In this document: positions 1 to 64,000 of the stretch, piece after piece
Numbering within the stretch: position 1 is the stretch's first letter
Layout: the number at the start of each line of letters is the position of its first letter
Source of the DNA: a virus
Direction: 5' to 3' (one strand)
DNA length: 64,000 nucleotides
Virus record (IMG/VR): IMGVR_UViG_3300032213_002237
Span: 1 to 64,000 of that record
Made by a program: the position numbers and the translations under genes
Notes under the pieces: model-generated
The model's input: only the letters and a program-made list of their open reading frames with translations
Database searches by the model: none
What the model was told of the DNA's origin: nothing

Positions 1-741
1 ATGACAAGAAAAAAAACAATTAGCAAAGACGGTCAGTATATTCCTACTGATGCTAAACCAAAAATGTCTAAAAAAGACCAAATTAGTGGTATGATTAAAA
101 AGAGTAAAGATAAATTCTTAACTCAAAGTCAAAGAGAGTATTACGATAAATTAGTTAGAAATCAAATTACAATTTGTTCAGGTCCGGCAGGTGTTGGTAA
201 AAGTTTTATTGCTATGAAAGCGGCTGTAGATTTAATTGCCGACCATACATCACCTTACGAAAAGATTATTATTGTTAGACCCGCCGTTGAAGCTGAAGAA
301 AAACTTGGTTCGTTACCTGGTAATGTTGAAGAAAAACTAGACCCGTATATTTTCCCATCTTACTATCTATTAAATAAAATTATAGGTAAAGAAGCAAGAG
401 AAAAATTAAAACAAATGGAGGTTATTGAAGTATTTGCTTTGGCGTATATGAGAGGGATGAACATTGATAATTCTATTTTAATATTTGAAGAAGCTCAAAA
501 CGCAACTCCAAAACAAATGAAGTTATTATTAACTCGTATTGGTACAGATAGTAAATTTTTCATATCAGGTGATTTAGAACAAACTGACAGATATAAAGAT
601 AAAAAACATTCAGGTTTATGGGACGCAATTGAAAAATTTAAAAATATCTCAGAAATTGGTGTTCATGAATTTGGAGATGAAGATGTCGTTAGAAACCCAT
701 TAATTACCGAAATCTTGAAAAGATATGAAGATAGGAATTGA
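1..741 (+). CDS. phoH: PhoH-like P-loop ATPase
   Basis: Putative cytoplasmic ATPase of the PhoH family, common in large phages; the exact substrate is not settled and an RNA or helicase-related role is suspected. Seen in the sequence: Walker A GPAGVGKS at residues 61-68, a Walker B-like strand ILIFEEAQN around 159-167, and the family segment VRPAVEAEEKLGSLPG at 92-107. The 246-residue length fits a single PhoH ATPase domain with a basic N-terminal tail. The ATG is the first base of the window, so a start further upstream cannot be excluded. The stop overlaps the next gene by 17 bases, indicating co-transcription with it. Confidence 0.93.
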   Translation: MTRKKTISKDGQYIPTDAKPKMSKKDQISGMIKKSKDKFLTQSQREYYDKLVRNQITICSGPAGVGKSFIAMKAAVDLIADHTSPYEKIIIVRPAVEAEEKLGSLPGNVEEKLDPYIFPSYYLLNKIIGKEAREKLKQMEVIEVFALAYMRGMNIDNSILIFEEAQNATPKQMKLLLTRIGTDSKFFISGDLEQTDRYKDKKHSGLWDAIEKFKNISEIGVHEFGDEDVVRNPLITEILKRYEDRN

Positions 742-1330
742 TATTAATGGAGTTTTAAGAGATACCATAGGTAAGTTTAAAACTACCTATGAAAAATTTT
801 TAATAGAAAATAATTTAGAAAATTCAGAGTCTGAAAACCCGTTTGAATATAAAATTAATGAACCAATTGATTCTTTAGATTTAATGAATCATTTTTCATT
901 TCAATCAAAAGAAGAATTTTTTAGTTTTCTATACGAAGAATTTCCAATGGAGATTTTTGGTCATTCACCATCAATTGAGTTGTTAAGTTTTAATTATCTG
1001 AATGATTTTTATTTAGATTTTAGAAATGACCATGAAATTGTTATAATTTCAGATGAGATTGGTAAAACAAAACCCGCAACGTTATTTTTTCTATCGAAAT
1101 TTGGATGTTTATTAGAATCAATTTTATTCTATAATGATTCTAATAAAACTAAAGTTTTAGGGGATTTTGATTTAATAGTTACTTCTAACCCTGATATTCT
1201 TATTAATTATAATAATTGTATTAAATTTAATACAATTTATAACGAAAAAATTAATTGTGATAAATCAATTAATTCTATCGAAGAACTAAAGTTAATTTTA
1301 AAAAATAAATTACATGCTACCAATTCTTAA
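725..1330 (+). CDS. HAD-like nucleotidase-related protein
   Basis: Possible HAD-superfamily protein such as a 5'-nucleotidase-like phosphatase. The N-terminus reads GIDINGVLRDT, which resembles HAD motif I (DxDGxLxD) but has Asn where the second catalytic Asp is expected. A strand IVIISDEIGKTKPAT near residue 108 could hold motifs II/III, and LGDFDLIVTSNP near 140 is a plausible motif IV region. The Asp-to-Asn change makes catalysis doubtful, so it could be a binding-only relative. It overlaps phoH upstream and the next gene by 17 bases downstream, so the three form one translationally linked operon. Confidence 0.55.
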   Translation: MKIGIDINGVLRDTIGKFKTTYEKFLIENNLENSESENPFEYKINEPIDSLDLMNHFSFQSKEEFFSFLYEEFPMEIFGHSPSIELLSFNYLNDFYLDFRNDHEIVIISDEIGKTKPATLFFLSKFGCLLESILFYNDSNKTKVLGDFDLIVTSNPDILINYNNCIKFNTIYNEKINCDKSINSIEELKLILKNKLHATNS

Positions 1331-1574
1331 CGAACACTATTATATTGATTTAGATTTAATTAATGACAGTGTAACATATGACGCTAGTACAAGCGGAGAT
1401 AGTGAACAACATATCAGTGTTGTAAAATATGAATTAATAAAAATTATGATAGATGTCGTTCTATCAGAAAGTGAAGAAACTGATGAAAAACTTGGTAATA
1501 AATCAAATTTATCAATACCATTTAAATTAGCATTTAACACATTATTAAATAATAAAATAATAAACAAATATTAA
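1314..1574 (+). CDS. Hypothetical protein, 86 aa
   Basis: I do not recognise this family. It is a small acidic protein with no membrane segment and a predicted alpha-helical C-terminal half. It overlaps the HAD-like gene by 17 bases and ends 3 bases before the glycosyltransferase start. This tight packing and its strand support a real gene over the antisense frame that covers the same bases. Confidence 0.6.
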   Translation: MLPILNEHYYIDLDLINDSVTYDASTSGDSEQHISVVKYELIKIMIDVVLSESEETDEKLGNKSNLSIPFKLAFNTLLNNKIINKY

Positions 1575-1577
1575 AAT

Positions 1578-2636
1578 ATGGAAGAAAGAATTTTAAAAAT
1601 TGAAAGTTCTATTGAAAATCTTAAAAATAAAAAATCAAAGATTTATTTTTTTGTTCAGGACACAAAGGGAAATGCAAGTGCGTCGGTAAGATACATCTAC
1701 CAAATGGCATTAACATTAAAAGATAACGGATACAATCCGATTATGTTACATGAAAAACCTGATTATTTTGGAGTTTCAGGATGGTTAGGTGATAAATATT
1801 CTAATTTACCACATCAATCTGTTGATGGTCAAAATTTACAAATTTCACCTGAAGATTTTATAATTATACCTGAAATTTTTGGGTATATTATGTCACAATT
1901 AACTAATTTACCTTGTACTAAAGTTGTCTTATCACAAGCTTACGACCATATTTTCGAAACTTTACAGCCAGGACAAGTATGGAGTCAATTTGGATTTACA
2001 AAATGTATAACAACTTCCGAAAATCAAAAAAAATATATTTCGGATATTATGAGAAATTTCCCAATTGATATATTAGAGCCAGTTGTATCACCTGTATTTG
2101 AAAAATCTAAATTTCCATCAAAACCAATTATTGCCGTTTCATCAAGAGAACAACGTGAAGCAATTAATTTGATTAAAACATTTTATCAAAAATACCCACA
2201 ATTTAGATGGGTAACATTTAGAGATATGAGAGGAATTTCAGAAGAGGAATTTGCGAATACTTTAAAAGACTGTATGTTATCAGTTTGGATTGACAAAACA
2301 AGTTCTTTTGGAACTTTCCCGTTAGAATCTATGAAATCTAATGTTCCTGTTTTAGGTGTATTACCTAAGATGGTCCCATCATGGTTAAATGAAGAAAATG
2401 GTATTTGGATTCAAGAAGAAATTAAATTAGTTGATTTTGTTGCCGAATTTATCCAAAATTGGTTAGAAGATAATATATCTGAAAAATTATATCAAAATGG
2501 ATTAGATACTTCATCTGATTTTTCAGATTTTGAAAAATTTGAAAAGAACGTTATTGAATTATTTTCAGATTACTTCAGTAAAAGAACTCAGGGATTTCAA
2601 GAAGAAATAAATAAATTACAATTAATTGAACAATAA
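1578..2636 (+). CDS. Glycosyltransferase, GT-B (GT4-like)
   Basis: Predicted cytoplasmic GT-B glycosyltransferase of 352 residues that would move a sugar from an activated donor to phage DNA, phage protein or host glycan. An N-terminal Rossmann-like part starts at IYFFVQDTKGNASASVRYIYQMA (a glycine-rich acceptor-side loop). A C-terminal half contains the donor-side signature SSFGTFPLESMKSNVPVLG around residues 236-254, matching the E-x7-E region of GT4 enzymes. A GT2-type gene follows at once and an RmlC-like epimerase lies at 44.8 kb, so the phage seems to invest in glycan modification. The acceptor is unknown. Confidence 0.75.
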   Translation: MEERILKIESSIENLKNKKSKIYFFVQDTKGNASASVRYIYQMALTLKDNGYNPIMLHEKPDYFGVSGWLGDKYSNLPHQSVDGQNLQISPEDFIIIPEIFGYIMSQLTNLPCTKVVLSQAYDHIFETLQPGQVWSQFGFTKCITTSENQKKYISDIMRNFPIDILEPVVSPVFEKSKFPSKPIIAVSSREQREAINLIKTFYQKYPQFRWVTFRDMRGISEEEFANTLKDCMLSVWIDKTSSFGTFPLESMKSNVPVLGVLPKMVPSWLNEENGIWIQEEIKLVDFVAEFIQNWLEDNISEKLYQNGLDTSSDFSDFEKFEKNVIELFSDYFSKRTQGFQEEINKLQLIEQ

Positions 2637-2637
2637 T

Positions 2638-3444
2638 ATGAAAAAAGAATTTGAATTAAGTGTTATATTACCATTAAAGAGCTCATCAGTTAGAGATTTT
2701 GACGAATTTTTTAAAAAAAGTATTGAGTCATTAACTATCCAAGATATATTACCTACTGAACTTATAATTGTTCACTCGGAAGAAGAAAGTTTAATTAATT
2801 ATTTAAACAGTTTTGATTTTGGTAATTTAAAAGTTAATAAAATTAAATTTGATGGAAAACTTAGTTTTTGTGAACAAGTTAATACAGGTATTAAAAACTC
2901 AAAAACTGAATGGAATAGTATTTTAGAATTTGACGATGAGTTTTCTAAAATTTGGTTTAAAAATGTTAGAAAATATTCAGAAATTTATACTGATGTAGAT
3001 GTGTTCATGCCAATCGTTGTTGATGTTGATAATAAATCAGTATTTGCTGGATTTACAAACGAAGCAACATTCGCCGCTAATTTCTCACAAGAAATGGGAA
3101 TATTAACAAATGAAACATTATTAAGTTATCAAAATTTCCAAACTTCGGGAATGGTATTTAAAAAACAAATTGTTGAAGATTTTGGAGGGTTTAAACCAAA
3201 TTTTAAACTGACATTTGCTTACGAATTCTTACTAAGAATGACTTATAACTCAGTTAAATTCATGACAATACCAAGAATTGGTTATAAACATATGAATTTA
3301 AGAGAAGGTTCTATTTTTTGGGAATATAAAAATGGTGAAAATGTGTTAACAGAAAATGAAGTAAAATTTTGGGTTAATACTGCGAAAAAAGAATATTTCT
3401 TTAGCCAAGACAGAAACATAAAATATACACCTGAAAATGTTTGA
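2638..3444 (+). CDS. Glycosyltransferase family 2 (GT-A) protein
   Basis: Family 2-like GT-A transferase, 268 residues from the ATG at 2638. A TTG 12 bases earlier would overlap the upstream gene and is not needed. The N-terminus ELSVILPLKSSSVRDFDEFFKKSIESLTIQ is the usual GT2 nucleotide-sugar strand-loop-helix. A DxD-like acidic stretch (LEFDDEF) lies near residue 100, where the metal-binding motif normally is, and SGMVFKKQIVEDFGGF near 180 resembles the conserved GT2 acceptor region. It abuts the preceding GT-B gene, so the two may act in sequence on one glycan. The stop overlaps the next ATG by one base (TGATG). Confidence 0.78.
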   Translation: MKKEFELSVILPLKSSSVRDFDEFFKKSIESLTIQDILPTELIIVHSEEESLINYLNSFDFGNLKVNKIKFDGKLSFCEQVNTGIKNSKTEWNSILEFDDEFSKIWFKNVRKYSEIYTDVDVFMPIVVDVDNKSVFAGFTNEATFAANFSQEMGILTNETLLSYQNFQTSGMVFKKQIVEDFGGFKPNFKLTFAYEFLLRMTYNSVKFMTIPRIGYKHMNLREGSIFWEYKNGENVLTENEVKFWVNTAKKEYFFSQDRNIKYTPENV

Positions 3445-4181
3445 TGATTTTAAGCGCAACGTCTGTTCAAGATTCTTTAACTAAGAAGAAAAAACCGACT
3501 ACAGAAAATTATTTTGACATAAGAGAAGAAAATGCGGTTAGATTATTTCTAACCGCATCTACTTTTGAGGAAAAAAATAAAATTTATAATGAATTTTTAA
3601 GATTTCCTTTAGATAAGATGATATCCTCGATAATAAGAAGATATAAATTGTATAGAAAAGATATGAATTTTACTGAAATTCATACTGATACACATTCTTT
3701 TTTGATGACAAAAATTGACAAATTTAGTCCGTCAAAAGAAAAGAAGGCTTACTCATATTTTGGGACTATTTGTAAGAATTACCTTATGGGTCAAATATTA
3801 AAAGACCAAAAAGAAACTAATAGAAAAATTTCATACGAAGATATTTCTAGTGATTTAGAAAATAGACCTGAAATGATTTATTATTTAGAACTTGAACCTA
3901 CTCAAGAGTATAATGTAATCCCTATATTAAAAGATTATATTAAAACAACGATAGAAGAAGATGAATTAAATGATAATGAATTAAAATTAGGTTTGGCGCT
4001 TATTGATATTTTAGACAATTACGAAACAATATTTCCAGCAACTGATAATAATAAATTTAATAAAAATGTAATTTTATTATCTATTCGTGAAATGACAAAT
4101 ATGTCAACTAAAGAAATTAGGGCTTCAATTAAAAAATTCAAGAAAATTTACTCTTCGTTAATAGATGTTAAGGAAGAGTAA
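3444..4181 (+). CDS. 55: gp55-like late-transcription sigma factor
   Basis: Likely RNA polymerase specificity factor for late genes, related to T4 gp55. The central part has a region 2-like pattern: an acidic helix followed by KIDKFSPSKEKKAYSYFGTI and CKNYLMGQILKDQKE (about residues 90-125), which resembles the T4 gp55 core in spacing and in its aromatic/basic residues. The C-terminus (about 210-240) reads LLSIREMTNMSTKEIRASI, a helix-turn-helix-like segment that T4 gp55 lacks. I see no T4-style hydrophobic/acidic sliding-clamp tail. Start chosen at ATG 3444, which overlaps the upstream stop by one base. Its probable target is the TATTTAT element found before many genes here. Confidence 0.7.
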   Translation: MILSATSVQDSLTKKKKPTTENYFDIREENAVRLFLTASTFEEKNKIYNEFLRFPLDKMISSIIRRYKLYRKDMNFTEIHTDTHSFLMTKIDKFSPSKEKKAYSYFGTICKNYLMGQILKDQKETNRKISYEDISSDLENRPEMIYYLELEPTQEYNVIPILKDYIKTTIEEDELNDNELKLGLALIDILDNYETIFPATDNNKFNKNVILLSIREMTNMSTKEIRASIKKFKKIYSSLIDVKEE

Positions 4182-4208
4182 ATTTTCACTAAATATCTAT
4201 TTATTAGT

Positions 4209-4571
4209 ATGACAAAACCTAAAAAGAAACAAATTAATTTTACTAAAGATTCTATACTTGCTTTGATGCAAGAAATATATAACGAATTAGTAGAACAAAG
4301 GACAACTGCCATCAGAATTCAAAATAAAATGATTGGAATGATGAAAGAGCCTGAAGATATGACTTTAATAGGTCCTGTAATCGAAAAACAACAAAAAATT
4401 ATAAATGACTGTGTTGAAAAGAAATTAACACTATCAAAGTTACAGTCAGGTATATGGGAAAAACAACAAAGTCACGAATCAAGTTTTGACATATCATCTA
4501 TGGATGACGATATTTTACAAGGTCTTTTGGATAAAGATATAAATTCAAGTAACGAAAATTTTACATTATAA
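4209..4571 (+). CDS. Hypothetical helical virion-cluster protein
   Basis: Unrecognised 120-residue protein, predicted to be mostly alpha-helical and rich in Gln and Lys with an acidic C-terminus. It sits one base upstream of the 652-residue virion protein and probably shares its transcript. A TATTTAT element lies only 4 bases before the ATG. It could be a tail or baseplate assembly factor or chaperone, but nothing in the sequence shows this directly. Confidence 0.6.
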   Translation: MTKPKKKQINFTKDSILALMQEIYNELVEQRTTAIRIQNKMIGMMKEPEDMTLIGPVIEKQQKIINDCVEKKLTLSKLQSGIWEKQQSHESSFDISSMDDDILQGLLDKDINSSNENFTL

Positions 4572-4572
4572 G

Positions 4573-6531
4573 ATGGCTGTAGATATCAAACAAGGATTTA
4601 AAGACGCTAAAGAAAAATTAGATACTTTACAAAAAACACAAAAGATTAGAACCGAATACGAAAAACGTATTAATAATTTTACTAATAAATTACAAGAAAA
4701 ATCAGATAAAATTCAACTTAATCTTGATTCCGCAGAAATATCCAGAAAAATTAAACAAACGGTATCAAATTCATTTACCGAACTTGTAAGTATGGTACAA
4801 ACGTCAACATCCGGAAAAACATCTGGTTACATTATTAAAGTTTTAAAAAAAACATTGATTGACAACCCTTCAGTAATTAAAAAAATTATTATGGAAGAGA
4901 TGATATCATCTTTAGGATGTTCTGAAGAACAAACATTTCAAACTAATCAAGAATTATATGTTGATATCGGTAAAATTGATATTTTTAAACAACTTAATTT
5001 TGACCCTGAATCGACACTAGGCGCATCAATTTATGAAAATAAAAATTATTCTGAAAATGGCGAACCCCCAAGAAGTGCTAATAGATTTTTTCATCAAGTT
5101 ATACAAGATAATGGAGTTCAATCAACATATTATGGGGCGTCAGGTCAAGCTCTTTTTAAAATAAGTTTTGAAACATTTAATGGTATTGAACAAGGTTACT
5201 ATTTTAAAGTAATTCTTTTAGATAGATTGACCGGTACTAATCAAGTCACAGAATTTCTTTTTGATTATTTTGAAAGTTTAAAGATTTTAGACTACAATAA
5301 CGCTGTAACTAAAATTGTAAATTTAGTACTTAACGCTTTTTCAGTTAATGCCGGTACAGGTCCTGTTTCATTAAATGACGAAAAATCCTTTGTTAAAATA
5401 TTACAAAGGATTTTAGGTATGTGTTTTGATTATGATAAAGAAATTGATGTTGGAGGTGTTTCAAAATACCCTGAGTATGATGACACTACTGATACTTTAT
5501 TTGAGTTTACCCCATCAGATTTATCTCAAATTGAAAATGAAATAGATTTAATTCGAAGAGGTTATGTAGAATTTATAGACTGTAATAATATACAGTTACC
5601 TATGACTGATACAGGATATATATTTGATATTATTTCACAAGTTAATGATGATGGTTCTAATATTGACGAAAATCTACAAGAGATATTTTTTAACTTATCA
5701 AATGACCCAAAATGGCAATTGCAATTACCACAAATTTTTAATGCATCATATAATGAAGACATTGTCAACAATTTTGTAAAAGGTGTTCTCATGTCGGTGT
5801 TGTCACCAAAAATAATTTTTCCTTTAGTTACTATGGGAAACGCAATGTTTACTACAGTAGATTCTGCCGGAGCTGAAATCCAACAAGATTTACAAGCTAG
5901 TTCCCCTGGATTAATAGCGTTTTCAAAAAAAAATAAAAGATTTTTAATTAACGTCACTTCAAAAATTGGAGGTGTTTTTTTAGAGGGATTATTTCTTGAG
6001 TTAAAAAGAGATATTATTAAAGTAGTTAAAGGTTTAGTACTGTATACATTAAAAACTAAACATCTAAGATTATATCTAATTACTCAAGAAATAATAAAAT
6101 ACTTTAATAAGTATCAATATCTAGGTAATTTAATAATAAGTGGAGTGAAAGATTTTAGGGAATGTAAAAGTTTATTAAAATATATATTTCTATTATTATC
6201 ATCAGTCAGAGCTAAGACTGATTTATTAGGAACTACAGATAATGAGCAAATACCGACCAGTGTTCTTGCATTATCATATATTTTAGAAGGTTCAAGCCCT
6301 GAAAGAGAATTACAAGAATATGTTGAGGAAATGCAAAAATTGGGGTTACCTGTCGGTACCGGAATAAATGGAGAACCTGATTTAGACACTCAAGCAACTT
6401 TTGCAAAATTTCAAGCAATTTTTAAAGAAAGAGCTAAAAATGGTAAAGTTGAAGCTGTTATGTACGGTCAACAATTAGCACCAACAGGACAACCAACCGG
6501 CGTTATCAGAGTAACAGGAAAACCACTTTAA
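4573..6531 (+). CDS. Putative baseplate/virion structural protein
   Basis: Large 652-residue protein with a charged coiled-coil-like N-terminus (residues 1-70), a central mixed region, and a C-terminal tail rich in Gly, Pro and Thr. I do not recognise the family. Its position directly upstream of a 63-residue gene and a gp5-like OB-fold protein, in a same-strand run, points to the tail baseplate. The hydrophobic stretches at 455-560 are amphipathic and not clear transmembrane helices. A central baseplate or tail-tube-end protein is possible but unproven. Confidence 0.65.
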   Translation: MAVDIKQGFKDAKEKLDTLQKTQKIRTEYEKRINNFTNKLQEKSDKIQLNLDSAEISRKIKQTVSNSFTELVSMVQTSTSGKTSGYIIKVLKKTLIDNPSVIKKIIMEEMISSLGCSEEQTFQTNQELYVDIGKIDIFKQLNFDPESTLGASIYENKNYSENGEPPRSANRFFHQVIQDNGVQSTYYGASGQALFKISFETFNGIEQGYYFKVILLDRLTGTNQVTEFLFDYFESLKILDYNNAVTKIVNLVLNAFSVNAGTGPVSLNDEKSFVKILQRILGMCFDYDKEIDVGGVSKYPEYDDTTDTLFEFTPSDLSQIENEIDLIRRGYVEFIDCNNIQLPMTDTGYIFDIISQVNDDGSNIDENLQEIFFNLSNDPKWQLQLPQIFNASYNEDIVNNFVKGVLMSVLSPKIIFPLVTMGNAMFTTVDSAGAEIQQDLQASSPGLIAFSKKNKRFLINVTSKIGGVFLEGLFLELKRDIIKVVKGLVLYTLKTKHLRLYLITQEIIKYFNKYQYLGNLIISGVKDFRECKSLLKYIFLLLSSVRAKTDLLGTTDNEQIPTSVLALSYILEGSSPERELQEYVEEMQKLGLPVGTGINGEPDLDTQATFAKFQAIFKERAKNGKVEAVMYGQQLAPTGQPTGVIRVTGKPL

Positions 6532-6532
6532 T

Positions 6533-6724
6533 ATGGAAGAAAAAATATTAGAAATATTAAAAGATTATAAAAATAAACCTAATAAAGATTTAATTTTTGT
6601 TATGGACTTTTTATCAAAAGAATTTGATAATACAAAAGAAGTTATAATACAATTAACTAAAAAATTAGATAAGGTTGAATCAACCTACAATAAAATATTA
6701 AAAGAGTATGATGATAGACAGTAA
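6533..6724 (+). CDS. Small coiled-coil hypothetical protein
   Basis: A 63-residue lysine/glutamate-rich protein with a heptad-like hydrophobic pattern, suggesting a short coiled coil. It starts 1 base after the preceding stop and overlaps the gp5-like gene by 17 bases, so it is part of the baseplate operon. It may be an assembly chaperone or adaptor; the function is unknown. Confidence 0.55.
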   Translation: MEEKILEILKDYKNKPNKDLIFVMDFLSKEFDNTKEVIIQLTKKLDKVESTYNKILKEYDDRQ

Positions 6725-8294
6725 TCAAATTTTATATGGAGGTACGGTAACACATGTTGACGATATTTTAGGTGTTGGAAGAGTTAGGGTTAAACCTGAA
6801 CATGAAAAGTATTTAGAAATTATCAATTCTCTTGATGTGAATTTATTAAATGTTAATAGAGATGACATTAAAAGTGATTATTTTTTTAAAGATGATGACC
6901 CATTTTGTTTTATACCATTTTTACCTTTCCATATCAATGTGACACCAAGTGTTAATGATTATGTGCATATAATATATTATAGTTTGTCAGAAAATCCTGG
7001 AAGAAAACGACAGTTTTATATGAAAGGTCCAATCTCGTCATTATCATCATTATCGTCTGAAAATAGTAATCAAACAAAAGGTATATTAGGCATTTTACCT
7101 AATGTTAAAACAGGTATACCATTTAAAAACGAATCGGGATATTATAAAACTGCTAGTGAAGGTGTTGTTGCAAAACCTGAAGATTACGGGATATACTCTA
7201 AAGGAAAATCTGATATAATATTAAAAGATACAGAAATAGTTATAAGAGCTAAAAAAACACCATCATTAAAATCAAATGAAAATCCTGTTGTAAATAAAGA
7301 TAGGTCTTTTTTACAAATTTCAGATTTTGATACTAAAACATCAAATCGTGAACCATTTAAAAATATAACACAAACTCCTGTTGAACAGCCAATTGTGGCA
7401 ATTCTTGAATATGAAATTGATTATGGATTAGATACTGTTAATGGTCCTTACACAGGTAATGTTAACATATACAATATACCTGAAAGAAATAAAGAAACAT
7501 TAACAACTACTTTTTCAAGAGATACTATTTTAGAAAATTATAACGATTTTTTTCCTGTTTTTACACATGAGTTTACTTCTATAGATTCATTAGATACCGT
7601 AATTAAAATAATTACTGACGTAATTAAAGGGTTAAATGAGGGTAAAATAACCTTAAATTATTCAACCGTAATAAATGGTGAAACTAATCAAGTTAATATT
7701 ACACAAGTAATTAGTGGAAAACGTTTTCCATTTTATTATAGACCAAGTATTAAAACTCAGGATTTATTAAACAGTGGAACAAGCTCACAAATTAACACAA
7801 TAAGAAATTTAACAACAAGAATTGTTTACCCATTATCAAACAAGGAAAATCCGGGTGCAGGATTAATATCTTATAAAAATAAATTTGGGTTAGCGTTAAA
7901 AACTAATATACAAACAATAACATCAAAATTAAAAGAAAATGTTAGTAATTCATACGCTGTTTTAGGTTCAGATAATGTATATTTAATATCAAGAACGTCA
8001 CAAATTCCAGGTAAAAGTAAAATTATTGTTGAGGATAGTGATGTTTACGGTATTAGTGAAGAAAGATTGTCAGGAAATTATTTAGAATCCACGGAAGGGA
8101 TTGTAAGAGGTGAATCTCTTAAAAAATTATTATCATTAATTGTTAGGTTTTTATTGAACCACCAGCATCTTTATAACCGTTTATCACCATACGAAGTTAC
8201 AACTGAAACCTCACCAGTAAGTAAATCAGATTTACAATCAGAATTCAATTTATTTGACCAAAAGGTTATTAATCAAAATATTCGAATAAATTGA
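6708..8294 (+). CDS. Baseplate hub OB-fold protein (gp5-like)
   Basis: Likely part of the central baseplate hub or spike. The N-terminal 110 residues carry the gp5/gpV OB-fold pattern: GTVTHVDDILGVGRVRVKP at 10-28, then DPFCFIPFLPFHINVTP and SVNDYVHIIYYS. Around 140-190 it has the hub-type segment YGIYSKGKSDIILKDTEIVIRAKK. No lysozyme domain is visible, unlike T4 gp5. The C-terminal part (RSLKKLLSLIVRFLLNHQHLYN-like region) contains a conserved NHQH patch. The gene overlaps the small gene before it, and two ATGs (6708, 6711) are possible starts. 528 residues. Confidence 0.7.
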   Translation: MMIDSNQILYGGTVTHVDDILGVGRVRVKPEHEKYLEIINSLDVNLLNVNRDDIKSDYFFKDDDPFCFIPFLPFHINVTPSVNDYVHIIYYSLSENPGRKRQFYMKGPISSLSSLSSENSNQTKGILGILPNVKTGIPFKNESGYYKTASEGVVAKPEDYGIYSKGKSDIILKDTEIVIRAKKTPSLKSNENPVVNKDRSFLQISDFDTKTSNREPFKNITQTPVEQPIVAILEYEIDYGLDTVNGPYTGNVNIYNIPERNKETLTTTFSRDTILENYNDFFPVFTHEFTSIDSLDTVIKIITDVIKGLNEGKITLNYSTVINGETNQVNITQVISGKRFPFYYRPSIKTQDLLNSGTSSQINTIRNLTTRIVYPLSNKENPGAGLISYKNKFGLALKTNIQTITSKLKENVSNSYAVLGSDNVYLISRTSQIPGKSKIIVEDSDVYGISEERLSGNYLESTEGIVRGESLKKLLSLIVRFLLNHQHLYNRLSPYEVTTETSPVSKSDLQSEFNLFDQKVINQNIRIN

Positions 8295-8313
8295 TATTTA
8301 TCTAAAAAAGATA

Positions 8314-9810
8314 ATGTCAATTCATCGTTCATACTTTAGTCGTAATAATACTTTATTATCCAACAGTTTTACTAATACTGGTAAATCTCCATGGACACAA
8401 CTTTATTTTGGTTCGTCATCAGATGTAATCGCATCCCCAGGATATAGTAGATTTATATTTGATTTGGACCTTTCACAACTTGTTGAGAAAATTCAAGATA
8501 AGACAATATCAACAGGTTGCACGAGGTTTTCAGGTATTACTCACACACTTAGAATGACTAACACATCGTCATTTGATAAAGAAGGGTTATCTAATGAATA
8601 TACTAGTCAAGGAAGATTAAGAGCTACTTCATTTGATTTAATTTTATTTAGAATTCCATTGACATCAGGAACTACAGGTACTGCTCAATTATGGGACGAA
8701 GGTGTTGGTTACGATTATTACGATGTCCAAAGAACATTAAACTCGGCAAATGGTTTATTATCACCAATTGTTTTACCACAAGATAAGTCATACTCACAAA
8801 GACCGTCTAATTGGTTCCAAACTACAACATTAAGTGGATGGAGTACTAATGGAATATATAATAATACAACTGGAGGTAATGTTGATTATTCAGATTTAAT
8901 CATCGTTGATACTCAACACTTTGAATTTGGTAATGAGGATATTGAGTTTGACATGACAAATGAAATTAATCAATATCTTACAGGTTCAACATCAGGATTT
9001 ACAGGATGGGGAATTGCGTATTTACCTCAATTAGAAAATTTAACAGGGTTAACTGAAAACTATTCTGTTGGGTTTTTTACAAGACATACTCAAACATTTT
9101 ACGAACCATTTTTAGAAACTTCGTATAATGATTTAATATTAGATAATAGAAATTCATTTTATTCACACAACAATAATCGTCTTTATTTATATTCTTATAT
9201 TGGAGGGGTTCCAACAAGTTTAGACAATCTACCTGTTGTTACTCTTGAAAATAATCAGGGTAATGTTGTAGGAACTTATACAGGTTGTCAAATAACTCAA
9301 GGTGTTTATCAAATAACAACAAGTGGGATAACTGTAACAACTCCATGTATGTTTACAGATACTTGGTCTAATTTAGTTTATAATGGTATTTCATTACCTG
9401 ATGTCGTTAATGATTTAACTGTATTACCTTATCAAGGGTATTTTACATTAGGAACACAAAGTAAAGACCCTGAATTATTTGGATTTGATTTTTACGGTAT
9501 TAAACAAGATGAAAAAATACTTAATACAGATGTTAGAAAAGTTGGTGTGGTAATTAAAAAAGCTTACACATCAAATCAAGTATTAACACCTGTCACAGCA
9601 TATTATAGAATATATGTAAACGAAGGGACAACTGAAGTTCAAGTTCAAGAATGGACTCAAATTAATAGAGCATCTAACGAATACTATTTTATATTTGATA
9701 CAAAAGATAAAATACCAAACGAATATAATGTAGATATTAAAGTACTTACGTCAGGTGAAGTAGATACTTATAAAAAAACACTAACATTCCAAATAGTTGA
9801 TAAGAAATGA
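8314..9810 (+). CDS. Virion structural protein (tail/fibre candidate)
   Basis: 498-residue Thr/Ser/Gly/Asn/Tyr-rich, beta-strand-dominated protein with almost no Cys or long helices, typical of tail fibre or baseplate periphery proteins. I cannot name a T4 counterpart. A TATTTAT element at 8295-8301 lies 12 bases before the ATG, giving it its own likely late promoter after the hub gene. Its stop overlaps the next start (ATGA). Confidence 0.65.
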   Translation: MSIHRSYFSRNNTLLSNSFTNTGKSPWTQLYFGSSSDVIASPGYSRFIFDLDLSQLVEKIQDKTISTGCTRFSGITHTLRMTNTSSFDKEGLSNEYTSQGRLRATSFDLILFRIPLTSGTTGTAQLWDEGVGYDYYDVQRTLNSANGLLSPIVLPQDKSYSQRPSNWFQTTTLSGWSTNGIYNNTTGGNVDYSDLIIVDTQHFEFGNEDIEFDMTNEINQYLTGSTSGFTGWGIAYLPQLENLTGLTENYSVGFFTRHTQTFYEPFLETSYNDLILDNRNSFYSHNNNRLYLYSYIGGVPTSLDNLPVVTLENNQGNVVGTYTGCQITQGVYQITTSGITVTTPCMFTDTWSNLVYNGISLPDVVNDLTVLPYQGYFTLGTQSKDPELFGFDFYGIKQDEKILNTDVRKVGVVIKKAYTSNQVLTPVTAYYRIYVNEGTTEVQVQEWTQINRASNEYYFIFDTKDKIPNEYNVDIKVLTSGEVDTYKKTLTFQIVDKK

Positions 9811-10325
9811 AAAAAGTAGTATTAAAAGAAAACGAATATATTAAATTATTAAAATTTGTATTATCCGAAGCATTTACCGCAGGTGAAGATAAAATTGACG
9901 TAATTTTAGATAAAATAAGTCAATCAGGTATGGAATCAATTACACCTGAAGAAAGGGAAACTCTTGAGAAATTTACTAAAGGTATTTCAATAGAAGACGA
10001 ACCATCATCTAAAGATGATTTTATGACAAAAGCGGGTGGTTTTTGGTCTTTTGAATTTCCAGGGATGCCTTCATTTAAATTTAGATACGAATCAACTGAA
10101 GATACTGAAGATGAAAAAATACACACAGGATATCTAACAGTTGATGATAGTGATTACTATGGTGAAATTTACTGTGATACTGAAGGTAATTTTCAAACTT
10201 GTATGTTTGAAAATACAACTGAAGGAACTAATGTATTTGAAGATTATGAAGGTTTAGAACACGATATTGAAGTGTTTTTAGATGTAGTCTGTAATGACCT
10301 AAAAGAAGATGATATGATGGCATAA
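9807..10325 (+). CDS. Acidic leader-bearing hypothetical protein
   Basis: 172-residue, very acidic protein of unknown function. The first 21 residues form a leader like those of many other genes here: MKKVVLKENEYIKLLKFVLSE followed by Ala. This is a basic amphipathic helix ending in L-S-E|A, the form expected for T4 gp21-type prohead protease sites. That makes it a candidate internal head protein, which is inference. It overlaps the preceding gene by 4 bases (ATGA) and ends 1 base before the next. Confidence 0.65.
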   Translation: MKKVVLKENEYIKLLKFVLSEAFTAGEDKIDVILDKISQSGMESITPEERETLEKFTKGISIEDEPSSKDDFMTKAGGFWSFEFPGMPSFKFRYESTEDTEDEKIHTGYLTVDDSDYYGEIYCDTEGNFQTCMFENTTEGTNVFEDYEGLEHDIEVFLDVVCNDLKEDDMMA

Positions 10326-10326
10326 T

Positions 10327-10770
10327 ATGAAAAATTTAGACAATTTAATTAAAAAAGTACTTAAAGAAGAAACTCAAAGATATATGTTCTTCAGTAATTT
10401 AGAACAAATGAAACGCCAATGTGAAATACTACTTGGTAAGGATAAACAAATGATAGAATCTATTTTAGATAATGGACACGATTGGGCTCAAGACCATATT
10501 GCCGAAGCCAAAAATAATATGGACCAAGTATTTGATTTTATCATGAATGAAATAGAAGGTGAAGATTTTAGTAGCGATGATGCTGTCGAAGTAATGTATG
10601 AAGGTCGTAAAAAGGCGGGTACTAAATTATGTGCTCGTGGTAAATCAGCAGCTAAAGCGAAATTTGATGTTTACCCTTCGGCATATGCTAATGGTTATGC
10701 TGTACAAGTATGTAAAGGTACAAAACCTGGTTTAGACGGAAAAAAACACTGTTCAGGAGCATATTGTTAA
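10327..10770 (+). CDS. Leader-bearing protein with Cys/Lys-rich C-terminal domain
   Basis: 147 residues. The N-terminus MKNLDNLIKKVLKE|ET is a short version of the shared leader, with L-K-E at residues 12-14. The C-terminal 50 residues contain RKKAGTKLCARGKSAAKAKF and VYPSAYANGYAVQVCKG, a motif common in large phages that I recall as a DUF5872-type domain (number from memory). The Lys/Arg-rich Cys-containing domain could bind nucleic acid or packaged DNA. It would be a head-internal protein if the leader hypothesis holds. Confidence 0.7.
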   Translation: MKNLDNLIKKVLKEETQRYMFFSNLEQMKRQCEILLGKDKQMIESILDNGHDWAQDHIAEAKNNMDQVFDFIMNEIEGEDFSSDDAVEVMYEGRKKAGTKLCARGKSAAKAKFDVYPSAYANGYAVQVCKGTKPGLDGKKHCSGAYC

Positions 10771-10779
10771 TTAAAAATT

Positions 10780-10809
10780 TTGAATTATTAAAAAAACATA
10801 GTATATTTG
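10780..10809 (+). promoter_or_regulatory. Host-type (Bacteroidota) promoter
   Basis: TTG at 10780-10782, 19 bases, then TATATTTG at 10802-10809. This matches the Bacteroidota -33/-7 consensus (TTG ... TAnnTTTG). It precedes the gene starting at 10829, leaving a leader of roughly 14 bases. Confidence 0.75.
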
Positions 10810-10828
10810 TAGTCAAATCATAAATGAC

Positions 10829-11233
10829 ATGACTATAATTAAAAAACTGTGGGTTAAGTATCGTCTATATTTACGTAGATTAGACCGAAAGGATACCGAA
10901 TTTGACATTTATATGTCTAACGTGAGGAAATGTTCCACCATATGTCGGAAACTCATTCATTCGGAAGATTCTGAACTCATAATTGCACCAATATCCGATA
11001 AGAAATATATCCGTAATGATAAATTAGGTATTTTTATTACTATGGATGGTGGACAGGTCACAGTAACCAATCATACATATAGTTATTTTATTAAATTAAA
11101 TAAAACACAATGGGATAAATTGATTAGTGCATTCCGTAGAGAAATGGAATATAGAGCAATGGAAATTGAAAAAGAACTTGAATCTCAAATTAATCACTCA
11201 CTTGATAATATTTATAATAAAATAAATTGTTAA
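10829..11233 (+). CDS. Hypothetical protein, 134 aa
   Basis: Unrecognised, basic, mostly helical 134-residue protein with no signal peptide or membrane segment. Unlike its virion-type neighbours it has a host-type promoter directly upstream, so it is probably expressed early or by the unmodified host polymerase. An out-of-frame ATG-ACA-TGA minicistron overlaps just before the start, so the ATG at 10829 was kept because it opens the long frame. Confidence 0.65.
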   Translation: MTIIKKLWVKYRLYLRRLDRKDTEFDIYMSNVRKCSTICRKLIHSEDSELIIAPISDKKYIRNDKLGIFITMDGGQVTVTNHTYSYFIKLNKTQWDKLISAFRREMEYRAMEIEKELESQINHSLDNIYNKINC

Positions 11234-11243
11234 TACTAAAATC

Positions 11244-11489
11244 ATGTCAAAGTTAGATACACAAATTAAAAAAGTATTAAAAGAAATGTCAGAAGAACCA
11301 GAATATGGAAGACTTGATAGAAGTTTAGTACAAGACGTTATTGATAGATTACTATCAGATGAGACAGGTGGATATAGAGGTGCTTTAAAAGCATTAAATT
11401 CTGAATTTAGTACAGGACAATACTCAAGACCTGAAAGAACTTATGAACCTCTTAGACCAGGTATTAGAGTTAGTAAAAGTATTTATTAA
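11244..11489 (+). CDS. Small leader-bearing hypothetical protein
   Basis: 81 residues. The N-terminus MSKLDTQIKKVLKE|MSEE is nearly the same as that of the protein at 10327 (LDxxIKKVLKE), so this is another member of the shared-leader set, with L-K-E at 12-14. The C-terminal SRPERTYEPLRPGIRVSK resembles the RPGIR segment of the neighbouring minus-strand gene, perhaps reflecting a common binding partner. Its stop overlaps the convergent gene's stop by four bases (TTAA). Confidence 0.65.
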   Translation: MSKLDTQIKKVLKEMSEEPEYGRLDRSLVQDVIDRLLSDETGGYRGALKALNSEFSTGQYSRPERTYEPLRPGIRVSKSIY

Positions 11490-12223
11490 TCTAAAGCCTT
11501 TCTAATTAAAGAAATTAAGACCGATTCGTTGGTCTTTTTCTTTTTAGGTTTGTATGAAGTCATAACAGGTTTTTGACCTTTACCTGTTTGAGTATCTTTT
11601 TTTTCAGCATTTCTTTTTTGTTGACAAGCGGCTTGTTTTTGAGAATCAGACATTTTTGCTGCAACACCAACAGCTCTACATTTAGGATATCCTTTTTCAT
11701 CACCCTCAGGTCTACCACAAGGTGGATGTTTACCATCTTTTTTACGACAAATATTAACCCATGGACCTTTAGGTTGTTTACTTCCTTTTGGTTTTTTCTT
11801 AGTGCCAAACCAAACACCTAAATCTTCATTAGTCTCTTTTTTTGATTCATTCACCGAATCTACTTGATAATGTGGTTTAAGTCTCTTAAATGGAGCGTAC
11901 GCATATTCATCATCTCCTTCATCAGGAGCGTCTTGTCTATAATCTTTATCTCTAATATGTTTTGCTAATTTTTCTCTTTTTTGAATTTCTTTTTTAGATT
12001 TTTTAACATCACCATCTAAAGAATCATAATTTAAATCAGCATCAACATAATCAGATACAGGTTCAATAAATGGCATTAAATTTTTATCAAACCATTTTCT
12101 AATTCCTGGTCTAATTGGTGGTTTGTATGTACCACCAACAGTTGATGTAGTAGAGGCTTCATTTAAATATTCCTCATATTCAGTTAGTTTTTTAAGAATT
12201 TCTAAAATAACATTACTTTTCAT
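11486..12223 (-). CDS. Head-associated Cys-rich basic protein with processing site
   Basis: 245 residues from ATG 12223; a TTG six bases upstream is less likely. The N-terminus is a helix ending YLNE|ASTTST, with the predicted cut after residue 22. This closely matches the capsid protein's LINE|ASSTAD. The C-terminal half is Lys-rich with GPWVNICRKKDGKHPPCGR and YPKCRAVGVAAKMSDSQKQA, a Cys-containing module seen in many large phages. It lies just downstream of the capsid gene and has TATTTAT on its sense strand at 12249-12255. It is likely an internal or decoration head protein, possibly DNA-binding. Confidence 0.7.
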   Translation of the reverse strand: MKSNVILEILKKLTEYEEYLNEASTTSTVGGTYKPPIRPGIRKWFDKNLMPFIEPVSDYVDADLNYDSLDGDVKKSKKEIQKREKLAKHIRDKDYRQDAPDEGDDEYAYAPFKRLKPHYQVDSVNESKKETNEDLGVWFGTKKKPKGSKQPKGPWVNICRKKDGKHPPCGRPEGDEKGYPKCRAVGVAAKMSDSQKQAACQQKRNAEKKDTQTGKGQKPVMTSYKPKKKKTNESVLISLIRKALD

Positions 12224-12248
12224 AACCAAAAAAATTGTTTATATTTAC

Positions 12249-12255
12249 ATAAATA
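12249..12255 (-). promoter_or_regulatory. TATTTAT late-type element
   Basis: Sense-strand GATATTTATG, 25 bases before the ATG at 12223. Confidence 0.5.
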
Positions 12256-12264
12256 TCTAATACT

Positions 12265-12519
12265 ATGGAACATTTAGAAGAAGACGAATTAAAATCAGAA
12301 ATTATTAATGAATTAAATAACTTAACAGACGGTGGAGTATTATTCAACTCTATTGAATATAAATCATTAAATGGTCTTGAAGACTTTATTTTTAATATGA
12401 CTGATGAACAAGCAAAATTATGTTTGATTGAAGCAATTAAATATTCATTTTCAAGAGGTGTTTATTCATTAGAAGAATCTGAAGTATTATCAAAATCGAT
12501 TAGAGTTTTATCCAAATAA
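12265..12519 (+). CDS. Hypothetical protein, 84 aa
   Basis: Unrecognised acidic, helical 84-residue protein, with no leader, signal or membrane segment. It is a lone plus-strand gene between two minus-strand head genes and ends in a bidirectional terminator. TATATTTA at about 12240 could be a degenerate host-type -7 element. Confidence 0.55.
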   Translation: MEHLEEDELKSEIINELNNLTDGGVLFNSIEYKSLNGLEDFIFNMTDEQAKLCLIEAIKYSFSRGVYSLEESEVLSKSIRVLSK

Positions 12520-12548
12520 AAAAAGGTCAGATTTCTCTGACCTTTTTT
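12518..12548. terminator. Bidirectional intrinsic terminator
   Basis: Stem AAAAGGTCAGA / TCTGACCTTTT with an A-run on the left and T-run on the right, between the convergent stops of the 84-aa gene and the capsid gene, so it can serve both strands. Confidence 0.85.
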
Positions 12549-12567
12549 ATTATCTATTAAGATAAGA

Positions 12568-14469
12568 TTATCTTAATTCATTCAAATCGAATGTACGAAC
12601 ACCATCAACGATGATACGACCATAGAAACGGTTATTAACCATCTTCTTAGCGTAACGTGTCATAATACCCTTGATAGGAGTAAAGTTGAATGGGTTATAC
12701 ATTGTTGGAGTTAATTGTAATGGTACGTATGGAGCGTAGATGTAACCAGTATCCAATAAAGAAGTACCTTTATGACCAATCAACACAGTGTTAGCTGGGA
12801 AGTATGGGTCACGGTATACTTGGTAACGACCACTTAATGTACCAACTCTCTCAATACCCATGTTGAATTGGTCTTGTTCAGGAGCCGCGTTTGATACGTG
12901 GAAGTATTCCAAGTCATCAAAGATAGCACTGATTTCAGAAGATACAACAATCCAGTTAGCTCCACCTCTTAAAGTAGACTTATGGATTTGAGCTGAAATT
13001 TGGTTGATTGCAGTAATCAACGTTTGATTCCAGTCCTTTTGAGTATAAGGAGTTGCTTGGTTGTTCAGACGCTTCCATCCGTTGTAATCCCAACGTAATG
13101 TCCAAGCCGCACCTTTACGTAAATCACGTAAAATTTCACGGTCAATTTCAGCTGCCACTTGCTCAGATAATAAAGCTGTTAATTCAGCCTCAGCATCGAT
13201 GTTGTGGAATGCTGCAACGTCTTGTGCCATTTCAGGAGACCATTGTGCTCTTAATTTTCTTTCTGTAACAGAAACAGTTACTGACTCAAGGTCGAAAGAA
13301 ACTTCACCAATTCTGTCTTCAAATTCTAACTCTTCGTAACGTCTCCAAGCTGCTAAAATGTTAGTGTAAGCGGCACCTGTACCATTGGTAGCTGCCGACC
13401 ATTGACTGTTTGTTAATGAAGAACCTGAATATCCATCAGGAGTTGATTGTCCACATGCAATACATGCAGGAACTTGAGCATCAATCTCTAAATAAATAAA
13501 TCCAGTTTGGCTACATACGTTATCATAATAACCACCGTTACCACCTGTGCTTGAATTACCAAACGCAGCTTGTTGTGAAGTATACTGAGGTCCGTACATT
13601 GCTTGACCATACTTCTGAGTTACAACACGATATAAAAGTGGTGTAAATCTGTTAGTATTCAAGTTAGATGCAACTGTTGAATTGTCAGTATAAAGTACTA
13701 AGTTAGATAAGAAAGATTCTGTATCTTGTTCTTGTCCGTCAGGACCAATTAACTTACCGATACCTGCAGTTGAGAATCCTGATAACGCAACAATAATTTT
13801 ACGATATTCAGTTGTACCTGTAGCATTTTGTCCATTAAGAGTATAACCTGATGGAATTAATGCTCCATTTGACCAAGCAACTGTTGGAGTAGCTGATGTT
13901 AAAGTAACAAATCTACCTTTAGAGTAATCAAATAAACCAGCTGGGTTAAGACCTGGCTCAGTTCCTTCATAGAACAAATCATAAAGATTCTTAGCGTAAG
14001 TTGAGTTGTAAGAACCGTTACCTGAACCGTAACCAGCGTCAGGATTTCCAGGATAGTTTCCAGGAGAACCAACTGGACCGTAATGGTCACCAGATGATAC
14101 ACCAAGACTGTCAGTAACTGAACCTCCAGAATAACCTTGGATTTGTGGTACGAAGTAGAACAATTTACCGATTGGTAAGTTCATAGCTTGTACAGAAACG
14201 ATTTCGTTAGACAATAATTTAGAGAACACACGTCTGATGATAGGGAATACCACAGTCTCGAATGAACCTGAATCTGCCGTAGAAGATGCTTCGTTAATCA
14301 AATGTGACGCTTGGTTTTCATACAATTGTGCAACATTTTCTTTTAGGTGGCCTTTAAGACCTTCAAGGAACCCTAATTTGTCCCATTTGTTTACTGTGTC
14401 TTCTTTGATAACTTTCAAGTGCTTAAGACCGATGTTACCAACTAATCCACTTTCTAATAATGCTCCCAT
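12568..14469 (-). CDS. 23: Major capsid protein (gp23-like)
   Basis: 633-residue major head subunit of the T4 gp23 type; T4 gp23 is 521 residues. The order is as expected: a charged N-terminal region with NKWDKLGFLEGL (compare NKW in T4) near 28-38, then LYENQASHLINE|ASSTAD at 50-66. This gives a predicted prohead-protease cut after Glu60, in the same place as the T4 cut after a [LI]xE motif. Next comes VFPIIRRVFSKLLSNEIVSVQAMNLPIGKLFYF (about 74-107), the gp23 core start. A Gly/Asn/Tyr/Ser-rich insertion (120-165) probably forms a surface loop. Core, DUF4494-like and protease genes follow upstream on the same strand. Confidence 0.95.
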   Translation of the reverse strand: MGALLESGLVGNIGLKHLKVIKEDTVNKWDKLGFLEGLKGHLKENVAQLYENQASHLINEASSTADSGSFETVVFPIIRRVFSKLLSNEIVSVQAMNLPIGKLFYFVPQIQGYSGGSVTDSLGVSSGDHYGPVGSPGNYPGNPDAGYGSGNGSYNSTYAKNLYDLFYEGTEPGLNPAGLFDYSKGRFVTLTSATPTVAWSNGALIPSGYTLNGQNATGTTEYRKIIVALSGFSTAGIGKLIGPDGQEQDTESFLSNLVLYTDNSTVASNLNTNRFTPLLYRVVTQKYGQAMYGPQYTSQQAAFGNSSTGGNGGYYDNVCSQTGFIYLEIDAQVPACIACGQSTPDGYSGSSLTNSQWSAATNGTGAAYTNILAAWRRYEELEFEDRIGEVSFDLESVTVSVTERKLRAQWSPEMAQDVAAFHNIDAEAELTALLSEQVAAEIDREILRDLRKGAAWTLRWDYNGWKRLNNQATPYTQKDWNQTLITAINQISAQIHKSTLRGGANWIVVSSEISAIFDDLEYFHVSNAAPEQDQFNMGIERVGTLSGRYQVYRDPYFPANTVLIGHKGTSLLDTGYIYAPYVPLQLTPTMYNPFNFTPIKGIMTRYAKKMVNNRFYGRIIVDGVRTFDLNELR

Positions 14470-14496
14470 TTTTTTATAGGTTTTTTATTTTTAAGT

Positions 14497-15879
14497 TTAT
14501 TTTATTATTTTTGACATAATGTCTTTCATTCTCAAGAATTGTGGATTCTCGTAAGTTTTAGATTCAATCAAATTAACGGCTGAACCTGACTGTGGAGTTT
14601 TCTCAATAACTCTTTCGATTGACTCATTAACAAATTTCTTATTGTTGTCAATATATAATTCGTCTTTGATATTTTTATAAAGGGCTTTAGACTCTTTAAG
14701 GGATTCCGCTGAATCAAATCTTCTTAAAATGTTAATTTTTTCTTGTTTTGATGTAGAATGTTCAGTGAACAATCTTGTAGCGTAAGCAAGATTCGAATTG
14801 AATATCGCAACTTCATTAAGTTTATCTCTAAACATATTTAAAGCCTTTCTATACTCTTCGTTTTTAGCTCTCAACATTTCAACTTCTTCCATGATTTCAC
14901 GGTTTTCAAAAGTTAAATTTCTGTTAGGTGTAACACCTTTTCTTAAACCACGTCCTTTCTTAGAACCAAATCCATAAGTACGAGCAGCTTCTTTAGCTTC
15001 TTCCTTAGTGAATTTTTTTACACCATGTGGACTTGGCATTTCAAACATATCACCTTCTTTAAATTCAAATTTAGGTTTTCCTGTATGAGCAGTTGGATTA
15101 ACGGCTTTTTTCTTTTCGTTAAAACCACCTTTTGTCTTTTTGAATGTAGATGCTGTTTTAGCGTTACCTACTTTCGCAGCACCTTTACCTAATTTTGCTT
15201 TAAATGATTCCATAACAGAGTCCATTTCTTCTTCCGTGTAGAAATCTTCTTCTTCAAGTGAATCCATTTCGATTTCATAAACCATTTCTTCAGTTTCTTC
15301 TTCTTCAAGTGAATCCATTTCGATTTCGTAAACCATTTCTTCAGTTTCTTCTTCAGTTTCTTCGTTATATTCCATACTTTCATATTCTTCTTCTTCAGAT
15401 TCAGTTTGAATAAGGTATTCATCTTCTTCATCTCTTAAATGAATAAAATCACCTTCTTTTTTAATTTCAAACGTGTCGTCAGAATTCATTTGTTTGAAAG
15501 CTTTAAGAACATCTTCCATAGGACTGTCAGTCAAATCTGTAACTTCCATAGAATCAAATTCATTATCATCTTCTATGTCAGATAAATCCATCATATCGAA
15601 TCCCTCCTCGTCAGATTCCTCTTCTTCAGATTCTTCTTCTTCAGATTCATCTTCTTCAGATTCATCTTCTTCAGATTCATCTTCTTCAGATTCTTCTTCA
15701 GATTCATCTCCGATTACGAACTCCTCTTCTTCAGCCTCATTTTTCATAGACTCTTTTACTAATTCACTAATTTCTTCTTTCATTGTAGAATGAAGTATTT
15801 CTTTTGCGTTTTCATTGATAGCTTCTTCCAAATTTTGTATTTGGATTAATGCCTCTTCAACTAAGTTTTTTTCTGCCAT
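14497..15879 (-). CDS. 22: Prohead core/scaffold protein (gp22-like)
   Basis: 460-residue internal scaffold of the prohead, expected to be degraded by the prohead protease during maturation. The N-terminal 55 residues are helical. They are followed by a very acidic tract (about 55-90) built from ESEED units, a second acidic repeat around 180-212 (METEEMVYEIEMDSLEEE-type, twice), a basic Gly-rich linker (225-310), and a helical C-terminal half resembling gp22-type core proteins (LRAKNEEYRKALNMFRDKL). Its position between capsid and protease genes is the T4 order. Sense TATTTAT lies 18 bases before the ATG. Confidence 0.85.
   Translation of the reverse strand: MAEKNLVEEALIQIQNLEEAINENAKEILHSTMKEEISELVKESMKNEAEEEEFVIGDESEEESEEDESEEDESEEDESEEEESEEEESDEEGFDMMDLSDIEDDNEFDSMEVTDLTDSPMEDVLKAFKQMNSDDTFEIKKEGDFIHLRDEEDEYLIQTESEEEEYESMEYNEETEEETEEMVYEIEMDSLEEEETEEMVYEIEMDSLEEEDFYTEEEMDSVMESFKAKLGKGAAKVGNAKTASTFKKTKGGFNEKKKAVNPTAHTGKPKFEFKEGDMFEMPSPHGVKKFTKEEAKEAARTYGFGSKKGRGLRKGVTPNRNLTFENREIMEEVEMLRAKNEEYRKALNMFRDKLNEVAIFNSNLAYATRLFTEHSTSKQEKINILRRFDSAESLKESKALYKNIKDELYIDNNKKFVNESIERVIEKTPQSGSAVNLIESKTYENPQFLRMKDIMSKIIK
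15615..15712 (-). repeat. 15-bp tandem repeat coding ESEED units
   Basis: Repeats of CTTCAGATTCATCTT (plus strand) in the gp22-like gene, encoding Glu-Ser-Glu-Glu-Asp/Glu. This is a direct repeat prone to expansion or contraction in frame. Confidence 0.8.
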
Positions 15880-15897
15880 TTGTGCGTTATTTTATTG

Positions 15898-15904
15898 ATA
15901 AATA
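15898..15904 (-). promoter_or_regulatory. TATTTAT late-type element before gp22
   Basis: Sense-strand TATATTTATC, 18 bases before the gp22-like start codon. Confidence 0.5.
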
Positions 15905-15946
15905 TATCAATATTCTAAAAAAATAACTTTTTAACATAAATGGCAT

Positions 15947-15976
15947 AAAAAAAGGGACAAAATGTCCCCTTTTAAT
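15947..15976 (-). terminator. Intrinsic terminator after DUF4494-like gene
   Basis: Inverted repeat GGGGACA/TGTCCC flanked by A/T runs; on the minus strand the stem is followed by seven T, ending the protease operon before the gp22 promoter. Confidence 0.8.
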
Positions 15977-15995
15977 TTTTTTTTAAACTTTGTGA

Positions 15996-16211
15996 TTACT
16001 CAAACACTTCGTCAATTTTACTTTCACTTACTGAAGTAATTCTCCAATCATAACTAAATGATTTGTAAGCTTCAGTAACTTTAGCTTCAACATCAGTAAC
16101 AGAATAACCTTTTACAAGTTTTTCTTCTCTTACTTTTTTAATTTTTCCTGTGTTTTCATCTGGCAAATCGTATTGGATTTTAGCCACAAAGTATTTTTCG
16201 TCCATTTCCAT
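15996..16211 (-). CDS. DUF4494-like small protein
   Basis: 71 residues: YFVAKIQYDLPDENTGKIKKVREEKLVKGYSVTDVEAKV is the pattern I recall for DUF4494, a family found mainly in Bacteroidota and their mobile elements (recalled, not searched). It is likely a small alpha/beta protein of unknown role. It lies 6 bases downstream of the prohead protease gene, in the same operon, which is unusual for T4-type head clusters. Two starts (Met1, Met3) are possible. Confidence 0.7.
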   Translation of the reverse strand: MEMDEKYFVAKIQYDLPDENTGKIKKVREEKLVKGYSVTDVEAKVTEAYKSFSYDWRITSVSESKIDEVFE

Positions 16212-16217
16212 AATTGT

Positions 16218-16937
16218 TTATTTTCCTAAATAATCGGAAAGTCTTCCCATTAAATCAAGCGATTTGTTAACTGTTCTTGATGCTTTCATTTCATTTTCTT
16301 CTTGTAGGTTCTCCTCAAACGCAAATCTTCCATCAGGTTCAGTAAATAAATAAGCTCCCGGTGTTGATGGTGAAGATACCAAGTCAAAACAAATTAATTC
16401 AAAATCATCTTGAACTTCATTTTGGTCACCTACCTTCTTTAAGGAACCTACCCCTCTTGATGATATACCTAACGTTACACCCAATCTTAATAGATTTGCT
16501 GCTTGGTCACCCTTTGTAGATACGATACCTCTTTCATGGAACCCTGGTGAAGTTAGAAGTAATAGTTTACCTAATAGAACATTACCATCCCACCACATCT
16601 CTGTAATCATGTGTGATACTCTATCTAAATCTATCAACGAAGACTCAGGGTGGTTAAGTTCTGATAAGGCAGTTTTTTTACCAATATAATTTTTTATATA
16701 GTTTTCAGATTCTCTTTTTAGAATTCTTTCAGGATATATTCTACCGTTTCTATTCGGTGTATTATATTTTTGTAGAACGGCATAGAACTCAAATGGTTTT
16801 GAATAATCTTTAAAATCCCTACTTTCTTGTAGAAATGTTTGATTATGTTTTTCTGTTGGGGAAACATAACCTGCATCCATTTCAATTAAAATACCTTTTC
16901 CCGTCTCTTTTGGACCTAATATTTTGTAATTTTGCAT
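16218..16937 (-). CDS. 21: Prohead protease (gp21-like serine protease)
   Basis: 239-residue maturation protease of the T4 gp21 (peptidase U9) type, active inside the prohead. The catalytic His is in ELNHPES (His96) and the Ser in GISSRGVGS (Ser159/160), with FDLVSSPSTPGAY after it, the usual gp21 order. Known gp21 enzymes cut after Glu in [LI]-x-E. That motif appears at the capsid processing point and at the end of many N-terminal leaders in this window. TATTTAT at 16953-16959 on the sense strand is 15 bases before the ATG. Confidence 0.93.
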   Translation of the reverse strand: MQNYKILGPKETGKGILIEMDAGYVSPTEKHNQTFLQESRDFKDYSKPFEFYAVLQKYNTPNRNGRIYPERILKRESENYIKNYIGKKTALSELNHPESSLIDLDRVSHMITEMWWDGNVLLGKLLLLTSPGFHERGIVSTKGDQAANLLRLGVTLGISSRGVGSLKKVGDQNEVQDDFELICFDLVSSPSTPGAYLFTEPDGRFAFEENLQEENEMKASRTVNKSLDLMGRLSDYLGK

Positions 16938-16952
16938 TTTACCTTTTTATAG

Positions 16953-16959
16953 ATAAATA
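16953..16959 (-). promoter_or_regulatory. TATTTAT late-type element before gp21
   Basis: Sense-strand AGTATTTATC, 15 bases before the protease start. Confidence 0.5.
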
Positions 16960-17424
16960 CTATACAAATTCTATTTTACTTTCTTTTTTGGTTTTATCGT
17001 TTTTACTTAAATGAAAACTAAAATGATTCGATTTATTAAAAATATCAGATTCTAAACAACTAACAATTTTTTTAAGTGAATTTTTTATTTCAACAGATTT
17101 AAAATCTACAGGTTTTTTAATGAAAAAAGTAATTTCAAGATTCATAAAAGACATTTTCTTTAATGCTATTCCTGAAGTTCGTAAGTCTAAATCAACTATA
17201 AAATTGTCATAGAAAAATTCCACATCAATATAATCCCCGATAGTATTTTTTATTTGTTTATTAAAGTAAGACACAAGTCTTATCCAAGAATTTTCAATAG
17301 ATTTGGGTTCGACCCAAGATTGAATATTTAAGTATATTGATTTAAAATTTTTAGAATCCACTGTTCCATAAGAACATTTTATTTTTTTATACCCTTTAAT
17401 AGAGCAACTTTTTCCTTTTTTCAT
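16960..17424 (-). CDS. Hypothetical head-cluster protein, 154 aa
   Basis: Unrecognised basic protein with mixed alpha/beta composition, no leader and no membrane segment. It lies between the protease and the gene next to the portal, in the place where T4 has small core genes (67, 68), but I see no sequence likeness to them. On its own strand the upstream region reads TATAAATA at 17450-17457, the T4-style late promoter orientation, overlapping the TATTTAT of the divergent bS21 gene. Confidence 0.55.
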   Translation of the reverse strand: MKKGKSCSIKGYKKIKCSYGTVDSKNFKSIYLNIQSWVEPKSIENSWIRLVSYFNKQIKNTIGDYIDVEFFYDNFIVDLDLRTSGIALKKMSFMNLEITFFIKKPVDFKSVEIKNSLKKIVSCLESDIFNKSNHFSFHLSKNDKTKKESKIEFV

Positions 17425-17448
17425 TTACAACTTTTTCATATCTTCGTT

Positions 17449-17455
17449 TATTTAT
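17449..17455 (+). promoter_or_regulatory. TATTTAT element upstream of bS21
   Basis: TATTTAT 39 bases before the bS21 ATG; its reverse complement gives TATAAATA-like sequence toward the divergent head gene. A weak host-type -7 (TATAGTTG, one mismatch) also lies at 17479-17486. Confidence 0.35.
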
Positions 17456-17494
17456 ACATTAATAATAACACACAAAAATATAGTTGTCAAAAAA

Positions 17495-17680
17495 ATGTTA
17501 ATTATCACAGTTGATAAGGGCGATATTGAAAAATCCCTTAAAAAATTCAAATCAAAAGTTTTAAAAACTAAAATGATAAAGGAATTACAAGACAGAAAAG
17601 ATTATAAAAAAAAATCTGACATGAAACGTCAGATTTTAAATAATGCTATTTATAAAAATTCAAAAAATAATGAATTATAA
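17495..17680 (+). CDS. rpsU: Ribosomal protein bS21 homologue
   Basis: 61-residue phage-encoded small-subunit protein bS21. MLIITVDKGDIEKSLKKFKSKV matches the family start (Ile/Val-rich strand then the LKRFKR-type helix), followed by a second helix rich in Lys/Arg (RKDYKKKSDMKRQILNNAIY). Length is typical for Bacteroidota bS21. The product would join 30S subunits near the 3' end of 16S rRNA. In Flavobacteriia, bS21 with bS18 and bS6 is known to mask the anti-Shine-Dalgarno sequence, so a phage copy could bias initiation toward phage mRNAs (inference). It is a lone plus-strand gene inside the minus-strand head block, overlapping its convergent neighbour by 6 bases. Confidence 0.88.
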   Translation: MLIITVDKGDIEKSLKKFKSKVLKTKMIKELQDRKDYKKKSDMKRQILNNAIYKNSKNNEL

Positions 17681-18385
17681 ATTTTGAGTTAAATTCATTA
17701 GTTTAATATATTCTTTTTTAGAATGTTTTACATTTGTAAGTCTTTCCTTTGTTTCCAGTAAAACTTTAGTTAATTCTTCATCTGATTCTGAAATAAGAGT
17801 GTCAATTTTTTTAATTGCAGTTTCTTTTAATTCTGTAAATTTTGTTTTTAGATTTTCATCATCAGCCATTAAAATTTCTTTAACAGAATTTCTTTCAGAT
17901 TCAGTTAAGTTTTCTAAATATTTTTCAGCAGTCTTATTAGCAACTTTTAACATTGAACTAATTGGGACGTTTTGAGTTTTACTTTCTTTAATTATTGGTT
18001 TTTTACCTAAAGACTCAACAATTGATTTTTTAGCGATTGATTTTTTTTCAGGTTTTAGTAAGTCACCATAAAATAACTCATCAATTGTTTTGTATTTGTT
18101 TTCAAGAACAATATCTTTAGTCCAACTTTTAATAAAACTTACTGTATTTTCAGATAATTTAATTTGTCTAAATTCACTAGTCAAATCGTCAACTAAATAA
18201 GTTGCGGTTTCTTTATCTAATTCTTTATTTTCTTTTAAATTATCATATATTGACATTAATTTACAAAAATCACTATTTTTAAGTAATTTTCTTTCAAAAA
18301 GTCTCATATCAGTTTTAAGAGTTCCTTTAACAAAGGAATCAATTAATTTATTTTCTACTAATGTTTTTATTAATCCGAATCTCAT
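17675..18385 (-). CDS. Hypothetical helical head-cluster protein
   Basis: 236-residue Lys/Glu-rich, largely helical protein directly downstream of the portal gene. Length, charge and position suit a prohead core or portal-associated assembly protein, but I do not recognise it. Possible [LI]xE sites occur inside (LISE, LLETKE), as expected for a core protein that is digested. TATTTAT at 18402-18408 precedes it by 16 bases. Confidence 0.6.
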   Translation of the reverse strand: MRFGLIKTLVENKLIDSFVKGTLKTDMRLFERKLLKNSDFCKLMSIYDNLKENKELDKETATYLVDDLTSEFRQIKLSENTVSFIKSWTKDIVLENKYKTIDELFYGDLLKPEKKSIAKKSIVESLGKKPIIKESKTQNVPISSMLKVANKTAEKYLENLTESERNSVKEILMADDENLKTKFTELKETAIKKIDTLISESDEELTKVLLETKERLTNVKHSKKEYIKLMNLTQNL

Positions 18386-18401
18386 GTTTATATTTTTTTA
18401 T

Positions 18402-18408
18402 ATAAATA
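18402..18408 (-). promoter_or_regulatory. TATTTAT late-type element
   Basis: Sense-strand GATATTTATA upstream of the gene starting at 18385. Confidence 0.5.
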
Positions 18409-20247
18409 TCAACTTTTAAGTAGTTTATCTAATTGATTACCCATTTCCCCTAAAGATTCTTGAACACGACTTAAATCAATTAATTCATCTTCATTTAACA
18501 TTCCTGTATTTTCTAATAATATATTAAGTTCCGAATTACGGGTATACGACCCTTCAGGTACTGTTGGTGCCGCTTCAGGTGGAGCTGGTGCTGGTGACGC
18601 CGGAGCTTCAGGTGGAGTACTTTCACCACCTCCAAAATCACTCATTCCACCATCTGGTGGAGCTCCTCCACCTTCTGATGGAGTACCAGCCGGTTCACCT
18701 TCTTTTTTACCATACAACTTATCAAGATTATCAAATAAACCTGTGTGAGTAATAACTTCAGCAGTTTTCTTAAGTTCTTCACCAACAGCTCTTTCAATAC
18801 GTTGTTGTTGTAAGTCAAGTTTAATTTCTTCATCAGAAAATCCAAGAATATGTTTCTTAGCCCATGACATAGATACTGCGGCAATACCACTACCAGGGTC
18901 AGCAACCATATCTTTATATAGAAGAATTTTTTCTTTCCATACATCAATCTTCATCAAATCAGCTTGAGTTGATGGATTTGTTAAACTTAAATTAAAGTTT
19001 GATATTTCATCTTCAAATCCTAAAATAAATAAATGTATAATTGCAATTTTATTTAATTCAGAAATCATATTTTTTTGAATTCTGTTAATAGTTCTTGCAA
19101 AACGAATATCTTGTAATGATAAGTTCTTACCATCACCAACAGTTTCTTCAAATCCTAAAAACGCTTTAGGAACACGAAGAGCTGTTAATAATTTCTTTTG
19201 AATGTACTCAATGTCGGCAATTTCTGATAAGTTCTGAGCACCTGCTAATGTTTCAATAGGACTTGCTTGTGCGGTATCTCTAACAGGAACAAAATAATCT
19301 TGGTCAACTGCCATCTGATTAAATCTCATATCAACATTACCTGTCTTATGGTCAACCGTTTGACTTCTCTTAAACTTATTGGCAAATCTTTGGATATATG
19401 GTTCAACATCAGCATCGTCCATGTTTCCAACGAATACTTTAAATACACGTCTTTCAGGTGCTCTTGATGTTCTATAAATTAACATCGCATCTTCAGATAA
19501 CAATAATTGTTTCCAAATACGACGAGCCTTTTCTAACATAGAAGTTCCGTAAGGAAGTCTTCTATCATCACCAAGTAATCTAAAGTGAGCAATTTCCCAA
19601 GTATTGAACTCTAAATCCTTTTGCTTCCATTTAAATTTCAAATGTTTCTTTTCAGGATTTGTTGTTGAATCTGTTGAGTGCGCTCCCATACCCGCCTCCA
19701 ATCGTTCAATCTCGATGATTGGTAATTGCATACATCCTATAATACCTTTTTCAGGGTCTAATTTAAGATATACAAAATTATCACCATATTTACATGTGTT
19801 TCTTATCCACATAGGTAAATTGGTATTGATGTCTAGTGCGTTATTAAACAAATCACCGAGGATTGATTTAATTCTTGATGATTCAGAATAAATTTGTAAC
19901 ATAAAACCATTTTGGTCAATGGTTGTAGATTCTTCGGCGTAAATGTCTAAAGCTGCTCCAATTTCAGGTGTAAATTCCATTGACTCATAGTCATAGAATG
20001 ATGATAATCTGGTTGGTTCATAAAAAACCGCCTGTGTGTATAGATTATTTTCAATTCTACCCCATTGGTTTGCTAAATAATATGTTTGTTGTGCCTGAAG
20101 TTTTTCTCTTTCATATTCAGACTTAGAGGTTGTTTTTAATAACTCACTCTTATCATATTTGTATGTAGGATAATCCTGTCCCAAAAGAGAATTGGGTCCA
20201 AATGTTTGGGATAACCGTTGCCATACCGTTAGTTTATTTTCACTCAT
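18409..20247 (-). CDS. 20: Portal vertex protein (gp20-like)
   Basis: 612-residue portal, the dodecameric channel for DNA at the head vertex; T4 gp20 is 524 residues. Recognisable gp20 features include YDYESMEFTPEIGAALDIYAEEST near 84-107, WIRNTCKYGDNFVYLKLDPEKGI near 150-172, and the wing/stem region with RAPERRVFKVFVGNMDDADVEPYIQ followed by LRVPKAFLGFEE. The extra length is a low-complexity Gly/Pro/Glu C-terminal tail (about 520-575) that T4 lacks. It lies between the terminase-side genes and the protease, as in T4. TATTTAT at 20256-20262 is 8 bases before the start. Confidence 0.95.
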   Translation of the reverse strand: MSENKLTVWQRLSQTFGPNSLLGQDYPTYKYDKSELLKTTSKSEYEREKLQAQQTYYLANQWGRIENNLYTQAVFYEPTRLSSFYDYESMEFTPEIGAALDIYAEESTTIDQNGFMLQIYSESSRIKSILGDLFNNALDINTNLPMWIRNTCKYGDNFVYLKLDPEKGIIGCMQLPIIEIERLEAGMGAHSTDSTTNPEKKHLKFKWKQKDLEFNTWEIAHFRLLGDDRRLPYGTSMLEKARRIWKQLLLSEDAMLIYRTSRAPERRVFKVFVGNMDDADVEPYIQRFANKFKRSQTVDHKTGNVDMRFNQMAVDQDYFVPVRDTAQASPIETLAGAQNLSEIADIEYIQKKLLTALRVPKAFLGFEETVGDGKNLSLQDIRFARTINRIQKNMISELNKIAIIHLFILGFEDEISNFNLSLTNPSTQADLMKIDVWKEKILLYKDMVADPGSGIAAVSMSWAKKHILGFSDEEIKLDLQQQRIERAVGEELKKTAEVITHTGLFDNLDKLYGKKEGEPAGTPSEGGGAPPDGGMSDFGGGESTPPEAPASPAPAPPEAAPTVPEGSYTRNSELNILLENTGMLNEDELIDLSRVQESLGEMGNQLDKLLKS

Positions 20248-20255
20248 ACTAAAAT

Positions 20256-20262
20256 ATAAATA
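20256..20262 (-). promoter_or_regulatory. TATTTAT late-type element before portal
   Basis: Sense-strand ACTATTTATA, 8 bases before the portal ATG. Confidence 0.5.
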
Positions 20263-20306
20263 GTTTTAAATTAAATTAAAGTTTTTTGAAGTTTAAATAA
20301 ATATTA

Positions 20307-22448
20307 TTATGGTTTTACAGTAATTGTCCAACTATATGGAGGATTTGCAAGTAATAAATAATTTGGGTTAGTTAATCCTCCTGTCGGTGATTCCGGTTGT
20401 TGAGGTTGAGTCGTACCTGATAGAAATAATGTTTTATTATATAATGTGTTTGCAGTTGCAACCGATGCAACATCTTGTAAAATATAATCAACAGCTGCGG
20501 TTTTAAGTGCGGTATTTCTAAAATCTAACGATAACATATTAGTCATTGCTGAAAAAGTTGATGTCCATCCTGTTAATGATTGTGATGACGCAATACTAAA
20601 TGTTCTTAAACTTGCAGGGAAATTACCACTTATTAATTCAGTGCTGTTTTTAAATGAATTACCGCCTATCGTTAACGTAACTAACGATGTATGTGCTGAA
20701 AGATTTGTAGTACCTGTTAACGTATTAAAACTTATGTCGATATTAGTAGCTCCTAATGTATAATTGAAATCAAAATTAGTCATTAAGTTACTTGTTAAAC
20801 TTATTGTTCTAATAGATGTTGGGAATAGTGTAGTCCAACCAGACAAATAAACACTATTTAAACTGAAAGTTTGTAATGATGTTGCACCTGTTAAATCTAC
20901 AGTCCATTGTGGAACAGATTGGAAAGGTCCAGTATCACTCATATTAAACGTAACACAGCTGGTTGGGAAGTTACTTGTGTATCCGGTTATATCATTTAAA
21001 TCCAATCTTAAAGTTTGTATACTATTTGGGAATATTGGAGGTAATGTTGTTAGGTTATTATTATCAAGCCTTAATGTCACTAATGAAGTACAAGCTGACA
21101 CAGTATTTGTAAATGAACTTAAATTAAGATTACTACCTAAATTCAGGCTAGTTAAATTTGTATTAGCATTTAAATCAATATCAAAATTATAAAGTCTATT
21201 ACCACTAAATTGTGCGTTAGTTGCCGATACAGGTAAAGTATACGTCCAACCCGTTAATGAATTATTATTATACACCTGAATGTCTTGTAGTCCAGTACAT
21301 GCAGATAAACTATTAGTAATATTAATTGATGGTAGGGCATCATTATTTGAAACAAGGAAATCTCTAAATACTGGTCCAGTTGGGACTGTAATATTTAAAG
21401 ATGTTAGAGATGAATTATCTTCTAACTGAATAGTTCTAAATGAACTACTTCCTGAAAAATTGTAGGTAAACCCTGACATGTCAGTATTTTTAATAAACAA
21501 CTGTATTAAATTAGGTAAACTTGCCAAGTTACTTGTTGGAGTAAATTCAAAGTTTTGAGAACCAGGCGCAAATGTATTGTAAATGTTAAAAAATTGTATT
21601 GAATTTGGTAGACTCGAACTAAAGTCAGTGAGGGTAGTACCGGATAATGTCATTGTGGTTACCGCAGAAAATGAGATAAAAGTAAATGAATTCTCAACGA
21701 TATTCGAAATATTATTTAATTGTATTCTTTGAATATTATTAGTCGATACTGAAGATGAAACTTGGAAATTGTTAAACGTTGCGGTGTATAAACTACTATC
21801 ATAATTATTGGTATAAGTATATGCACTATAAGTTGGAGAATACGGTGGATTAGTAATACTAACAAAATTTGTTGACCCGTTACCCCAATCAATATTAAAA
21901 CTACTATTAGGTGCAGTATTAAATGATACAATCATTGGATTTGTATCAACAATATTTTGTACTTGTAAAAATGGTGGTGTTGAAGGTGTTGGAGTATTTG
22001 TTTGAGTTGGTGTTGGAGTATTTGTTTGAGTTTGAGTTGGAGTATTTGTTTGAGTTGGAGTATTTGTTTGAGTTTGAGTTTGAGTTGGAGTTTGAGTTGG
22101 AGTATTTGTTTGAGTTTGAGTTGGAGTTATTGATGGTGTAGGAGTATTAGTTTGAGTTTGAGTTTGAGTTGGCGTTATTGATGGTGTAGGAGTATTAGTT
22201 TGAGTTTGAGTTTGAGTTGGCGTTATTGATGGTGTAGGTGTTGGCGTTGGGGTCGATGAAGGTGTCTGACTTGGTGAGAGTGTGGATGATGGTGTGAGTG
22301 ATGGTATAGGATAAACATCAGATTCATTTTTTTTAATAAGTATTTTATCACCATTTTGTTTTTTAACCATTAAAATACCTTGTCCAGGAACAATTAATTT
22401 ACTTCCTGCATAATATTTTCCTGATTTTTTTCTACCTGAATATCCCAT
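20307..22448 (-). CDS. Thr/Pro-repeat plus leucine-rich-repeat protein
   Basis: 713 residues in three parts. Residues 1-45 are a basic head (MGYSGRKKSGKYYAGSKL). Residues 46-155 are a Thr/Pro/Gln/Ser stalk made of TPTPSITPTQTQTQTN-type units. The remaining ~550 residues are an irregular leucine-rich repeat array (units such as LTSLNLGSNLNLSSF and LVTLRLDNNNLTTLP) that would form a long solenoid. No signal peptide is present. LRR solenoids bind proteins or glycans, so a head-surface adhesin or receptor-binding role is possible. The gene sits 4 bases downstream of the large terminase and just upstream of the portal, an unusual insertion in the core packaging block. Confidence 0.75.
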   Translation of the reverse strand: MGYSGRKKSGKYYAGSKLIVPGQGILMVKKQNGDKILIKKNESDVYPIPSLTPSSTLSPSQTPSSTPTPTPTPSITPTQTQTQTNTPTPSITPTQTQTQTNTPTPSITPTQTQTNTPTQTPTQTQTQTNTPTQTNTPTQTQTNTPTPTQTNTPTPSTPPFLQVQNIVDTNPMIVSFNTAPNSSFNIDWGNGSTNFVSITNPPYSPTYSAYTYTNNYDSSLYTATFNNFQVSSSVSTNNIQRIQLNNISNIVENSFTFISFSAVTTMTLSGTTLTDFSSSLPNSIQFFNIYNTFAPGSQNFEFTPTSNLASLPNLIQLFIKNTDMSGFTYNFSGSSSFRTIQLEDNSSLTSLNITVPTGPVFRDFLVSNNDALPSINITNSLSACTGLQDIQVYNNNSLTGWTYTLPVSATNAQFSGNRLYNFDIDLNANTNLTSLNLGSNLNLSSFTNTVSACTSLVTLRLDNNNLTTLPPIFPNSIQTLRLDLNDITGYTSNFPTSCVTFNMSDTGPFQSVPQWTVDLTGATSLQTFSLNSVYLSGWTTLFPTSIRTISLTSNLMTNFDFNYTLGATNIDISFNTLTGTTNLSAHTSLVTLTIGGNSFKNSTELISGNFPASLRTFSIASSQSLTGWTSTFSAMTNMLSLDFRNTALKTAAVDYILQDVASVATANTLYNKTLFLSGTTQPQQPESPTGGLTNPNYLLLANPPYSWTITVKP
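21965..22285 (-). repeat. In-frame Thr/Pro/Gln tandem repeats
   Basis: Degenerate 6-bp (GAGTTT/GGAGTT on the plus strand) and higher-order 48-bp units. The 48-bp unit, encoding TPTPSITPTQTQTQTN, is nearly perfect at least twice between about 22130 and 22230. All units keep the frame. Confidence 0.85.
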
Positions 22449-22452
22449 AGTT

Positions 22453-24198
22453 TTATCTTCTTCCTCCGAATAACCATAAATAGTTTTCGTAGTCGCTTTT
22501 TGTTGCCTCTCGTTTAATGTTTTCTTGTTGTTGGGGAATTACCGGGTCCATGAATTGTCTTCTATTAAATTCATTTGTATTAACAGTCCACGAGTCAATC
22601 ATCGCTTTTGTTTGATTTGTAACCTTATTAAGTGATGTAAACGATGTTTCACCAACATAAAGAGCCATGGCAACTGACATTATCAAGTCATCATGTTGTC
22701 CCTTTTGATGGTCAGGTCTTCCATTTACATAAATAAATGTATTCATCTCATTTAATAAACGAGTTGAGTTTATTTTGAATCCATGTCTTAAATATTCTTC
22801 AAATGTTGCAATAATTTGAACTCTTTTAGCGTTAAAGTTAATTCCTGGTATTTTTTCAGTCGCCTTTGGGTCAAATTTCCATTTGTTTGATACATCAATA
22901 CCGTCAACATACATGTTTCTATAACCCAACTCTCTCAATCTTAAAGATGTTGTTACACCCATACCACCAGTAATATCTATTACAATAAATGCGTTATACA
23001 TATTACCCCATTTAAAACATATTTCCGCCAAAGTATCAGGAGGAAGTTTTCCAACGTACTCTGCAACTTGTTCTCTTGTATCAAAATCAACAATTTGAAA
23101 TGTTGAGAAATCCTCACTATCTCCACGAGATACGTCGACACCCATAATATATTTTTTACCCATTTCAGGTTCTTTCCAAATCCAAAGTCCTCCACCCATC
23201 ATCTTTGTTGATGGTTCTTTAACCATATTCACCCTTAAATCTTCCAATAAATCGGAATTAAATACGTTATCACCCGAACCAAGAAACGCACATTCCAATT
23301 CCTGATTGACCTTACGTTTATCGTATTTAAGTTTTTTAACCATTGACTCATACCAAGAAGAACTTGGTTTGTACCCCTGAGTAATCAATTGTCTTATTTC
23401 ATCAAAGTTCTTTTCTTTGTTGTTATAGTCAATAATTTCAACATTTGGGTATTCATTACGATTTAAATAATAATGGATAACATCTTTAACATTAATTAAA
23501 GATAAATCTTTTGCATATCTTGGGTCTTTCCACCAAACCATTTCGGAAACTTTAAATTCATTCATTCCCTTTAACGCTTGGTCATAAATTTCATAATAGA
23601 TTGCGTCATATCCGTTTGGTGTTGATACAACTATTACCTTACCACCTGTGGATAAGGATGCCATACAAGCGGCCCAAAAATCATCGTCAGCATCAATATA
23701 CGCAGCTTCGTCAAATATTAATATTGTTGGTGTATAACCACGAAGAGCATCCTTAGATGTTGCAACTGCTTTAACTTCACATCCATTTGTTAATTTAAAA
23801 TGTCTTTGTGAGTTTTTTTCAGCAGAAAAACCAACACCAACCCAACTAGGCCATTGTTCTGTAAATCCTCTAATTTTATTAGCAACCTCAACTGCAGTAT
23901 CTAACTTGTTAGCAATAACTAATATCTTTTCAGGACTATTCTTTTTAGCAAAAACAAGTTTTTTTGATGACCAAGCGGCAGTTACTGTAGATACACCAGC
24001 CTGTCTATACTTTAGTGCAATATTTTCATTATAGTTTTCATAATCCTCAACCAAACTAATTTGGTCAGGAAATAATTCTAACGGGACATACTTTTGAACA
24101 GTGTTGTCATATGTCTGTAAATAAGTTTTAAGGGCGTATGGTGTTGATTTCATACACTTAGCATACTCCATTAAAACGGCTTCTTTAGATAAACTCAT
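22453..24198 (-). CDS. 17: Terminase large subunit (gp17-like)
   Basis: 581-residue DNA-packaging motor with ATPase and nuclease parts. ATPase: adenine/Q region near 36-46, Walker A-like RQAGVST at 65-71, Walker B ILIFDEAAYID at 159-169, and coupling motif VVSTPNG near 190. Nuclease: RNase H-like acidic residues in MGVDVSRGD (Asp355), VIDITGG (Asp408) and HDDLIMS (Asp503/504). This is the gp17 layout, with length close to T4's 610. Sense TATTTAT lies at 24204-24210, 5 bases before the ATG. No small terminase was recognised in the window. Confidence 0.95.
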   Translation of the reverse strand: MSLSKEAVLMEYAKCMKSTPYALKTYLQTYDNTVQKYVPLELFPDQISLVEDYENYNENIALKYRQAGVSTVTAAWSSKKLVFAKKNSPEKILVIANKLDTAVEVANKIRGFTEQWPSWVGVGFSAEKNSQRHFKLTNGCEVKAVATSKDALRGYTPTILIFDEAAYIDADDDFWAACMASLSTGGKVIVVSTPNGYDAIYYEIYDQALKGMNEFKVSEMVWWKDPRYAKDLSLINVKDVIHYYLNRNEYPNVEIIDYNNKEKNFDEIRQLITQGYKPSSSWYESMVKKLKYDKRKVNQELECAFLGSGDNVFNSDLLEDLRVNMVKEPSTKMMGGGLWIWKEPEMGKKYIMGVDVSRGDSEDFSTFQIVDFDTREQVAEYVGKLPPDTLAEICFKWGNMYNAFIVIDITGGMGVTTSLRLRELGYRNMYVDGIDVSNKWKFDPKATEKIPGINFNAKRVQIIATFEEYLRHGFKINSTRLLNEMNTFIYVNGRPDHQKGQHDDLIMSVAMALYVGETSFTSLNKVTNQTKAMIDSWTVNTNEFNRRQFMDPVIPQQQENIKREATKSDYENYLWLFGGRR

Positions 24199-24203
24199 AT
24201 ACT

Positions 24204-24210
24204 ATAAATA
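24204..24210 (-). promoter_or_regulatory. TATTTAT late-type element before terminase
   Basis: Sense-strand TATATTTATA, 5 bases before the terminase ATG, implying a very short or absent leader. Confidence 0.5.
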
Positions 24211-24230
24211 TAAAATTTATCATAAAATAG

Positions 24231-24258
24231 AAAACCCTTCATTTCTGAAGGGTTTTAA
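24231..24258 (-). terminator. Intrinsic terminator
   Basis: Stem AAAACCCTTC / GAAGGGTTTT with loop ATTTCT, just after the stop of the 433-aa head protein and before the terminase promoter element. Confidence 0.8.
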
Positions 24259-24263
24259 AGTTT

Positions 24264-25565
24264 TTAGTTGATACCTAATCCTTTTAAGAAATCGTCAAAA
24301 TCCTCATCATCGTCGTCATCATCCTCATATTTCTTCATAGTATCCTCATATTCTTCTTCTTTAAGTTCCGCAATGATTTCATCAACCATATCTTTTACCA
24401 TTTTCTTTCCTTTTGGTGAACCTGATAAAATTTCACGAGCCATTGCAAAGAATTCGTTTGGGGTAAGTTCAGCAAACTTAACAAGGAAATATTGTTGTAA
24501 GTTTCTCTTATCATCATCAAATAATTCATCAGGATAAGCTTCACGGAATTTTTGCCAAATAACTGGACCTAATCTCATATCCCAAATTTCACCAACAACA
24601 GTATCTTGTGAATTGATTACCGCTTCTTGTCTTGTTTTATCTTTTGGTAATCCGTATGTTCCAGCAATTTCCATAACACCTTTAGCAAGTTCATGAATAA
24701 GGATTGGTAAGTTAACACCACGAGCTTTTACTGTCGGTGGGTCAGTCTTAGCGTCTAATTCAGACATACCATATGTCGATTCTCCACCACCTGCCATACC
24801 TTGAACCATTGAGTCAGGCATTAACCAATAAAGTGAATCCGCAAATGACATAAAGACACCATACATATTCAGTAATCTTGGGTTAATAGCATTTAACTCT
24901 CTGTTTAATAATTCAAACATATAAGAAGATTGTTTAGCCGCTCCTTGAATAAGTGAATTAATAAATCTTCTTTTAGCCTTTTCTAAATCAAATTTTTCAA
25001 ATGAATCCATGAAATCTTCAAGTTGTTCTTGTTCTTCTTCAGAGCCAAACATATTTTCAATTTCTTCTTCACTTGGTTCTTCACCTTTAGGTGATAACTT
25101 ACTTGAATCAATGTCATTTGGTTTAACCAACTGCACATCATACTGTAACGCTCCTTCAGGAATACCAAATTCTTTTTGAACAAGTTCAATCGCAAGTTCT
25201 TCCAAGTATTCTTTGTTTTCAGATTCAATCTGAGCAATCTCTTGCATTGCGTTCATTACCATCATCTGAAGTCTCATCATTGAATTCTGTGATGTTACAT
25301 CTTCAAGACCTGTATATCTTTTTAATCTACCAATAACATCTTTAAATCTTTGTGATGCTATAAGTTGTTCAAAGTTAGATGGTTTATCCGGTCCTTCAGG
25401 TGTAATTTCAGGAAACGCCTTACTACCTGAATGAGGTGTTTCACCTTTCTCAAATTTAGATTGAATGTCAGGTGCCATTCTTTCAGGCCCTTCATATCCG
25501 ATAGGTGCCTCATTAATTCGGTTAACCAATCTTCTTACTAATTGTTCTTTTTTCATCTTACTCAC
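24264..25565 (-). CDS. Leader-bearing head protein, 433 aa
   Basis: Acidic 433-residue protein upstream of the terminase. The N-terminus MSKMKKEQLVRRLVNRINE|APIG ends in I-N-E|A at residue 19, the same context as the capsid processing site, so it is probably trimmed by gp21. The body has a helical, Glu-rich region and a conserved-looking middle (LPILIHELAKGVMEIAGTYGLP, about 285-306) that recalls but does not complete a zinc-protease HExxH. The C-terminus ends in an Asp run. I infer a head-internal or head-completion protein and cannot assign a T4 counterpart. Confidence 0.7.
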   Translation of the reverse strand: MSKMKKEQLVRRLVNRINEAPIGYEGPERMAPDIQSKFEKGETPHSGSKAFPEITPEGPDKPSNFEQLIASQRFKDVIGRLKRYTGLEDVTSQNSMMRLQMMVMNAMQEIAQIESENKEYLEELAIELVQKEFGIPEGALQYDVQLVKPNDIDSSKLSPKGEEPSEEEIENMFGSEEEQEQLEDFMDSFEKFDLEKAKRRFINSLIQGAAKQSSYMFELLNRELNAINPRLLNMYGVFMSFADSLYWLMPDSMVQGMAGGGESTYGMSELDAKTDPPTVKARGVNLPILIHELAKGVMEIAGTYGLPKDKTRQEAVINSQDTVVGEIWDMRLGPVIWQKFREAYPDELFDDDKRNLQQYFLVKFAELTPNEFFAMAREILSGSPKGKKMVKDMVDEIIAELKEEEYEDTMKKYEDDDDDDEDFDDFLKGLGIN

Positions 25566-26421
25566 CTTTTAATTTAATATTCATTTTACCAAAACTTAAA
25601 TAAGATGGTAATTCACCTTTTGGTCTTGGTTCAGCATCTGGTGCTGGTTTGAAAGGGTTTTTTCTAGTTGGGGTTGTTGTTTTTTCCTTTTCCTTAGTTT
25701 TTTCCTTTTCTTTAGTTCCTGAACCTTTTGGTCTTGGTTCAGTATCAGGTGCCGGTTTGAAAGGACTTTTTCTAGTAGGAGTTGTTGTTTTTTCCTTTTC
25801 TTTAGTTTTTTCTTTTGTTTTTGATTCTAAAATACTGGTGATTAAATCTTTTTTTGTCATAGTAGGTCTTAAATTTGATTCAACAATATCTCTCATTTTT
25901 TGTTCCAAAATTACTTCATATGGGTTTTTACCTTCTTTTAATGACTTTTTGACATCAAGAACACATCTTTCAAATTTTTTCTTTTCACCTTTAGTATAGT
26001 CATCTCTTTTCTTACCATCCAAATCTAATGATGATGTACAGATAGCCCAAGGATTTTTTTCAACTTTCTTTTTTGTTTTTTTCTTACCTTCAGTCATTTC
26101 AGTTTCAGTTACTGGAGTTACAGTTGTTTTACCACCTGAAGTATCAATTTCAATTCCATTAACCATAGTTTTACTATTTGGTTTAACTTCATATGTTGTA
26201 ACCGTTTTACTTTTTGCGGTTGTATTTTGTGGTGTTGATTGTTCTTTAGTTTCAGATTTTTTAACTGAAGTCATTCTACCAATAGGTTTATTTATTCCCA
26301 TGAAACCAATAGCATTTACCATCTCGTGTAATTTTTTAATTTGACTCTCAGACATTTTAGATAAAATATTTTTACTAAATCCAGTCTTAAGAATTTCTTG
26401 AATTTGTTTTTTTGTTACCAT
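25558..26421 (-). CDS. Lys/Thr-rich head protein with tandem repeat
   Basis: 287 residues from ATG 26421; an upstream ATG at 26448 would overlap the previous gene by 62 rather than 35 bases. It begins VTKKQIQEILKTGF, a leader-like amphipathic helix. The middle has NPWAICTSSLDLDGKKRD and EKKKFERCVLDVKKSLKEG, a two-Cys module common in large phages. The C-terminal third contains a 36-residue repeat, twice, of EKTTTPTRKxPFKPAPDxEPRPKG. The basic extended composition suggests DNA contact inside the head. It overlaps the downstream gene by 8 bases. Confidence 0.65.
   Translation of the reverse strand: MVTKKQIQEILKTGFSKNILSKMSESQIKKLHEMVNAIGFMGINKPIGRMTSVKKSETKEQSTPQNTTAKSKTVTTYEVKPNSKTMVNGIEIDTSGGKTTVTPVTETEMTEGKKKTKKKVEKNPWAICTSSLDLDGKKRDDYTKGEKKKFERCVLDVKKSLKEGKNPYEVILEQKMRDIVESNLRPTMTKKDLITSILESKTKEKTKEKEKTTTPTRKSPFKPAPDTEPRPKGSGTKEKEKTKEKEKTTTPTRKNPFKPAPDAEPRPKGELPSYLSFGKMNIKLKGE
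25616..25823 (-). repeat. 108-bp tandem repeat in coding sequence
   Basis: Two copies, starting near 25616 and 25724, of a 36-codon unit with few differences, in frame in the Lys/Thr-rich head protein. Confidence 0.85.
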
Positions 26422-26806
26422 TTTCTTCGAACTCTTTATAATACTCAAGGATTATATCCTTTTCGTATAGTTTATCTTTAACTTCCTTTTCTGTCATTCC
26501 AAAGTGAAAAACTAGTCTTTCATCCTTATCACTATCTTTTTCCCACGCCAATGCTATCACTTTGTCAATCGCATCTTTCATACAAAAAAAATCGGAGTTT
26601 TGAACGAGCTCCATATCTATTCCGTCTCTATTCAACACTCCTACTTTTTTAATTTCTTCAGTATCTGGTGGTGTTGGGTTTCCATTTGCAGGATTTGTGT
26701 CCCAATCATCACCAAATACATCAGTGGTTTCTGAGAAAATAAACTCGTAAGTTTTGTTTCCTCTGTAATTTGCCCCTAATCCGTTAACAAAAACTAAATA
26801 ACTCAT
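26387..26806 (-). CDS. Hypothetical protein, 139 aa
   Basis: Starts MSYLVFVNGLGANYRGNKTYEFIFSE and has an acidic loop (GDDWDTNPANGNPTPPDTEE). It looks like a conserved soluble alpha/beta phage protein rather than a core protein, but I cannot assign a role. It overlaps the genes on both sides (35 and 4 bases), so it is co-translated within the head operon. Confidence 0.6.
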   Translation of the reverse strand: MSYLVFVNGLGANYRGNKTYEFIFSETTDVFGDDWDTNPANGNPTPPDTEEIKKVGVLNRDGIDMELVQNSDFFCMKDAIDKVIALAWEKDSDKDERLVFHFGMTEKEVKDKLYEKDIILEYYKEFEENGNKKTNSRNS

Positions 26807-28059
26807 AGGATATTACCTTGTGGAGATACCTTAAGTTGTTTGTCTTTATTTTCAAATACTAAATTACCTTTATTAGTCTTACCAACAAAAGTTATAAATG
26901 GGAAATTATTAACAATCTTTTTTGATATTTCAGCTTGTGCTTCAGTTAAAGATAATCTTTCAATTTCTTTTGAGTATCTTACCTTTTTTGATTCTGAAAT
27001 AACTTTTTGTTCTTTTTTCTTTTCTTTAACAAATTTCTTTTCATTTTCATTAACTACAACATAACTTTTAAGAACTTTTTCAATTGTTGATTCACTAAAA
27101 ATACTGTCTAATGCTGAATTAACATAGTCTTCCTCTTTAAATTCCATTTCGTCCATCCAACCTTCTGCCATTTCACCCTCAGGTTCTGCAATTGGTTCTT
27201 CTTCAGTATCAATATCAACATCAATTTCGTCTTCTTCTGAACCCATATCTTCCATTCCATAATCAGACTCTTCTTCACCTTCAAATCTTGTTAAGATTTC
27301 TTCTTTATCTTCCTCATCTAATGAATTTAAGTCTAAAGAAGATAATATTGAATTAATAACGTATTTTACATCTTTACTTGATAACTCGTCTTCACCTGAA
27401 TAATCTCTAATCTTTTGGGCTAACTTACCAGTTAACTTTTGGATAGATTTAAATGTTACAGGTTCGCCTTCACCACCTTCTAATGGTTCTCCACCCATAT
27501 CTTCGGTATCTTCCATATCAGGTAAATCCATTTCTGGTTCATCACCTTCAGGAGACATCGGTAACTCCTCATCTGATGGAGGTGTTGGCATCGCATCTTC
27601 AGGAGCCGGTGCCGGAGCTGGCTCAGGTGATGGTGGTGGTAAATCTGAAGGTGCTTCAGTTGGAGCTTCCATTTTTGGTTGTGGAGTCTTCAACATATAT
27701 TTCTTATCTTCAGTAAATAAAGATATACCTTCACTAATACCATTAACTCTGTTAATTTCACCAGCCATTAAGTTTAATTTTCTCATTGCTGCAGAATATG
27801 AAGAAAAGTGTTTTCTATTCTTCATAGGGTCAATATATTCTGAAGTAGATTCGTTAATTTGTTTTTTAATAATATATCCTAATCTTTCTTTAACAATCTC
27901 ATAGGTATTACCATCTGCCAATGTGATTCTGTAATCAATTGAAGATGTTTCATTTATAGAATTTGGGATTGCTTCTTTATATCTTGCAATCTCCATAATT
28001 CTTTGTAATTTCTCAATTCCTTGTAGTTTTTCACTACCGATTGGTTTTATCTTACTCAT
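26803..28059 (-). CDS. Acidic Pro-rich prohead-core-like protein
   Basis: 418 residues. The N-terminal 70 residues contain two candidate prohead-protease sites, SINE|T (Glu37) and QINE|S (Glu70). The centre (about 128-200) is a Pro/Glu/Ala/Met-rich disordered tract followed by a very acidic region to about 300. The C-terminal 120 residues are basic-acidic helical and end in a small folded domain (FPFITFVGKTNKGNLVFENKDKQLKVSPQ). The composition is similar to the gp22-like protein, so a second core or internal head protein is the best guess. Confidence 0.65.
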   Translation of the reverse strand: MSKIKPIGSEKLQGIEKLQRIMEIARYKEAIPNSINETSSIDYRITLADGNTYEIVKERLGYIIKKQINESTSEYIDPMKNRKHFSSYSAAMRKLNLMAGEINRVNGISEGISLFTEDKKYMLKTPQPKMEAPTEAPSDLPPPSPEPAPAPAPEDAMPTPPSDEELPMSPEGDEPEMDLPDMEDTEDMGGEPLEGGEGEPVTFKSIQKLTGKLAQKIRDYSGEDELSSKDVKYVINSILSSLDLNSLDEEDKEEILTRFEGEEESDYGMEDMGSEEDEIDVDIDTEEEPIAEPEGEMAEGWMDEMEFKEEDYVNSALDSIFSESTIEKVLKSYVVVNENEKKFVKEKKKEQKVISESKKVRYSKEIERLSLTEAQAEISKKIVNNFPFITFVGKTNKGNLVFENKDKQLKVSPQGNIL

Positions 28060-28064
28060 TTTTT

Positions 28065-28250
28065 TTAATTATTTAATCCATTAAATCCACCAAGGGTTAT
28101 TGCAGTTAATTGAACAATAGTGTCTGCAGAATTTGACATACTACCATATATTGGGTGTGGTTGTATTGATGAAGTACATGCTTCACAATTAGTTACACCT
28201 GTATAATTAATTAACTTATAAGTATAAGTTCCCGACGAAAATACTGCCAT
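28065..28250 (-). CDS. Small hypothetical protein, 61 aa
   Basis: 61-residue Thr/Gly/Asn-rich protein, likely beta, with a CEAC pair in the middle. It could be a small virion decoration protein. It has its own sense TATTTAT at 28265-28271, 14 bases before the ATG, and probably leads the operon of head genes running down to 24.3 kb. Confidence 0.55.
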   Translation of the reverse strand: MAVFSSGTYTYKLINYTGVTNCEACTSSIQPHPIYGSMSNSADTIVQLTAITLGGFNGLNN

Positions 28251-28264
28251 GTTATTTTTTCTTT

Positions 28265-28271
28265 ATAAATA
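28265..28271 (-). promoter_or_regulatory. TATTTAT late-type element
   Basis: Sense-strand TATATTTATA before the 61-aa gene at the head of the 28.2-24.3 kb operon. Confidence 0.5.
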
Positions 28272-28280
28272 TACAGAAAA

Positions 28281-29042
28281 TTAAGATTTTTTTAGATTAA
28301 GTAAAAAATCTATCTTTTGTTCCATTAGAGAAAGTTCTTTGTCTAATAATTTGTTTTCTAAATTGAATAATTTTTCTAAATAATCACTTCTTCTTAAGTA
28401 TTTAAAAACCAAATTTTCATAGGAGTATTCACCTTCCTTTTTAAGACCTGAACTACGATATTTTTTAAGTTTTTCTTTAAACTTTTTAATATATTCTCTT
28501 GCTTCATCAATATCCTTCTCAGTTGCGTTATCAACAACAGTATCAATTTGTGACTTCCAATGATTAATTTTTGATTTAAGAATTTTAGTATCAATATTTG
28601 AATCCTCTTTTTCAGGTTTTACATCCCAATCATCGTATAGAACTGAATAAACCCCTGAACTAAAATGTGCCTCAGTTGCGTTTTGAACATATAGCTCAAC
28701 TTCGTATCCAAATATTTTAATATCGTGATTGGTATTAAAAATAGTTTTTTTAACTTTAAATAATTCTTCGTAAAGTGATAATTCAGTTTCTGAAAATTGA
28801 ATGAAATCACAAACGACGTGTAAATCAATGTCAGAATACTCAGACCAATTGTAGTTTGCTAAAGAACCTGTGAAAATAACATCTTCAATTAATAAAGGAA
28901 CACCAATAAAATCAATAAATTCATTGGCTGTTTGAAGTAGTTTTTCTCTTACTTCTTTTCTCAATTTTTGGTCCTCATCCCAAATTTTTGAGTTGAGTTC
29001 ATCTTTAGAAAAAAAACTTTGGATTATATTATTATCTTTCAC
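28281..29042 (-). CDS. Nucleotidyltransferase-fold protein
   Basis: 253 residues with a pol-beta-type nucleotidyltransferase signature: FTGSLANYNWSEYSDIDLHVV, i.e. Gly-Ser at 59-60 and the metal-binding Asp-x-Asp at 71-73. This is as in the small NTP_transf_2 group that includes MNT antitoxins and nucleotide-modifying resistance enzymes. A third Asp candidate lies further down (ELYVQNATE strand). The C-terminal half is a Lys-rich helical domain. It starts with GTG, 5 bases after a TATTTAT. No HEPN partner is adjacent, so a toxin-antitoxin pair is not supported. The target (tRNA, protein or small molecule) is unknown. Confidence 0.75.
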   Translation of the reverse strand: MKDNNIIQSFFSKDELNSKIWDEDQKLRKEVREKLLQTANEFIDFIGVPLLIEDVIFTGSLANYNWSEYSDIDLHVVCDFIQFSETELSLYEELFKVKKTIFNTNHDIKIFGYEVELYVQNATEAHFSSGVYSVLYDDWDVKPEKEDSNIDTKILKSKINHWKSQIDTVVDNATEKDIDEAREYIKKFKEKLKKYRSSGLKKEGEYSYENLVFKYLRRSDYLEKLFNLENKLLDKELSLMEQKIDFLLNLKKS

Positions 29043-29047
29043 AAATA

Positions 29048-29054
29048 ATAAATA
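29048..29054 (-). promoter_or_regulatory. TATTTAT late-type element, near-leaderless
   Basis: Sense-strand GATATTTATTATTTGTG: only 5 bases separate the element from the GTG start codon. Confidence 0.5.
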
Positions 29055-29062
29055 TCAACTAA

Positions 29063-29305
29063 TTACAATCTTTTATATTTGTAAGCCTTTGCAATGTTTT
29101 TATTGAAAAAACTTCCTTGTGATTCTGCCATTCTAAATCTTGTATAAACTTCATGAGGTACCTCCTCATATTCATACTGAGCGCCTGTTTTAAAATCAAC
29201 AATTAGTTTTTTACTCTCTGTGTTGAAATCTGTTTTAGTAATGTTTGATGATTCAATTTCACAAATAATATTTGTTCCACTGATTGTTTCTTTTGTGATT
29301 GCCAT
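29063..29305 (-). CDS. KTSC-domain protein
   Basis: 80 residues. The C-terminal half, VDFKTGAQYEYEEVPHEVYTRFRMAESQGSFFNKNIAKAYKY, matches the KTSC domain (a small domain found alone or next to lysyl-tRNA synthetase-like and other proteins) as I recall it. Function unknown; RNA or nucleotide binding has been suggested for relatives. TATTTAT at 29322-29328 on its strand. The gene is divergent from the ClpC-like gene. Confidence 0.75.
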   Translation of the reverse strand: MAITKETISGTNIICEIESSNITKTDFNTESKKLIVDFKTGAQYEYEEVPHEVYTRFRMAESQGSFFNKNIAKAYKYKRL

Positions 29306-29321
29306 AACTTTTTTTTTAATG

Positions 29322-29328
29322 ATAAATA
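29322..29328 (-). promoter_or_regulatory. TATTTAT late-type element before KTSC gene
   Basis: Sense-strand TTATTTATC, 16 bases before the ATG; it shares the intergenic region with the divergent clp promoter. Confidence 0.45.
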
Positions 29329-29337
29329 ATTTTGAAT

Positions 29338-29345
29338 TACATTTG
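29338..29345 (+). promoter_or_regulatory. Host-type -7 element for clp gene
   Basis: TACATTTG fits TAnnTTTG; no good TTG is seen 19-20 bases upstream. The leader to ATG 29394 is about 45 bases. Confidence 0.5.
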
Positions 29346-29393
29346 TAGTTGAATTTAAGAACAAATTCATTTAATTTTAATAAAAACTATTTT

Positions 29394-31457
29394 ATGACAG
29401 ATTCAGTTGAAGAAGGTGGGAAACTACCAAAAAAAACAGAGGTTAATTCAAGTACACCTGTTTTAGACAATTTTAGTCGTGACCTTATTAAACTTGCCGA
29501 AGAAGGTAAGTTAGACCCCGTTGTCGGTAGGGAAGACGAAATATTACGTATTGCTCAAATTCTTTCAAGAAGAAAGAAAAACAACCCAATTATCATCGGT
29601 GAACCTGGTTGTGGTAAGACGGCAATTGTTGAGGGATTGGCGATGAAGATTTTTGAAGGTGATTGTCCAAGAAACTTGGTTGACAAACGTATTCTTTCAT
29701 TAGAAATGAATTCAGTTGTTGCAGGAACAAAGTATCGTGGTCAATTTGAAGAGCGATTAAAGGTTATCTTGGAAGAAATTCAAGCAAACCCAAATGTTAT
29801 TCTATTCATTGATGAAATCCATACCATTGTCGGAGCGGGTAACGCCTCAGGTTCCATGGACGCATCCAACATCTTAAAACCAGCATTATCGAGAGGTGAA
29901 ATACAGTGTATTGGAGCTACTACATTGGATGAGTATAAAAAACAAATTGAAAAAGACGGAGCGTTGGATAGACGTTTCCAAAAAGTAATTGTTAGTTCAT
30001 CAACAAAAGAAGAAACATTACAAATCCTTAAAAATGTTAAAGACAGATATGAAAATTATCACAAGGTAAACTATACCGATAGTATTCTACAAATCTGTGT
30101 TGATTTAGCTGAACGATATATTACGGACAGAGAGTTTCCTGACAAGGCATTTGATATTTTGGATGAAGTCGGAGCAAGAGCTCAGGTAGATGTGAAAAAT
30201 CCTGAAATAATTGACGAATTAAAACGTCAAGCGTTAGAGATTAAACAACAAAAATTACTTGTTGTTAAAAAACAGAATTACGAAGAAGCTGCAAACTTAA
30301 GAGATAAAGAAAAAAAAGTTTTATCACAACTTGATATTGAAAAGAAGAAGTTTGAACAAACTTTATTAGATAATAGAAAAACAATTTCTGAAGAATTGGT
30401 TTACGAGGTGGTGTCAACAATGACAAAAATACCTTTAACAAAACTTAATTTAGATGATAAGATTGCTCTTATTAATTTAGAAGAAGAATTAAATAAATCG
30501 GTTATCGGACAAAAAGAAGCGGTTACAAAGATTGCGAAATCTATTCGTAGAAATAGATTAGGTATCAAAGACCCAAATAAACCAATTGGTTCATTCATAT
30601 TCTTAGGTTCAACAGGTGTTGGTAAGACGTTATTAGCAAAAGAATTGGCAAAACAAATTTTTGGTAGTGATGAAAATCTTATCCGAGTTGATATGTCTGA
30701 ATACCAAGATAAACATACCGTATCTCGTTTAATTGGTTCACCTCCAGGTTATGTAGGGTATGACGAAGGTGGACAACTTACAGAACAGGTAAAGACCAAG
30801 CCATACTCTGTGGTATTATTTGACGAGGTTGAGAAAGCCCACAAAGACATATTCTCAGCATTACTTCAACTATTGGATGAAGGTTATATGACGGATAGTT
30901 TTGGAAGAAAAATCAATTTCAAAAACTGTCTAATCATTATGACATCAAATCTTGGGGTGAAAAAGATGCAAGAATTTGGAGCAGGTGTTGGATTTAGTAA
31001 GAATGGTAATGTTTACGCTAATGAAGAACTTAAGAAAACAATGTTAAACAAAGAATTGAAGAACCACTTCGCACCTGAGTTTATCAATCGTTTGGATGAG
31101 GTAATTGTATTCAACACACTTCAAAATGACGATATTCAAAAGATTGTTTTGGTTGAGATTAACAAATTGAAATTTCGTTTGTCAAAATTGGGATACAACA
31201 TTAACTTCGGTCAGTCAGTAATTGACTTTGTTTCAAAAGTTGGATTTGATGATGTTTACGGAGCACGTCCTTTGAAAAGAGCGATTCAAGAAAAGATTGA
31301 AGACTATATTTCAGATGAAGTATTACGTGAAAAAATTGTAATGGATAAGTCCTACAATATTGAAATCAATGATGAAGAAGTGTCAATATCAGAAGTTGAA
31401 GCCCAACCTGATGAAACACCAAAAGTGAAAAGACCAAGAAAGAAAAAGGGGGAATAA
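29394..31457 (+). CDS. ClpC/ClpA-type AAA+ unfoldase lacking the N-domain
   Basis: 687 residues from ATG 29394; a TTG 45 bases upstream is less likely. Two AAA+ modules: D1 has Walker A GEPGCGKT (69-76) and Walker B LFIDEIH (137-143), D2 has Walker A GSTGVGKT (405-412) and Walker B VVLFDEVEKAH (473-483). A UVR-like segment (KKQNYEEAANLRDKEK, about 292-307) lies between them, as in ClpC. VGF at 532-534 sits where ClpC/ClpA carry the ClpP-docking loop, which ClpB lacks, so it should feed host ClpP. The double Clp N-domain is missing, removing adaptor docking. No clpP is in the window. A tmRNA lies 2 kb downstream. Confidence 0.9.
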   Translation: MTDSVEEGGKLPKKTEVNSSTPVLDNFSRDLIKLAEEGKLDPVVGREDEILRIAQILSRRKKNNPIIIGEPGCGKTAIVEGLAMKIFEGDCPRNLVDKRILSLEMNSVVAGTKYRGQFEERLKVILEEIQANPNVILFIDEIHTIVGAGNASGSMDASNILKPALSRGEIQCIGATTLDEYKKQIEKDGALDRRFQKVIVSSSTKEETLQILKNVKDRYENYHKVNYTDSILQICVDLAERYITDREFPDKAFDILDEVGARAQVDVKNPEIIDELKRQALEIKQQKLLVVKKQNYEEAANLRDKEKKVLSQLDIEKKKFEQTLLDNRKTISEELVYEVVSTMTKIPLTKLNLDDKIALINLEEELNKSVIGQKEAVTKIAKSIRRNRLGIKDPNKPIGSFIFLGSTGVGKTLLAKELAKQIFGSDENLIRVDMSEYQDKHTVSRLIGSPPGYVGYDEGGQLTEQVKTKPYSVVLFDEVEKAHKDIFSALLQLLDEGYMTDSFGRKINFKNCLIIMTSNLGVKKMQEFGAGVGFSKNGNVYANEELKKTMLNKELKNHFAPEFINRLDEVIVFNTLQNDDIQKIVLVEINKLKFRLSKLGYNINFGQSVIDFVSKVGFDDVYGARPLKRAIQEKIEDYISDEVLREKIVMDKSYNIEINDEEVSISEVEAQPDETPKVKRPRKKKGE

Positions 31458-31472
31458 ACCCCCTTTTTTTTA
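31445..31472. terminator. Bidirectional terminator
   Basis: AAAAAGGGGG aataaa CCCCCTTTTTTTT hairpin overlapping the clp stop, between convergent clp and M20 genes. Confidence 0.9.
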
Positions 31473-31475
31473 TGA

Positions 31476-32294
31476 TTAAAAATTAAAAACTTGTGAACTG
31501 TGTATAAATTGGTATTTCTGTTTACCGAGTTCTTCAATTAATTTTTTACCTGTATTCATGCCGGCAAAAACTTCATGAACAACAACATATTCGTTTGGTG
31601 TGTGATAGTTGTGATATCCGATTGAAAAGTTGATACAAGAGAAGTCAAACTTTTTACGAAGTTGCCAAACATCAGTGTAAGGGTGTTGCATATATTTTGG
31701 TTCAGACAACATACCTTCAGAAAGAACTTTTTTGGCCTTTGACTCAAATTCAGAATCCGTTTCAAAAACTTTGACTCCATAACAATATTCTGTCACCATG
31801 TAATCGTGAGGTGCGTCAAATTGAATTGCATAACCCACATTACTAAAGAAGTCCCTGTCAGCTTCTTTTGAACCCAAACAACCAACTTCTTCAGATACAA
31901 ACAAAGCAACTTTAATTACTTCAAAAACTTCCAATAACTGAAGACAGGCAAACACCCCACACTTATCATCACCACCAATACCTGTTGGGTCACCAAAGTC
32001 GTTATACGCCTTAAGTGATAAACTTAAATTACCTTTTGAGTCTTTAAGTTGTTCTTCATGGATATTGATTGTGTCAATTTTATGTACCGTATCAGTATGG
32101 GCAACAATACAAGGATAAAATTCACCCTCGTTTATTTCACCCTTTGTCACATAGACATTTCCAAAGTCATCAACTTTAAAATTGTGTTTTTTTTCGGTTA
32201 AATATTCAACCAAAAATTCAATCATTAAATCTTCTTTAAATGATTTTGTAGGTATTGACAATACCTTTTTTAAGAAATCAACATTTTCTATCAT
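31476..32294 (-). CDS. M20-family metallopeptidase
   Basis: 272-residue zinc-dependent amino- or dipeptidase-like enzyme of the M20 clan. Metal and catalytic motifs are seen in order: VAHTDTV (His near 68), GIGGDDKCGVF (Asp near 108), SEEVGCLGS (Glu pair near 134-135), FDAPHD, and SIGYHNYHTPNE (final His). It is shorter than typical M20 enzymes (about 370-400), and no separate dimerisation domain is apparent. Next to the Clp unfoldase it could finish degradation of peptides released by ClpP (inference). The upstream region shows only a weak TATCTTTA promoter-like sequence. Confidence 0.85.
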   Translation of the reverse strand: MIENVDFLKKVLSIPTKSFKEDLMIEFLVEYLTEKKHNFKVDDFGNVYVTKGEINEGEFYPCIVAHTDTVHKIDTINIHEEQLKDSKGNLSLSLKAYNDFGDPTGIGGDDKCGVFACLQLLEVFEVIKVALFVSEEVGCLGSKEADRDFFSNVGYAIQFDAPHDYMVTEYCYGVKVFETDSEFESKAKKVLSEGMLSEPKYMQHPYTDVWQLRKKFDFSCINFSIGYHNYHTPNEYVVVHEVFAGMNTGKKLIEELGKQKYQFIHSSQVFNF

Positions 32295-32321
32295 AGCTCA
32301 TAAAGATAAGCTATTTTTCTA

Positions 32322-33401
32322 TTAAAACAATTCAGGATGATATAAAAAATTTAAAAAAGTATCATAATCAATTTTAACGGTTTGGTTAAATTCATTTTTA
32401 CTATGATTACTATATGTAATAAGTATTTTTCCGTCATCAACATCTCGAATTATGAATTTGTTTGGTGTCTTTTCCCCAAATGTTTTTTGTGAAGGAAATT
32501 CATACCATTTATTAAATTCACCATACTTTAACTTTGATAATTTTTCAAGTACTTCAGAGTTTTTACGATAAGAATCAATATTATCACTATCTTCAATTTT
32601 TTCCATGATTTTATCAAGATTCCAAGTTACACTTCTGTTAAAACTTTCATCATCATAATTTTGACTATCAAAATAAGCATAATAATCTTCATATAAATCT
32701 TCATCAAACTGTATTCCCAATTGGTCAATACTTGTTTTTAACATATCTGAAAGTTTAGCGTCTTTGTCTTCACCAGATTTATCCCAAGTATTTAAAAGAA
32801 TTGATACAGTTGTCATGTAGAGATTAGTACATTTTTTCTCAAAGATATTTAAAGGAAGTAAAGCGTTACATAATTTAGATGTAACATATTGTCTTAATCC
32901 TTTAACGAGTGCTTCATCATATTCACTTGAATAATCGTAAATAATACTATCTATCTCATTTGAAAAATCATTTTTTAACCACTTACAAATTTCAATAATT
33001 TTATCGTTATGTTCTGTTAAATTTTCTACTGAAAGACTAGGTCGTAATATTTTTACTATTTGTTTGACCCTATCTAAATTCTCATTATTGAAATAATGTA
33101 GTAAATAACCCTCATCCCAATCATAATCCATGGAATAATCATCAACAAAAACATTACCTCCATAATATCCACCTTGAAAAGCAACTCTAATTAAATAACC
33201 GTTATTAGTTTCATCATTATTTCTAGTAAAAAGGTCAACATAATCCTCAGTATCAAATGTTAAATAAACCAAAGACTTACCAAGATTTTTTTCATTTATT
33301 CTTGTAATACGTAAAATATCTTCATCGTCTTCGTACCTAACAAAATTTGCGGTAACTAAATCTTCCGTAAAATCTTTTAATGCCTGATAAAGTTGACTCA
33401 T
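32322..33401 (-). CDS. Hypothetical acidic protein, 359 aa
   Basis: Unrecognised, very acidic (Asp/Glu/Tyr-rich) soluble protein with no membrane segment or leader. Its style resembles the hypothetical proteins at 52858 and 60156, possibly a family of acidic phage proteins. TATTTAT at 33416-33422 lies 14 bases upstream, almost touching the -33 element of the divergent tmRNA promoter. Confidence 0.6.
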   Translation of the reverse strand: MSQLYQALKDFTEDLVTANFVRYEDDEDILRITRINEKNLGKSLVYLTFDTEDYVDLFTRNNDETNNGYLIRVAFQGGYYGGNVFVDDYSMDYDWDEGYLLHYFNNENLDRVKQIVKILRPSLSVENLTEHNDKIIEICKWLKNDFSNEIDSIIYDYSSEYDEALVKGLRQYVTSKLCNALLPLNIFEKKCTNLYMTTVSILLNTWDKSGEDKDAKLSDMLKTSIDQLGIQFDEDLYEDYYAYFDSQNYDDESFNRSVTWNLDKIMEKIEDSDNIDSYRKNSEVLEKLSKLKYGEFNKWYEFPSQKTFGEKTPNKFIIRDVDDGKILITYSNHSKNEFNQTVKIDYDTFLNFLYHPELF

Positions 33402-33415
33402 TAAACTTTTTTTTA

Positions 33416-33422
33416 ATAAATA
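33416..33422 (-). promoter_or_regulatory. TATTTAT late-type element abutting the tmRNA promoter
   Basis: Sense-strand AGTATTTATT for the minus gene at 33401; it ends one base from the TTG (33424) of the tmRNA promoter, so occupancy of one could affect the other. Confidence 0.45.
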
Positions 33423-33423
33423 C

Positions 33424-33454
33424 TTGGTAAAAGAAGAATATATTTATATCTTTG
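33424..33454 (+). promoter_or_regulatory. Host-type promoter of the tmRNA
   Basis: TTG at 33424-33426, 20 bases, TATCTTTG at 33447-33454: an exact TAnnTTTG. The mature RNA starts 22 bases further on, leaving a short 5' trailer for RNase P. Confidence 0.8.
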
Positions 33455-33476
33455 TGATATAGTTCTTTGAGTATAT

Positions 33477-33871
33477 GGGGATGTTTTTGGATTTGACAGG
33501 TATGAATCTGTCATAAAACGCACGTCGGGGCTAAACTAACCCTGTAAAACTGGTTTAAAACACAAACGGCAACACAATTGCAAAACTTTCTACACTCGGT
33601 TTAATCCGTACTGAAGAAGTAACTGTAGCCTAATCTAAGATTAGTATACAACGGGGTCGGTGAGCATATAACCTTGCAACAGAAGCTTGTACTGTGGTGT
33701 GGTTTCTATCCGAAAAGGAACAAAGTGGAGGATTAGTTCTCAGTAAACCGAACCACTATAAAATAAGGGAATTGTGAAGTTTCGGATTGTTTAGAAAAAC
33801 AATGACCTAAACGTGTAGTGTTTTATGGTCGACATATTTGGACCGGGGTTCGAGCCCCCGCATCTCCACCA
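33477..33871 (+). ncRNA. ssrA: tmRNA (transfer-messenger RNA)
   Basis: 395-base tmRNA for ribosome rescue and tagging. The acceptor strands GGGGATG (33477-33483) and CATCTCC (33861-33867) pair, with G3-U70, the alanine identity wobble. The conserved D-region GGATTTGAC follows, and the T-arm CGGGG-TTCGAGC-CCCCG is perfect. The CCA end is encoded. The tag frame probably starts at GGC 33568 after the typical AAAC, reads GNTIAKLSTL...EEVTVA for 21 codons and stops at TAA 33631. GN-type starts are known in Bacteroidota tags, but the usual ending ALAA is replaced by a longer peptide ending VA. Host-type promoter upstream, terminator directly downstream. tmRNA is rare in phages. Confidence 0.93.
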
Positions 33872-33873
33872 AT

Positions 33874-33902
33874 TAAAAAGGGACTGAAAAGTCCCTTTTT
33901 TT
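33874..33902 (+). terminator. Terminator after tmRNA
   Basis: AAAAAGGGACT gaaa AGTCCCTTTTTTT hairpin three bases after the CCA end; it also serves the convergent peptidase gene. Confidence 0.9.
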
Positions 33903-35508
33903 ATTTAATCATTTTTGATTTAATATTTTCAATATCTTCTAAAATATTTTTTTTCTTTTCTTCCGATTCAAATTGAGGTAACAAATCACCAATTTTATCC
34001 AATATGTCATCAACACTATATCCAAAAATTTCAAATCCGTCATTAGTATCTTTAACGTCTTTTTTATTTTCAACTTTTGAAACTAATTCTTTTTGACTTT
34101 CTTTATCGCCGGCTTTAGCTCCAGTAAGACTTCCTAACCCAACAGAATCTAAAAATGAATCTAATTTACTTGGTTTCTTTTCATTTTTTACAACTTCAAA
34201 AGTTGACGGTTCCCCACTTGGGTCAGAAAAATCAGGTGTTAATAAATCATCAATGTGTTTACCATATGGTAAACCTACGTGAACATGAGTTGATTTACTT
34301 TCACCCCATTCTGAAACTTTACCTATAGGTGTTCCGATATCAACAATATCACCCTTTTTAACTGTAACATCTTTTAAGTGAGTGTAAAAAATATTAGGAT
34401 ACCCATCAGTTCCCTCAATTGAAACTTGTGTTCCATATATTTTACCTGAACTTTTTCCCGTATTGTAAACCTTTGTAACAGTTCCTTTAGTTATTGAATT
34501 CCACTGAGTTCCAGCTGGTGCAAACAAATCCCACGCATTGTCAGATTGCCAATTACCTAACGGTCTAGAACCGTGGTATTTTGGACCATTTTCAATATCT
34601 CCTGAAAAATTATCTAAAACTTTTGAATTTTTTTCAAAAATGTATTTCATTTTTTTTAATTCATTAATAACTTCTTCATTTAATTTTTTCTTATCTTTAT
34701 TTCCATAAGATTCAAATTGTGGTAATATATCACCAATTTTATCTATTATATCATCAACTTTATATCCAAAAATTTCAAATCCATCATCAGTATCTTTAAC
34801 ATCTGTTTTATCTTGAACTTTTGAAACTAATTCTTTTTGACTTTCTTTATCACCGGCCTTAGCACCTGTAAGACTTCCTAATCCAATAGAATCTAAGAAT
34901 TTTTCTAATTTAGAAGGTTCTTGTGTTGTTTGTGACGACTCAATTTTTTCAAAATCAATATCTTCTAAATTATCTAAGTTTTTTAAAGACGAACAAAATT
35001 GAGATGTTCCCCCACCTTCATCTGTTTTATTATCAGAATAAGATAAATGGTAATGAACTCCTGTTGAAAATCTACTTGGTCTTCTATATTCATCAATGAA
35101 TGTAAAACCAGGATATTTTTTTCTTAACGCACATAATAAAGTAGATATTTTATCAAGTTCATCATTATCACCTTTTTCAATCCCTTTGAATACAACATCA
35201 ATTGCGTTACCTTTGTTGTGTCGGCTATTTGGGTATTGTTTATGGAATAAATCTCTACCTGAACCAAACTTTATTTTTAAATCAGGTAATTTTTGTTTAA
35301 ACGCGCTCGCAACATCTTTTAAAGTATCACCAAATTCAGGAGTTAAATCACCAACTTCCGCCATTGTTCTTTTAGTTTCATATCCTAAACTCTCCAAGTG
35401 ATTTTTAACACTTGTTGCAACTGGACGAGCACTTGATTCTTCTTCAAATATATTTTCTAACTTACGTAGTTCTTTTAACGATTGTTCGTGTAATTGTTTT
35501 TTATTCAT
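33901..35508 (-). CDS. Double cell-wall peptidase: M15-like plus M23, internally duplicated
   Basis: 535 residues made of two similar halves. Half 1: a leader-like helix (KKQLHEQSLKELRKLENIFEE, 3-23), an M15-type carboxypeptidase domain (SRHNKGNAIDVVF with His97/Asp104, VHYHLS with His152/154), then a linker module (200-266). Half 2: a second copy of the leader (KKKLNEEVINELKKMKYIFE, 273-292), an M23/LytM endopeptidase domain (DNAWDLFAPAGT, YTHLKD His377, THVHVGL His408/410), then a second copy of the linker module (448-514). Internal L-N-E could allow splitting by the prohead protease. Likely cuts peptidoglycan peptides during entry or lysis. Sense TATTTAT at 35527-35533. Confidence 0.85.
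   Translation of the reverse strand: MNKKQLHEQSLKELRKLENIFEEESSARPVATSVKNHLESLGYETKRTMAEVGDLTPEFGDTLKDVASAFKQKLPDLKIKFGSGRDLFHKQYPNSRHNKGNAIDVVFKGIEKGDNDELDKISTLLCALRKKYPGFTFIDEYRRPSRFSTGVHYHLSYSDNKTDEGGGTSQFCSSLKNLDNLEDIDFEKIESSQTTQEPSKLEKFLDSIGLGSLTGAKAGDKESQKELVSKVQDKTDVKDTDDGFEIFGYKVDDIIDKIGDILPQFESYGNKDKKKLNEEVINELKKMKYIFEKNSKVLDNFSGDIENGPKYHGSRPLGNWQSDNAWDLFAPAGTQWNSITKGTVTKVYNTGKSSGKIYGTQVSIEGTDGYPNIFYTHLKDVTVKKGDIVDIGTPIGKVSEWGESKSTHVHVGLPYGKHIDDLLTPDFSDPSGEPSTFEVVKNEKKPSKLDSFLDSVGLGSLTGAKAGDKESQKELVSKVENKKDVKDTNDGFEIFGYSVDDILDKIGDLLPQFESEEKKKNILEDIENIKSKMIK
33967..34167 (-). repeat. Second copy of 67-residue linker module
   Basis: Encodes KLDSFLDSVGLGSLTGAKAG through DLLPQFES; partner of the copy at 34711-34911. 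Confidence 0.85.
34711..34911 (-). repeat. First copy of 67-residue linker module
   Basis: Encodes KLEKFLDSIGLGSLTGAKAG through DILPQFES, about 80 percent identical by eye to the second copy. Confidence 0.85.
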
Positions 35509-35521
35509 TATAAAAATGGTA

Positions 35522-35533
35522 TATTTATAAATA
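35522..35533. promoter_or_regulatory. Palindromic bidirectional late-type element
   Basis: TATTTATAAATA reads TATTTAT on both strands between divergent starts at 35508 (minus) and 35536 (plus). Confidence 0.55.
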
Positions 35534-35535
35534 TT

Positions 35536-36303
35536 ATGGAAAACAATAAATTAATTAGAATAGCTCAAAAGTTATCTTTATCTATTAAAGATACAAATGT
35601 TACACAAATATCAAGAAAATTAAATGACCGTAAAGGACCGTATCAACAAATGATGTCCGTGTTAGAAGGATGGGATTTTGTTAAATTGGTATTTTTAATC
35701 AATGCCATTAATAATGGTGAAAAAGAATTTGAATCAATATTATGGAAAGTTGATAATGAAAGATTTACCTATGCAATTGCCACTGTATTTGATGATGAAG
35801 TTCAGGAAAGCTGTGATTACTGTGGTGGTGATGGTGAGATTAGTTGTAGTGAATGTGATAGTTCAGGTGAAATAGATTGTGATGAATGTGGGGGTGAAGG
35901 TGAAGACGACGAAGGTGAAACATGTTCAAATTGTGATGGTCGTGGTAGACTTGATTGTGATTCCTGTGGGGGTAGTGGTCATGAAGATTGTTATGACTGT
36001 GGTGGTACAGGTGAACAACAAAAAAGCGACGCTTACGAATTAAAATTAGACTTTTATTTTAGTATTAATGAAGAATTAAAATCAGAACTTAGTAAACTTA
36101 ACAGATATGACAAAATTGACTCTGACACAATCACAGATTATGAAGATACAAATGAAACTATATTAGTATACGCACTACCGATGGCTATAGAAGTTGAGAC
36201 AAATGAAGAATTAGAATATAATACCGAATATTTTTATGAAATAGATACAGCAGGATGGGTTGGTAATAGAGCTAGTAACCCAAACTTTGATTTAGATTAT
36301 TAA
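35536..36303 (+). CDS. Protein with six DnaJ-type zinc-finger repeats
   Basis: 255 residues from ATG 35536. The N-terminal 90 residues are helical. Residues 93-160 hold six CxxCxGxG-like units (CDYCGGDG, CSECDSSG, CDECGGEG, CSNCDGRG, CDSCGGSG, CYDCGGTG). DnaJ has four. There is no J-domain, so it is not an Hsp40 in the strict sense; it may be a zinc-binding chaperone-like or protein-interaction module. The C-terminal 95 residues are acidic and mixed alpha/beta. Its start lies 7 bases after TATTTAT. The stop overlaps that of the convergent gene by four bases (TTAA). Confidence 0.8.
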   Translation: MENNKLIRIAQKLSLSIKDTNVTQISRKLNDRKGPYQQMMSVLEGWDFVKLVFLINAINNGEKEFESILWKVDNERFTYAIATVFDDEVQESCDYCGGDGEISCSECDSSGEIDCDECGGEGEDDEGETCSNCDGRGRLDCDSCGGSGHEDCYDCGGTGEQQKSDAYELKLDFYFSINEELKSELSKLNRYDKIDSDTITDYEDTNETILVYALPMAIEVETNEELEYNTEYFYEIDTAGWVGNRASNPNFDLDY

Positions 36304-36917
36304 ATTAAAAAGTTTCTAACTGACTGAGTGTCGTTTTTAAATTCATCTCTGAAATTCTTTGTAAACTCCTCATTTTCACAATATATTTCAACATGTTCAC
36401 TGAACACCCAATCCATACAAAGAAGAGCAATTAAATGGTTTTCTCTGTCCATAATTGGTAATGAAACCATTGATTGTGTCCCAAACTTTTTAATTAAGGC
36501 TCTTGTCGCAATATCTGTAATAAGGTCACAATCGTGAATAAACAATCCATTTTCCATTGTTTGTTTAATTAACCAATTATAATGACTTACAAACACATTT
36601 TGTATTTTTTCAGTTATTCTTTCAAGTCCGTCAGAACATCTTTCATATGTCACAGACGCTTTCTGCATCGCTGATGATGTGTAGAAATTACCACCATTGT
36701 GAAATTGGATAACATATATTCTATCAGCATTATATTTTCTTCTTATTTCTCTTAAAGTAGAGTGAACAATTTCATCAGTTTCTATCTGTTGAGAAAGTTT
36801 GTTTCTTGAGTTTTGTTTTGCCCTTTTTTCTTTCATCATATTAAAAACCCCTGCGGTAATTAATGCGATAATGATAGATGTTACTGATGTAATAATTGTG
36901 GGTAGTAATTCCTTCAC
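36300..36917 (-). CDS. Membrane-anchored GAF-like domain protein
   Basis: 205 residues. The N-terminal membrane helix (LLPTIITSVTSIIIALITAGVF, about 4-25) is followed by a short basic linker. The soluble domain has IYVIQFHNGGNFYTSSAMQKASVTYERC and SMVSLPIMDRENHLIALLCMDW, resembling a GAF-type sensor fold. It would face the cytoplasm given the positive residues after the helix. GTG start. TATTTAT at 36953-36959, 35 bases upstream. It could sense a small molecule or alter host signalling at the membrane (inference). Confidence 0.65.
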   Translation of the reverse strand: MKELLPTIITSVTSIIIALITAGVFNMMKEKRAKQNSRNKLSQQIETDEIVHSTLREIRRKYNADRIYVIQFHNGGNFYTSSAMQKASVTYERCSDGLERITEKIQNVFVSHYNWLIKQTMENGLFIHDCDLITDIATRALIKKFGTQSMVSLPIMDRENHLIALLCMDWVFSEHVEIYCENEEFTKNFRDEFKNDTQSVRNFLI

Positions 36918-36969
36918 CTGTTCTTTGTTTAAAAATTTTATATCACTGATTAATAAATATTAATAAAAA

Positions 36970-37001
36970 TAAAAAAGGGTTAAAAATAACCCTTTTTTTT
37001 A
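36970..37001 (-). terminator. Terminator after tRNA-Arg
   Basis: AAAAAGGGTTA tttt TAACCCTTTTTT on the minus strand, directly 3' of the tRNA. Confidence 0.85.
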
Positions 37002-37004
37002 ATA

Positions 37005-37081
37005 TGGTACCCCCGAAGGGATTCGAACCCCTGACCCACAGATTAGAAATCTGTTGCTCTATCCTACTGAGCTACGAAGGC
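37005..37081 (-). tRNA. tRNA-Arg (anticodon UCU)
   Basis: 77-base cloverleaf with encoded CCA. Anticodon stem ACAGA/TCTGT, loop TTTCTAA, anticodon TCT; T-loop TTCGAAT; D-arm TAGCTCAGTAGGATAGAGCA. It decodes AGA, by far the most frequent Arg codon in these genes. The acceptor stem GCCTTCG/CGGGGGT pairs but contains three G-U wobbles (1-72, 4-69, 5-68), which is loose for a tRNA. It sits downstream of two small minus-strand genes, perhaps on one transcript. Confidence 0.93.
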
Positions 37082-37118
37082 ATTTATATTTCACAAATAT
37101 ACACAAAAAACTTAACTA

Positions 37119-37295
37119 TCAAAGTTCTTTAACAATATATCTATGACCTGAATCAGAATTCTTTTCAAATAATTCTTTTGTCTTCTCAGCCTCATCATAG
37201 GTATCAAACTCCAAGATTTCATCATGGATGTTTAGAAGGATAACTGGCATCCCAACCCCTTTTTTGTTTTTTATAAATTTAACGATTACAAACAT
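37119..37295 (-). CDS. Small hypothetical protein, 58 aa
   Basis: Short gene read on the minus strand: MFVIVKFIKNKKGVGMPVIL... ending GHRYIVKEL, 58 residues, with a compact beta-alpha-beta look (VILLNIHDEILEFDTYDEAEKTKELFEK). It starts 2 bases after the stop of the 83-aa gene at 37298, so it is probably co-transcribed with it and with the tRNA. Function unknown. Confidence 0.65.
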   Translation of the reverse strand: MFVIVKFIKNKKGVGMPVILLNIHDEILEFDTYDEAEKTKELFEKNSDSGHRYIVKEL

Positions 37296-37297
37296 AA

Positions 37298-37549
37298 TTA
37301 ATATCCAAAATGTGTTCCACTATAATTATCCCATTCGTCATCAAACGAAAATTTCACTTTATCATATTTTTTAATGATTGGTGTTGATTGTTCTTCTATA
37401 AAATTTGGATTTGAAACAAATTCTTTCCATGTATAAAAATCATGTAAACTTTCTAATACCTCCAAAGGAACTAATATAAGTTTATCATGAGTCAATCCCT
37501 TAACATCATTTCTGTATTTTTCTGATATTTGTATTTTGTTTTCCGACAT
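37298..37549 (-). CDS. Hypothetical protein, 83 aa
   Basis: Unrecognised 83-residue soluble protein ending WDNYSGTHFGY. First gene of a small minus-strand unit with the 58-aa gene and possibly the tRNA. The divergent HNH gene has a host-type promoter in the shared 75-base intergenic region. Confidence 0.55.
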   Translation of the reverse strand: MSENKIQISEKYRNDVKGLTHDKLILVPLEVLESLHDFYTWKEFVSNPNFIEEQSTPIIKKYDKVKFSFDDEWDNYSGTHFGY

Positions 37550-37588
37550 AACAATTTAAGTATAATAATACTTATTGGTAAATTCAAT

Positions 37589-37619
37589 TTGTCCTAATAA
37601 ATTTTTATTAATATATTTG
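37589..37619 (+). promoter_or_regulatory. Host-type promoter with near-leaderless gene
   Basis: TTG 37589-37591, 20 bases, TATATTTG 37612-37619; the ATG at 37625 starts only 5 bases later, so the mRNA is probably leaderless. Confidence 0.75.
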
Positions 37620-37624
37620 TGATT

Positions 37625-38113
37625 ATGAATGGAATATTGGTTCTTAATTCAGATTATAGTCCCTTAAATGTAACATCGTTTAATCGTGGGTTTAATTTAG
37701 TCTATAAAGGAAAGGCAGAGGTTGTTAAATCATCTGACGAGCCAGTCGTATGTGGTATTGTAAAACTCGTTAGACCCGTTATTATTAGACTTTTAAACTA
37801 CGTTTCAATCACTCGTAGACGTATTCGTGTTAATCGTCATAGAATCATGAGACGTGACCATAATGCTTGTGTTTATTGTGGTTGTAAAAAAGACCTTACA
37901 ATAGACCATATCATCCCTAAATCAAAAGGTGGGGGTAATACATGGGATAACCTAGTTACGTGTTGTATAACGTGTAATTCGAAGAAAGGAGACAAGTTAT
38001 TGAGTGAGATTAATATGAAATTAATGAAAAAACCCACAGAACCTACTATATTTTCGGATTCTGTGGGTCAATCTTTACAAAAAGTTTGGACTGAATATCA
38101 AAAGTCTTTTTAA
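37625..38113 (+). CDS. HNH endonuclease
   Basis: 162 residues from ATG 37625; a GTG 6 bases upstream lies inside the promoter region. C-terminal HNH nuclease: zinc-knuckle CVYCGC (about 78-83), catalytic LTIDHIIPKSKGGGNTWDN (His near 93, Asn near 106) and CITCNSKKGDK. The N-terminal NGILVLNSDYSPLNV and basic RRRIRVNRHRIMRRDHNA region is that of the common stand-alone HNH family in phages and bacteria rather than a homing enzyme inside an intron. It may act in DNA metabolism or host DNA breakdown. The stop overlaps the convergent gene by four bases (TTAA). Confidence 0.9.
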   Translation: MNGILVLNSDYSPLNVTSFNRGFNLVYKGKAEVVKSSDEPVVCGIVKLVRPVIIRLLNYVSITRRRIRVNRHRIMRRDHNACVYCGCKKDLTIDHIIPKSKGGGNTWDNLVTCCITCNSKKGDKLLSEINMKLMKKPTEPTIFSDSVGQSLQKVWTEYQKSF

Positions 38114-39897
38114 AGACCTTGAACTATTGAACTTTTTAATTTCTGTTCCAAAGACTTGATATCGTCTTTAACACCTTCAATATAATTGTGAAGATGTTGT
38201 CTAACACCTTGTTTGATTTGTTTATCATCAAATTTAACTGATTGCGATACAATACCTTTTAATCCTGTTTCTTCACCATTGTTTGATTGTGATGATGACT
38301 GAATTGCATTTGTTATTGCCTCAGGAACATCATATTCATTTTTAAACATATCTTTAGCAGGTATTTTATCCAATTCTGATTTAATATTATTACCAAGTTG
38401 AGATGATGGTGAAACTTCCAATTTTCCTAAAATATATTCAATTGCTCTGTTTTTAAATTCAGTTTCTTTTCCTTGGAAAATAACATCAAATGATTTTTCA
38501 AATTCTGAATTTGTTGCTTCGTTGATATTGTTATTTCTAAACTTAGTTAACGTATCAAAGAATTTTCTGTAATTTTGTTTGTTGAACTGTTCTGAAAGAC
38601 TACCCAAATTTTTTTCATATTTCTTTGATTTAATCTTATTTGTTATAGTTTCACTTAAACTTTTATTTTCTTTCATTAGTTTTAATTTTCCTGTAATTTT
38701 ATTTTCAAGACTTTCACCAAATTTCATCCTTCCAAATTTTGCTCTACAAGTCTCAATCGCAGCATTAATATCATTGTTAGTATTGTTATATCCTTTAGAT
38801 AGTTCTGCCATTTTTTTACAACTCTGTCTGCTAACGTTTACATTATTAATATAATCAGCGGTTGATTTAAGTTTATTAAAATCTTGTAGAATTGAACCAT
38901 TATTTATCGATAACACATTTCCTGATGAACTATTATTTGTTGATGTTGAATTTGTACTTTGAATAGTATTAAATCTATCTACTTGTTTCTTCTTTTCTCT
39001 GTCGATATTCCATTTTTCAAACCAAGTTGATGTATTAATTTCACCACCTGTTGATGTTGATGTCCACGATGTTTGTTTTTCCGCAATATTTTTAATTACA
39101 GGATTTTGCCAAGCGTACATTGGTTGACCATCTTCATCATAAAAAACTTCTTGTATCCATTTACTTGGGCGTTTTGGTTCCACACCACATTTACCTGATG
39201 GAATACCAAGCATAATATCGGCAGTTTGTTCTTGGTAGAATTTAATAAAGTTACCAACCAGTTGATTTCTAACCGAATCATTATCACTTAAACGTTTAAA
39301 TGGATTATCAGATGTAAACCATCCTTTACATCCTTTCATCTTAGTTGGAGTTGTTACTTCAGTTGTTTTATCAGTTGTTTTATCAGTTGTTTTATCAGTT
39401 GTTGGTATATATGTTCCATCAGTGACTGCAAATGTTTTACTATCAACTTTTCCACCACCTGAAACCCATTTCACATATTCAGCACCCTTATCAAAATAAG
39501 CATTTTTAAGAGCGTCTGAGGTTTTGTATGTTGATGGTGCTTTGTCAACTTTTAAACTTTTAGTCATTTTTACCTCATCACCATAATCAGGAAATTTTGA
39601 TAATAACCAAGCTCTAAACGCATCACTCTCTGAAGTTTTTGTAAATGGTAATTTTACTTCACTATAAGGTTTTTTGTCTTTTTTCTTATCGTCAGCTTTA
39701 GGTTCGGTTGGTTTTGGTGTAGGTGGTGCGGCAGTTTCCTTTTTCTTCTTGAAGTAATATTTCCCATCGTCAGAAATTGCAGTTTGATAGTTTGTAGTGT
39801 CAGCTTTGTATTGATTATATTTTTCTTGGTTGCATTTTGTATAACCCGCACTAACTAACTGTTCACCTGTCTTTTCTAAAATGAGAATTTTTTTCAT
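38110..39897 (-). CDS. Large Lys/Thr-rich virion-associated candidate
   Basis: 595 residues, not recognised. The basic N-terminus is followed by a Pro/Lys/Thr tract, then a segment ESDAFRAWLLSKFPDYG...LKNAYFDKGAEYVKWV (about 89-146) that recurs in the 753-aa protein at 41337 (EGDSFRKWFNDTYPKL...). A TDKTTDKTTDKTTE repeat lies near 175-190, and a long helical C-terminal half follows. No membrane segment. It lies 5 bases downstream of the membrane protein at 39903, and the three large genes here look like one functional group, possibly ejected internal proteins. Confidence 0.6.
   Translation of the reverse strand: MKKILILEKTGEQLVSAGYTKCNQEKYNQYKADTTNYQTAISDDGKYYFKKKKETAAPPTPKPTEPKADDKKKDKKPYSEVKLPFTKTSESDAFRAWLLSKFPDYGDEVKMTKSLKVDKAPSTYKTSDALKNAYFDKGAEYVKWVSGGGKVDSKTFAVTDGTYIPTTDKTTDKTTDKTTEVTTPTKMKGCKGWFTSDNPFKRLSDNDSVRNQLVGNFIKFYQEQTADIMLGIPSGKCGVEPKRPSKWIQEVFYDEDGQPMYAWQNPVIKNIAEKQTSWTSTSTGGEINTSTWFEKWNIDREKKKQVDRFNTIQSTNSTSTNNSSSGNVLSINNGSILQDFNKLKSTADYINNVNVSRQSCKKMAELSKGYNNTNNDINAAIETCRAKFGRMKFGESLENKITGKLKLMKENKSLSETITNKIKSKKYEKNLGSLSEQFNKQNYRKFFDTLTKFRNNNINEATNSEFEKSFDVIFQGKETEFKNRAIEYILGKLEVSPSSQLGNNIKSELDKIPAKDMFKNEYDVPEAITNAIQSSSQSNNGEETGLKGIVSQSVKFDDKQIKQGVRQHLHNYIEGVKDDIKSLEQKLKSSIVQGL
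39363..39402 (-). repeat. 12-bp tandem repeat (TDKT)
   Basis: Three copies of TTGTTTTATCAG on the plus strand, in frame, coding Thr-Asp-Lys-Thr. Confidence 0.8.
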
Positions 39898-39902
39898 AAA
39901 AA

Positions 39903-41306
39903 TTAATCTTCTTTAAATGTTTTAGTTGTTGTGTCATAAGTATAATCTTTTCCGTTTGCTTTCCAATAACCACTCACGTCAGTATCATTTGTCGCGTCGT
40001 CAATACTTAAACTATTAGCTGTTAGGAATTTTTTGAAATCTTCAAGTGTTTGAGTATATTCTTTTTTACCACCTTCTGCAGGTTTGGTACCACCAATTTC
40101 TTCAACTGTCTTATTTGCAAGTTTTGGGTCAATACACGTAATTTTAACATTCTCACCTAAATTATTTTTCTTTTCAAGGTAAAATTCACCTTCTTTTTCA
40201 ATTACAGTTTCTAATTGACCATCATAAACTACTTTAGGATAGTACTTATCTACGTATTCATCTGAACCTAAAGCCTTCACATGGCTATCAGTTATCTTTT
40301 TATCACAAGAACTAATTAACCTTTTCAAAATATCCTGAGCTTCTTCAATATCTACCTGATATAACTCAAATCCAACAAATGTTCCACCTATTAACCCAAG
40401 AGAGACTATAGCTAGAGCAATTTTTACAGGTTTTGTAAGTGGGGGCATCTTAGGTAAGTATTCTTTAAATGCATCATATTGAGCCTTGAATTCCGCTCTT
40501 CTAATACCCTTTAACTTATTTGCGGCTTCCTGTATTTGAGTTTGAGAATCTGCTAATTTTTTCTGTAATTGTTCAAGTGTGACATTTGGATTGTCTGAAA
40601 TAAATTGTTTTGCTCTCGACTCTAAAACATCTGGTTTTACCTTAATTGTTTTAGAAATTGTTTGAATTTCTTTTTTTATTCCTTCACTCAAATTTCCAGT
40701 TTCATCCAACATACCTTTTAATGCATTTGTTAGATTCTTAACATTTGATTCAATTTGGGATTTTGCCCTATAATAATTATTATAAAGTCTATAACCTAGT
40801 TCATCTTGGATTCCCGTACTTTCACCGGATTTAAGTATTGTATCAAGACTTTCACCGTATGTATTATCAGCCGATTTTAAATCGTTTGCCTTTACTGATG
40901 AAGAAAACAAATCATCTGAAGATAACTCATCCGCCATTTTTTTCAAGCTTGGGTTTGTATTTACTACTGCCGCCGCCATTTTTCCCCTTATCTCTCTATT
41001 ACTAGATTTAACAAGTTTTTCAGCAATATCGTTAACCAAATCATCTGATAATTTACCAGCTCTAATATCTGTAATTATATCATCAAAAGTTTTACCTCCA
41101 GATTGAGCAATTTCATCAAAACTATTTCTAAGTGATTCCGCAACATCGTCAACCCCATCTTTAACCAAATCTTCAAAATCATCGACACTTTTACCAAAAA
41201 GAGTTAAAAATTCATCAATAACACCACCACCAACGGATTCTTTTAAAAGAGGTAATCCTAAAATTTCTCTAAAACGATTAATTTCGTATAAAATTTCTTT
41301 TTCCAT
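39903..41306 (-). CDS. Leader-bearing membrane protein, 467 aa
   Basis: Begins MEKEILYEINRFREILGLPL-LKE|S, a variant leader with the [EL]xRxREILGL pattern and L-K-E at 21-23. The next 280 residues are helical with heptad character (long coiled-coil candidate). One membrane helix (VKIALAIVSLGLIGGTFVGFEL, about 290-311) is followed by a 150-residue soluble domain. Leader plus single hydrophobic helix suits a protein packaged in the head and inserted into the host membrane on injection (inference). TATTTAT at 41325-41331. Confidence 0.65.
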   Translation of the reverse strand: MEKEILYEINRFREILGLPLLKESVGGGVIDEFLTLFGKSVDDFEDLVKDGVDDVAESLRNSFDEIAQSGGKTFDDIITDIRAGKLSDDLVNDIAEKLVKSSNREIRGKMAAAVVNTNPSLKKMADELSSDDLFSSSVKANDLKSADNTYGESLDTILKSGESTGIQDELGYRLYNNYYRAKSQIESNVKNLTNALKGMLDETGNLSEGIKKEIQTISKTIKVKPDVLESRAKQFISDNPNVTLEQLQKKLADSQTQIQEAANKLKGIRRAEFKAQYDAFKEYLPKMPPLTKPVKIALAIVSLGLIGGTFVGFELYQVDIEEAQDILKRLISSCDKKITDSHVKALGSDEYVDKYYPKVVYDGQLETVIEKEGEFYLEKKNNLGENVKITCIDPKLANKTVEEIGGTKPAEGGKKEYTQTLEDFKKFLTANSLSIDDATNDTDVSGYWKANGKDYTYDTTTKTFKED

Positions 41307-41324
41307 AACAATTGTTTTTTTATA

Positions 41325-41331
41325 ATAAATA
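41325..41331 (-). promoter_or_regulatory. TATTTAT late-type element
   Basis: Sense-strand TATATTTATT, 18 bases before the ATG at 41306. Confidence 0.5.
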
Positions 41332-41336
41332 TAGGG

Positions 41337-43598
41337 TTATTCATTAACAGGTTCATCTAACACAATTAATTCTATTTCATCATTAGATTCTTCCACTTTT
41401 TTTGCAGATTCTTCCATTATTTTATGTAAATCTTTAATAAACTCATCTGCGGATTTTTTTCTATCTTCCTCGTTTTTAATTGTTTCAGTATAATATTGTT
41501 TTTGTATTGCTTGTTGAATTTTAGGATTTGAAACTAACTCATCCAAATCTTTATTACTTAAATTATTTAATGAATTAACAAATTCGGTTCTGTCATCACC
41601 ATTTAAAAATGATAGAGCCATCGCCCAAAGTTCTTGTTCTTCCTGAGTTAATGTTTTCTTACCTCTATTTTTTAATATTTCATTCATTTTATTTACTTGT
41701 TTAACTAAATAAACACCAGCAGGTGCTCCATAAACTAAAATATTAATTAGAGGGTTAGATATCTTTCGACCTATTGGTGCTTTAGCAGTTTTCTTAATAC
41801 CATCCACCACATCTTTACTTGCCTTTTGAACTACATCTTTATATTCTTCAGTGCCAAGTTCTTTAATAACTCTTTGTTCCTGAGGTTTCATATTTTTTAA
41901 CAAGTCATCAACTTGTGTTTTGGTTGCATTAGGTGGTAATGATTTTAATTGTGATTCAACAGATTCAATGACTTCATCACCAAATTTTGCAGATTTCAAT
42001 GCTGATTTAACAGGTGCCGACGCCATTAATAATGGTAAGAAAACGTATGCTAAATCCATTTTAATGGCATCTTTATCTTGGGCTTCAACACTTTTCTTTA
42101 AAGAATATAAATTAAGTGCCGTGTCAGCGGCTAACTCGGCAAGTAATGCGGAAGTTGGGCCTAAACTCAATCCACCTGATAATAATGCCACGGCAATCAT
42201 ACCACCCAACTGTATATATAATCCGTATTCATTCCAAAACGAACTTTCACAAGGTATTTTTGGTGAATCCCATTTTGCCATAAAAGATTGTCCTTTAGAA
42301 TTTTTATAATATTTTCCAACAATATTACCATATTTATTTCTTTTTGTACCATTAATTATTTCTTGAAGGAATCCCGAGACCGCTTCTACATCACAATTAT
42401 TAAGTGCATAATCAATTGCTTCTTGAGTAAAAAGTTGTTTAATTAATGGGTCACCAGATGCTTTATCAAGTGCTTCTCCTTTAATTTTTTCTTCATATAA
42501 ATCAATTAGTTCTTCTAAAACTTCATCTTTGGTTTTCCCCTGTATATAAACTTTTATTTTTGTTTTAGGTTCTGTCCAATAGTTAAACTCATACCCCCCA
42601 TAACCACCCGTTGTTTTATTATATTGACTTAATGGTAATTCGGCTGGGAATTTTGAAAAATCAAAAACTTCTTTTAAATATTTTTCTTTTTCTTCTTGAA
42701 CTTTTTTCTCATACTCTATACGTTGTATTTCTTTGTTTACACGCTGAGGAACGTAAGTTGCTGTATTATCTTGTTTTGCGGTTATATCAACTTTTGGTAT
42801 TTTAAACTCAGATTCACCTTTTGGAGTGTTGCCATCAGGAAATAATCGTTTATAATCTTTATAAGCCTCATAAACTTTTTTACCTTTAAACGCGCCTTCT
42901 TTAAAAGTTGCATTTGCCACTTTATTAATATAAGAATTACAAAATGCCCCACTTCTATCTAATTGATTTTTTTGTGCTAATTTTGGGTAAGTATCGTTAA
43001 ACCATTTTCTGAACGAGTCACCTTCAGTTTTATTTTTAAAAACACATCCTGAATCAATTGCTTTTTGTTCTGCTTTCTTTTGTTGAGTAACTGTTCTTTG
43101 TTTTTGAAATTCATCTAATAGTTGACCTGATGTTTTTCCAAATAAATTTTTCATTTGGATTGATATTTCAGGTATTAATGTTGACTGAGGTCCAGTAGGT
43201 TTATATCCAGCATACACACCTTTATTTTTTTTGTTGTTATAATCTTTTAAAGACTTAACAAAAATATCATTCTCTAACACAATAGATGCAGGTGTGGGAT
43301 TTGGTTGATTAAATCCTTGTAGTCCAAAATCTGGACTTATTGCTCCATACCCTGCGTCTGAAAATCCTTTTTGAATTTTCATTAAATCAGGTAAAGTAGT
43401 TCCATTCAATCCACTTAAATAAGTTACCCATTCAGGCCCTGATGAGGTTTTATTTTTAGACAATTTTAAACCTTGTTCTAAAATAGTCGGCCAAGTATAT
43501 TGTTCAATAATTAACTGAGTATTTTCATTCAATGTCTTTGATGAGTCGTAATTCATCATCAACAATACTCTTTCTAATAATTCTTTTTTAGTTTCCAT
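41337..43598 (-). CDS. Leader-bearing large membrane protein, 753 aa
   Basis: Start set at ATG 43598, two bases after the stop of the 86-aa gene. A longer frame starting at 43625 would overlap that gene. Leader METKKELLERVLLMMNYDSS...TLNE|N with L-N-E at 23-25. A shared segment EGDSFRKWFNDTYPKL links it to the 595-aa protein. Hydrophobic segments occur at about 475-515 (LYIQLGGMIAVALLSGGLSL...) and 625-645 (PLINILVYGAPAGVYLV), and the C-terminus is charged and helical. Likely a virion internal or ejection protein able to enter membranes, but no enzyme motif is seen. Confidence 0.65.
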   Translation of the reverse strand: METKKELLERVLLMMNYDSSKTLNENTQLIIEQYTWPTILEQGLKLSKNKTSSGPEWVTYLSGLNGTTLPDLMKIQKGFSDAGYGAISPDFGLQGFNQPNPTPASIVLENDIFVKSLKDYNNKKNKGVYAGYKPTGPQSTLIPEISIQMKNLFGKTSGQLLDEFQKQRTVTQQKKAEQKAIDSGCVFKNKTEGDSFRKWFNDTYPKLAQKNQLDRSGAFCNSYINKVANATFKEGAFKGKKVYEAYKDYKRLFPDGNTPKGESEFKIPKVDITAKQDNTATYVPQRVNKEIQRIEYEKKVQEEKEKYLKEVFDFSKFPAELPLSQYNKTTGGYGGYEFNYWTEPKTKIKVYIQGKTKDEVLEELIDLYEEKIKGEALDKASGDPLIKQLFTQEAIDYALNNCDVEAVSGFLQEIINGTKRNKYGNIVGKYYKNSKGQSFMAKWDSPKIPCESSFWNEYGLYIQLGGMIAVALLSGGLSLGPTSALLAELAADTALNLYSLKKSVEAQDKDAIKMDLAYVFLPLLMASAPVKSALKSAKFGDEVIESVESQLKSLPPNATKTQVDDLLKNMKPQEQRVIKELGTEEYKDVVQKASKDVVDGIKKTAKAPIGRKISNPLINILVYGAPAGVYLVKQVNKMNEILKNRGKKTLTQEEQELWAMALSFLNGDDRTEFVNSLNNLSNKDLDELVSNPKIQQAIQKQYYTETIKNEEDRKKSADEFIKDLHKIMEESAKKVEESNDEIELIVLDEPVNE

Positions 43599-43599
43599 T

Positions 43600-43860
43600 T
43601 TACCAAACTTGATTTGCATTACCACGTTTAACGCCTGAGTCCCATTTCTCTCCCTTCTTACCTAACATGTTTGCGGGACCTCTAACCGTTGCATATAACT
43701 CATCCCAATTTTGGGCTCTCTTATTTGTATTAGTAGTTCCCCCCCCACCACCAGCAGCGGCAGCGTCTTGTTCACCTAACTCATCTTTACTACTTTTTTT
43801 TCCGTTATTGGTAGTCAATTCTTTAAGCAATGAAATTATGTAATCAACGTCTTGTATCAT
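43600..43860 (-). CDS. Small leader-bearing protein, 86 aa
   Basis: MIQDVDYIISLLKELTTNNG then DELGE|QDAAAAGGGGGTT: a helix, a possible L-G-E processing site and a Gly/Ala-rich linker before a basic C-terminus (WDELYATVRGPANMLGKKGEKW). Lies just upstream of the 753-aa gene and shares its promoter element at 43867-43873. Confidence 0.6.
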   Translation of the reverse strand: MIQDVDYIISLLKELTTNNGKKSSKDELGEQDAAAAGGGGGTTNTNKRAQNWDELYATVRGPANMLGKKGEKWDSGVKRGNANQVW

Positions 43861-43866
43861 TATTAC

Positions 43867-43873
43867 ATAAATA
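43867..43873 (-). promoter_or_regulatory. TATTTAT late-type element
   Basis: Sense-strand TATATTTATG, 6 bases before the ATG at 43860. Confidence 0.5.
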
Positions 43874-43902
43874 TAAGTTAACCAATAAAAAAAGTGGAGT
43901 TA

Positions 43903-44238
43903 TTAGAATAAAAACGAAGGTGGGATTTTCTTTGGATTTGATGTGTAATATTCTTCCATGAAATCTTTCAACTCATCAGTATCAACTTCGTATTCTTTTT
44001 CATCTGACGCTTCTTCATCAATAATTAATTCGTCAATATCTTCTTCATATATGATTGGTAAATCACTTGATTCGTAGTCATAGTTTTCTAAAATGAAAAA
44101 ACCAGACTTTTCAACAAAGTCCAGTTCAAATTCATGTTCCCTTATTTCGTCTTCACCATCCTCGTTTAATCTGAAACTAACTTGTATGATTTCAGATTTT
44201 GGATTGTAATAGTAATCGACGATTTCCTTGAGTTTCAT
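43903..44238 (-). CDS. Acidic hypothetical protein
   Basis: 111 residues from ATG 44238 (MKLKEIVDYYYNPKSEIIQ), 4 bases after the upstream stop. A longer frame from 44277 would overlap that gene by 35 bases. Very acidic C-terminal half (EEDIDELIIDEEASDEKEYEVD). Unrecognised; co-transcribed with the CEQC-repeat gene. Confidence 0.55.
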   Translation of the reverse strand: MKLKEIVDYYYNPKSEIIQVSFRLNEDGEDEIREHEFELDFVEKSGFFILENYDYESSDLPIIYEEDIDELIIDEEASDEKEYEVDTDELKDFMEEYYTSNPKKIPPSFLF

Positions 44239-44242
44239 TTCC

Positions 44243-44710
44243 TTAAATGATTTTCTTGAACCACTTAAGTGATTCATTGATTTGTTCTTGAACTAAATAA
44301 GCCTTTGATTTTACTTTAATACCTTCTTCAATTTCTTCCATAGAATATGCTTTAGTTCCACACTGTTCACATTGTTCACCTTCTTTCATTTCACCATTAC
44401 ATTGTTCACATGTTTCACCCTCACTCATAGATGAACACTGTTCACACATTTCACCTTCATATAATCCACTACATTGTTCACAAACTTTCTTAAGTTTTTG
44501 ATTAATGTTGGTGTTTTTATATTCAGTAACATCACCTCTATTATTAACGGTAATTCCTTTTTCATCTAACGCCAAATTTTCAACATTAAGAATTTGTTCT
44601 TTTGGTGTGTTAAATCCACGACTAACATATCCATCATATGGACTTCTGTGTTTATCTTGTATTGATTCTTTTTCTTCTTTAGTAATATTCAAAAAAAATG
44701 CGTTTCTCAT
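44243..44710 (-). CDS. Protein with four CEQC zinc-ribbon-like repeats
   Basis: 155 residues. The N-terminus MRNAFFLNITKEEKESIQDKH resembles the leader variant EEKQRILxMH seen in the genes at 49790 and 58348. The middle (about 76-120) has four C-E-Q-C pairs spaced 11-13 residues apart, likely two zinc sites. The C-terminus is a helical tail with VQEQINESLKWFKKI. It may be an internal head protein or a zinc adaptor. TATTTAT at 44728-44734. Confidence 0.65.
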   Translation of the reverse strand: MRNAFFLNITKEEKESIQDKHRSPYDGYVSRGFNTPKEQILNVENLALDEKGITVNNRGDVTEYKNTNINQKLKKVCEQCSGLYEGEMCEQCSSMSEGETCEQCNGEMKEGEQCEQCGTKAYSMEEIEEGIKVKSKAYLVQEQINESLKWFKKII

Positions 44711-44727
44711 ATATAATTGTTTTCTAG

Positions 44728-44734
44728 ATAAATA
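44728..44734 (-). promoter_or_regulatory. TATTTAT late-type element
   Basis: Sense-strand TATATTTATC, 17 bases before the ATG at 44710. Confidence 0.5.
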
Positions 44735-44774
44735 TATGGTTGATTGAATAATATTAATTTATTATATTTTACAC

Positions 44775-45284
44775 ATGGAAAAACCTTATCAACTATTACA
44801 ACCAGTTTTTAAAGACCATCGTGGGTCTTTTACCCCAATCAAACTTTCTGACAAGTGGGTTCAATCAAATATTAGTATAAACGACGATATATTTGTCTTT
44901 CGTGGATTACATTATCAAGATGAACCAATGGCTCAAACCAAATTGGTTTCAGTTATTCAAGGAAAAATTATTGATTTTGTTGTTAACTTGGATAAAAACA
45001 GTGAAGATTTTGGTAAGTTAGAAACATTTGTTTTAACCTCAGGTGAATCGGTATATGTTCCAAAAGGTTATGCTCACGGATTTTTGACACTTCAAAGTGG
45101 AACAGTTGTTAACTACTTAGTAGATAATGATTATTCTAAAGAACACGAAGGATGTATTCAATGGGATACCGTAGAAGAAGTAAAAGATATTATCGCAAAG
45201 TACATGAGAGGTTTCAACTTTAAAGTTAGAATTAGTGATAAAGACACTGAAGGAATTACATTAGAAGAATATAAAAACAAATGA
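44775..45284 (+). CDS. rmlC: dTDP-4-dehydrorhamnose 3,5-epimerase-like (RmlC)
   Basis: 169-residue cupin-fold epimerase that would act on dTDP-4-keto sugars in deoxysugar synthesis. Motifs: KDHRGSFTPI (12-22, family DxRG), FRGLHYQ (catalytic His in RGLHYQ, about 43-49), IQGKIIDFVVNL, and VPKGYAHGF (about 95-103). It is slightly shorter than bacterial RmlC (about 180). No other rml genes are in the window, so it either uses the host pathway or shifts host sugar identity. Pairs in theme with the two glycosyltransferases at 1.6-3.4 kb. Overlaps the next gene (ATGA). Confidence 0.9.
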   Translation: MEKPYQLLQPVFKDHRGSFTPIKLSDKWVQSNISINDDIFVFRGLHYQDEPMAQTKLVSVIQGKIIDFVVNLDKNSEDFGKLETFVLTSGESVYVPKGYAHGFLTLQSGTVVNYLVDNDYSKEHEGCIQWDTVEEVKDIIAKYMRGFNFKVRISDKDTEGITLEEYKNK

Positions 45285-45517
45285 CAAAAGAAGAAGTAGA
45301 AGAATTGGCGGAAGGCGCAATTCTATTAGATGGATTTGACGATTGTATTACAGGTGTTGTTGAAGAGTTTGGTAATGGTATAAGAATACTTTATTCACGT
45401 GATAAAATACTTAAGTCATTACAAAAAGATATGTCTTATGAAGATGCTTTAGAATATTATTACTACAATATTGTTGGTGGATATTTCGGTGAAAGAAATC
45501 CTTTGTTTTTACTTTAG
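45281..45517 (+). CDS. Hypothetical protein, 78 aa
   Basis: Unrecognised acidic 78-residue protein of the pattern LDGFDDCITGVVEEFGNGIRILYSRDKIL, a form I have seen in small phage proteins of unknown role. Translationally coupled to rmlC by an ATGA overlap. Stop overlaps the convergent gene by four bases (TTAG). Confidence 0.6.
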   Translation: MTKEEVEELAEGAILLDGFDDCITGVVEEFGNGIRILYSRDKILKSLQKDMSYEDALEYYYYNIVGGYFGERNPLFLL

Positions 45518-46116
45518 AAGTAATTTGCGTAAAACGAAATAATTTTTGGTGCGTATCTTCTTAAAGAAGAATTAATGTTTTCCACTGTCACTTCTTTATT
45601 TTCATCTTCAAGTATACTGATTACTCCGTTTACCATTTCACCTTGAGCTTTATCAGCCATATCTAATAACTCATCAAAGGCTTCGTTAGTATCACTATAC
45701 TTGTGTTCGTGAGCCAATCTTTCTTTACCCATATAAAGATATGGTGCCGCCGAAAACATATTAACAACACTAGCTTCTCTTAATTTATTTAGATATCTTT
45801 TTATAAACAACATGTTGAAATGTTTTACTAACATCGCATGTTGTGTTAAATCAGTTGATTTATTTTCTTTAATATTTTTTTTCATTTTTCTTTCTCTCAT
45901 TTCATCAAACTCAGATTCATACATCCATTTATCCTCATCCAATAGATAAAGACTTGACCCATTGTCCCATTTAACAACATATTGGACAAATCCAGGTCCT
46001 TTTTGTATTCCTTTAACAGTTCCTCTATCACCAAAAGATAATTGAGGTTCACCTAAAAGTTCAATGATAACAATTCTATCACCAGATTTAAGTTCAGGAT
46101 TTAATTTCTTACTCAT
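45514..46116 (-). CDS. Protein with N-terminal KOW/SH3-like segment
   Basis: 200 residues. The N-terminal 65 residues (GDRIVIIELLGEPQLSFGDRGTVKGIQ... and VKWDNGSSLYLLDEDKW) look like a small SH3/KOW-type barrel similar to DUF4314 proteins (recalled). The remainder is helical with no motif. TATTTAT at 46123-46129, in the 15-base divergent space shared with the next gene. Confidence 0.6.
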   Translation of the reverse strand: MSKKLNPELKSGDRIVIIELLGEPQLSFGDRGTVKGIQKGPGFVQYVVKWDNGSSLYLLDEDKWMYESEFDEMRERKMKKNIKENKSTDLTQHAMLVKHFNMLFIKRYLNKLREASVVNMFSAAPYLYMGKERLAHEHKYSDTNEAFDELLDMADKAQGEMVNGVISILEDENKEVTVENINSSLRRYAPKIISFYANYF

Positions 46117-46131
46117 ATATTTATAAATATA
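46117..46131. promoter_or_regulatory. 15-base divergent palindromic late-type element
   Basis: ATATTTATAAATATA fills the whole gap between two divergent start codons (46116 minus, 46132 plus); it reads TATTTAT on both strands, leaving 6-7 bases to each ATG. Confidence 0.6.
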
Positions 46132-46752
46132 ATGAAATATCTAATTAAAGAATCTCAAAAGAAAATTATCCTTGAAGCAATAAATGATAGGATTAAAGAA
46201 GTTCAAGAAGATGGTGTTGAACTAACAAAAAAAATTATTGAAGACACCAAATCACACGCTTCAATAAACTTAAAAATGATGCTCACATGGGGAGCGGCAA
46301 TCGGAGGGTTTATGGGGCCAATCATGCAATGGTTAAATGGAAAAGTGCCTGAGTTAACAGAAAAAGATTTATCATTAATTGCCGCAGGTATTGCTTCGGT
46401 AATATTTTTCGAAGAAAGAAGTTTTACCAAATCAATAATTAAAAAGATTAAAGAAGACGGACTTGAAGGGCCTTTTAAGTTGGGTGCTATCAAAGCTAAT
46501 CAACTTAAAACTGTTTTAGCTGGTTTTTTAAAGAGTTTAAATTTATCAGCCTTTACCGTAACAAATATGTTAAGTTACGCATTCTTGGTTCCTATTATAC
46601 CAATGATATATGACGCTGTCTCTGAAGGTATATGGGATATAAAAGATACTGAAATGTTGGTTAAATCATTATCGGCATTTGGATTGATAACAATTTCAGG
46701 TAATTTCTTAAAACGACTTATGGATTTAATCGTTGATAGAATTACTAAATAA
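46132..46752 (+). CDS. Multi-pass membrane protein, leader-like N-terminus
   Basis: 206 residues. The N-terminus MKYLIKESQKKIILEAIND is like the leader set but lacks a clear [LI]xE end. Hydrophobic helices at about 50-68 (MMLTWGAAIGGFMGPIMQW), 80-95, 135-165 (FTVTNMLSYAFLVPIIPMIY) and 180-195. It could be a holin-type or superinfection-exclusion protein, or an injected membrane protein; the sequence does not decide. Confidence 0.6.
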   Translation: MKYLIKESQKKIILEAINDRIKEVQEDGVELTKKIIEDTKSHASINLKMMLTWGAAIGGFMGPIMQWLNGKVPELTEKDLSLIAAGIASVIFFEERSFTKSIIKKIKEDGLEGPFKLGAIKANQLKTVLAGFLKSLNLSAFTVTNMLSYAFLVPIIPMIYDAVSEGIWDIKDTEMLVKSLSAFGLITISGNFLKRLMDLIVDRITK

Positions 46753-47011
46753 AATCAATCTTTAATTCCAAATCAGACGTTCCTCTGAATATTCTGTGAT
46801 AAGTCCCTTCAGGAATTAATAATACTTGTCCTTCAGTTAACTCTATAGGTAGTTGATTATCCATTTGAAATTTCCATCCATCACCTTGTACCACTTCAAT
46901 CAATCTATCTTCTCTATCACGATGCCATTGTAGTTCACCACTATCAACATTGGATTTAAAAACTCTAATCTTTGAAGTTTCTGTTAGTTTTCTATCTTTA
47001 TACGGTTTCAT
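46745..47011 (-). CDS. Cupin-domain protein
   Basis: 88 residues from ATG 47011 (MKPYKDRKLTETSKIRVF). A longer frame overlaps the upstream gene. A small cupin: LQWHRDREDRLIEVVQGDGWKFQ with the HxxxD/E-type motif and IPEGTYHRIFRG with the second His. Possibly metal- or ligand-binding; similar single cupins are common in cyanophages. One base after the stop of the gene at 47013. Confidence 0.75.
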   Translation of the reverse strand: MKPYKDRKLTETSKIRVFKSNVDSGELQWHRDREDRLIEVVQGDGWKFQMDNQLPIELTEGQVLLIPEGTYHRIFRGTSDLELKIDFI

Positions 47012-47012
47012 A

Positions 47013-47612
47013 TTACCAAAATCCTGGGTAAGTTTTACCACCCCACAAATAACCAAAACGGTTTAAACGACATGCCCAATAACCAGCAGTTAATCTATCT
47101 TTCTTTTTAGAACACTGATGTCTTGCAGCAAATGATTTACGAGCTTTAGGGTTAGATACCTTAGCAGTTAATCCACCATGAACATCACCAAATGAAATCT
47201 TCTTAACTCTACCTGTTGATGGGTTTTTAACATAAACAACATATTTCTTACCACCACCACTATTTCTTCTTGGTTTACCAAGTTCAACTTTCTTACCATT
47301 ATGTTCCGCCTCAGAAATAAATTCTTCTTCCATAGGAGTATCCAAGTAAATAACTCTACCACTTGATAATCTAACCTGTGTTCCAAAATCAGATTCAATA
47401 AGTTCAACATCATCTTCATTTAACTCAACCATTCCCTCGTAATACAACTCACGAGCTTCGTTAATAACATTAAAGAACTCTTCTGAACCAAATCTGAAGA
47501 TATTATCATTCAATGGTACTTCATTTGTTATATGATAATTAAGGTGTTCTGAAATAAGTGGTTTTTCCACCGATTCTGTAAGAACTTTTTTGATAAGTTT
47601 TTTGATATTCAT
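47013..47612 (-). CDS. Leader-bearing protein with basic Cys/aromatic C-terminal domain
   Basis: 199 residues. Leader MNIKKLIKKVLTE|SVEK with L-T-E at 11-13. The C-terminal 80 residues, KYVVYVKNPSTGRVKKISFGD...FAARHQCSKKKDRLTAGYWACR, match a domain seen in many large phages (recalled as DUF5754-type; number not certain). It is rich in Lys/Arg with two Cys, so DNA or RNA contact is plausible. Another likely internal head protein. Confidence 0.7.
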   Translation of the reverse strand: MNIKKLIKKVLTESVEKPLISEHLNYHITNEVPLNDNIFRFGSEEFFNVINEARELYYEGMVELNEDDVELIESDFGTQVRLSSGRVIYLDTPMEEEFISEAEHNGKKVELGKPRRNSGGGKKYVVYVKNPSTGRVKKISFGDVHGGLTAKVSNPKARKSFAARHQCSKKKDRLTAGYWACRLNRFGYLWGGKTYPGFW

Positions 47613-47812
47613 TTTTTACTTCGTAATAAGAAATACAACCCAAATAACAATGCTGAAATACAGTAAAAAATTCCTGTGGTAATCCAATAAGAACTTGTGT
47701 AGTCTAAAATTGCTTTGAACATTATGTCGAATCCTAGTGGATTGAAAAACATTGCGAGCATAAGGCAGTAAGTGGCAACATTTTCCTTTAGAATTCGTTT
47801 CATTTTCGTCAT
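47609..47812 (-). CDS. Small two-helix membrane protein
   Basis: 67 residues with hydrophobic segments at about 12-30 (ATYCLMLAMFFNPLGFDIMF) and 42-63 (YWITTGIFYCISALLFGLYFLL), ending in KK. It could be a holin-like or membrane-modifying protein. Overlaps the next gene (ATGA-type coupling). Starts at Met1 (47812) or Met4 (47803). Confidence 0.5.
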   Translation of the reverse strand: MTKMKRILKENVATYCLMLAMFFNPLGFDIMFKAILDYTSSYWITTGIFYCISALLFGLYFLLRSKK

Positions 47813-47851
47813 TATCCATTAACGTGGGTTTAAAGTTTATGAACAAAGTTC

Positions 47852-47988
47852 ATTTTATTTATAAATATATTTGTGTGGAGGAATATTTTGTATATATTTG
47901 TAGAAATAATTAAATAATCAAGTCCTATGAAAAACTTATTTCTTTCTCTTGTTTTAGTAATGGTTGGATTAGTTGCCAACTCACAAGT
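47852..47988 (+). repeat. Promoter-leader-signal-peptide cassette, copy 1
   Basis: 137 bp that align base for base with 49231-49367 with about ten differences, covering the promoter, 5' leader and the first 20 codons of a secreted protein. Confidence 0.9.
47871..47900 (+). promoter_or_regulatory. Host-type promoter, secreted protein 1
   Basis: TTG 47871-47873, 19 bases, TATATTTG 47893-47900; leader about 20 bases to the ATG. Confidence 0.8.
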
Positions 47989-48379
47989 ATTTGTTGTAAA
48001 AACTGATACTATCCAAAAATTTCAACACCCAAAAGAAGTTAATTTTATTCCATCATTGGAAAATGGTTTAATTACATATACCACTCTTGGTCAGGGGGAA
48101 GTTGTTTACACTATTGATGTCGACAATAAATCTTTAACTATGAAAAATGGTGAGGGTGTGGTGTTTAATTTTGTAATCACTGAGGTATTCAAAAATCCAT
48201 CAAACGATATTTTAGTTTCTTTTGAATGTGTCGATACTAAAGGTTTTAAAGGTGTTGTAGTCGTTTACAAAAATGATAATAAATCAGTTAATATGTTAGT
48301 TGAGTATGACATTAATAATGAAACCACTGAAGGTTACATGTGTTTTGATGTTAAATGTAAAAAGAAAAACCCTCGTTAG
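47927..48379 (+). CDS. Secreted protein, paralogue 1
   Basis: 150 residues with a signal peptide MKNLFLSLVLVMVGLVANSQ; cleavage is predicted after Ser or Gln near residue 19-20, in the NSQ form common in flavobacteria. The mature part is beta-rich, with no known domain (YPSLEN..., VVYTIDVDNKSLTMKNGEGV). It shares promoter and signal peptide with the gene at 49306, while the mature parts are only loosely alike (VYTxDxxxxxxxxxNxxGxxxFxIxEVF). Exported to the host periplasm or outside, perhaps to block re-infection or act on the envelope (inference). Confidence 0.8.
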   Translation: MKNLFLSLVLVMVGLVANSQVFVVKTDTIQKFQHPKEVNFIPSLENGLITYTTLGQGEVVYTIDVDNKSLTMKNGEGVVFNFVITEVFKNPSNDILVSFECVDTKGFKGVVVVYKNDNKSVNMLVEYDINNETTEGYMCFDVKCKKKNPR

Positions 48380-48391
48380 AGGGTTTTTTAA
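48361..48391. terminator. Bidirectional terminator
   Basis: AAAACCCTC gtta GAGGGTTTTTT hairpin between convergent stops. Confidence 0.85.
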
Positions 48392-49222
48392 TTAGATAGT
48401 TTGAATCCTTATATAATCATTTGTAGAAAATGAACGTTCCATGTCTTGGTCACTACCATCAACAAATACAGGGCATTTTGCCGATACACCTGGAAAACCA
48501 TTTATACGATAAAAACTTGTAGGTCTTAAACCACTACAAAAAGCATCCATAGCTTGATTTGAATTCGGGTTATCAAAGAAATTCTTTGAGGCTTGACTGT
48601 AATTAGAGTCTAAAAAATTACCTCCTGAATAATCCCCCTTAACTTTAGGATGAATGTGCCTATTCACTCTATCGTCAGGACATCCTGGTGTTCCTCTTTC
48701 ATTAAGTATTTTATTAAATAAATTCCATGGTAATGGTTTAACAACGTAATTAGAAGAATCGTTACCTGCCTTAAATGTGTAGACCCAACCGGTAGGATTA
48801 TTTTTATCTTTTTTACCTGTCCATTTTGGTTCAGAACAATGTTCCCCTTGCACAACAGTAATACCTTTGTCTGATAATAATTTTTGATATGCCTCTTTTT
48901 TAACTACAATCATTTCTGGATAATTTCCACCCACTTCACTCATTATCTCATATTTACCTACACCATAAACTTTATCACCAGTTTGTTTGGCAATTTCTTC
49001 TATATTACGACTTTGTTTTTGAGGAACCTCAACGACTTTAACACCACCATTAAGTGTTTTTATACCTAAATTAGATAAATCAGGATTTTGAGCCGTAGTT
49101 TGTGTCGTAGTTTGAGTTGTTCCAGTAGGTTGAGTAGTTGGTTGAACAGTATCTTCTTCATATAGAACTTTTTTGATTATTTTAACTAAATCATTTTCAG
49201 TTAGTCTAACTATTTTTGCCAT
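48392..49222 (-). CDS. Leader-bearing hypothetical protein, 276 aa
   Basis: Leader MAKIVRLTENDLVKIIKKVL-YE|ED, with the predicted cut after Glu22, one of the four clearest members of the set. A Thr/Gln/Pro-rich linker (about 26-48) joins it to a 220-residue domain with four Cys and the segment NRHIHPKVKGDYSGGNF. I do not recognise the domain; it may be an enzyme delivered with the genome. Sense TATTTAT at 49240-49246 overlaps the duplicated promoter cassette of the divergent secreted gene. Confidence 0.7.
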   Translation of the reverse strand: MAKIVRLTENDLVKIIKKVLYEEDTVQPTTQPTGTTQTTTQTTAQNPDLSNLGIKTLNGGVKVVEVPQKQSRNIEEIAKQTGDKVYGVGKYEIMSEVGGNYPEMIVVKKEAYQKLLSDKGITVVQGEHCSEPKWTGKKDKNNPTGWVYTFKAGNDSSNYVVKPLPWNLFNKILNERGTPGCPDDRVNRHIHPKVKGDYSGGNFLDSNYSQASKNFFDNPNSNQAMDAFCSGLRPTSFYRINGFPGVSAKCPVFVDGSDQDMERSFSTNDYIRIQTI

Positions 49223-49230
49223 AATAAAAT

Positions 49231-49367
49231 ATTTTATTTATAAATATGTTTGTGTAGACGAATATTTTGTTTATATTTGTAGAAATAATTAAATAATCAA
49301 GTCCTATGAAAAACTTATTTCTTTCTCTTGTTTTAGTGATGGTTGGTTTAGTTGCTAATTCACAGGT
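49231..49367 (+). repeat. Promoter-leader-signal-peptide cassette, copy 2
   Basis: Partner of 47852-47988. Confidence 0.9.
49250..49279 (+). promoter_or_regulatory. Host-type promoter, secreted protein 2
   Basis: TTG 49250-49252, 19 bases, TATATTTG 49272-49279. Confidence 0.8.
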
Positions 49368-49740
49368 TGTAACTGTAACAATTACAAAGTTTCAAAATTT
49401 TAATCATAGTTCATCAATTCCAACATTTGATGCGATGGATTCGGATTTGATTGAATATCCTAATTACGGAATTGGAAAAAATGTTTACACATTTGACTTC
49501 AATAAAAGAACTGTTAACTTGGTAAACTGTAATGGTGAATTCGTATTACCAATCATTGAAGTTTTCAATACAAAAAATGTTTTTGATTGTATTGTTGATG
49601 ATAACGGAACTAAAACATACTACACACTTGGTAAAATTGAAGATGAGGATACTCTTGAATTTATTACTGAATACCAAGATGGTAATAGAGTTTTTGGTTC
49701 CTTTTCAAAAGGTAGTGATGTGACATTCACAACTAAATAA
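49306..49740 (+). CDS. Secreted protein, paralogue 2
   Basis: 144 residues. Signal peptide identical to that of the gene at 47927 (MKNLFLSLVLVMVGLVANSQ), then a diverged mature domain (VTITKFQNFNHSSSIPTFDAMDS...). Same beta-rich layout and length. The near-identical 5' ends and diverged mature parts suggest a duplication followed by fast change in the secreted portion, or selection to keep the export/expression cassette. Confidence 0.8.
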   Translation: MKNLFLSLVLVMVGLVANSQVVTVTITKFQNFNHSSSIPTFDAMDSDLIEYPNYGIGKNVYTFDFNKRTVNLVNCNGEFVLPIIEVFNTKNVFDCIVDDNGTKTYYTLGKIEDEDTLEFITEYQDGNRVFGSFSKGSDVTFTTK

Positions 49741-49770
49741 AAAAAGGGAAGATTAAATCTTCCCTTTTTA
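49739..49770. terminator. Bidirectional terminator
   Basis: AAAAAGGGAAGATT / AATCTTCCCTTTTT hairpin between the secreted gene and the convergent 217-aa gene. Confidence 0.85.
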
Positions 49771-49789
49771 AATTTAAATTATCTTTATA

Positions 49790-50443
49790 TTAAACATTCA
49801 TTTTAGGAAGTCCAGCACTTGTTAACTGATTATTAACAATAAACTCAAACATCGCTTGGTCAAATGTTTCACCGGAATCCTGACCTCTTGTACCTAATAA
49901 TTTTTTAGCAGCTTCTACGTCATATAAATCACCGGCTCCCAATTTGGTCAAATAATCTTTCATTTTTTGTGTCCAAAGTGATTTAAAGGATTTTCCTTTT
50001 TCAGCCTTAGATGTGTATGTTGAGAATGGGTATGATTTAAATTCCTCAGGTGTTGAATAATATCTAGCTAACACACTTATATAATCTTTAAAGTTAGATA
50101 CCATATCACAACATGGATTTCCAGGTTCTGGAGAACCACAATAAGAAATCCAACCAACTTCTCTATCAGTTCCACGAGTTTTATTAAGAACATCATTAAA
50201 AACTGGGTCAAAAAACTCACATAGACCACCATTACTTGGTACATTCAAAAAATTATTAATATTTTTATCAGTTAACCCATTTAGTTTATAAGTAACACCG
50301 TTAATTAGTGTACCGGCAGCAGGTTGTCCTTGTTTTACAGGTTGAGTAACTTGTTCACTCAAATAATTCTTTTTGGTTGCACTTTCATGCATTTCCAATA
50401 TTCTTTGTTTTTCTTCTGAAGAAATTTCAAATAGTTTTCTCAT
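49790..50443 (-). CDS. Leader-bearing hypothetical protein, 217 aa
   Basis: Start set at ATG 50443 (MRKLFEISSEEKQRILEMHE); a longer frame upstream has no support. This is the second leader type, with EEKQRILxMH, and a possible cut at YLSE|QVTQ (Glu30). A Gln/Pro-rich linker precedes a helical domain with four Cys (CDMVSNFKDYISVLARYY region). Unrecognised. TATTTAT at 50460-50466, 16 bases upstream. Confidence 0.65.
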   Translation of the reverse strand: MRKLFEISSEEKQRILEMHESATKKNYLSEQVTQPVKQGQPAAGTLINGVTYKLNGLTDKNINNFLNVPSNGGLCEFFDPVFNDVLNKTRGTDREVGWISYCGSPEPGNPCCDMVSNFKDYISVLARYYSTPEEFKSYPFSTYTSKAEKGKSFKSLWTQKMKDYLTKLGAGDLYDVEAAKKLLGTRGQDSGETFDQAMFEFIVNNQLTSAGLPKMNV

Positions 50444-50514
50444 AATATAATTTTTATTAATAAATACATGTCGTTTTGAAAAAATTATATACTTATAGCT
50501 AAATAAATGAAATA

Positions 50515-50655
50515 ATGGCATCTAAAACAACTAAATCGTCTAACTCAACGAAGGTTTCATTCGGAGTTAAGAAATCAGGTAAATCAACAAAGAAATTTAC
50601 ATCCAATAAAACAAGTAAGAATTACAAAAAACCTTACAAAGGTCAAGGGAGATAA
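50515..50655 (+). CDS. Very basic 46-residue protein
   Basis: Short gene MASKTTKSSNSTKVSFGVKK... ending KPYKGQGR: 46 residues, Lys/Ser/Thr-rich with no hydrophobic core, so likely disordered and nucleic-acid binding. It starts 2 bases before the ATG of the next gene's leader region ends (stop 50655, next start 50658), indicating one operon with the membrane protein that follows. Confidence 0.6.
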   Translation: MASKTTKSSNSTKVSFGVKKSGKSTKKFTSNKTSKNYKKPYKGQGR

Positions 50656-50657
50656 AC

Positions 50658-50975
50658 ATGAAAGAATACATTAAAAAACAAATAGGAAACATTAAACAGT
50701 TTTCATTTGCCGAGATGACTTCCAATAGTTCAGGAAAAACATCAGGAAGTGGTACTGCAGGTCTTTATATCGTGTTTATCGGAGGTTTGACATTCCTTAT
50801 GGGTTGTATTGATAAAATGTTTTTAAACAAGGATATTGACGTTATAACACAATCAATAATTCTTGTTGGAATCGGAGCAACTCTTTTAGGTTACAGAAAA
50901 TCAAAAGATAAGACAGAAGAACCTAAGGTAGAAGAAGTAACAGAAACTACTGAAGAAAGTGAAACTATAAACTAG
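50658..50975 (+). CDS. Two-helix membrane protein (holin candidate)
   Basis: 105 residues with two membrane helices: TAGLYIVFIGGLTFLMGCI (about 33-51) and ITQSIILVGIGATLLGY (about 62-79), then a charged acidic tail. A class II holin has this layout, but no endolysin gene is adjacent, so the label is tentative. Stop overlaps the convergent gene by four bases (CTAG). Confidence 0.5.
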   Translation: MKEYIKKQIGNIKQFSFAEMTSNSSGKTSGSGTAGLYIVFIGGLTFLMGCIDKMFLNKDIDVITQSIILVGIGATLLGYRKSKDKTEEPKVEEVTETTEESETIN

Positions 50976-51568
50976 TTCCACCAACTTTCAATATTTTCAC
51001 TCAAGATTTTGAAAAGTAATTTCCTTGCTCTTTCGTGATTGTATCTTCCAATATTCAAGGCAATTCTTGATTTAACTTCGTATGAAGTTAAATCCTCGTT
51101 GTCTATTTTAAAAATATGATATTTTTTATCAGTAACAATTTTCTTATAAACCAATGGATATTTTTTGAAAAAATCATTTAAGTTTTCTTTTTTCAAAAGT
51201 GTCTCCATATAATAACCACCCAATACATCTTCAATATCATCACCTGTCGGAACAAAGAAAAAATCTTTATCCTCGTAGTCCATATATTCCATAACATAAA
51301 ACTCTTCCTGAACTTTTTCCATCAGTTTAACACACAACATAATCCTTTTAGCATCAAGGTCTGAATTAGTGTGAAATCCTTTTTCTTTAATGTACTTAGC
51401 TTGTTTTTCTAACTTGAACTTGAATACCTCAAAAATATAATGGTCATCCCAATCCCTGTCTTTCCAAATAACAGGAAACCATTTAATTAAATTACCGACA
51501 GAGGTAAAAAAACCTCTTACCTTATAACCAATTTTAGACCAATAAATGTCTTTTATTTTTTCAATCAT
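50972..51568 (-). CDS. Hypothetical protein, 198 aa
   Basis: Unrecognised helical protein with aromatic and charged residues (WFPVIWKDRDWDDHYIFEVFKFKLEKQ), a style typical of small T4-like regulatory or nucleotide-metabolism accessory proteins. Coupled by a 4-base overlap (ATGA) to the 73-aa gene upstream. Confidence 0.55.
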   Translation of the reverse strand: MIEKIKDIYWSKIGYKVRGFFTSVGNLIKWFPVIWKDRDWDDHYIFEVFKFKLEKQAKYIKEKGFHTNSDLDAKRIMLCVKLMEKVQEEFYVMEYMDYEDKDFFFVPTGDDIEDVLGGYYMETLLKKENLNDFFKKYPLVYKKIVTDKKYHIFKIDNEDLTSYEVKSRIALNIGRYNHERARKLLFKILSENIESWWN

Positions 51569-51786
51569 AATTCAAGAATTGATTTCTTACTAATTAAACT
51601 TTTCTTTAAGGAAACAATACTACATTCAAAGTCCAAAGAATATTGTGTTAATTCTTCAGAATTTTCATACTTTTTAACATAAAAATCAATCAGATTTTCC
51701 GCAGATTGAATTTGTCCGAAATGTGTTATTGAACCAATAACTTTACGTATCCATTGAAAGTCCCTATCCATAGGACAAATATACAT
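51565..51786 (-). CDS. Hypothetical protein, 73 aa
   Basis: 73-residue helical protein of unknown function; a second ATG at 51771 is possible. Between the HEWVH protein and the 198-aa protein, in one minus-strand operon. Confidence 0.5.
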   Translation of the reverse strand: MYICPMDRDFQWIRKVIGSITHFGQIQSAENLIDFYVKKYENSEELTQYSLDFECSIVSLKKSLISKKSILEL

Positions 51787-51794
51787 AATCTTTC

Positions 51795-52178
51795 TTAATT
51801 ATACAACAACTCAGTTAATTGAGGGTTACTTTTTTCATACATACGTATCATAATCCCCGCTTCAGAGTTTGCAAAGTTTTCTTGAGATACGGTGTTAAAC
51901 CCTTGCAATTTGACATTTCTTTGACGAGCAAACTCATGAACCCACTCGTGAGCAATAGTTCTTAAAATGTCAATTAACATTCTTCCACCAGCAAGAACTT
52001 TAATTCTACCAAGTATTTCACTACCTGTAGTCATTTTACCAAAACGTTCACCAAGAAGATGTATATCAACATCTTTCTTAAGTGGAGAGTTTTTTTGGCA
52101 AAATCTCAAGAAGTCCTGAATAACATTTATCTGTTCAGAACCAAGTCCACTAGATTTATCATATAAATTTACTTTCAT
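51795..52178 (-). CDS. Zincin-like protein with HExxH motif
   Basis: 127 residues carrying LRTIAHEWVHEFARQ, a complete HExxH zinc site, and a downstream Glu (ENFANSEAGIMIRMYE) that could be the third ligand, as in SprT/IrrE-type small metallopeptidases. It would be among the smallest such enzymes. Substrate unknown. TATTTAT at 52186-52192, 7 bases before the ATG. Confidence 0.75.
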   Translation of the reverse strand: MKVNLYDKSSGLGSEQINVIQDFLRFCQKNSPLKKDVDIHLLGERFGKMTTGSEILGRIKVLAGGRMLIDILRTIAHEWVHEFARQRNVKLQGFNTVSQENFANSEAGIMIRMYEKSNPQLTELLYN

Positions 52179-52185
52179 CTTAACA

Positions 52186-52192
52186 ATAAATA
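52186..52192 (-). promoter_or_regulatory. TATTTAT late-type element
   Basis: Sense-strand GATATTTATT before the HEWVH gene. Confidence 0.5.
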
Positions 52193-52219
52193 TCTTATAT
52201 TTCTTTTGTATATATAATT

Positions 52220-52489
52220 ATGAAAAAGAGTTTTTTTGAAAAAGTCTTAAATAAAACAAACAAACAAGACATCGACCAATGGTTTGGTGAAAATTCCGAA
52301 ATCAAAGTTACGGAATTTTCTCACTCAATTAGTCAGAAAAAAAACATTTTATCAGTAAAATTATACCCATCAAATTATGAATACGCTATCGAACTTTTTC
52401 CGGAAGGCTTGGAAATTCTTGTCTTACATACTATCAAAAGTCTTTCACTTCCTGAGGATTATATATTAACAACATCTATAGAACACTAA
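52220..52489 (+). CDS. Hypothetical protein, 89 aa
   Basis: Small protein with mixed alpha/beta pattern (ITEFSHSISQKKNILSVKLYPSN...), unrecognised. First gene of a short plus-strand run of three. Confidence 0.55.
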   Translation: MKKSFFEKVLNKTNKQDIDQWFGENSEIKVTEFSHSISQKKNILSVKLYPSNYEYAIELFPEGLEILVLHTIKSLSLPEDYILTTSIEH

Positions 52490-52492
52490 ATT

Positions 52493-52846
52493 ATGGCACA
52501 TCCAATAATCCATGCAAAATCATCGGTAAAAAAATTCGGAGGAAAATGGGAAGATTATATCCATTTACACGAATGGTTAGATGAAACAAAAGGTTGGTAC
52601 GGACATTCATTACACAGAATATGGAGACATCACTCTGAAGGTATATTTGAAATGGAACAACGTTTTGGTGCCGAATTTAAAAACAGTGATGGAAAAACTG
52701 TATACACCCGTTATGTTGGTGAACAACATGTAATGGAAGATTGTAATGGATATATCCCATCGGCAAAAGAATGGGTGTTAGCATTAGAAAATAAACAAAG
52801 ACCTTTATGGATGATTAAAACCATGAAGTTAGAAATTGATGATTGA
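52493..52846 (+). CDS. DUF6915-like protein
   Basis: 117 residues beginning MAHPIIHAKSSVKKFGGKWEDY, with many His (HLHEWLDETKGWYGHSLHRIWRHHSEGIF). It matches a His-rich family found in phages and bacteria that I recall as DUF6915. The His cluster suggests metal binding. Function unknown. Confidence 0.75.
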   Translation: MAHPIIHAKSSVKKFGGKWEDYIHLHEWLDETKGWYGHSLHRIWRHHSEGIFEMEQRFGAEFKNSDGKTVYTRYVGEQHVMEDCNGYIPSAKEWVLALENKQRPLWMIKTMKLEIDD

Positions 52847-52853
52847 TATTTAT
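52847..52853 (+). promoter_or_regulatory. TATTTAT element 4 bases before ATG
   Basis: GATATTTATTATTATG: shortest spacing in the window; identical context to the GTG-start gene at 29042. Confidence 0.5.
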
Positions 52854-52857
52854 TATT

Positions 52858-53556
52858 ATGAAAGAATTATTAAATAACCCTGAAACTATAAAAAATTTTA
52901 AACTTTTACATTATATCCTATTAAGTAATGGTCTTACTCGTGTCAGTAATGACTTTTATGTTGATTACGACGGGAATGTTGATTATCACTTCTCACCTTG
53001 GACTAATAAAGGTGGAGCTTATGATATTATACCTAATAAATTATTTGATTTTTTAGATAATTTTTTTGACACTATTAAAGATGAAGTTTTAGATTCATTA
53101 GAAGGTGATGGTGATTCTAGAGCAACGGTGTCATGTGAGTATTCAACAACAGACAAAACTTTAATAATTGAAGAAAATATTCAAACTATGGGTTATGAAT
53201 CATATTACCAAGAGTTTGAAATTGACGAAAAGGAATTACTTGAAGATATGGTTCAGTGGAAAGAAGATGGTAAACTTAAAATTAGTGTTAATTTTAGCGG
53301 TGATGGTGATTCAGGTTATATTGATGACGTTGGTCTAATCAATGATACTGATGACAAACATTATGAATTTACAGCGGTTTGGGAAAATAAGTTATACAAC
53401 ATTTTGGAACAAAATCATGGTGGATGGGAAATAAATGAAGGCTCTGAGGGAACATTTATAATTAACAATGAAAACCAAACTATAGAACTAGATTTTCGTA
53501 TGAATGTTGAAGAATCTTCAACAGGTTACGAATTTAAACACCAATTTGAGTTTTAA
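52858..53556 (+). CDS. Acidic hypothetical protein, 232 aa
   Basis: Start set at ATG 52858 after the TATTTAT element; an in-frame upstream ATG at 52843 lies inside the element region. Asp/Glu/Gly-rich, beta-leaning, with NFSGDGDSGYIDDVG. Unrecognised; similar in style to the 359-aa protein at 32322. Stop overlaps the convergent gene (TTAA). Confidence 0.6.
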   Translation: MKELLNNPETIKNFKLLHYILLSNGLTRVSNDFYVDYDGNVDYHFSPWTNKGGAYDIIPNKLFDFLDNFFDTIKDEVLDSLEGDGDSRATVSCEYSTTDKTLIIEENIQTMGYESYYQEFEIDEKELLEDMVQWKEDGKLKISVNFSGDGDSGYIDDVGLINDTDDKHYEFTAVWENKLYNILEQNHGGWEINEGSEGTFIINNENQTIELDFRMNVEESSTGYEFKHQFEF

Positions 53557-53870
53557 TAAACCTGAATAGTTCTTTGTGGTCTGTCATCACCAAAGTCAGG
53601 ACAGAAATAAACATTATTACCATCGTGGTAAACTGTTCCACCAACTCCATTAGGAATTTTGTGTTTTTCATGGAATTTTTCACCCAAATCTATTTGGTGA
53701 TTACCATCTTTGATAATAAAACATAAGTTTTCAAAATCACACTTATATTGTTGGTCCTTGTTTTTATGTTTCATAAACTCGTCAAAAGACATTACGTATC
53801 TTGCATCTTCGTTAAGGTATCTTTTAACGATAAATTCTAATTGGTTTTCTGTGATAATAAACTTTTTCAT
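53553..53870 (-). CDS. Leader-bearing protein, 105 aa
   Basis: Leader MKKFIITENQLEFIVKRYLN-E|DA, cut expected after Glu21. The remaining 84 residues form a small beta-rich domain with two Cys and His (YKCDFENLCFIIKDGNHQIDLGEKFHEKHKIP). Unrecognised. TATTTAT at 53876-53882, 5 bases upstream. Confidence 0.65.
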   Translation of the reverse strand: MKKFIITENQLEFIVKRYLNEDARYVMSFDEFMKHKNKDQQYKCDFENLCFIIKDGNHQIDLGEKFHEKHKIPNGVGGTVYHDGNNVYFCPDFGDDRPQRTIQVY

Positions 53871-53888
53871 ATTCTATAAATATAAGGG

Positions 53889-55679
53889 TTAAGAATAAAT
53901 TCCTTGACTATAAATTTTCCATTCTTTTTTTCGTCTGTCTTCGTATGGAAAATCAATAAAATGTTGTTCAACATTTCGTAAATTATTTGGATTATTTTTT
54001 AACGCTGCTGATAAATTTGGAGCTTCTTTTGTACAACCATCAAATCCCATTTGATAACATAATGAACACATCGCGTCTAATTGTTGTTGACTTAAGTTTG
54101 GGTATAAATTAAGTATTTTTTTTGCGTTTTTGTTTAATGTGTTTTTCATTAATTCTTTTGCCTTTGTTTCGGTAATATCAGGGTCATTAGGTTTAACAGG
54201 TATTCCACCAGGATAATACGTTGTACCATAACCTATTGTTGCCTTTGCTCCGGGAGTTGGGGATTTTCCTCTTAAACAACAATCAGGTTCTTTTCTCACA
54301 CATTTACCACCTTTAGCGTCGTCATAAACACACTTAACAAAAAACTCAATATTCGCTACAAAATTTACAAGTTTATCTGAAACTGTTCCGACCCCAACTG
54401 TATTTGAATTTGATGACTTTTCTTTTGCAATTTTTGCAATTTTTTTAGCACCAGCTTTAACTGCATCAACAGCACCTCCTGAATTTGGTGTCATTTGGTC
54501 TTTTGATGGTGCCATAGAAGACCATGTATTCATTAAATTTGATTCTTCTTTTTTATCATCAGAACCAAAATATTTGTTATAGAAATCCATAGTCGATGTT
54601 TGCTCATTAATATTTGGTCTTAAAACCGTCATAGCCTCAGGGAAGTCTTTGTTTAAAACATCCTCATCCTTATTTGTGTAAGGAATGTTTTGTAAAACGT
54701 ATCTAATTGAGTTTAGACCTGAAATCTTTTTATCGTTAGAATCCAAAACAACCCACGGATGATTCACTGTAGATGTCTTATCAAAAAGTTTTTGTTTATA
54801 TTCTGTAAACTTTTCCCACACATCTTGCATCTTCTCATCATTCTCAGAATACTTCCAATATTTCAATGGTGACTTCTGTCTGAAATCAAATCTCTTAGCT
54901 TGAGTTTCTTTATCTATTGAGAACCAAAGTTTAAATAAGTAATCCCCATCAACAACCAATGATTCTTCAAAATCCTGAACATTATCCATAAAGTCTTCGT
55001 ACTCTTCTGACGAACCATAACCCATTACAGGTTCAACTAATCCTCTATTGTACCAACTTCTATCAAAGAAGTTTATCTTACCTTTTTCAATTTGATTACT
55101 GTATCTATCCCACCAGTTCTTTCTTTCATCAGGTGTTGGGATACCAAGAGCAATAACTTTATAATATCTTGGATTTAAATTTTCAGTGAATTTCTTAATT
55201 GTAGAACCTTTACCTGCCGAGTCTCTTCCTTCAAAAACAATTATAACAGTTTTACCTGTTTGTTTTAACCATTCCTGTAACTTTAAAAGTTCAACCTGTA
55301 GAAAAAATATTTCTTTTTTATAAATGTCTTTATCTAAAATTGATGGTTCTTCTTCAGGATTAACAACTTCTTTTTTATTTTTTCTTTTTTCTAATGATTT
55401 AGTTAGTTGTTTGAAAAATTCAAAAACATTAATATCTTTGTTACCTTTTAACTTTAAAGTTTTTAAAACACCTCTTGTTATTAATCCAAAATCAACCAAA
55501 CCGTCTTTTGAGTAATCATCAATTTTATTAATAAATTTTTGAATTTGAGCACTATACACTTTATTATCTTTTAAAACTGAAACAAGATATTTTATTTCAG
55601 GGCTATATTTTGGCTTATCGGCCTCTTGTAAACCCATCATGTTTTTCATCTTACTAACTTCAGTCAATAAATTCCTCAT
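53889..55679 (-). CDS. Polyphosphate kinase 2-lysozyme fusion with leader
   Basis: 596 residues. Leader MRNLLTEVSKMKNMMGLQE|AD (cut after Glu19). PPK2 domain (about 120-345): Walker A EGRDSAGKGS (150-159), lid/Walker B FFDRSWYNRGLVEPVMG (204-220), KxxRFxxRxxxPLKYWKYSENDE. PPK2 enzymes move phosphate between polyphosphate and nucleotides. After a linker with a second I-N-E (Glu359) comes a GH24-type lysozyme (about 432-596): Glu445 in NIEFFVKCVYDDA, TIGYGT (481-486), and LSQQQLDAMCSLCYQMG. An inserted Cys-rich loop (KCVRKEPDCCLRG) sets it apart from T4 lysozyme. Two sense TATTTAT copies precede the ATG. Confidence 0.88.
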   Translation of the reverse strand: MRNLLTEVSKMKNMMGLQEADKPKYSPEIKYLVSVLKDNKVYSAQIQKFINKIDDYSKDGLVDFGLITRGVLKTLKLKGNKDINVFEFFKQLTKSLEKRKNKKEVVNPEEEPSILDKDIYKKEIFFLQVELLKLQEWLKQTGKTVIIVFEGRDSAGKGSTIKKFTENLNPRYYKVIALGIPTPDERKNWWDRYSNQIEKGKINFFDRSWYNRGLVEPVMGYGSSEEYEDFMDNVQDFEESLVVDGDYLFKLWFSIDKETQAKRFDFRQKSPLKYWKYSENDEKMQDVWEKFTEYKQKLFDKTSTVNHPWVVLDSNDKKISGLNSIRYVLQNIPYTNKDEDVLNKDFPEAMTVLRPNINEQTSTMDFYNKYFGSDDKKEESNLMNTWSSMAPSKDQMTPNSGGAVDAVKAGAKKIAKIAKEKSSNSNTVGVGTVSDKLVNFVANIEFFVKCVYDDAKGGKCVRKEPDCCLRGKSPTPGAKATIGYGTTYYPGGIPVKPNDPDITETKAKELMKNTLNKNAKKILNLYPNLSQQQLDAMCSLCYQMGFDGCTKEAPNLSAALKNNPNNLRNVEQHFIDFPYEDRRKKEWKIYSQGIYS

Positions 55680-55683
55680 ACTG

Positions 55684-55704
55684 ATAAATACTTTTTAATA
55701 AATA
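55684..55704 (-). promoter_or_regulatory. Double TATTTAT late-type element
   Basis: Two sense-strand copies (plus 55684-55690 and 55698-55704) before the PPK2-lysozyme gene. Confidence 0.5.
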
Positions 55705-55752
55705 TTTTGTTAATCTTGATTATTTTTAATAAAACGCATATATTTAATTTTA

Positions 55753-55821
55753 ATGACTACAAAAAAAGTTAAAAGAAAATTACGAAATTTAAATAACAAT
55801 AATATTTTTAAGAAATCCTGA
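55753..55821 (+). CDS. Possible 22-residue basic peptide
   Basis: ATG at 55753 opens MTTKKVKRKLRNLNNNNIFKKS. It has a plausible promoter (TTG, 20 bases, TATATTTA) ending 9 bases before the ATG and a terminator overlapping its stop. It may equally be a short non-coding transcript. Confidence 0.3.
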   Translation: MTTKKVKRKLRNLNNNNIFKKS

Positions 55822-55843
55822 CATTTGTCAGGATTTTTTTTGC
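55813..55843 (+). terminator. Intrinsic terminator
   Basis: AATCCTGACA / TGTCAGGATT stem followed by eight T. Confidence 0.85.
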
Positions 55844-55876
55844 CCTTTTAATAAATAAAACAAAAAAAACAAAAAA

Positions 55877-56701
55877 ATGAAAAACACAGAAACTTACAAC
55901 GAGTTAGTTCAAAAAATGAGAACATTCTTCCAAAACAAAGGTTTTAAAGAAGTTCCAACCCAATCAAGATTGTCAATCTTGGCAGCGTGTGAAAATCCAC
56001 ACTCAATAACAACATTTAATTATCAAGGAGAAGTTTGGCCACTACCACAGACGGGTCAAATGTGGTTAGAATACGAACTTCTTAAGAATCCTGAATGGAA
56101 TGGTGTTTATTGTATTTCAACGTCTTATAGACAAGAAAAAGACCCAATTCCAGGTCGTCATGAAATGATTTTTCCAATGTTTGAGTTCGAATCAAAAGGT
56201 GGGATGAAAGAAATGTTAAAACTTGAATCTGAACTTTTAGATTATTTAGGGTTTGATTCACCTGTAGAAGTTAACTACGATGATGTATGTGAAGAGTACG
56301 GTGGGGTTTCAATTTTAGAAAACGAACACGAAACAAGAATGTGGGAAGAAAAAGGACCAGTAGTATCATTACAGAATTTCCCATACAGAACAAATCCATT
56401 TTGGAACATGAGAGAAAGTGAAAACAAAATATTCAACAAAGTTGATGTAATTCTTTACGGACAAGAAACAATTGGTTCGGCTGAAAGAAGTTCTAACGTG
56501 GAAGAAATGAGAAATAATTTCTACACAATAGAAAATGGAAAATATTCTGAAAAACTATTTGAGCTATTCGGTAAAGAAAGAGTTGAGAAAGAATTAGAAG
56601 AATTTTTATCACACAATTTCTTCCCACGATTTGGTGGTGGTATCGGAATGACTCGTTTATCAAGAGCTTACGAATTACTACAACAAGAAGTTACAGTATA
56701 A
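55877..56701 (+). CDS. Class II aaRS-like catalytic-core ligase (Asx-type)
   Basis: 274 residues with class II aminoacyl-tRNA synthetase motifs: motif 2 SYRQEKDPIPGRHEMIFPMFEFE (about 93-115) and motif 3 FFPRFGGGIGMTRLSRAYELL (about 247-267), closest in pattern to the Asp/Asn/Lys group and to asparagine synthetase A. There is no OB-fold anticodon-binding domain, so it probably does not charge a full tRNA like AsnRS; it may aminoacylate or ligate a small molecule or modify a protein. No promoter of either class is clear; the leader region is A-rich. A terminator follows at once. Confidence 0.78.
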   Translation: MKNTETYNELVQKMRTFFQNKGFKEVPTQSRLSILAACENPHSITTFNYQGEVWPLPQTGQMWLEYELLKNPEWNGVYCISTSYRQEKDPIPGRHEMIFPMFEFESKGGMKEMLKLESELLDYLGFDSPVEVNYDDVCEEYGGVSILENEHETRMWEEKGPVVSLQNFPYRTNPFWNMRESENKIFNKVDVILYGQETIGSAERSSNVEEMRNNFYTIENGKYSEKLFELFGKERVEKELEEFLSHNFFPRFGGGIGMTRLSRAYELLQQEVTV

Positions 56702-56704
56702 ACT

Positions 56705-56735
56705 ACAAATCCCCTCATTTGAGGGGATTTTTTTA
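56705..56735. terminator. Bidirectional terminator
   Basis: AAATCCCCTCA ttt TGAGGGGATTTTTTT between the aaRS-like gene and the convergent small gene. Confidence 0.9.
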
Positions 56736-56897
56736 TTCTTTAATCTCTTTCATCAACTTACCCCACAAGACTGTCTGTAATAGGATAAGACCAGTACTTA
56801 AAACAAATACAGGTAATGATGGTGAGGTTACCATTAATACAACTGATAATACAAGAGCGAACATTGCTGAAGTCAATTTTAGTTTTAAGTTTTTCAT
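56733..56897 (-). CDS. Small membrane protein, 54 aa
   Basis: Short gene read on the minus strand: MKNLKLKLTSAMFALVLSVV... ending GKLMKEIKE, 54 residues. It has two hydrophobic segments (about 9-24 and 29-46) joined by a Ser/Pro turn (TSPSLPV), so either a hairpin in the membrane or a signal anchor. A sense-strand TATATTTG (plus 56923-56930) gives a host-type -7 element with a leader of about 25 bases. Function unknown. Confidence 0.7.
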   Translation of the reverse strand: MKNLKLKLTSAMFALVLSVVLMVTSPSLPVFVLSTGLILLQTVLWGKLMKEIKE

Positions 56898-56922
56898 AGT
56901 GGTGTTAGTGTTAATTGTTCTA

Positions 56923-56930
56923 CAAATATA
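56923..56930 (-). promoter_or_regulatory. Host-type -7 element
   Basis: TATATTTG on the minus strand before the 54-aa gene; no good -33 TTG at 19-20 bases. Confidence 0.55.
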
Positions 56931-56937
56931 AACAAAA

Positions 56938-56960
56938 AAACTCCCGATTGGGAGTTTTTC
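56938..56960 (-). terminator. Intrinsic terminator
   Basis: AAACTCCC gatt GGGAGTTT stem; on the minus strand followed by T-rich sequence after the leader-bearing 138-aa gene. Confidence 0.8.
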
Positions 56961-56977
56961 ATTATTTTTTTTAAAAA

Positions 56978-57394
56978 TTAACGTCTTCTAATGTGTCTTC
57001 TGATACTCTCAGCCATTGGATTCATTGGTTCTTCATCTTCCATATCCATATTATCCACTTCAACTTCAGAATCCATTTCTTCACCTGAATCCATTTTATT
57101 ACTTTCGTAATCTTGGATAATAGACTTAAGTTCCATTGCTTCTTTTTGTTTCCCTTTAGTATTTCTTAATTCACTATAAAGTTCTTTAAGATAATCCCAT
57201 CCAGCAATACCTAAAAGTCCAATAGTTGTTCCAACCATTGTTACGATAGCACTACCAGTCTCCATAGCTTCGGGATTAAAGAAGTTTTCAACTTCCTCAC
57301 TAACTCTGTTTCTTTTATTTCTCTTTGTTTCTTTAACTACTGTTTTAATTAAGTTAGTTAATTCTGATTCTGATAATCTTACAACTTTTTTCAT
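56978..57394 (-). CDS. Leader-bearing membrane protein, 138 aa
   Basis: Leader MKKVVRLSESELTNLIKTVV-KE|TK (cut expected after Glu22). A hydrophobic segment AIVTMVGTTIGLLGIAGWDYL lies at about 49-69, then charged helices with Met/Glu/Asp and a final RRHIRRR. A single-span membrane protein that could enter the head with DNA and insert on injection (inference). TATTTAT at 57442-57448, 47 bases upstream. Confidence 0.65.
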   Translation of the reverse strand: MKKVVRLSESELTNLIKTVVKETKRNKRNRVSEEVENFFNPEAMETGSAIVTMVGTTIGLLGIAGWDYLKELYSELRNTKGKQKEAMELKSIIQDYESNKMDSGEEMDSEVEVDNMDMEDEEPMNPMAESIRRHIRRR

Positions 57395-57505
57395 TTTTTT
57401 ATATTTTTTTTTATTTTAAGTATTAATCACATTAATATGTTATAAATATTCAGAAATTTTGATTTATCACTTTGAAAATACATTTTTTTCATTTATTATT
57501 GAAAT

Positions 57506-57931
57506 ATGACAAAAATTAAAAACGGTGATAATGTATCTGTTCATTATACAGGTAAATTAGAAGATGGTTCAGTATTCGACACATCTTTAGCTGAGGGTAG
57601 AGAACCTCTTACAGTAACATTAGGTCAAGGACAATTAATTCCTGGTTTTGAAAACGGATTAATTGATATGACCGCTGGTGAAATGAAAACAATTGAAATT
57701 GAACCAGAAAATGCTTACGGAGAAATTCAACCTCAAATGATGAGTGAAATACCACTATCTCAAGTCCCTGAAGGTGTTAAAGCCGGGGATATGTTACAAG
57801 GACAAAACCAATTTGGTCCTGTAAACGTTGTAGTTACAGAAGTTAAAGAAAGCACTGTTGTGTTGGACATGAACCACCCACTAGCAGGTAAGAAACTTAT
57901 CTTTGATTTAGAAGTTGTATCTGTAAACTAA
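57506..57931 (+). CDS. FKBP-type peptidyl-prolyl isomerase (SlyD-like)
   Basis: 141-residue cis-trans prolyl isomerase and chaperone. GDNVSVHYTGKLEDGSVFDTSL (8-29) is the FKBP start, GQGQLIPGFENGLIDMTAGE (about 46-65) the active-site region, ENAYGEIQP the next strand. The insert-in-flap domain (about 70-125) marks it as SlyD-like, and the metal-binding His tail of E. coli SlyD is absent. Phage-coded FKBPs are uncommon; it may help fold virion or host proteins late in infection. No clear promoter; short A/T-rich upstream region. Confidence 0.93.
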   Translation: MTKIKNGDNVSVHYTGKLEDGSVFDTSLAEGREPLTVTLGQGQLIPGFENGLIDMTAGEMKTIEIEPENAYGEIQPQMMSEIPLSQVPEGVKAGDMLQGQNQFGPVNVVVTEVKESTVVLDMNHPLAGKKLIFDLEVVSVN

Positions 57932-57951
57932 TACAATTTCATTTATTTTAA

Positions 57952-57984
57952 AAATTTCCCACTTTTTGTGGGATTTTTTTTTAA
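57952..57984 (+). terminator. Intrinsic terminator
   Basis: ATTTCCCAC tttt GTGGGATTTTTTTTT after the FKBP gene. Confidence 0.9.
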
Positions 57985-57991
57985 AATAAAT

Positions 57992-58021
57992 TTGTATAAT
58001 CAAAAAACATGTGTATATTTG
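57992..58021 (+). promoter_or_regulatory. Host-type promoter
   Basis: TTG 57992-57994, 19 bases, TATATTTG 58014-58021; about 42 bases to the ATG at 58064. Confidence 0.8.
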
Positions 58022-58063
58022 TAGAAGATAATCAAACAATAACCCTTTAATACTTACAAGAAA

Positions 58064-58249
58064 ATGAAAAATGTAAAAAATGTCCTTTTGGTTTTAGTGG
58101 TTTTAGCAGCACTATCTTTCGTATCCGCAAGATACTTCGCAAATAACATGGATACCTCTTGTTTTTTATTTCAAAGAATCAGTAATTACATTTTATACTT
58201 TGGAATTTTACCAATCATGACTTTTATCCTTATCAAAGATAAAAAGTAA
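58064..58249 (+). CDS. Small two-helix membrane protein
   Basis: 61 residues: helix VLLVLVVLAALSFVSARYF (about 7-25) and helix ISNYILYFGILPIMTFILI (about 39-57), a Cys in between (DTSCFLF) and a Lys-rich end. It has its own host-type promoter and terminator, so it is a stand-alone unit, perhaps a membrane-acting early protein. Unrecognised. Confidence 0.6.
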   Translation: MKNVKNVLLVLVVLAALSFVSARYFANNMDTSCFLFQRISNYILYFGILPIMTFILIKDKK

Positions 58250-58266
58250 TACCACATTACATAATA

Positions 58267-58299
58267 AAAAAAAGGTAACTATAGTTACCTTTTTTTTTA
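58267..58299 (+). terminator. Intrinsic terminator
   Basis: AAAAAGGTAACTATAGTTACCTTTTT: a perfect palindrome with a T-run, about 20 bases after the 61-aa gene. Confidence 0.85.
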
Positions 58300-58347
58300 A
58301 AATTTCATATATTAATTAATAAAAATTAACCTTACATTTAAATTTTA

Positions 58348-58836
58348 TTAGTTTTGAATTTCATCAGTTTTATACCTTTCATCGTCGTTATATTTCATTA
58401 AAATACTTGAAAAATATTTTAAATAATCTACGTTACCATCAAAATTTGCATAACTAGGTATTCCACCGTCAAATCTATAGTCATCAGGTTTTCTAAAATC
58501 TGTCTGAATATAATCAATAATTAATGGATATTTATTTCCATCCGCATAACCATTTTGAATTGCCCAAAGAGCTGCGTTATACGCATCTTGAGAAGTAATT
58601 TTACTAATAGCCGTTTTTACTTTTTCTTCATTAGTAAGAGGACCTTCTATAGCATCTCTTAACTCATATGCGGTACCTTTACCAAAATCTAAAAATGCCG
58701 TATTTACAGGTACTGCTTTACCCTTAATTGTTGCAAATGCTTGGTATTCTTCAAATAATTTACCTTTCAAAGATGGATTTGAGTGCATTCCCAAAATTCT
58801 TTGTTTTTCTGATTCGGTTATAACTAATCTTTTCAT
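58348..58836 (-). CDS. Leader-bearing hypothetical protein, 162 aa
   Basis: Leader of the second type: MKRLVITESEKQRILGMHSN...KLFE|E (Glu29), sharing SEKQRILxMH with the gene at 49790. The body (about 35-162) is mixed alpha/beta with no recognised motif (SQDAYNAALWAIQNGYADGNKYPLIIDYIQ). TATTTAT at 58861-58867, 24 bases upstream. Confidence 0.65.
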   Translation of the reverse strand: MKRLVITESEKQRILGMHSNPSLKGKLFEEYQAFATIKGKAVPVNTAFLDFGKGTAYELRDAIEGPLTNEEKVKTAISKITSQDAYNAALWAIQNGYADGNKYPLIIDYIQTDFRKPDDYRFDGGIPSYANFDGNVDYLKYFSSILMKYNDDERYKTDEIQN

Positions 58837-58860
58837 AATTTTAATTTTAATTTTATTACT

Positions 58861-58867
58861 ATAAATA
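58861..58867 (-). promoter_or_regulatory. TATTTAT late-type element
   Basis: Sense-strand TATATTTATA before the 162-aa leader-bearing gene, in the divergent region shared with the next plus gene. Confidence 0.5.
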
Positions 58868-58891
58868 TATCAAACAATGAAAAAAAATAAC

Positions 58892-58899
58892 TATTTTTG
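58892..58899 (+). promoter_or_regulatory. Host-type -7 element, near-leaderless
   Basis: TATTTTTG fits TAnnTTTG; ATG at 58905 is 5 bases later. No TTG at -33. Confidence 0.5.
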
Positions 58900-58904
58900 T
58901 TTTT

Positions 58905-59438
58905 ATGAATATCTTCTTTTTAGATTGGGACACAAAAAAATGTGCAGAATACCATTGTGATAAACACGTGGTTAAGATGATTCTTGAAACTGCTCAGCTA
59001 TTATGTGGTGCCCACCATGTGACCCACCAAGCACCCACCAAGTACCGCCCAAGTACCGCCCAAGTACCGTACAAGTTATCACACAAAAATCACCCCTGTT
59101 CAATATGGGTTAGAGAGTCATCATCAAACTATCTTTATCTTTGTGACTTAGGACTTGAGTTATGTAAAGAATACACTTATAGATACGGAAAACGTCATAA
59201 ATCACAGGATGTAATTGAATGGTGTTTAACAAATAAATTAAACATTCATGACAAAGGTTTTACTGAACCGCCAAAAGCAATGCCTGATGAATACAAAGTA
59301 ACAGACGTTATAGAATCATACAGAAACTATTATAACGGAGCTAAGAAAGATTTTGCTAAATGGAAAAATAGAGATATCCCTGAATGGTTTAACCATTCAT
59401 CAACTGTTGCATCTGAGCAACAAGTTGACCTTGTTTAG
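58905..59438 (+). CDS. Conserved phage protein of the DKHVVKMILETAQLL family
   Basis: 177 residues matching a family frequent in T4-like and cyanophages: MNIFFLDWDTKKCAEYHCDKHVVKMILETAQLLCGAHHV, then SHKNHPCSIWVRESSSNYLYLCDLGLELCKEYTYRYGKRH and PDKGFTxPPxAMPDEYK-like region. Similar proteins are sometimes labelled pyrimidine-dimer glycosylase-like; I cannot confirm that here. Between residues 44 and 62 the DNA is a direct repeat of AAGTACCGCCC, coding KYRPSTAQVPYK, replacing the usual loop. The C-terminal 17 codons overlap a convergent gene. Confidence 0.75.
   Translation: MNIFFLDWDTKKCAEYHCDKHVVKMILETAQLLCGAHHVTHQAPTKYRPSTAQVPYKLSHKNHPCSIWVRESSSNYLYLCDLGLELCKEYTYRYGKRHKSQDVIEWCLTNKLNIHDKGFTEPPKAMPDEYKVTDVIESYRNYYNGAKKDFAKWKNRDIPEWFNHSSTVASEQQVDLV
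59037..59073 (+). repeat. 11-bp direct repeat in coding sequence
   Basis: CAAGTACCGCC three times in tandem, the last imperfect, within an unusually GC-rich stretch of an AT-rich genome. Confidence 0.85.
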
Positions 59439-59577
59439 ACTGTAATACACGAATTCTACCCATCTGTTCATCATTCATCTCAAAATGTTCTGCTTTAATC
59501 TCGTTAATTTGATTATCTAAACGGGTATGTTGTAATAATAGATTACTATACAATTGTGATTTTTGTTCTTGTGTCAT
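59389..59577 (-). CDS. Small coiled-coil protein, 62 aa
   Basis: Gln/Leu-rich helix (MTQEQKSQLYSNLLLQHTRL...) with a clear heptad pattern, so a short coiled coil. It overlaps the convergent gene by 50 bases, longer than any other overlap here, so it is less certain. Confidence 0.5.
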   Translation of the reverse strand: MTQEQKSQLYSNLLLQHTRLDNQINEIKAEHFEMNDEQMGRIRVLQSKQGQLVAQMQQLMNG

Positions 59578-59606
59578 AAAATAAAAATAAAAATAAATTT
59601 AAAAAA

Positions 59607-59635
59607 ATAAACCCCTTTTTACAAGGGGTTTTAAA
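59607..59635 (-). terminator. Intrinsic terminator
   Basis: AAACCCC tttttac AAGGGGTTTT hairpin after the 32-aa gene on the minus strand. Confidence 0.8.
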
Positions 59636-59640
59636 GTTTA

Positions 59641-59739
59641 TTAACTTCCACAATAATCATCACATTCGTCTAACAATTCTCCATCATCATAAATTTCTTG
59701 GTTGTAATAGTCTTCGTCAGGGAAATTGTTTAGCATCAT
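59641..59739 (-). CDS. Tiny acidic protein, 32 aa
   Basis: MMLNNFPDEDYYNQEIYDDG... ending CDDYCGS, 32 residues, strongly acidic with two Cys. It is flanked by a sense TATATTTG (plus 59760-59767) and a terminator, so it is a complete small transcription unit. Possibly an inhibitor-type peptide; unknown. Confidence 0.5.
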   Translation of the reverse strand: MMLNNFPDEDYYNQEIYDDGELLDECDDYCGS

Positions 59740-59759
59740 ATTGTTTTTATTTTAGATTA

Positions 59760-59767
59760 CAAATATA
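59760..59767 (-). promoter_or_regulatory. Host-type -7 element
   Basis: TATATTTG on the minus strand, about 20 bases before the 32-aa gene. Confidence 0.5.
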
Positions 59768-59793
59768 GTGAAAAAATTTAATTATTAGGTTTT

Positions 59794-60141
59794 TTACCAA
59801 TCAATTCCAGGACCAAATTTCCTTTCATCAATAATATCGTTTATATATAATTCAATATTGGGCAACAAATCTTCTATTCTATATTGAATTTCCGCCCTGA
59901 TATTATCAAAATCATCTCTTAACTGAGTTCTGTAAATATTAATGAGAACTTTTATCTTACCTGACATTACAACATCAACAACCTCAATCTTATCAACAGA
60001 TTCAACCTCATGTAATTCATCCATCTCACCCATTCCCCATTCCTCAGATTCTTCTCTTAAACTATCTAATTTAGAATTAATCAATCCCTGAATTAAATTT
60101 TTTGTCTTTTCTAATTGTTTTTGGTCTATGATGTACTTCAT
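59794..60141 (-). CDS. Hypothetical protein, 115 aa
   Basis: Begins MKYIIDQKQLEKTKNLIQGL, a leader-like helix without a clear [LI]xE end. The rest has a ferredoxin-like alternation (VDKIEVVDVVMSGKIKVLINIYRTQLRDDFDNIRAEIQYRIEDLLP). Unrecognised; last of a four-gene minus-strand run (61373-59794). Confidence 0.55.
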   Translation of the reverse strand: MKYIIDQKQLEKTKNLIQGLINSKLDSLREESEEWGMGEMDELHEVESVDKIEVVDVVMSGKIKVLINIYRTQLRDDFDNIRAEIQYRIEDLLPNIELYINDIIDERKFGPGIDW

Positions 60142-60155
60142 ATATTATATATACC

Positions 60156-60860
60156 TTACGCAACGATAATGTTCACATCAACATATTGCCAGTCTCTGTT
60201 TATCATTGTTCTATATTGACCCAAATTTTCTATAATACAATCCCATACAGGGTTTTCAAACAATTCGTCATTATCATACTTTATATCATAAACCAAGTGA
60301 ACCATTTCATCATAGTTTTTCATAAAATGATGAACCTTTCTAACAAGGTCATCAACAAATATTTTTTCAATTTCAAAAGTGATGTCTATTCTAAAAGATT
60401 CACTACTTTCCCAATACATTTCAAAGTCATTATTAACAATATATTTTCCATATATTGTATATATTATGCTGTTATTATCTCTGTATTTTATCTCAACGGT
60501 ATCGGTATTTAAACATTTTCTTAATTTTTTTTCATTTTCTTCAGGAATATAAAACTCTCCTTTATTGAAATCATTTAATACTATAAGTGATGGACGTTGA
60601 TATGATTTAATTGATACATTGGCAAAATTTCCAACAGTATCTAATTCATCATCAAGTAAAGAGCTGAGTGCATTGTATGAAAACGGAATGTTATTTGGAT
60701 TTTTTATCTTTAAGATTGGAACCTTAACTAGTTCATTATCCAAATAAATACCAGTATATTTGTCATCATGATAAATTATTAATCCGTGAATCTCTTTTGA
60801 CTTAAAATAGACGGACATTACTTTAGAAAACGCCTTGTATTTGGAAGGTAAAACACTCAT
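60156..60860 (-). CDS. Hypothetical protein, 234 aa
   Basis: Unrecognised, Asp/Asn/Tyr-rich soluble protein with mixed alpha/beta pattern. Three bases downstream of the next gene's stop. Shares the style of the 359-aa (32322) and 232-aa (52858) proteins. Confidence 0.55.
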   Translation of the reverse strand: MSVLPSKYKAFSKVMSVYFKSKEIHGLIIYHDDKYTGIYLDNELVKVPILKIKNPNNIPFSYNALSSLLDDELDTVGNFANVSIKSYQRPSLIVLNDFNKGEFYIPEENEKKLRKCLNTDTVEIKYRDNNSIIYTIYGKYIVNNDFEMYWESSESFRIDITFEIEKIFVDDLVRKVHHFMKNYDEMVHLVYDIKYDNDELFENPVWDCIIENLGQYRTMINRDWQYVDVNIIVA

Positions 60861-60863
60861 GTA

Positions 60864-61373
60864 TTATATTTCGTATTCGTCAGGGATTATTTCTTCAACG
60901 TCTTCTTCTGTTGTATTAATCACTCGTTTCATATCTCTCCAATCAATACCATTGATTGATAGAATATGTACCATTGTCATACCTGAATTAAGTTTTTTAT
61001 CGTTAAGTAATGCCCATTCATCCGCAGTATCATCCTCATACATTTTTAAATAATTATATAAGATTGCAATATCAACTTCATCAGTAACTTCAGGTATTAT
61101 CACATCAACATAAACGTCATACATTTCTCCAAAGTAGTCATCTGCCACTTCAACAGCTTTTATTTGAACAGGAAGTCGGTATCTTTTGGACAAATCGTCA
61201 AGATAGAACTCAATATTACCTCCTAACTTTGAATCAACCAATGCTTTTAGATATGGATATTTGGAAACTTTTTGAATGAATTGTTCTAACCCACCAAAAA
61301 ACTTGGCAATATCCAAAACTGAGCCTCCTTTATCAATTAAACCAATTACTTTTTGTGAAAAATTATCAGACAT
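60864..61373 (-). CDS. Hypothetical protein, 169 aa
   Basis: Start set at ATG 61373 (MSDNFSQKVIGLIDKGGSVL), 5 bases after TATTTAT at 61379-61385; a longer frame begins at 61391 inside the element. Acidic, with a repeat-like SYFGEMYDVYVDVIIPEVTDEVD region similar in tone to the gene at 59794 (both have VDVVM/VDVII strands). Unrecognised. Confidence 0.55.
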   Translation of the reverse strand: MSDNFSQKVIGLIDKGGSVLDIAKFFGGLEQFIQKVSKYPYLKALVDSKLGGNIEFYLDDLSKRYRLPVQIKAVEVADDYFGEMYDVYVDVIIPEVTDEVDIAILYNYLKMYEDDTADEWALLNDKKLNSGMTMVHILSINGIDWRDMKRVINTTEEDVEEIIPDEYEI

Positions 61374-61378
61374 ATAAG

Positions 61379-61385
61379 ATAAATA
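61379..61385 (-). promoter_or_regulatory. TATTTAT late-type element
   Basis: Sense-strand TGTATTTATC, 5 bases before the ATG at 61373. Confidence 0.5.
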
Positions 61386-61397
61386 CATCATAAAACA

Positions 61398-61427
61398 AAA
61401 AACCCCACTCAGATGAATGGGGGTTTA
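61398..61427 (-). terminator. Intrinsic terminator
   Basis: Stem of AAACCCC(C) and GGGGTTT arms with loop CTCAGATGAAT region; T-run on the minus strand, after the 168-aa gene. Confidence 0.8.
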
Positions 61428-61431
61428 AAAA

Positions 61432-61938
61432 TTACTCCTCTTCCTCGTCAAGATATCTACCAAGATTAACAGGTTGCACAAATGTCCCCTCAAGTTCGGA
61501 CATTTCTTTTTTATACTCCTCAACAGTCTCAACTGAATAGATGGGAGCAAATAATGGACGACGACTAAATGGAACGTTATCTCGGTTTTCCCATTCCTCC
61601 AATTCTTTTTCTATATTAGGAATTTGTCGTTTCAAATATGAATATTTGTACCACTTCTCGTAGTCCTCACGTGTAGGAAAGAATTTAACGTCACCGTAGT
61701 TATAAATATTCAAATCAGGGTTGTTTGTATAAACATTAAGAATACCATCATAACCATCATACTGATTACATAACTCTTGAAGAGTATATGGGTTTGTTAT
61801 ACCTTTTTCTTCCCAACTTCTTCCATAGGAATTAATTTTACAGATATAAAAATATCCGTCTTCAAAAGAATAAATTTGACTGTTAATCTTGTCTTTCAAT
61901 TCAACAAGTTGTTTGATTGTATAATTAGATAAATCCAT
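61432..61938 (-). CDS. Hypothetical protein, 168 aa
   Basis: Starts MDLSNYTIKQLVELKDKINS; contains GRSWEEKGITNPYTLQELCNQYDGYDG and FFPTREDYEKWYKYSYLKRQ, reminiscent of small structural or DNA-associated phage proteins, but I recognise no family. Monocistronic, with its own terminator. Confidence 0.55.
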   Translation of the reverse strand: MDLSNYTIKQLVELKDKINSQIYSFEDGYFYICKINSYGRSWEEKGITNPYTLQELCNQYDGYDGILNVYTNNPDLNIYNYGDVKFFPTREDYEKWYKYSYLKRQIPNIEKELEEWENRDNVPFSRRPLFAPIYSVETVEEYKKEMSELEGTFVQPVNLGRYLDEEEE

Positions 61939-61959
61939 GGGACAAATATAAAATAAAAT

Positions 61960-62343
61960 TTACAATATTTCCAAATTAATTCCAAGTAATTCACATATGT
62001 TCATAATATGTTTTACCTTAACCTCAGTTGAACTATATCCGCTAACATATAATTCTTCATTAATCTTATACATTTGTTTCATAGGTTTATTCACCTTAGA
62101 AATAAAAAAAGATGGGATACACTTTTCGAACATTTCATAAGGGTGAATCTTAGAAATATCAGAAATAAATGATACGTAATTCTTGGTTGTAATAGTTCTG
62201 TCATAATTCTTACCCAATACTTTAAATTTAAAAATGGTTTTAGAATTCTTTTTCTTTTTTGGAAACTTTTCGTCATATAGTTTATTAACTATATCAAAAA
62301 GTTCATCAGGACATGTTTCAATAAGTTGTTGTAATTTTTCCAT
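61960..62343 (-). CDS. Hypothetical protein, 127 aa
   Basis: 127-residue basic protein, helical N-terminus (MEKLQQLIETCPDELFDIVNKLYDE) then a compact alpha/beta part. Unrecognised. Confidence 0.5.
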   Translation of the reverse strand: MEKLQQLIETCPDELFDIVNKLYDEKFPKKKKNSKTIFKFKVLGKNYDRTITTKNYVSFISDISKIHPYEMFEKCIPSFFISKVNKPMKQMYKINEELYVSGYSSTEVKVKHIMNICELLGINLEIL

Positions 62344-62401
62344 AGTATTATATTTTTTATAATAATACTAATAATGATTTTACTAGTCAAATAATCTAGT
62401 A

Positions 62402-62437
62402 AAACAAAAACCCCATCAAAAATGAATGGGGTTTTAA
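62402..62437 (-). terminator. Intrinsic terminator
   Basis: AAAACCCCAT tca TTTTTG ATGGGGTTTT-type hairpin (ACCCCATC...GAATGGGGTTTT) after the gene at 62454. Confidence 0.8.
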
Positions 62438-62453
62438 ATTAATTATAATTTCT

Positions 62454-62843
62454 TCATTTAAGTTGTTTCATCGATAATGCCAAATAATATGAAGTACCTG
62501 GTGTTTTGAAACTACCTATACCATGAGGGAATGTAAAAGCGTCATTTTTGTAAGTATATATTGCACGGGGTTTTAATTGTGGGTATTCATAGTTGTCAGT
62601 TGAAATTAAATCATAACTGTTACCACCAACTGACTTTACCGACATGGCAACTCTAACAGGTTTACCGTCTTTGTTTTTAATTACGTTTTTATCTTTACCA
62701 AAAACTGTGAAAAAATAGTCTTTACCATCCTCAAAATTTATATCTTCTGGTTTCTTTTTTGAAGTATCTGTTGTTTCTTCATTAATAACTCTTTTAACTA
62801 TTCTAACCAAATCTGACTCGGTTAATCTCACTATTTTTTTCAT
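62454..62843 (-). CDS. Leader-bearing hypothetical protein, 129 aa
   Basis: Clearest leader: [24 protein letters not shown], cut expected after Glu22, differing from the gene at 63201 by only a few residues over 22 positions. The mature part (about 107 residues) is a beta-rich domain (FTVFGKDKNVIKNKDGKPVRVAMSVK) with no known motif. TATTTAT at 62861-62867. Confidence 0.7.
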   Translation of the reverse strand: MKKIVRLTESDLVRIVKRVINEETTDTSKKKPEDINFEDGKDYFFTVFGKDKNVIKNKDGKPVRVAMSVKSVGGNSYDLISTDNYEYPQLKPRAIYTYKNDAFTFPHGIGSFKTPGTSYYLALSMKQLK

Positions 62844-62860
62844 AATATATAATGTTTAAT

Positions 62861-62867
62861 ATAAATA
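62861..62867 (-). promoter_or_regulatory. TATTTAT late-type element
   Basis: Sense-strand TATATTTATA, 17 bases before the ATG at 62843. Confidence 0.5.
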
Positions 62868-62877
62868 TATGTGGGTT

Positions 62878-63189
62878 TTAAAACTCCATGTTAATTCTCT
62901 TAATTTCTATTCCAAACTTATCGGAATAATATTTTTCAATACCTTCACCAACCGAATTTCCAAATAAGATACGCATCTTTTCAAAAAAAGAATAATCAAT
63001 CCATAATGTCCCGTGATTATTTCTGTGAGCAATTCTTACAGGGTAACCATCACTATCAACGTCTTTCCTACTAAAAAAATGAATATACCCATCATCTTTG
63101 TCAATGTTCATTTCAACATCACCATAGGTAGCCTCCATGTACTTCTTAATAACCTCATTTAACTTACTCTCGGTAATAATATATTTCAT
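62878..63189 (-). CDS. Leader-like hypothetical protein, 103 aa
   Basis: MKYIITESKLNEVIKKYMEATYG: the leader pattern (ITESxLxxVIKKYM) is clear but the cleavage motif would be Y-M-E. The rest resembles the protein at 53553 (both have a folded domain with HKNNHG/DGNHQ-like loops). Unrecognised. Confidence 0.6.
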   Translation of the reverse strand: MKYIITESKLNEVIKKYMEATYGDVEMNIDKDDGYIHFFSRKDVDSDGYPVRIAHRNNHGTLWIDYSFFEKMRILFGNSVGEGIEKYYSDKFGIEIKRINMEF

Positions 63190-63200
63190 ATTATATATTT

Positions 63201-63818
63201 TTATTCAACTGGTGGCTCCGGTGTACTTGTCACATCGTTTAAATATTTAACATAGGGACGCCCAATGGGAGTGAAAACATTAACAGTGTCTTTAGTGAAT
63301 GGACGACCTTCAGTAGCCGAATAAAATTTAAAATCTGAAAATGGTAAAAAAGGGTAATTTAATAACTTATCACCAAATTTATTCTTTAATTCATCCACAG
63401 TAAGATTTGTTGCAATAGCTGTCAAAACTTCATTATCATTATTTATATGTTTACCAAATGTTTTAAATGATGACATTTTATTAAATAATTTTTCTAAAAC
63501 ACCCTCAACATAAATAGTATACCTATCTTGAGCCATAACGTAATCAGTTGGTACTGGTTTTGGTGTTGATGAAACCGTAGTTTGAGTTTTTCCAGGTATT
63601 TTTAATTTTTGACCAACACGAATTAAATTTACATTTTTAATATTATTTAAAGTTGCAATTTCTTTCCAATTAACACCCAAGGTTTTACCAATCTTACTTA
63701 AAGTATCACCCTTCTTAACTACATACTCCTGATTTGTTACCGCATTAGAATCTTCTGTAATAACTTTTTTAACTATTCTAACCAAATCAGATTCAGTTAA
63801 TCTTATAATCTTTTTCAT
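63201..63818 (-). CDS. Leader-bearing LysM protein, 205 aa
   Basis: Leader [24 protein letters not shown] (cut after Glu22). LysM domain at about 31-76 ([20 protein letters not shown]...[12 protein letters not shown]), which binds peptidoglycan. A Thr/Pro linker joins it to a C-terminal domain of about 110 residues with no recognised motif ([23 protein letters not shown]...). Fits a protein delivered to the cell wall or carried in the virion to help penetration. TATTTAT at 63825-63831, 6 bases before the ATG. Confidence 0.85.
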
Positions 63819-63824
63819 ATTACA

Positions 63825-63831
63825 ATAAATA
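63825..63831 (-). promoter_or_regulatory. TATTTAT late-type element
   Basis: Sense-strand TATATTTATT, 6 bases before the LysM gene. Confidence 0.5.
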
Positions 63832-63842
63832 TATGCAAAATA

Positions 63843-63868
63843 AAAAACCCCTCACATCGGAGGGGTTG
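63843..63868 (-). terminator. Intrinsic terminator
   Basis: AAACCCCTC acatcg GAGGGGTT hairpin; the T-run on the minus strand ends the partial gene at the right edge. Confidence 0.85.
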
Positions 63869-63888
63869 TGCTATAATATTAATATTTT

Positions 63889-64000
63889 TTAAAATATCAT
63901 TGTACCTAATTCGGTACCATTTTGACTTATCGAAATACCTGGTTGTCCAGGAGCTCCGTTAATCCCAATGTCAAGGGTATCCCCGTATGACCATTGGTAA
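63889..64000 (-). CDS. C-terminus of a collagen-like virion protein (partial)
   Basis: Open frame continuing beyond the window: YQWSYGDTLDIGINGAPGQP then GISISQNGTELGTMIF and stop. The Gly-x-Pro triplets (GAPGQPG) suggest a short collagen-like or fibre-tip segment, as in phage tail-fibre or capsid-fibre proteins. Only the last 36 codons are visible. Confidence 0.6.
   Translation of the reverse strand, partial: YQWSYGDTLDIGINGAPGQPGISISQNGTELGTMIF

Follow-up and report, generated by a model that had tools for sequence, protein, structure and literature searches.

Many otherwise unrelated proteins of an uncultured T4-like phage of Bacteroidota start with one of a few short leaders. These leaders are probably capsid-targeting propeptides like those of T4 IPII and IPIII, diversified and massively expanded. 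Sequence comparison gives good support to their being cleavable head-targeting propeptides that a T4-type prohead protease recognises. The principle is known, the variant is new, and an earlier description of such leaders was not found in the literature searched.

The phage is represented by record IMGVR_UViG_3300032213_002237 (84,199 bp). Positions 1-64,000 of this record, analysed as one stretch of 64,000 nucleotides, are called the window here. After removal of four weak regex matches, the record contains about 37 leader genes, 14 inside the window and 23 at 64-84 kb. Classes A, D, E, F and B are all present. In the leaders below, a slash marks the position behind the final Glu.

A gene for ribosomal protein bS21 (17495-17680, plus strand) lies antisense between the portal and protease genes, inside the terminase-portal-protease-capsid block. 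According to PMC9723584, an antisense bS21 in the head block is the hallmark of a bS21 clade of freshwater Bacteroidetes phages.

Results

N-terminal sharing was measured on pairs of 45-mers from proteins with non-homologous bodies, using ungapped BLOSUM62 scores and the 127 ORFs of the record (window plus L007). There are 236 pairs scoring at least 35, against 32-36 (about 33) in shuffles, and 34, 7 and 8 with internal segments. At a score of at least 50, 74 pairs face 0-1 in the shuffles. The motif [LI]xE is found in residues 1-34 of 74 of 124 proteins, and in residues 41-74 of 43 of 116 (Fisher p = 5e-4). It is a short and common motif, which counts against the propeptide reading.

An earlier note on this DNA had listed at least 17 leader proteins. 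The observation is genuine and larger than first described, minus four of these 17. Leader A opens the genes at 48392-49222 (MAKIVRLTENDLVKIIKKVLYE/E, leader 49157-49222) and 56978-57394 (MKKVVRLSESELTNLIKTVVKE/T, leader 57329-57394), both on the minus strand. Two more minus-strand leaders occupy 62778-62843, in gene 62454-62843 (129 aa), and 63753-63818, on a LysM protein (gene 63201-63818; LysM E 8e-16). An A variant, MKKVVLKENEYIKLLKFVLSE/A, starts a DUF6576 protein on the plus strand (leader 9807-9869, gene 9807-10325), and its site is conserved in 11 of 11 homologs. At 53808-53870 on the minus strand is an A/D intermediate, MKKFIITENQLEFIVKRYLNE/D (gene 53553-53870).

Class E has two plus-strand members. 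One is MKNLDNLIKKVLKE/E at 10327-10368 (gene 10327-10770), whose relatives carry at least six different leaders on the same body; the other is MSKLDTQIKKVLKE/M at 11244-11285 (gene 11244-11489), where 4 of 4 homologs retain the motif. A third, MNIKKLIKKVLTE/S, is on the minus strand at 47574-47612 (gene 47013-47612). Class D is represented by MKYIITE/S (63169-63189, minus strand, gene 62878-63189) and by a variant, MKYLIKE/S (46132-46152, plus strand, gene 46132-46752). This variant was absent from the earlier list; the other 13 leaders described here were on it. Class B gives EEKQRILEMH...LSE/Q (50354-50443, gene 49790-50443) and MKRLVITESEKQRILGMH...LFE/E (58750-58836, gene 58348-58836), both on the minus strand and both with candidate cut positions.

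From what the earlier note called type C, one member survives: the PPK2-lysozyme fusion at 53889-55679 (minus strand), whose leader MRNLLTEVSKMKNMMGLQE/A (55623-55679) is a weak match to the class F profile, with E 0.17, yet the best-scoring N-terminus of the genome. The candidates at 35508, 41306 and 43598 score at background with that profile, as does the supposed type B leader at 44710, already graded weak at the time. These four were rejected. Ten window genes taken as a contrast, the majority of them coding for ordinary enzymatic or ribosomal domains, start without a leader.

Most of the leaders had been said to end in the protease motif, and in leader A the edge is sharp. Leader A was collected by residues 1-12 alone (n=140 proteins). 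Glu22 of [ILV]xE is retained in 98% of the 140 proteins and conservation ends there: residue 22 has an information content of 3.5 bits, residue 24 one of 0.36. P3 is I, L or V in 98%, P2 is variable, and the module edge is exactly at the P1 Glu. Among 75 body-family representatives M1, L7, E9 and E22 are invariant, with a mean column identity of 7%. The module sits at the extreme N-terminus: of the 270 matches to a leader model lacking residues 1-5, 225 still have a Met at the predicted spacing. Class A also holds a second motif, LTE9, so a cut may occur at 9, at 22 or at both.

Across IMG/VR loci there are 794 distinct leader proteins in 307 body families. Leaders move between unrelated bodies, and these natural swaps, with the same body behind different leaders, are the strongest evidence. 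One body has the three starts VKRVINE/GLHDTSWQ, MMGLLTE/GLHDTYWQ and MMGVINE/GLHDTSWE, the junction lying directly after Glu. The RYMFFSNLEQM body has at least six different leaders, and Glu14 is invariant in them. In whole-protein BLAST the swap edge is near-clean by alignment start in A-to-F swaps only; alignments often run on into the leader region, owing to the core common to A and E.

The class F regex is noisy, with 43 matches in reversed frames against 204, and PAS/histidine-kinase and some AAA matches in F bodies were therefore excluded from the cargo. The payloads named earlier make a thin list: LysM and PPK2-lysozyme are there, and the majority of bodies have no known domain. PADLOC gave weak matches only on leader bodies, and fold searches with two leader families gave no significant match.

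The phage codes for both a T4 gp21-type head maturation protease and a gp23-type capsid protein. The protease gene (16218-16937, minus strand) matches the gp21/S77 prohead protease profile (phrog_207, E 2.9e-44). Its product has a candidate self-cleavage site, LQE38/S, with the motif in 53 of 60 relatives and the Glu in 57 of 60. The major capsid protein (12568-14469, minus strand; PF07068, E 4e-72) carries LINE60/A (counting Met; around 14290), a conserved propeptide end kept in 79 of 80 relatives. The other head sites proposed earlier are also conserved. The capsid-gene neighbour (11486-12223, minus strand) keeps YLNE22/A in 35 of 35 homologs, and the protein at 24264-25565 (minus strand), with RINE/A near its N-terminus, has the Glu in 15 of 15 and the P1' Ala in 14 of 15. 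The portal protein is of T4 gp20 type (18409-20247, minus strand; phrog_213, E 9e-64). Between the capsid protein and the protease, and by that position only, lies a probable scaffold or core protein (14497-15879, minus strand). It has several conserved [LIV]xE sites and no informative family match in profile searches.

Of 56 leader-bearing records, 37 pair their leaders with a T4-type protease; the remaining 19, where none was detected, also lack a convincing terminase and are unscorable for pairing. One record (G048) has a gp23 fragment and no detected protease. The protease is found in every leader-bearing record with a convincing terminase. This association is lineage-wide, so it is not independent support for each single gene. 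A DNA pattern search for leader A in 84,980 cellular species genomes found none but one 3.2-kb contig. That match resembles a small contig of a phage that was binned with an Alphaproteobacteria MAG. Leader A had no tblastn match in INPHARED phages, which is weak evidence given a 24-residue query and low-complexity filtering.

Interpretation

The propeptide reading is supported by the module edge at the P1 Glu, the swaps at that edge, the same motif at the capsid site and the protease gene. The presence of the protease wherever there is a convincing terminase and the near-absence of leaders from cellular genomes support it further, as do the T4 precedent and the AlphaFold2 prediction of the leader as a helix set apart from the body. 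The earlier note held that these proteins are cargo, packed and trimmed in the head. Comparison favours the cleavable propeptide at the core of that proposal; we infer docking on the core, packaging, cleavage, presence in the virion and injection.

In most classes the leader would form a short, basic and amphipathic helix whose core is Lxx[IL][IV][KR][KR]V[LI]xE; in class D it has 7 residues. During head assembly it would draw the attached protein into the core of the prohead. The protease encoded at 16218-16937 would then cleave behind the Glu of the [LI]xE at the leader's end and release the cargo within the head. By analogy with T4 IPI and Alt, and with less confidence, the cargo may be ejected into the host with the DNA. 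The classes look like largely interchangeable addresses, so new bodies could join the cargo through gene fusion or recombination.

Perhaps only A, E and F are true packaging leaders, while class D and B proteins merely share an N-terminal structural element. A single paralogous family does account for most D proteins, and B is rarely found and has an uncertain cut site. We consider this rather unlikely, since D leaders (MKY[LI]ITE/S) occur on 34 body families, have Glu at residue 7 in 96%, take part in A-to-D swaps, and in the predicted structure of the D family leave residues 1-6 alone outside the fold.

Less likely still is that the leaders are uncleaved docking helices, holding proteins on the core, capsid wall, membrane or another phage structure, with the final Glu as helix end or contact residue. 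AlphaFold2 does predict a separate helix (2-14) ahead of the body, with an amphipathic pattern; TESD-type starts resemble helix caps, and docking alone could explain the swapping. Against this, the motif at the leader's end is the one that the protease recognises, and is identical to the site conserved in the capsid protein. Classes differing in length (A 22, E 13-14, F 17-19 and D 7 residues) and sequence converge on [LI]xE only, and class D, predicted to lie outside the fold, is too short for a helix.

A genealogical relic, with a few ancestral genes duplicated and their bodies diverged beyond recognition, or else a conserved DNA or translation-start element, would fit leaders common to neighbouring genes and the one large paralogous family (ten body-homologous genes), but it is already disfavoured and most improbable, as codons vary even at invariant residues, the 60 bp upstream hold no strong conserved element, one body can have several leaders, and leader A spans 162 body families. 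Selection on the leaders appears to act at the protein level.

Within the propeptide reading, a wider loading code can be proposed tentatively. Each related large Bacteroidota phage would have tens of fast-changing cargo proteins, with classes directed to different prohead-core sites or stages. Some cargo would also bear an LTE-flanked tail at the C-terminus, likewise cut by the protease, and each virion would deliver a large, exchangeable set of early-acting proteins.

Should the propeptide reading hold, what a widespread group of uncultured large phages carries in its heads becomes readable from sequence, with a tag of 7-22 residues flagging cargo among genes mostly without known domain. Hundreds of unknown families would become candidate virion-carried, possibly injected proteins (anti-defence, takeover, wall-degrading). 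It would also account for cargo exchange by such phages and provide new tags to load proteins into phage heads.

Comparison with known systems

T4 gp21 cleaves after L/I-X-E; the propeptides are 10-19 residues long in the CTS, 7 in Alt and 65 in gp23, and foreign proteins have been packaged via CTS fusions (PMC9026906). The CTS of IPI, IPII, IPIII and Alt are likewise short N-terminal propeptides on unrelated cargo, ending in L/I-x-E, in a phage with the same type of protease and a gp23 capsid. The differences are tens of leader genes per genome here against about four in T4, and several interchangeable classes, two of which, A and F, exceed most T4 CTSs in length. Beyond the terminal motif, the window's classes do not resemble T4 MKTYQEFIAE, so the likeness is functional and not membership of the T4 CTS sequence family.

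The prohead protease also removes the N-terminal 10 residues of T4 gp24 (PMC9958956). This propeptide, MAKINELLRE, ends in L-x-E and has the same format as class E (V-L-R-E), but gp24 is a shell protein, where the leader proteins are proposed cargo. In phiKZ and SPN3US many head or ejection proteins have propeptides cut by a prohead protease, and gp53 and gp54 have an identical 15-residue start (PMC5694885). These phages belong to another lineage, use the motif S/A-x-E and have propeptides often longer than 100 residues.

Closer to the window, the bS21-encoding Bacteroidetes phages have a matching head gene block with antisense bS21, and the consulted passages of PMC9723584 do not mention leaders. 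Flavobacterium phage immuto (NC_055915), with a related gp23 capsid (42%), carries smaller leader sets of its own, among them MKKQILSEQFKRMQxLAGIITE and MENFDLKKFLVENKLT, with predicted cuts such as MKKQILSEQFRRMQKLAGIITE/S. The uncultured huge phages LR745206 and LR756502 (634-642 kb) have starts such as MINNFIKFINE, on PPK2, and MRHLKRFNE, a set that seems closer to the T4 type. Leader sequences vary between lineages, the immuto and huge-phage sets both differing from those of the window phage.

Shared leaders in the window and beyond

The earlier note had proposed that unrelated proteins of this virus start with similar N-terminal leaders, and comparison with shuffles bears this out. Among N-terminal 45-mers from proteins with non-homologous bodies, with shuffles and internal segments as controls, 236 pairs scored ≥35, against 32-36 after shuffling and 34, 7 and 8 in internal segments; at ≥50 this was 74 against 0-1 for shuffles. 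The motif [LI]xE occurs in the first 34 residues of 74/124 proteins, versus 43/116 for residues 41-74 (Fisher p 5e-4).

Of the 17 leaders listed in the note, 13 are present and supported; in profile searches those at 35508, 41306, 43598 and 44710 are at background. A fourteenth, at 46132, had been overlooked. The full virus record is 84,199 bp, of which the window covers bases 1-64000 (IMG/VR), and its right arm (locus L007) has 23 further leaders, chiefly with MKYLITES and MNLQExIRRVLRE starts. Ten paralogous genes with homologous bodies, mostly starting MKYLITES, lie at 72.8-81.6 kb (L007 8789-17602); those at 72789, 80240 and 80868 have repeated VExVLNHKVxTT units at the C-terminus.

Two plus-strand window proteins (47927-48379 and 49306-49740) share an identical 20-residue start, MKNLFLSLVLVMVGLVANSQ. 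Because it is signal-peptide-like, both are probably exported.

A sharp edge at glutamate

Class A reads MKK[IV][IV]RLTESDLxRIVKRVIxE (22 residues), class E MNLQExIRRxLRE (13), class F MNLQExIxRIxxMMGLxxE (17-19) and class D MKY[LI]ITE (7); class B contains KQRILxMH and its end is uncertain. A and E have one core in common, Lxx[IL][IV][KR][KR]V[LI]xE.

As a profile may itself produce such an edge, the search for leader A was repeated using residues 1-12 alone, excluding hits at the standard fetching position. Of the resulting 140 distinct proteins, 98% have Glu22 and 98% have I, L or V at residue 20, with residue 21 variable. Information is 3.54 bits at residue 22 but has fallen to 0.36 by residue 24. 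Glu7 of class D is conserved in 96% of 252, and the motif Glu of class F falls at residues 17-19 in 49/53. For class E it is at residue 12 or 13 in 132/184 pattern matches; those left over mostly resemble class F.

Codon choice at the invariant residues is variable, and no strong element was found in the 60 bp upstream of leader genes, which argues that selection acts on the leader as protein.

AlphaFold2 models fit removable leaders ending at Glu. The family of gene 10327 has a separate low-confidence helix (2-14), a break (15-18) and body helices from 19; the D-family model (mean pLDDT 92) shows no structure for residues 1-6, its fold beginning at 7-8. This fold has no significant match in the PDB.

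Bodies, swaps and cargo

The 794 distinct leader proteins (286 sources) form 307 body families, 13 of which have more than one leader class. In the clearest swap, one body follows class A VKRVINE|GLHDTSWQNDEGDK (L222) or class F MMGLLTE|GLHDTYWQNEDGDK and MMGVINE|GLHDTSWENDEGDK (loci L201, L219, L213), the bar marking the presumed cut. Body identity is 61-83%, with the alignment beginning at the motif. Window gene 10327 has a body (RYMFFSNLEQM) that occurs behind six or more leaders, ranging from MEKLIKKILKE to MKKVVKLTESDLSRIVKRVLNE, and the motif Glu before this body is invariant in 26 sequences.

Most bodies have no known domain. The matches are LysM, peptidoglycan-binding, M15/VanY, lysozyme, PPK2, Mom and DUF6576. 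M23, also named earlier as a payload, drops out, as gene 33901 has no supported leader. Ten leaderless window genes, scanned for contrast, matched among others ClpB-type AAA, HNH, sugar epimerase, a tRNA-synthetase domain, FKBP and bS21.

Different bodies also have in common a C-terminal tail, ELTE[KR]CWKGYTQKGMKTMFGKRYPNCVK, in 24 frames (L194, L220, L211, L244, L294, L222 and others), mostly 26-27 residues from the end and with an [LI]TE motif before it. It may be the leaders' equivalent at the C-terminus; T4 Alt, too, undergoes C-terminal processing (PMC9026906). In the family of 10327-10770 (with relatives in L009, L015 and L020) a C-terminal module, YPSAYANGYAVQVCKG, gives way in some relatives to another basic module, NPSLWQSCLNWAKSRYKVCPSAYCNGAAAK, after ELTE/EITE. 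The family shows a faint, non-significant structural similarity to cyanophage DUF6321 proteins.

The head module and its protease

On its minus strand the window has a T4-type head module. The capsid protein is of the gp23 type (Pfam E 4e-72) and the head maturation protease of the gp21 type (phrog_207, E 2.9e-44); the module also includes the gp20 portal and the large terminase. Antisense between the portal and protease genes is a gene for ribosomal protein bS21 (PF01165). This arrangement is the hallmark of freshwater phages that encode bS21 and whose predicted hosts are Bacteroidetes (PMC9723584), and the host phylum predicted here follows that paper.

LINE|A of the capsid protein is conserved in 79/80 relatives and followed by a variable linker, as would be expected of the end of a gp23 propeptide. 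YLNE|A of gene 11486 is conserved in 35/35, and the Glu of INE|A in gene 24264 in 15/15; N-terminal motifs of the non-leader neighbour 12265, by contrast, are conserved in 0/13 and 1/26.

The note also asked whether leaders always pair with a gp21-type protease. The protease was found in 37/56 leader-bearing virus records (18/24 + 12/21 + 7/11). The other 19 have no convincing terminase either, weak matches in G014, G025, G030 and G034 being judged to be other ATPases; they are therefore probably incomplete and count neither for nor against the pairing. Among these 19, G048 has a short gp23 fragment with no protease detected. Judged from these genomes, the association is consistent but lineage-wide. 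In rumen phages G046, G055 and G051 (records of L306, L334 and L309) the protease match is in two pieces some 0.5-1.1 kb apart, with stops inside in 2/3, which suggests introns or insertions.

Counting leader A alone, ten records 240-326 kb long have 8-17 copies each. In cellular organisms (84,980 species genomes) this leader was found on one 3.2-kb contig only.

Comparison with known systems

T4 gp21 cuts after L/I-X-E, and the propeptides removed are 10-19 residues for the capsid-targeting sequences (CTS) of cargo, 7 for Alt and 65 for gp23 (PMC9026906). In the CTS of IPIII, residues 4 and 7 matter for targeting, 8 and 10 for processing, and foreign proteins enter the T4 head as CTS fusions (PMC9026906). 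T4 IPII and IPIII start MKTYQEFIAE, IPI MKTFKEF...ITE. The window's leaders agree with these in every feature testable from sequence, but have no recognisable homology to them.

Among related phages, Flavobacterium phage immuto has its own, different leader set, and that of the rumen phages also differs from the window's. The 634-642-kb huge phages appear to have different starts again. In L296, L298 and L299 (LR756502, LR745206) MK.[IL]K.[FY]NE recurs, and a PPK2 protein (L296) starts MINNFIKFINE; this looks like another leader family, nearer the T4 type.

No prior description of such leaders was found in the open-access papers searched. Most likely the leaders are capsid-targeting propeptides, numerous and diversified, that bring their proteins to the head and are cut there; confidence is lower that the cargo is injected. 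The principle is already known from T4, and the window's leaders are most likely a new variant of it.

Follow-up and report, generated by a model that had tools for sequence, protein, structure and literature searches.

A bS21 gene without an extended Shine-Dalgarno sequence lies antisense in the T4-type head block of a phage group

The window, a 64,000-nucleotide stretch of an 84,199-bp IMG/VR record, encodes a phage copy of ribosomal protein bS21 (rpsU) that is under purifying selection, retains the conserved aromatic residue of this protein, occupies a conserved antisense position among the phage head genes and has no Shine-Dalgarno (SD) sequence before its start codon (Table 1). On balance, we favor the reading that this bS21 enters the 30S subunit, keeps it in its normal SD-independent state and is made outside the feedback control of the host. 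The arrangement itself has been published by Chen et al. 2022 (ISME Commun., PMC9723584), who described it in 47 Bacteroidetes phages, a group from lakes, with the aromatic residue conserved at position 54. New here are the lack of an extended SD at phage rpsU, the bS21-minus relatives that keep the neighboring gene g154, the TATTTAT motif and the tmRNA.

Table 1. Positions of the features discussed, numbered from the first base of the window.
Feature	Position	Strand	Evidence
gp55-like protein, possible late sigma factor (weak match)	3444..4181	+	phrog_234 E 4e-4
Major capsid protein (gp23-like)	12568..14469	-	PF07068 E 4.4e-72
Prohead protease (gp21-like)	16218..16937	-	PF03420 E 9.4e-27
g154, conserved divergent neighbor, no function assigned	16960..17424	-	bS21 at 66 of 78 g154 loci; fold model
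TATTTAT, candidate promoter element of late type, 39 nt upstream of rpsU	17449..17455	+	Motif search
rpsU leader next to start, no SD	17470..17494	+	Pairing with 16S tail +0.4 kcal/mol
TTTTGAC box, probably g154 control region	17486..17492	-	Similar box in bS21-minus relatives
rpsU, phage bS21, 61 aa	17495..17680	+	PF01165, PDB match, alignment, dN/dS
g236, conserved convergent neighbor, no function assigned	17675..18385	-	Locus comparison
Portal protein (gp20-like)	18409..20247	-	PF07230 E 1.6e-75
Terminase large subunit (TerL)	22453..24198	-	PF03237 E 3.1e-12; phrog_2 E 6.7e-40
Large AAA+ protein	29394-31457	+	
tmRNA, tag AKLSTLGLIRTEEVTVA	33477-33871	+	tmRNA search
Polyphosphate kinase 2-lysozyme fusion	53889-55679	-	
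Class II tRNA-synthetase-like protein	55877-56701	+	

The rpsU reading frame matches PF01165 (E 2.5e-10) over profile positions 2-54 of 55, scoring 40.3 bits (cut-off 27), and is the single bS21 match in the source record, in agreement with the clear bS21 homologue named in the preliminary description of this DNA. Its translation is MLIITVDKGDIEKSLKKFKSKVLKTKMIKELQDRKDYKKKSDMKRQILNNAIYKNSKNNEL. In comparisons with 12 relatives, dN/dS of the phage gene was 0.08-0.37, with substitutions chiefly at third codon positions; the frame is intact, and purifying selection is acting on it. The PDB match of the protein was F. johnsoniae bS21 (7jil), and Y53 aligns with F. johnsoniae Y54, the Bacteroidia-type aromatic. 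This aromatic residue stacks on the 3' tail of 16S rRNA, and in Flavobacteriia bS21 helps to occlude the anti-SD; the anti-SD-occluding aromatic is retained in the window's protein. Position 54 was aromatic in 88 of 88 distinct phage bS21 proteins (81 Tyr, 5 Phe, 2 His). Phage and host proteins differ consistently at positions 21, 23, 24, 27 and 28, which largely matches Chen et al. 2022 (PMC9723584), and the window's protein shares with the phages of that study both the aromatic at position 54 and the divergence from host bS21 near 21, 23 and 28. The location in the head block is compatible with a role away from the ribosome, for which the bS21 fold would be only the starting point: the protein might be packaged, a possibility raised by Chen et al. 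(PMC9723584), or act on RNA or on host defense. We regard such a role as very improbable, as phage bS21 has no added domain and retains the conserved residues of bS21, including aromatic 54.

From about 12.57 to 29.31 kb, bS21 is the sole gene on the plus strand, so the earlier picture of one plus-strand gene inside a minus-strand head region of ~17 kb holds. This region is a T4-type head block in which homologues of gp17, gp20, gp21 and gp23 are all present; its TerL, portal, protease and capsid genes are homologous to those of T4, although T4 has no bS21 at this position. The bS21 start lies 70 bases from the divergent g154, and the ends of g236 and rpsU overlap by 6 bases. As in the phages of Chen et al. 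2022, bS21 runs against the TerL-portal-protease-MCP block that surrounds it and has a hypothetical gene on either side. The two conserved hypothetical genes flanking the window's bS21 may correspond to the two families of that study, g154 probably being its bS21_CN neighbor. The complete genomes of that study measure 293-331 kb; records of the window's relatives reach 240-294 kb, compared with 84,199 bp for the window's own record.

Viral scans seeded with the phage bS21, a small bS21 alignment, F. johnsoniae bS21 and g154 yielded considerably more than 100 loci. Head genes of the window occurred at 103 of 106 bS21 loci, where 676 of 676 hits lay on the strand opposite bS21, and this placement is conserved across relatives whose TerL identity to the window goes down to 57-58% (full-length matches). 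At 66 of the 78 g154 loci with enough sequence bS21 was present, always divergent and 64-108 bases from g154; the remaining 12 had an empty slot, g154 coming next after g236. bS21 was not found in five bS21-minus records (one of 261 kb) with the Pfam model, which also missed one phage copy (L317) that was found by a phage-tuned model. The g154 tree requires three changes in bS21 presence or absence, at least two of which are forced by well-supported branches. Taken together, this tree and the empty slots suggest that bS21 was probably ancestral in the phage group and was then lost several times, at least two to three. Losses of this number would suit a passenger gene that brings the phage no benefit, but we consider that highly improbable given the purifying selection on rpsU and an antisense placement that stays fixed while TerL diverges.

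The fold of g154 is well modeled (pLDDT 86.8). No significant fold match was found among PDB structures and nothing over cut-off in Pfam; one significant match was obtained, to the unnamed phage protein A0A8S5L9A5 (E 3e-9). A role for g154 as a dedicated partner of bS21, for example as a host-bS21 protease, was rejected as a strictly coupled function, since g154 is present without bS21 at 12 of 78 loci; a protease acting on host bS21 is a speculation put forward in PMC9976891.

Across 125 starts of the 84-kb record, the mean dG of pairing to the 16S tail was -1.33, compared with -1.24 for shuffled sequence, and 104 of 200 shuffles were as low. In the T4 control the mean was -6.33 against -3.94, with 0 of 200 shuffles as low. 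The starts therefore largely lack SD sites, as first described: they resemble shuffles, whereas T4 has SD sites and is strongly enriched. SD z-scores were -0.8 for bS21-plus relatives, 0.0 for bS21-minus relatives, 0.4 for the cultured Flavobacterium phage immuto (MW353175), -2.1 for Flavobacterium chromosomal genes and -9.6 for T4. Immuto resembles the window in the order of its T4-type head block (portal 34% identical), its SD-less starts and the TATTTAT motif, but gave no bS21 or g154 hit; among INPHARED phage records, tblastn with bS21 or g154 found no relative. Since bS21-minus relatives, immuto and Flavobacterium genes are about as SD-less as bS21-plus relatives, the architecture of the starts is not linked to the presence of phage bS21. 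SD-less starts are a trait of the host phylum, independent of phage bS21, and repeated loss of bS21 was accompanied by no visible change in start sites. The bS21 type and the SD-less starts would fit a Bacteroidetes host.

These comparisons bear on the proposal, made in the preliminary description, that phage bS21 tunes ribosomes for phage mRNA. Chen et al. 2022 (PMC9723584) had already published the idea, as a hypothesis in which ribosomes are redirected by phage bS21, and in its full form bS21 would shift mRNA selection toward short-leader or leaderless late phage transcripts over those of the host. The consistent phage-specific residues (21, 23, 24, 27, 28) and a late-type promoter motif near starts throughout the phage group point in its direction. 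However, phage and host starts are both SD-less, the same architecture is found in bS21-minus relatives, and bS21 has been lost repeatedly. An adaptation of ribosomes to start architecture is not upheld by bS21-minus relatives (z 0.0) and immuto (0.4) that are as SD-less as the rest, and we regard specialization of the ribosome as unlikely.

The motif in question, TATTTAT, occurs upstream of 44 genes against 7.8 expected, and its gaps to the start codon cluster at 4-8 and 14-18 nt. It lies within 40 nt of the start in 42 of 125 genes, with a gap of 4-8 nt in 20 of these, and so corresponds to the promoter-like element that had been described 4-8 bases from many starts; examples precede the starts of the genes at 22453, 18409, 45514 and 46132. 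In each related group 37-56% of genes are preceded by it, compared with 20% in immuto, 14% in T4 and 1-3% at random positions. In T4, TATAAATA stands 14-28 nt before starts and precedes the late genes; TATTTAT dominates in the window's group as TATAAATA does in T4. The motif of T4 late promoters is a -10-type element. If TATTTAT is such an element, its positions imply short leaders of about 0-13 nt, which would leave little or no space for an SD. At rpsU the assignment of a promoter is uncertain, because the sole candidate is 39 nt off and shares bases with a conserved block upstream of the divergent g154. A GTCAAAA box before phage rpsU was also considered as an rpsU control element and rejected; a similar box persists where rpsU is absent, so it more likely belongs to g154.

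Autoregulation of rpsU in F. johnsoniae works by way of an extended SD, which is read by ribosomes that lack bS21 (McNutt et al. 2023, PMC9976891). When bS21 or its C-terminus is missing, ribosomes start translation of SD-less mRNAs inefficiently but that of the SD-bearing rpsU well (PMC9976891). The phage gene encodes a homologous protein with the same conserved aromatic but lacks the extended SD needed for this autoregulation. Pairing of about -13 kcal/mol or stronger was taken to define the extended SD of autoregulated Bacteroidota rpsU, and the window's leader, at +0.4 kcal/mol, does not reach it. Among 89 distinct phage rpsU leaders the median was 0.4 and the best -7.3 kcal/mol, with 0 of 89 at -13 or below. 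This result was robust to three versions of the 16S tail and to a 40-nt search, and the leaders paired no better than their own shuffles. By comparison, 58 of 58 distinct Flavobacteriales rpsU leaders were at -17.5 kcal/mol or below. In a phylum-wide host sample (n=70), 61% were at -13 or below and 76% at -7 kcal/mol or below, and 39% had no strong SD at rpsU. We found no report that phage rpsU lacks an extended SD in the literature searched, which takes in few subscription journals. The comparison separates two ideas, in that start architecture does not follow phage bS21 while the absence of the autoregulatory signal marks every phage copy found.

All phage copies fall in one clade of the bS21 tree (support 99/91), and the 89 leaders are consequently not independent but represent one evolutionary case. 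For the same reason no specific host emerges from the tree, the use for which it had been suggested at the outset. The three host bS21s nearest the phage clade, which sit on long branches, likewise lack an extended SD; phage rpsU may thus never have had one, the signal being possibly absent already when the gene was acquired. An inherited absence of this kind would also be compatible with a reading in which phage bS21 simply made up an exchangeable protein when host expression is off or host bS21 is attacked, with the missing SD giving no regulatory advantage. bS21 is readily exchanged (PMC6375957) and is required for SD-less initiation in F. johnsoniae (PMC9976891). We judge replacement under host shut-off to be quite unlikely, however, as the extended SD is absent uniformly over 89 divergent leaders and host shut-off in these phages is an assumption.

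In the explanation that we favor, a working bS21 made by the phage gene would join host 30S subunits, in all likelihood at a late stage of infection; in related phages, bS21 and the late structural genes are expressed together (Chen et al. 2022, PMC9723584). The bS21 of pelagiphage HTVC008M enters E. coli ribosomes (Mizuno et al. 2019, PMC6375957). Both proteins are phage-encoded bS21, but phage and host differ, and ribosome entry was shown for the HTVC008M protein while the window's bS21 is known from sequence. Because the aromatic residue is kept, phage bS21 should maintain the state that is normal for Bacteroidota ribosomes, with the anti-SD hidden and initiation SD-independent. Such a state would serve phage and host mRNAs alike and create no new mRNA specificity. 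As the phage rpsU mRNA has no extended SD it should escape the host feedback, and its synthesis would not fall as ribosomes fill with bS21, while the filled ribosomes would translate a host rpsU that bears an SD only at a low level. Ribosomes would stay bS21-replete and anti-SD-sequestered through heavy late synthesis. The feedback-escape argument would hold only for a host with the extended SD at its own rpsU, and the phage may face a host that lacks this feedback. As rpsU autoregulation has already been worked out in F. johnsoniae, the regulatory difference is directly testable there.

Two candidate phage copies were set aside. The IMG/VR contig L166 was left out of the phage set because its protein and leader nearly match a bacterial genome locus (L237); although listed as viral, it is probably misclassified or chimeric. 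L265, a second bS21 of the bacterial genome G089 that lies near the phage clade, was rejected as a prophage copy, as it is surrounded by ordinary chromosomal genes and adjoined by an rpoD-like gene. In G089 (L268 and L265), this second bS21 gene beside the rpoD-like gene is SD-less; L238, the genome's other bS21 gene, is preceded by a strong SD.

A tmRNA scored over the family cut-off in 15 of 15 large relatives examined, including one bS21-minus relative. The tags readable in nine relatives end in GLIRTEEVTVA or close variants, an ending shared with the window's tag, and no tag was obtained with ARAGORN for the remaining six, most of which scored lower. These phage tags differ from those of nine Bacteroidota genomes, which are GENNYALAA or similar, ending in AA. 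SmpB was found in 1 of 9 records searched. The phage tag may mark proteins in a way that host proteases read differently. A broader scheme, in which feedback-free bS21 saturates ribosomes, silences SD-dependent host rpsU and pairs with the non-host-tag tmRNA as a late takeover set, seems to us doubtful. The large AAA+ protein of the window combines two ATPase domains with a D2-small domain of the ClpB type and might serve as a partner of proteins tagged by the tmRNA. Elsewhere in the window, a polyphosphate kinase 2 domain is fused to a phage lysozyme domain in a single open reading frame, and a class II tRNA-synthetase-like protein of 274 aa is shorter than a full synthetase.
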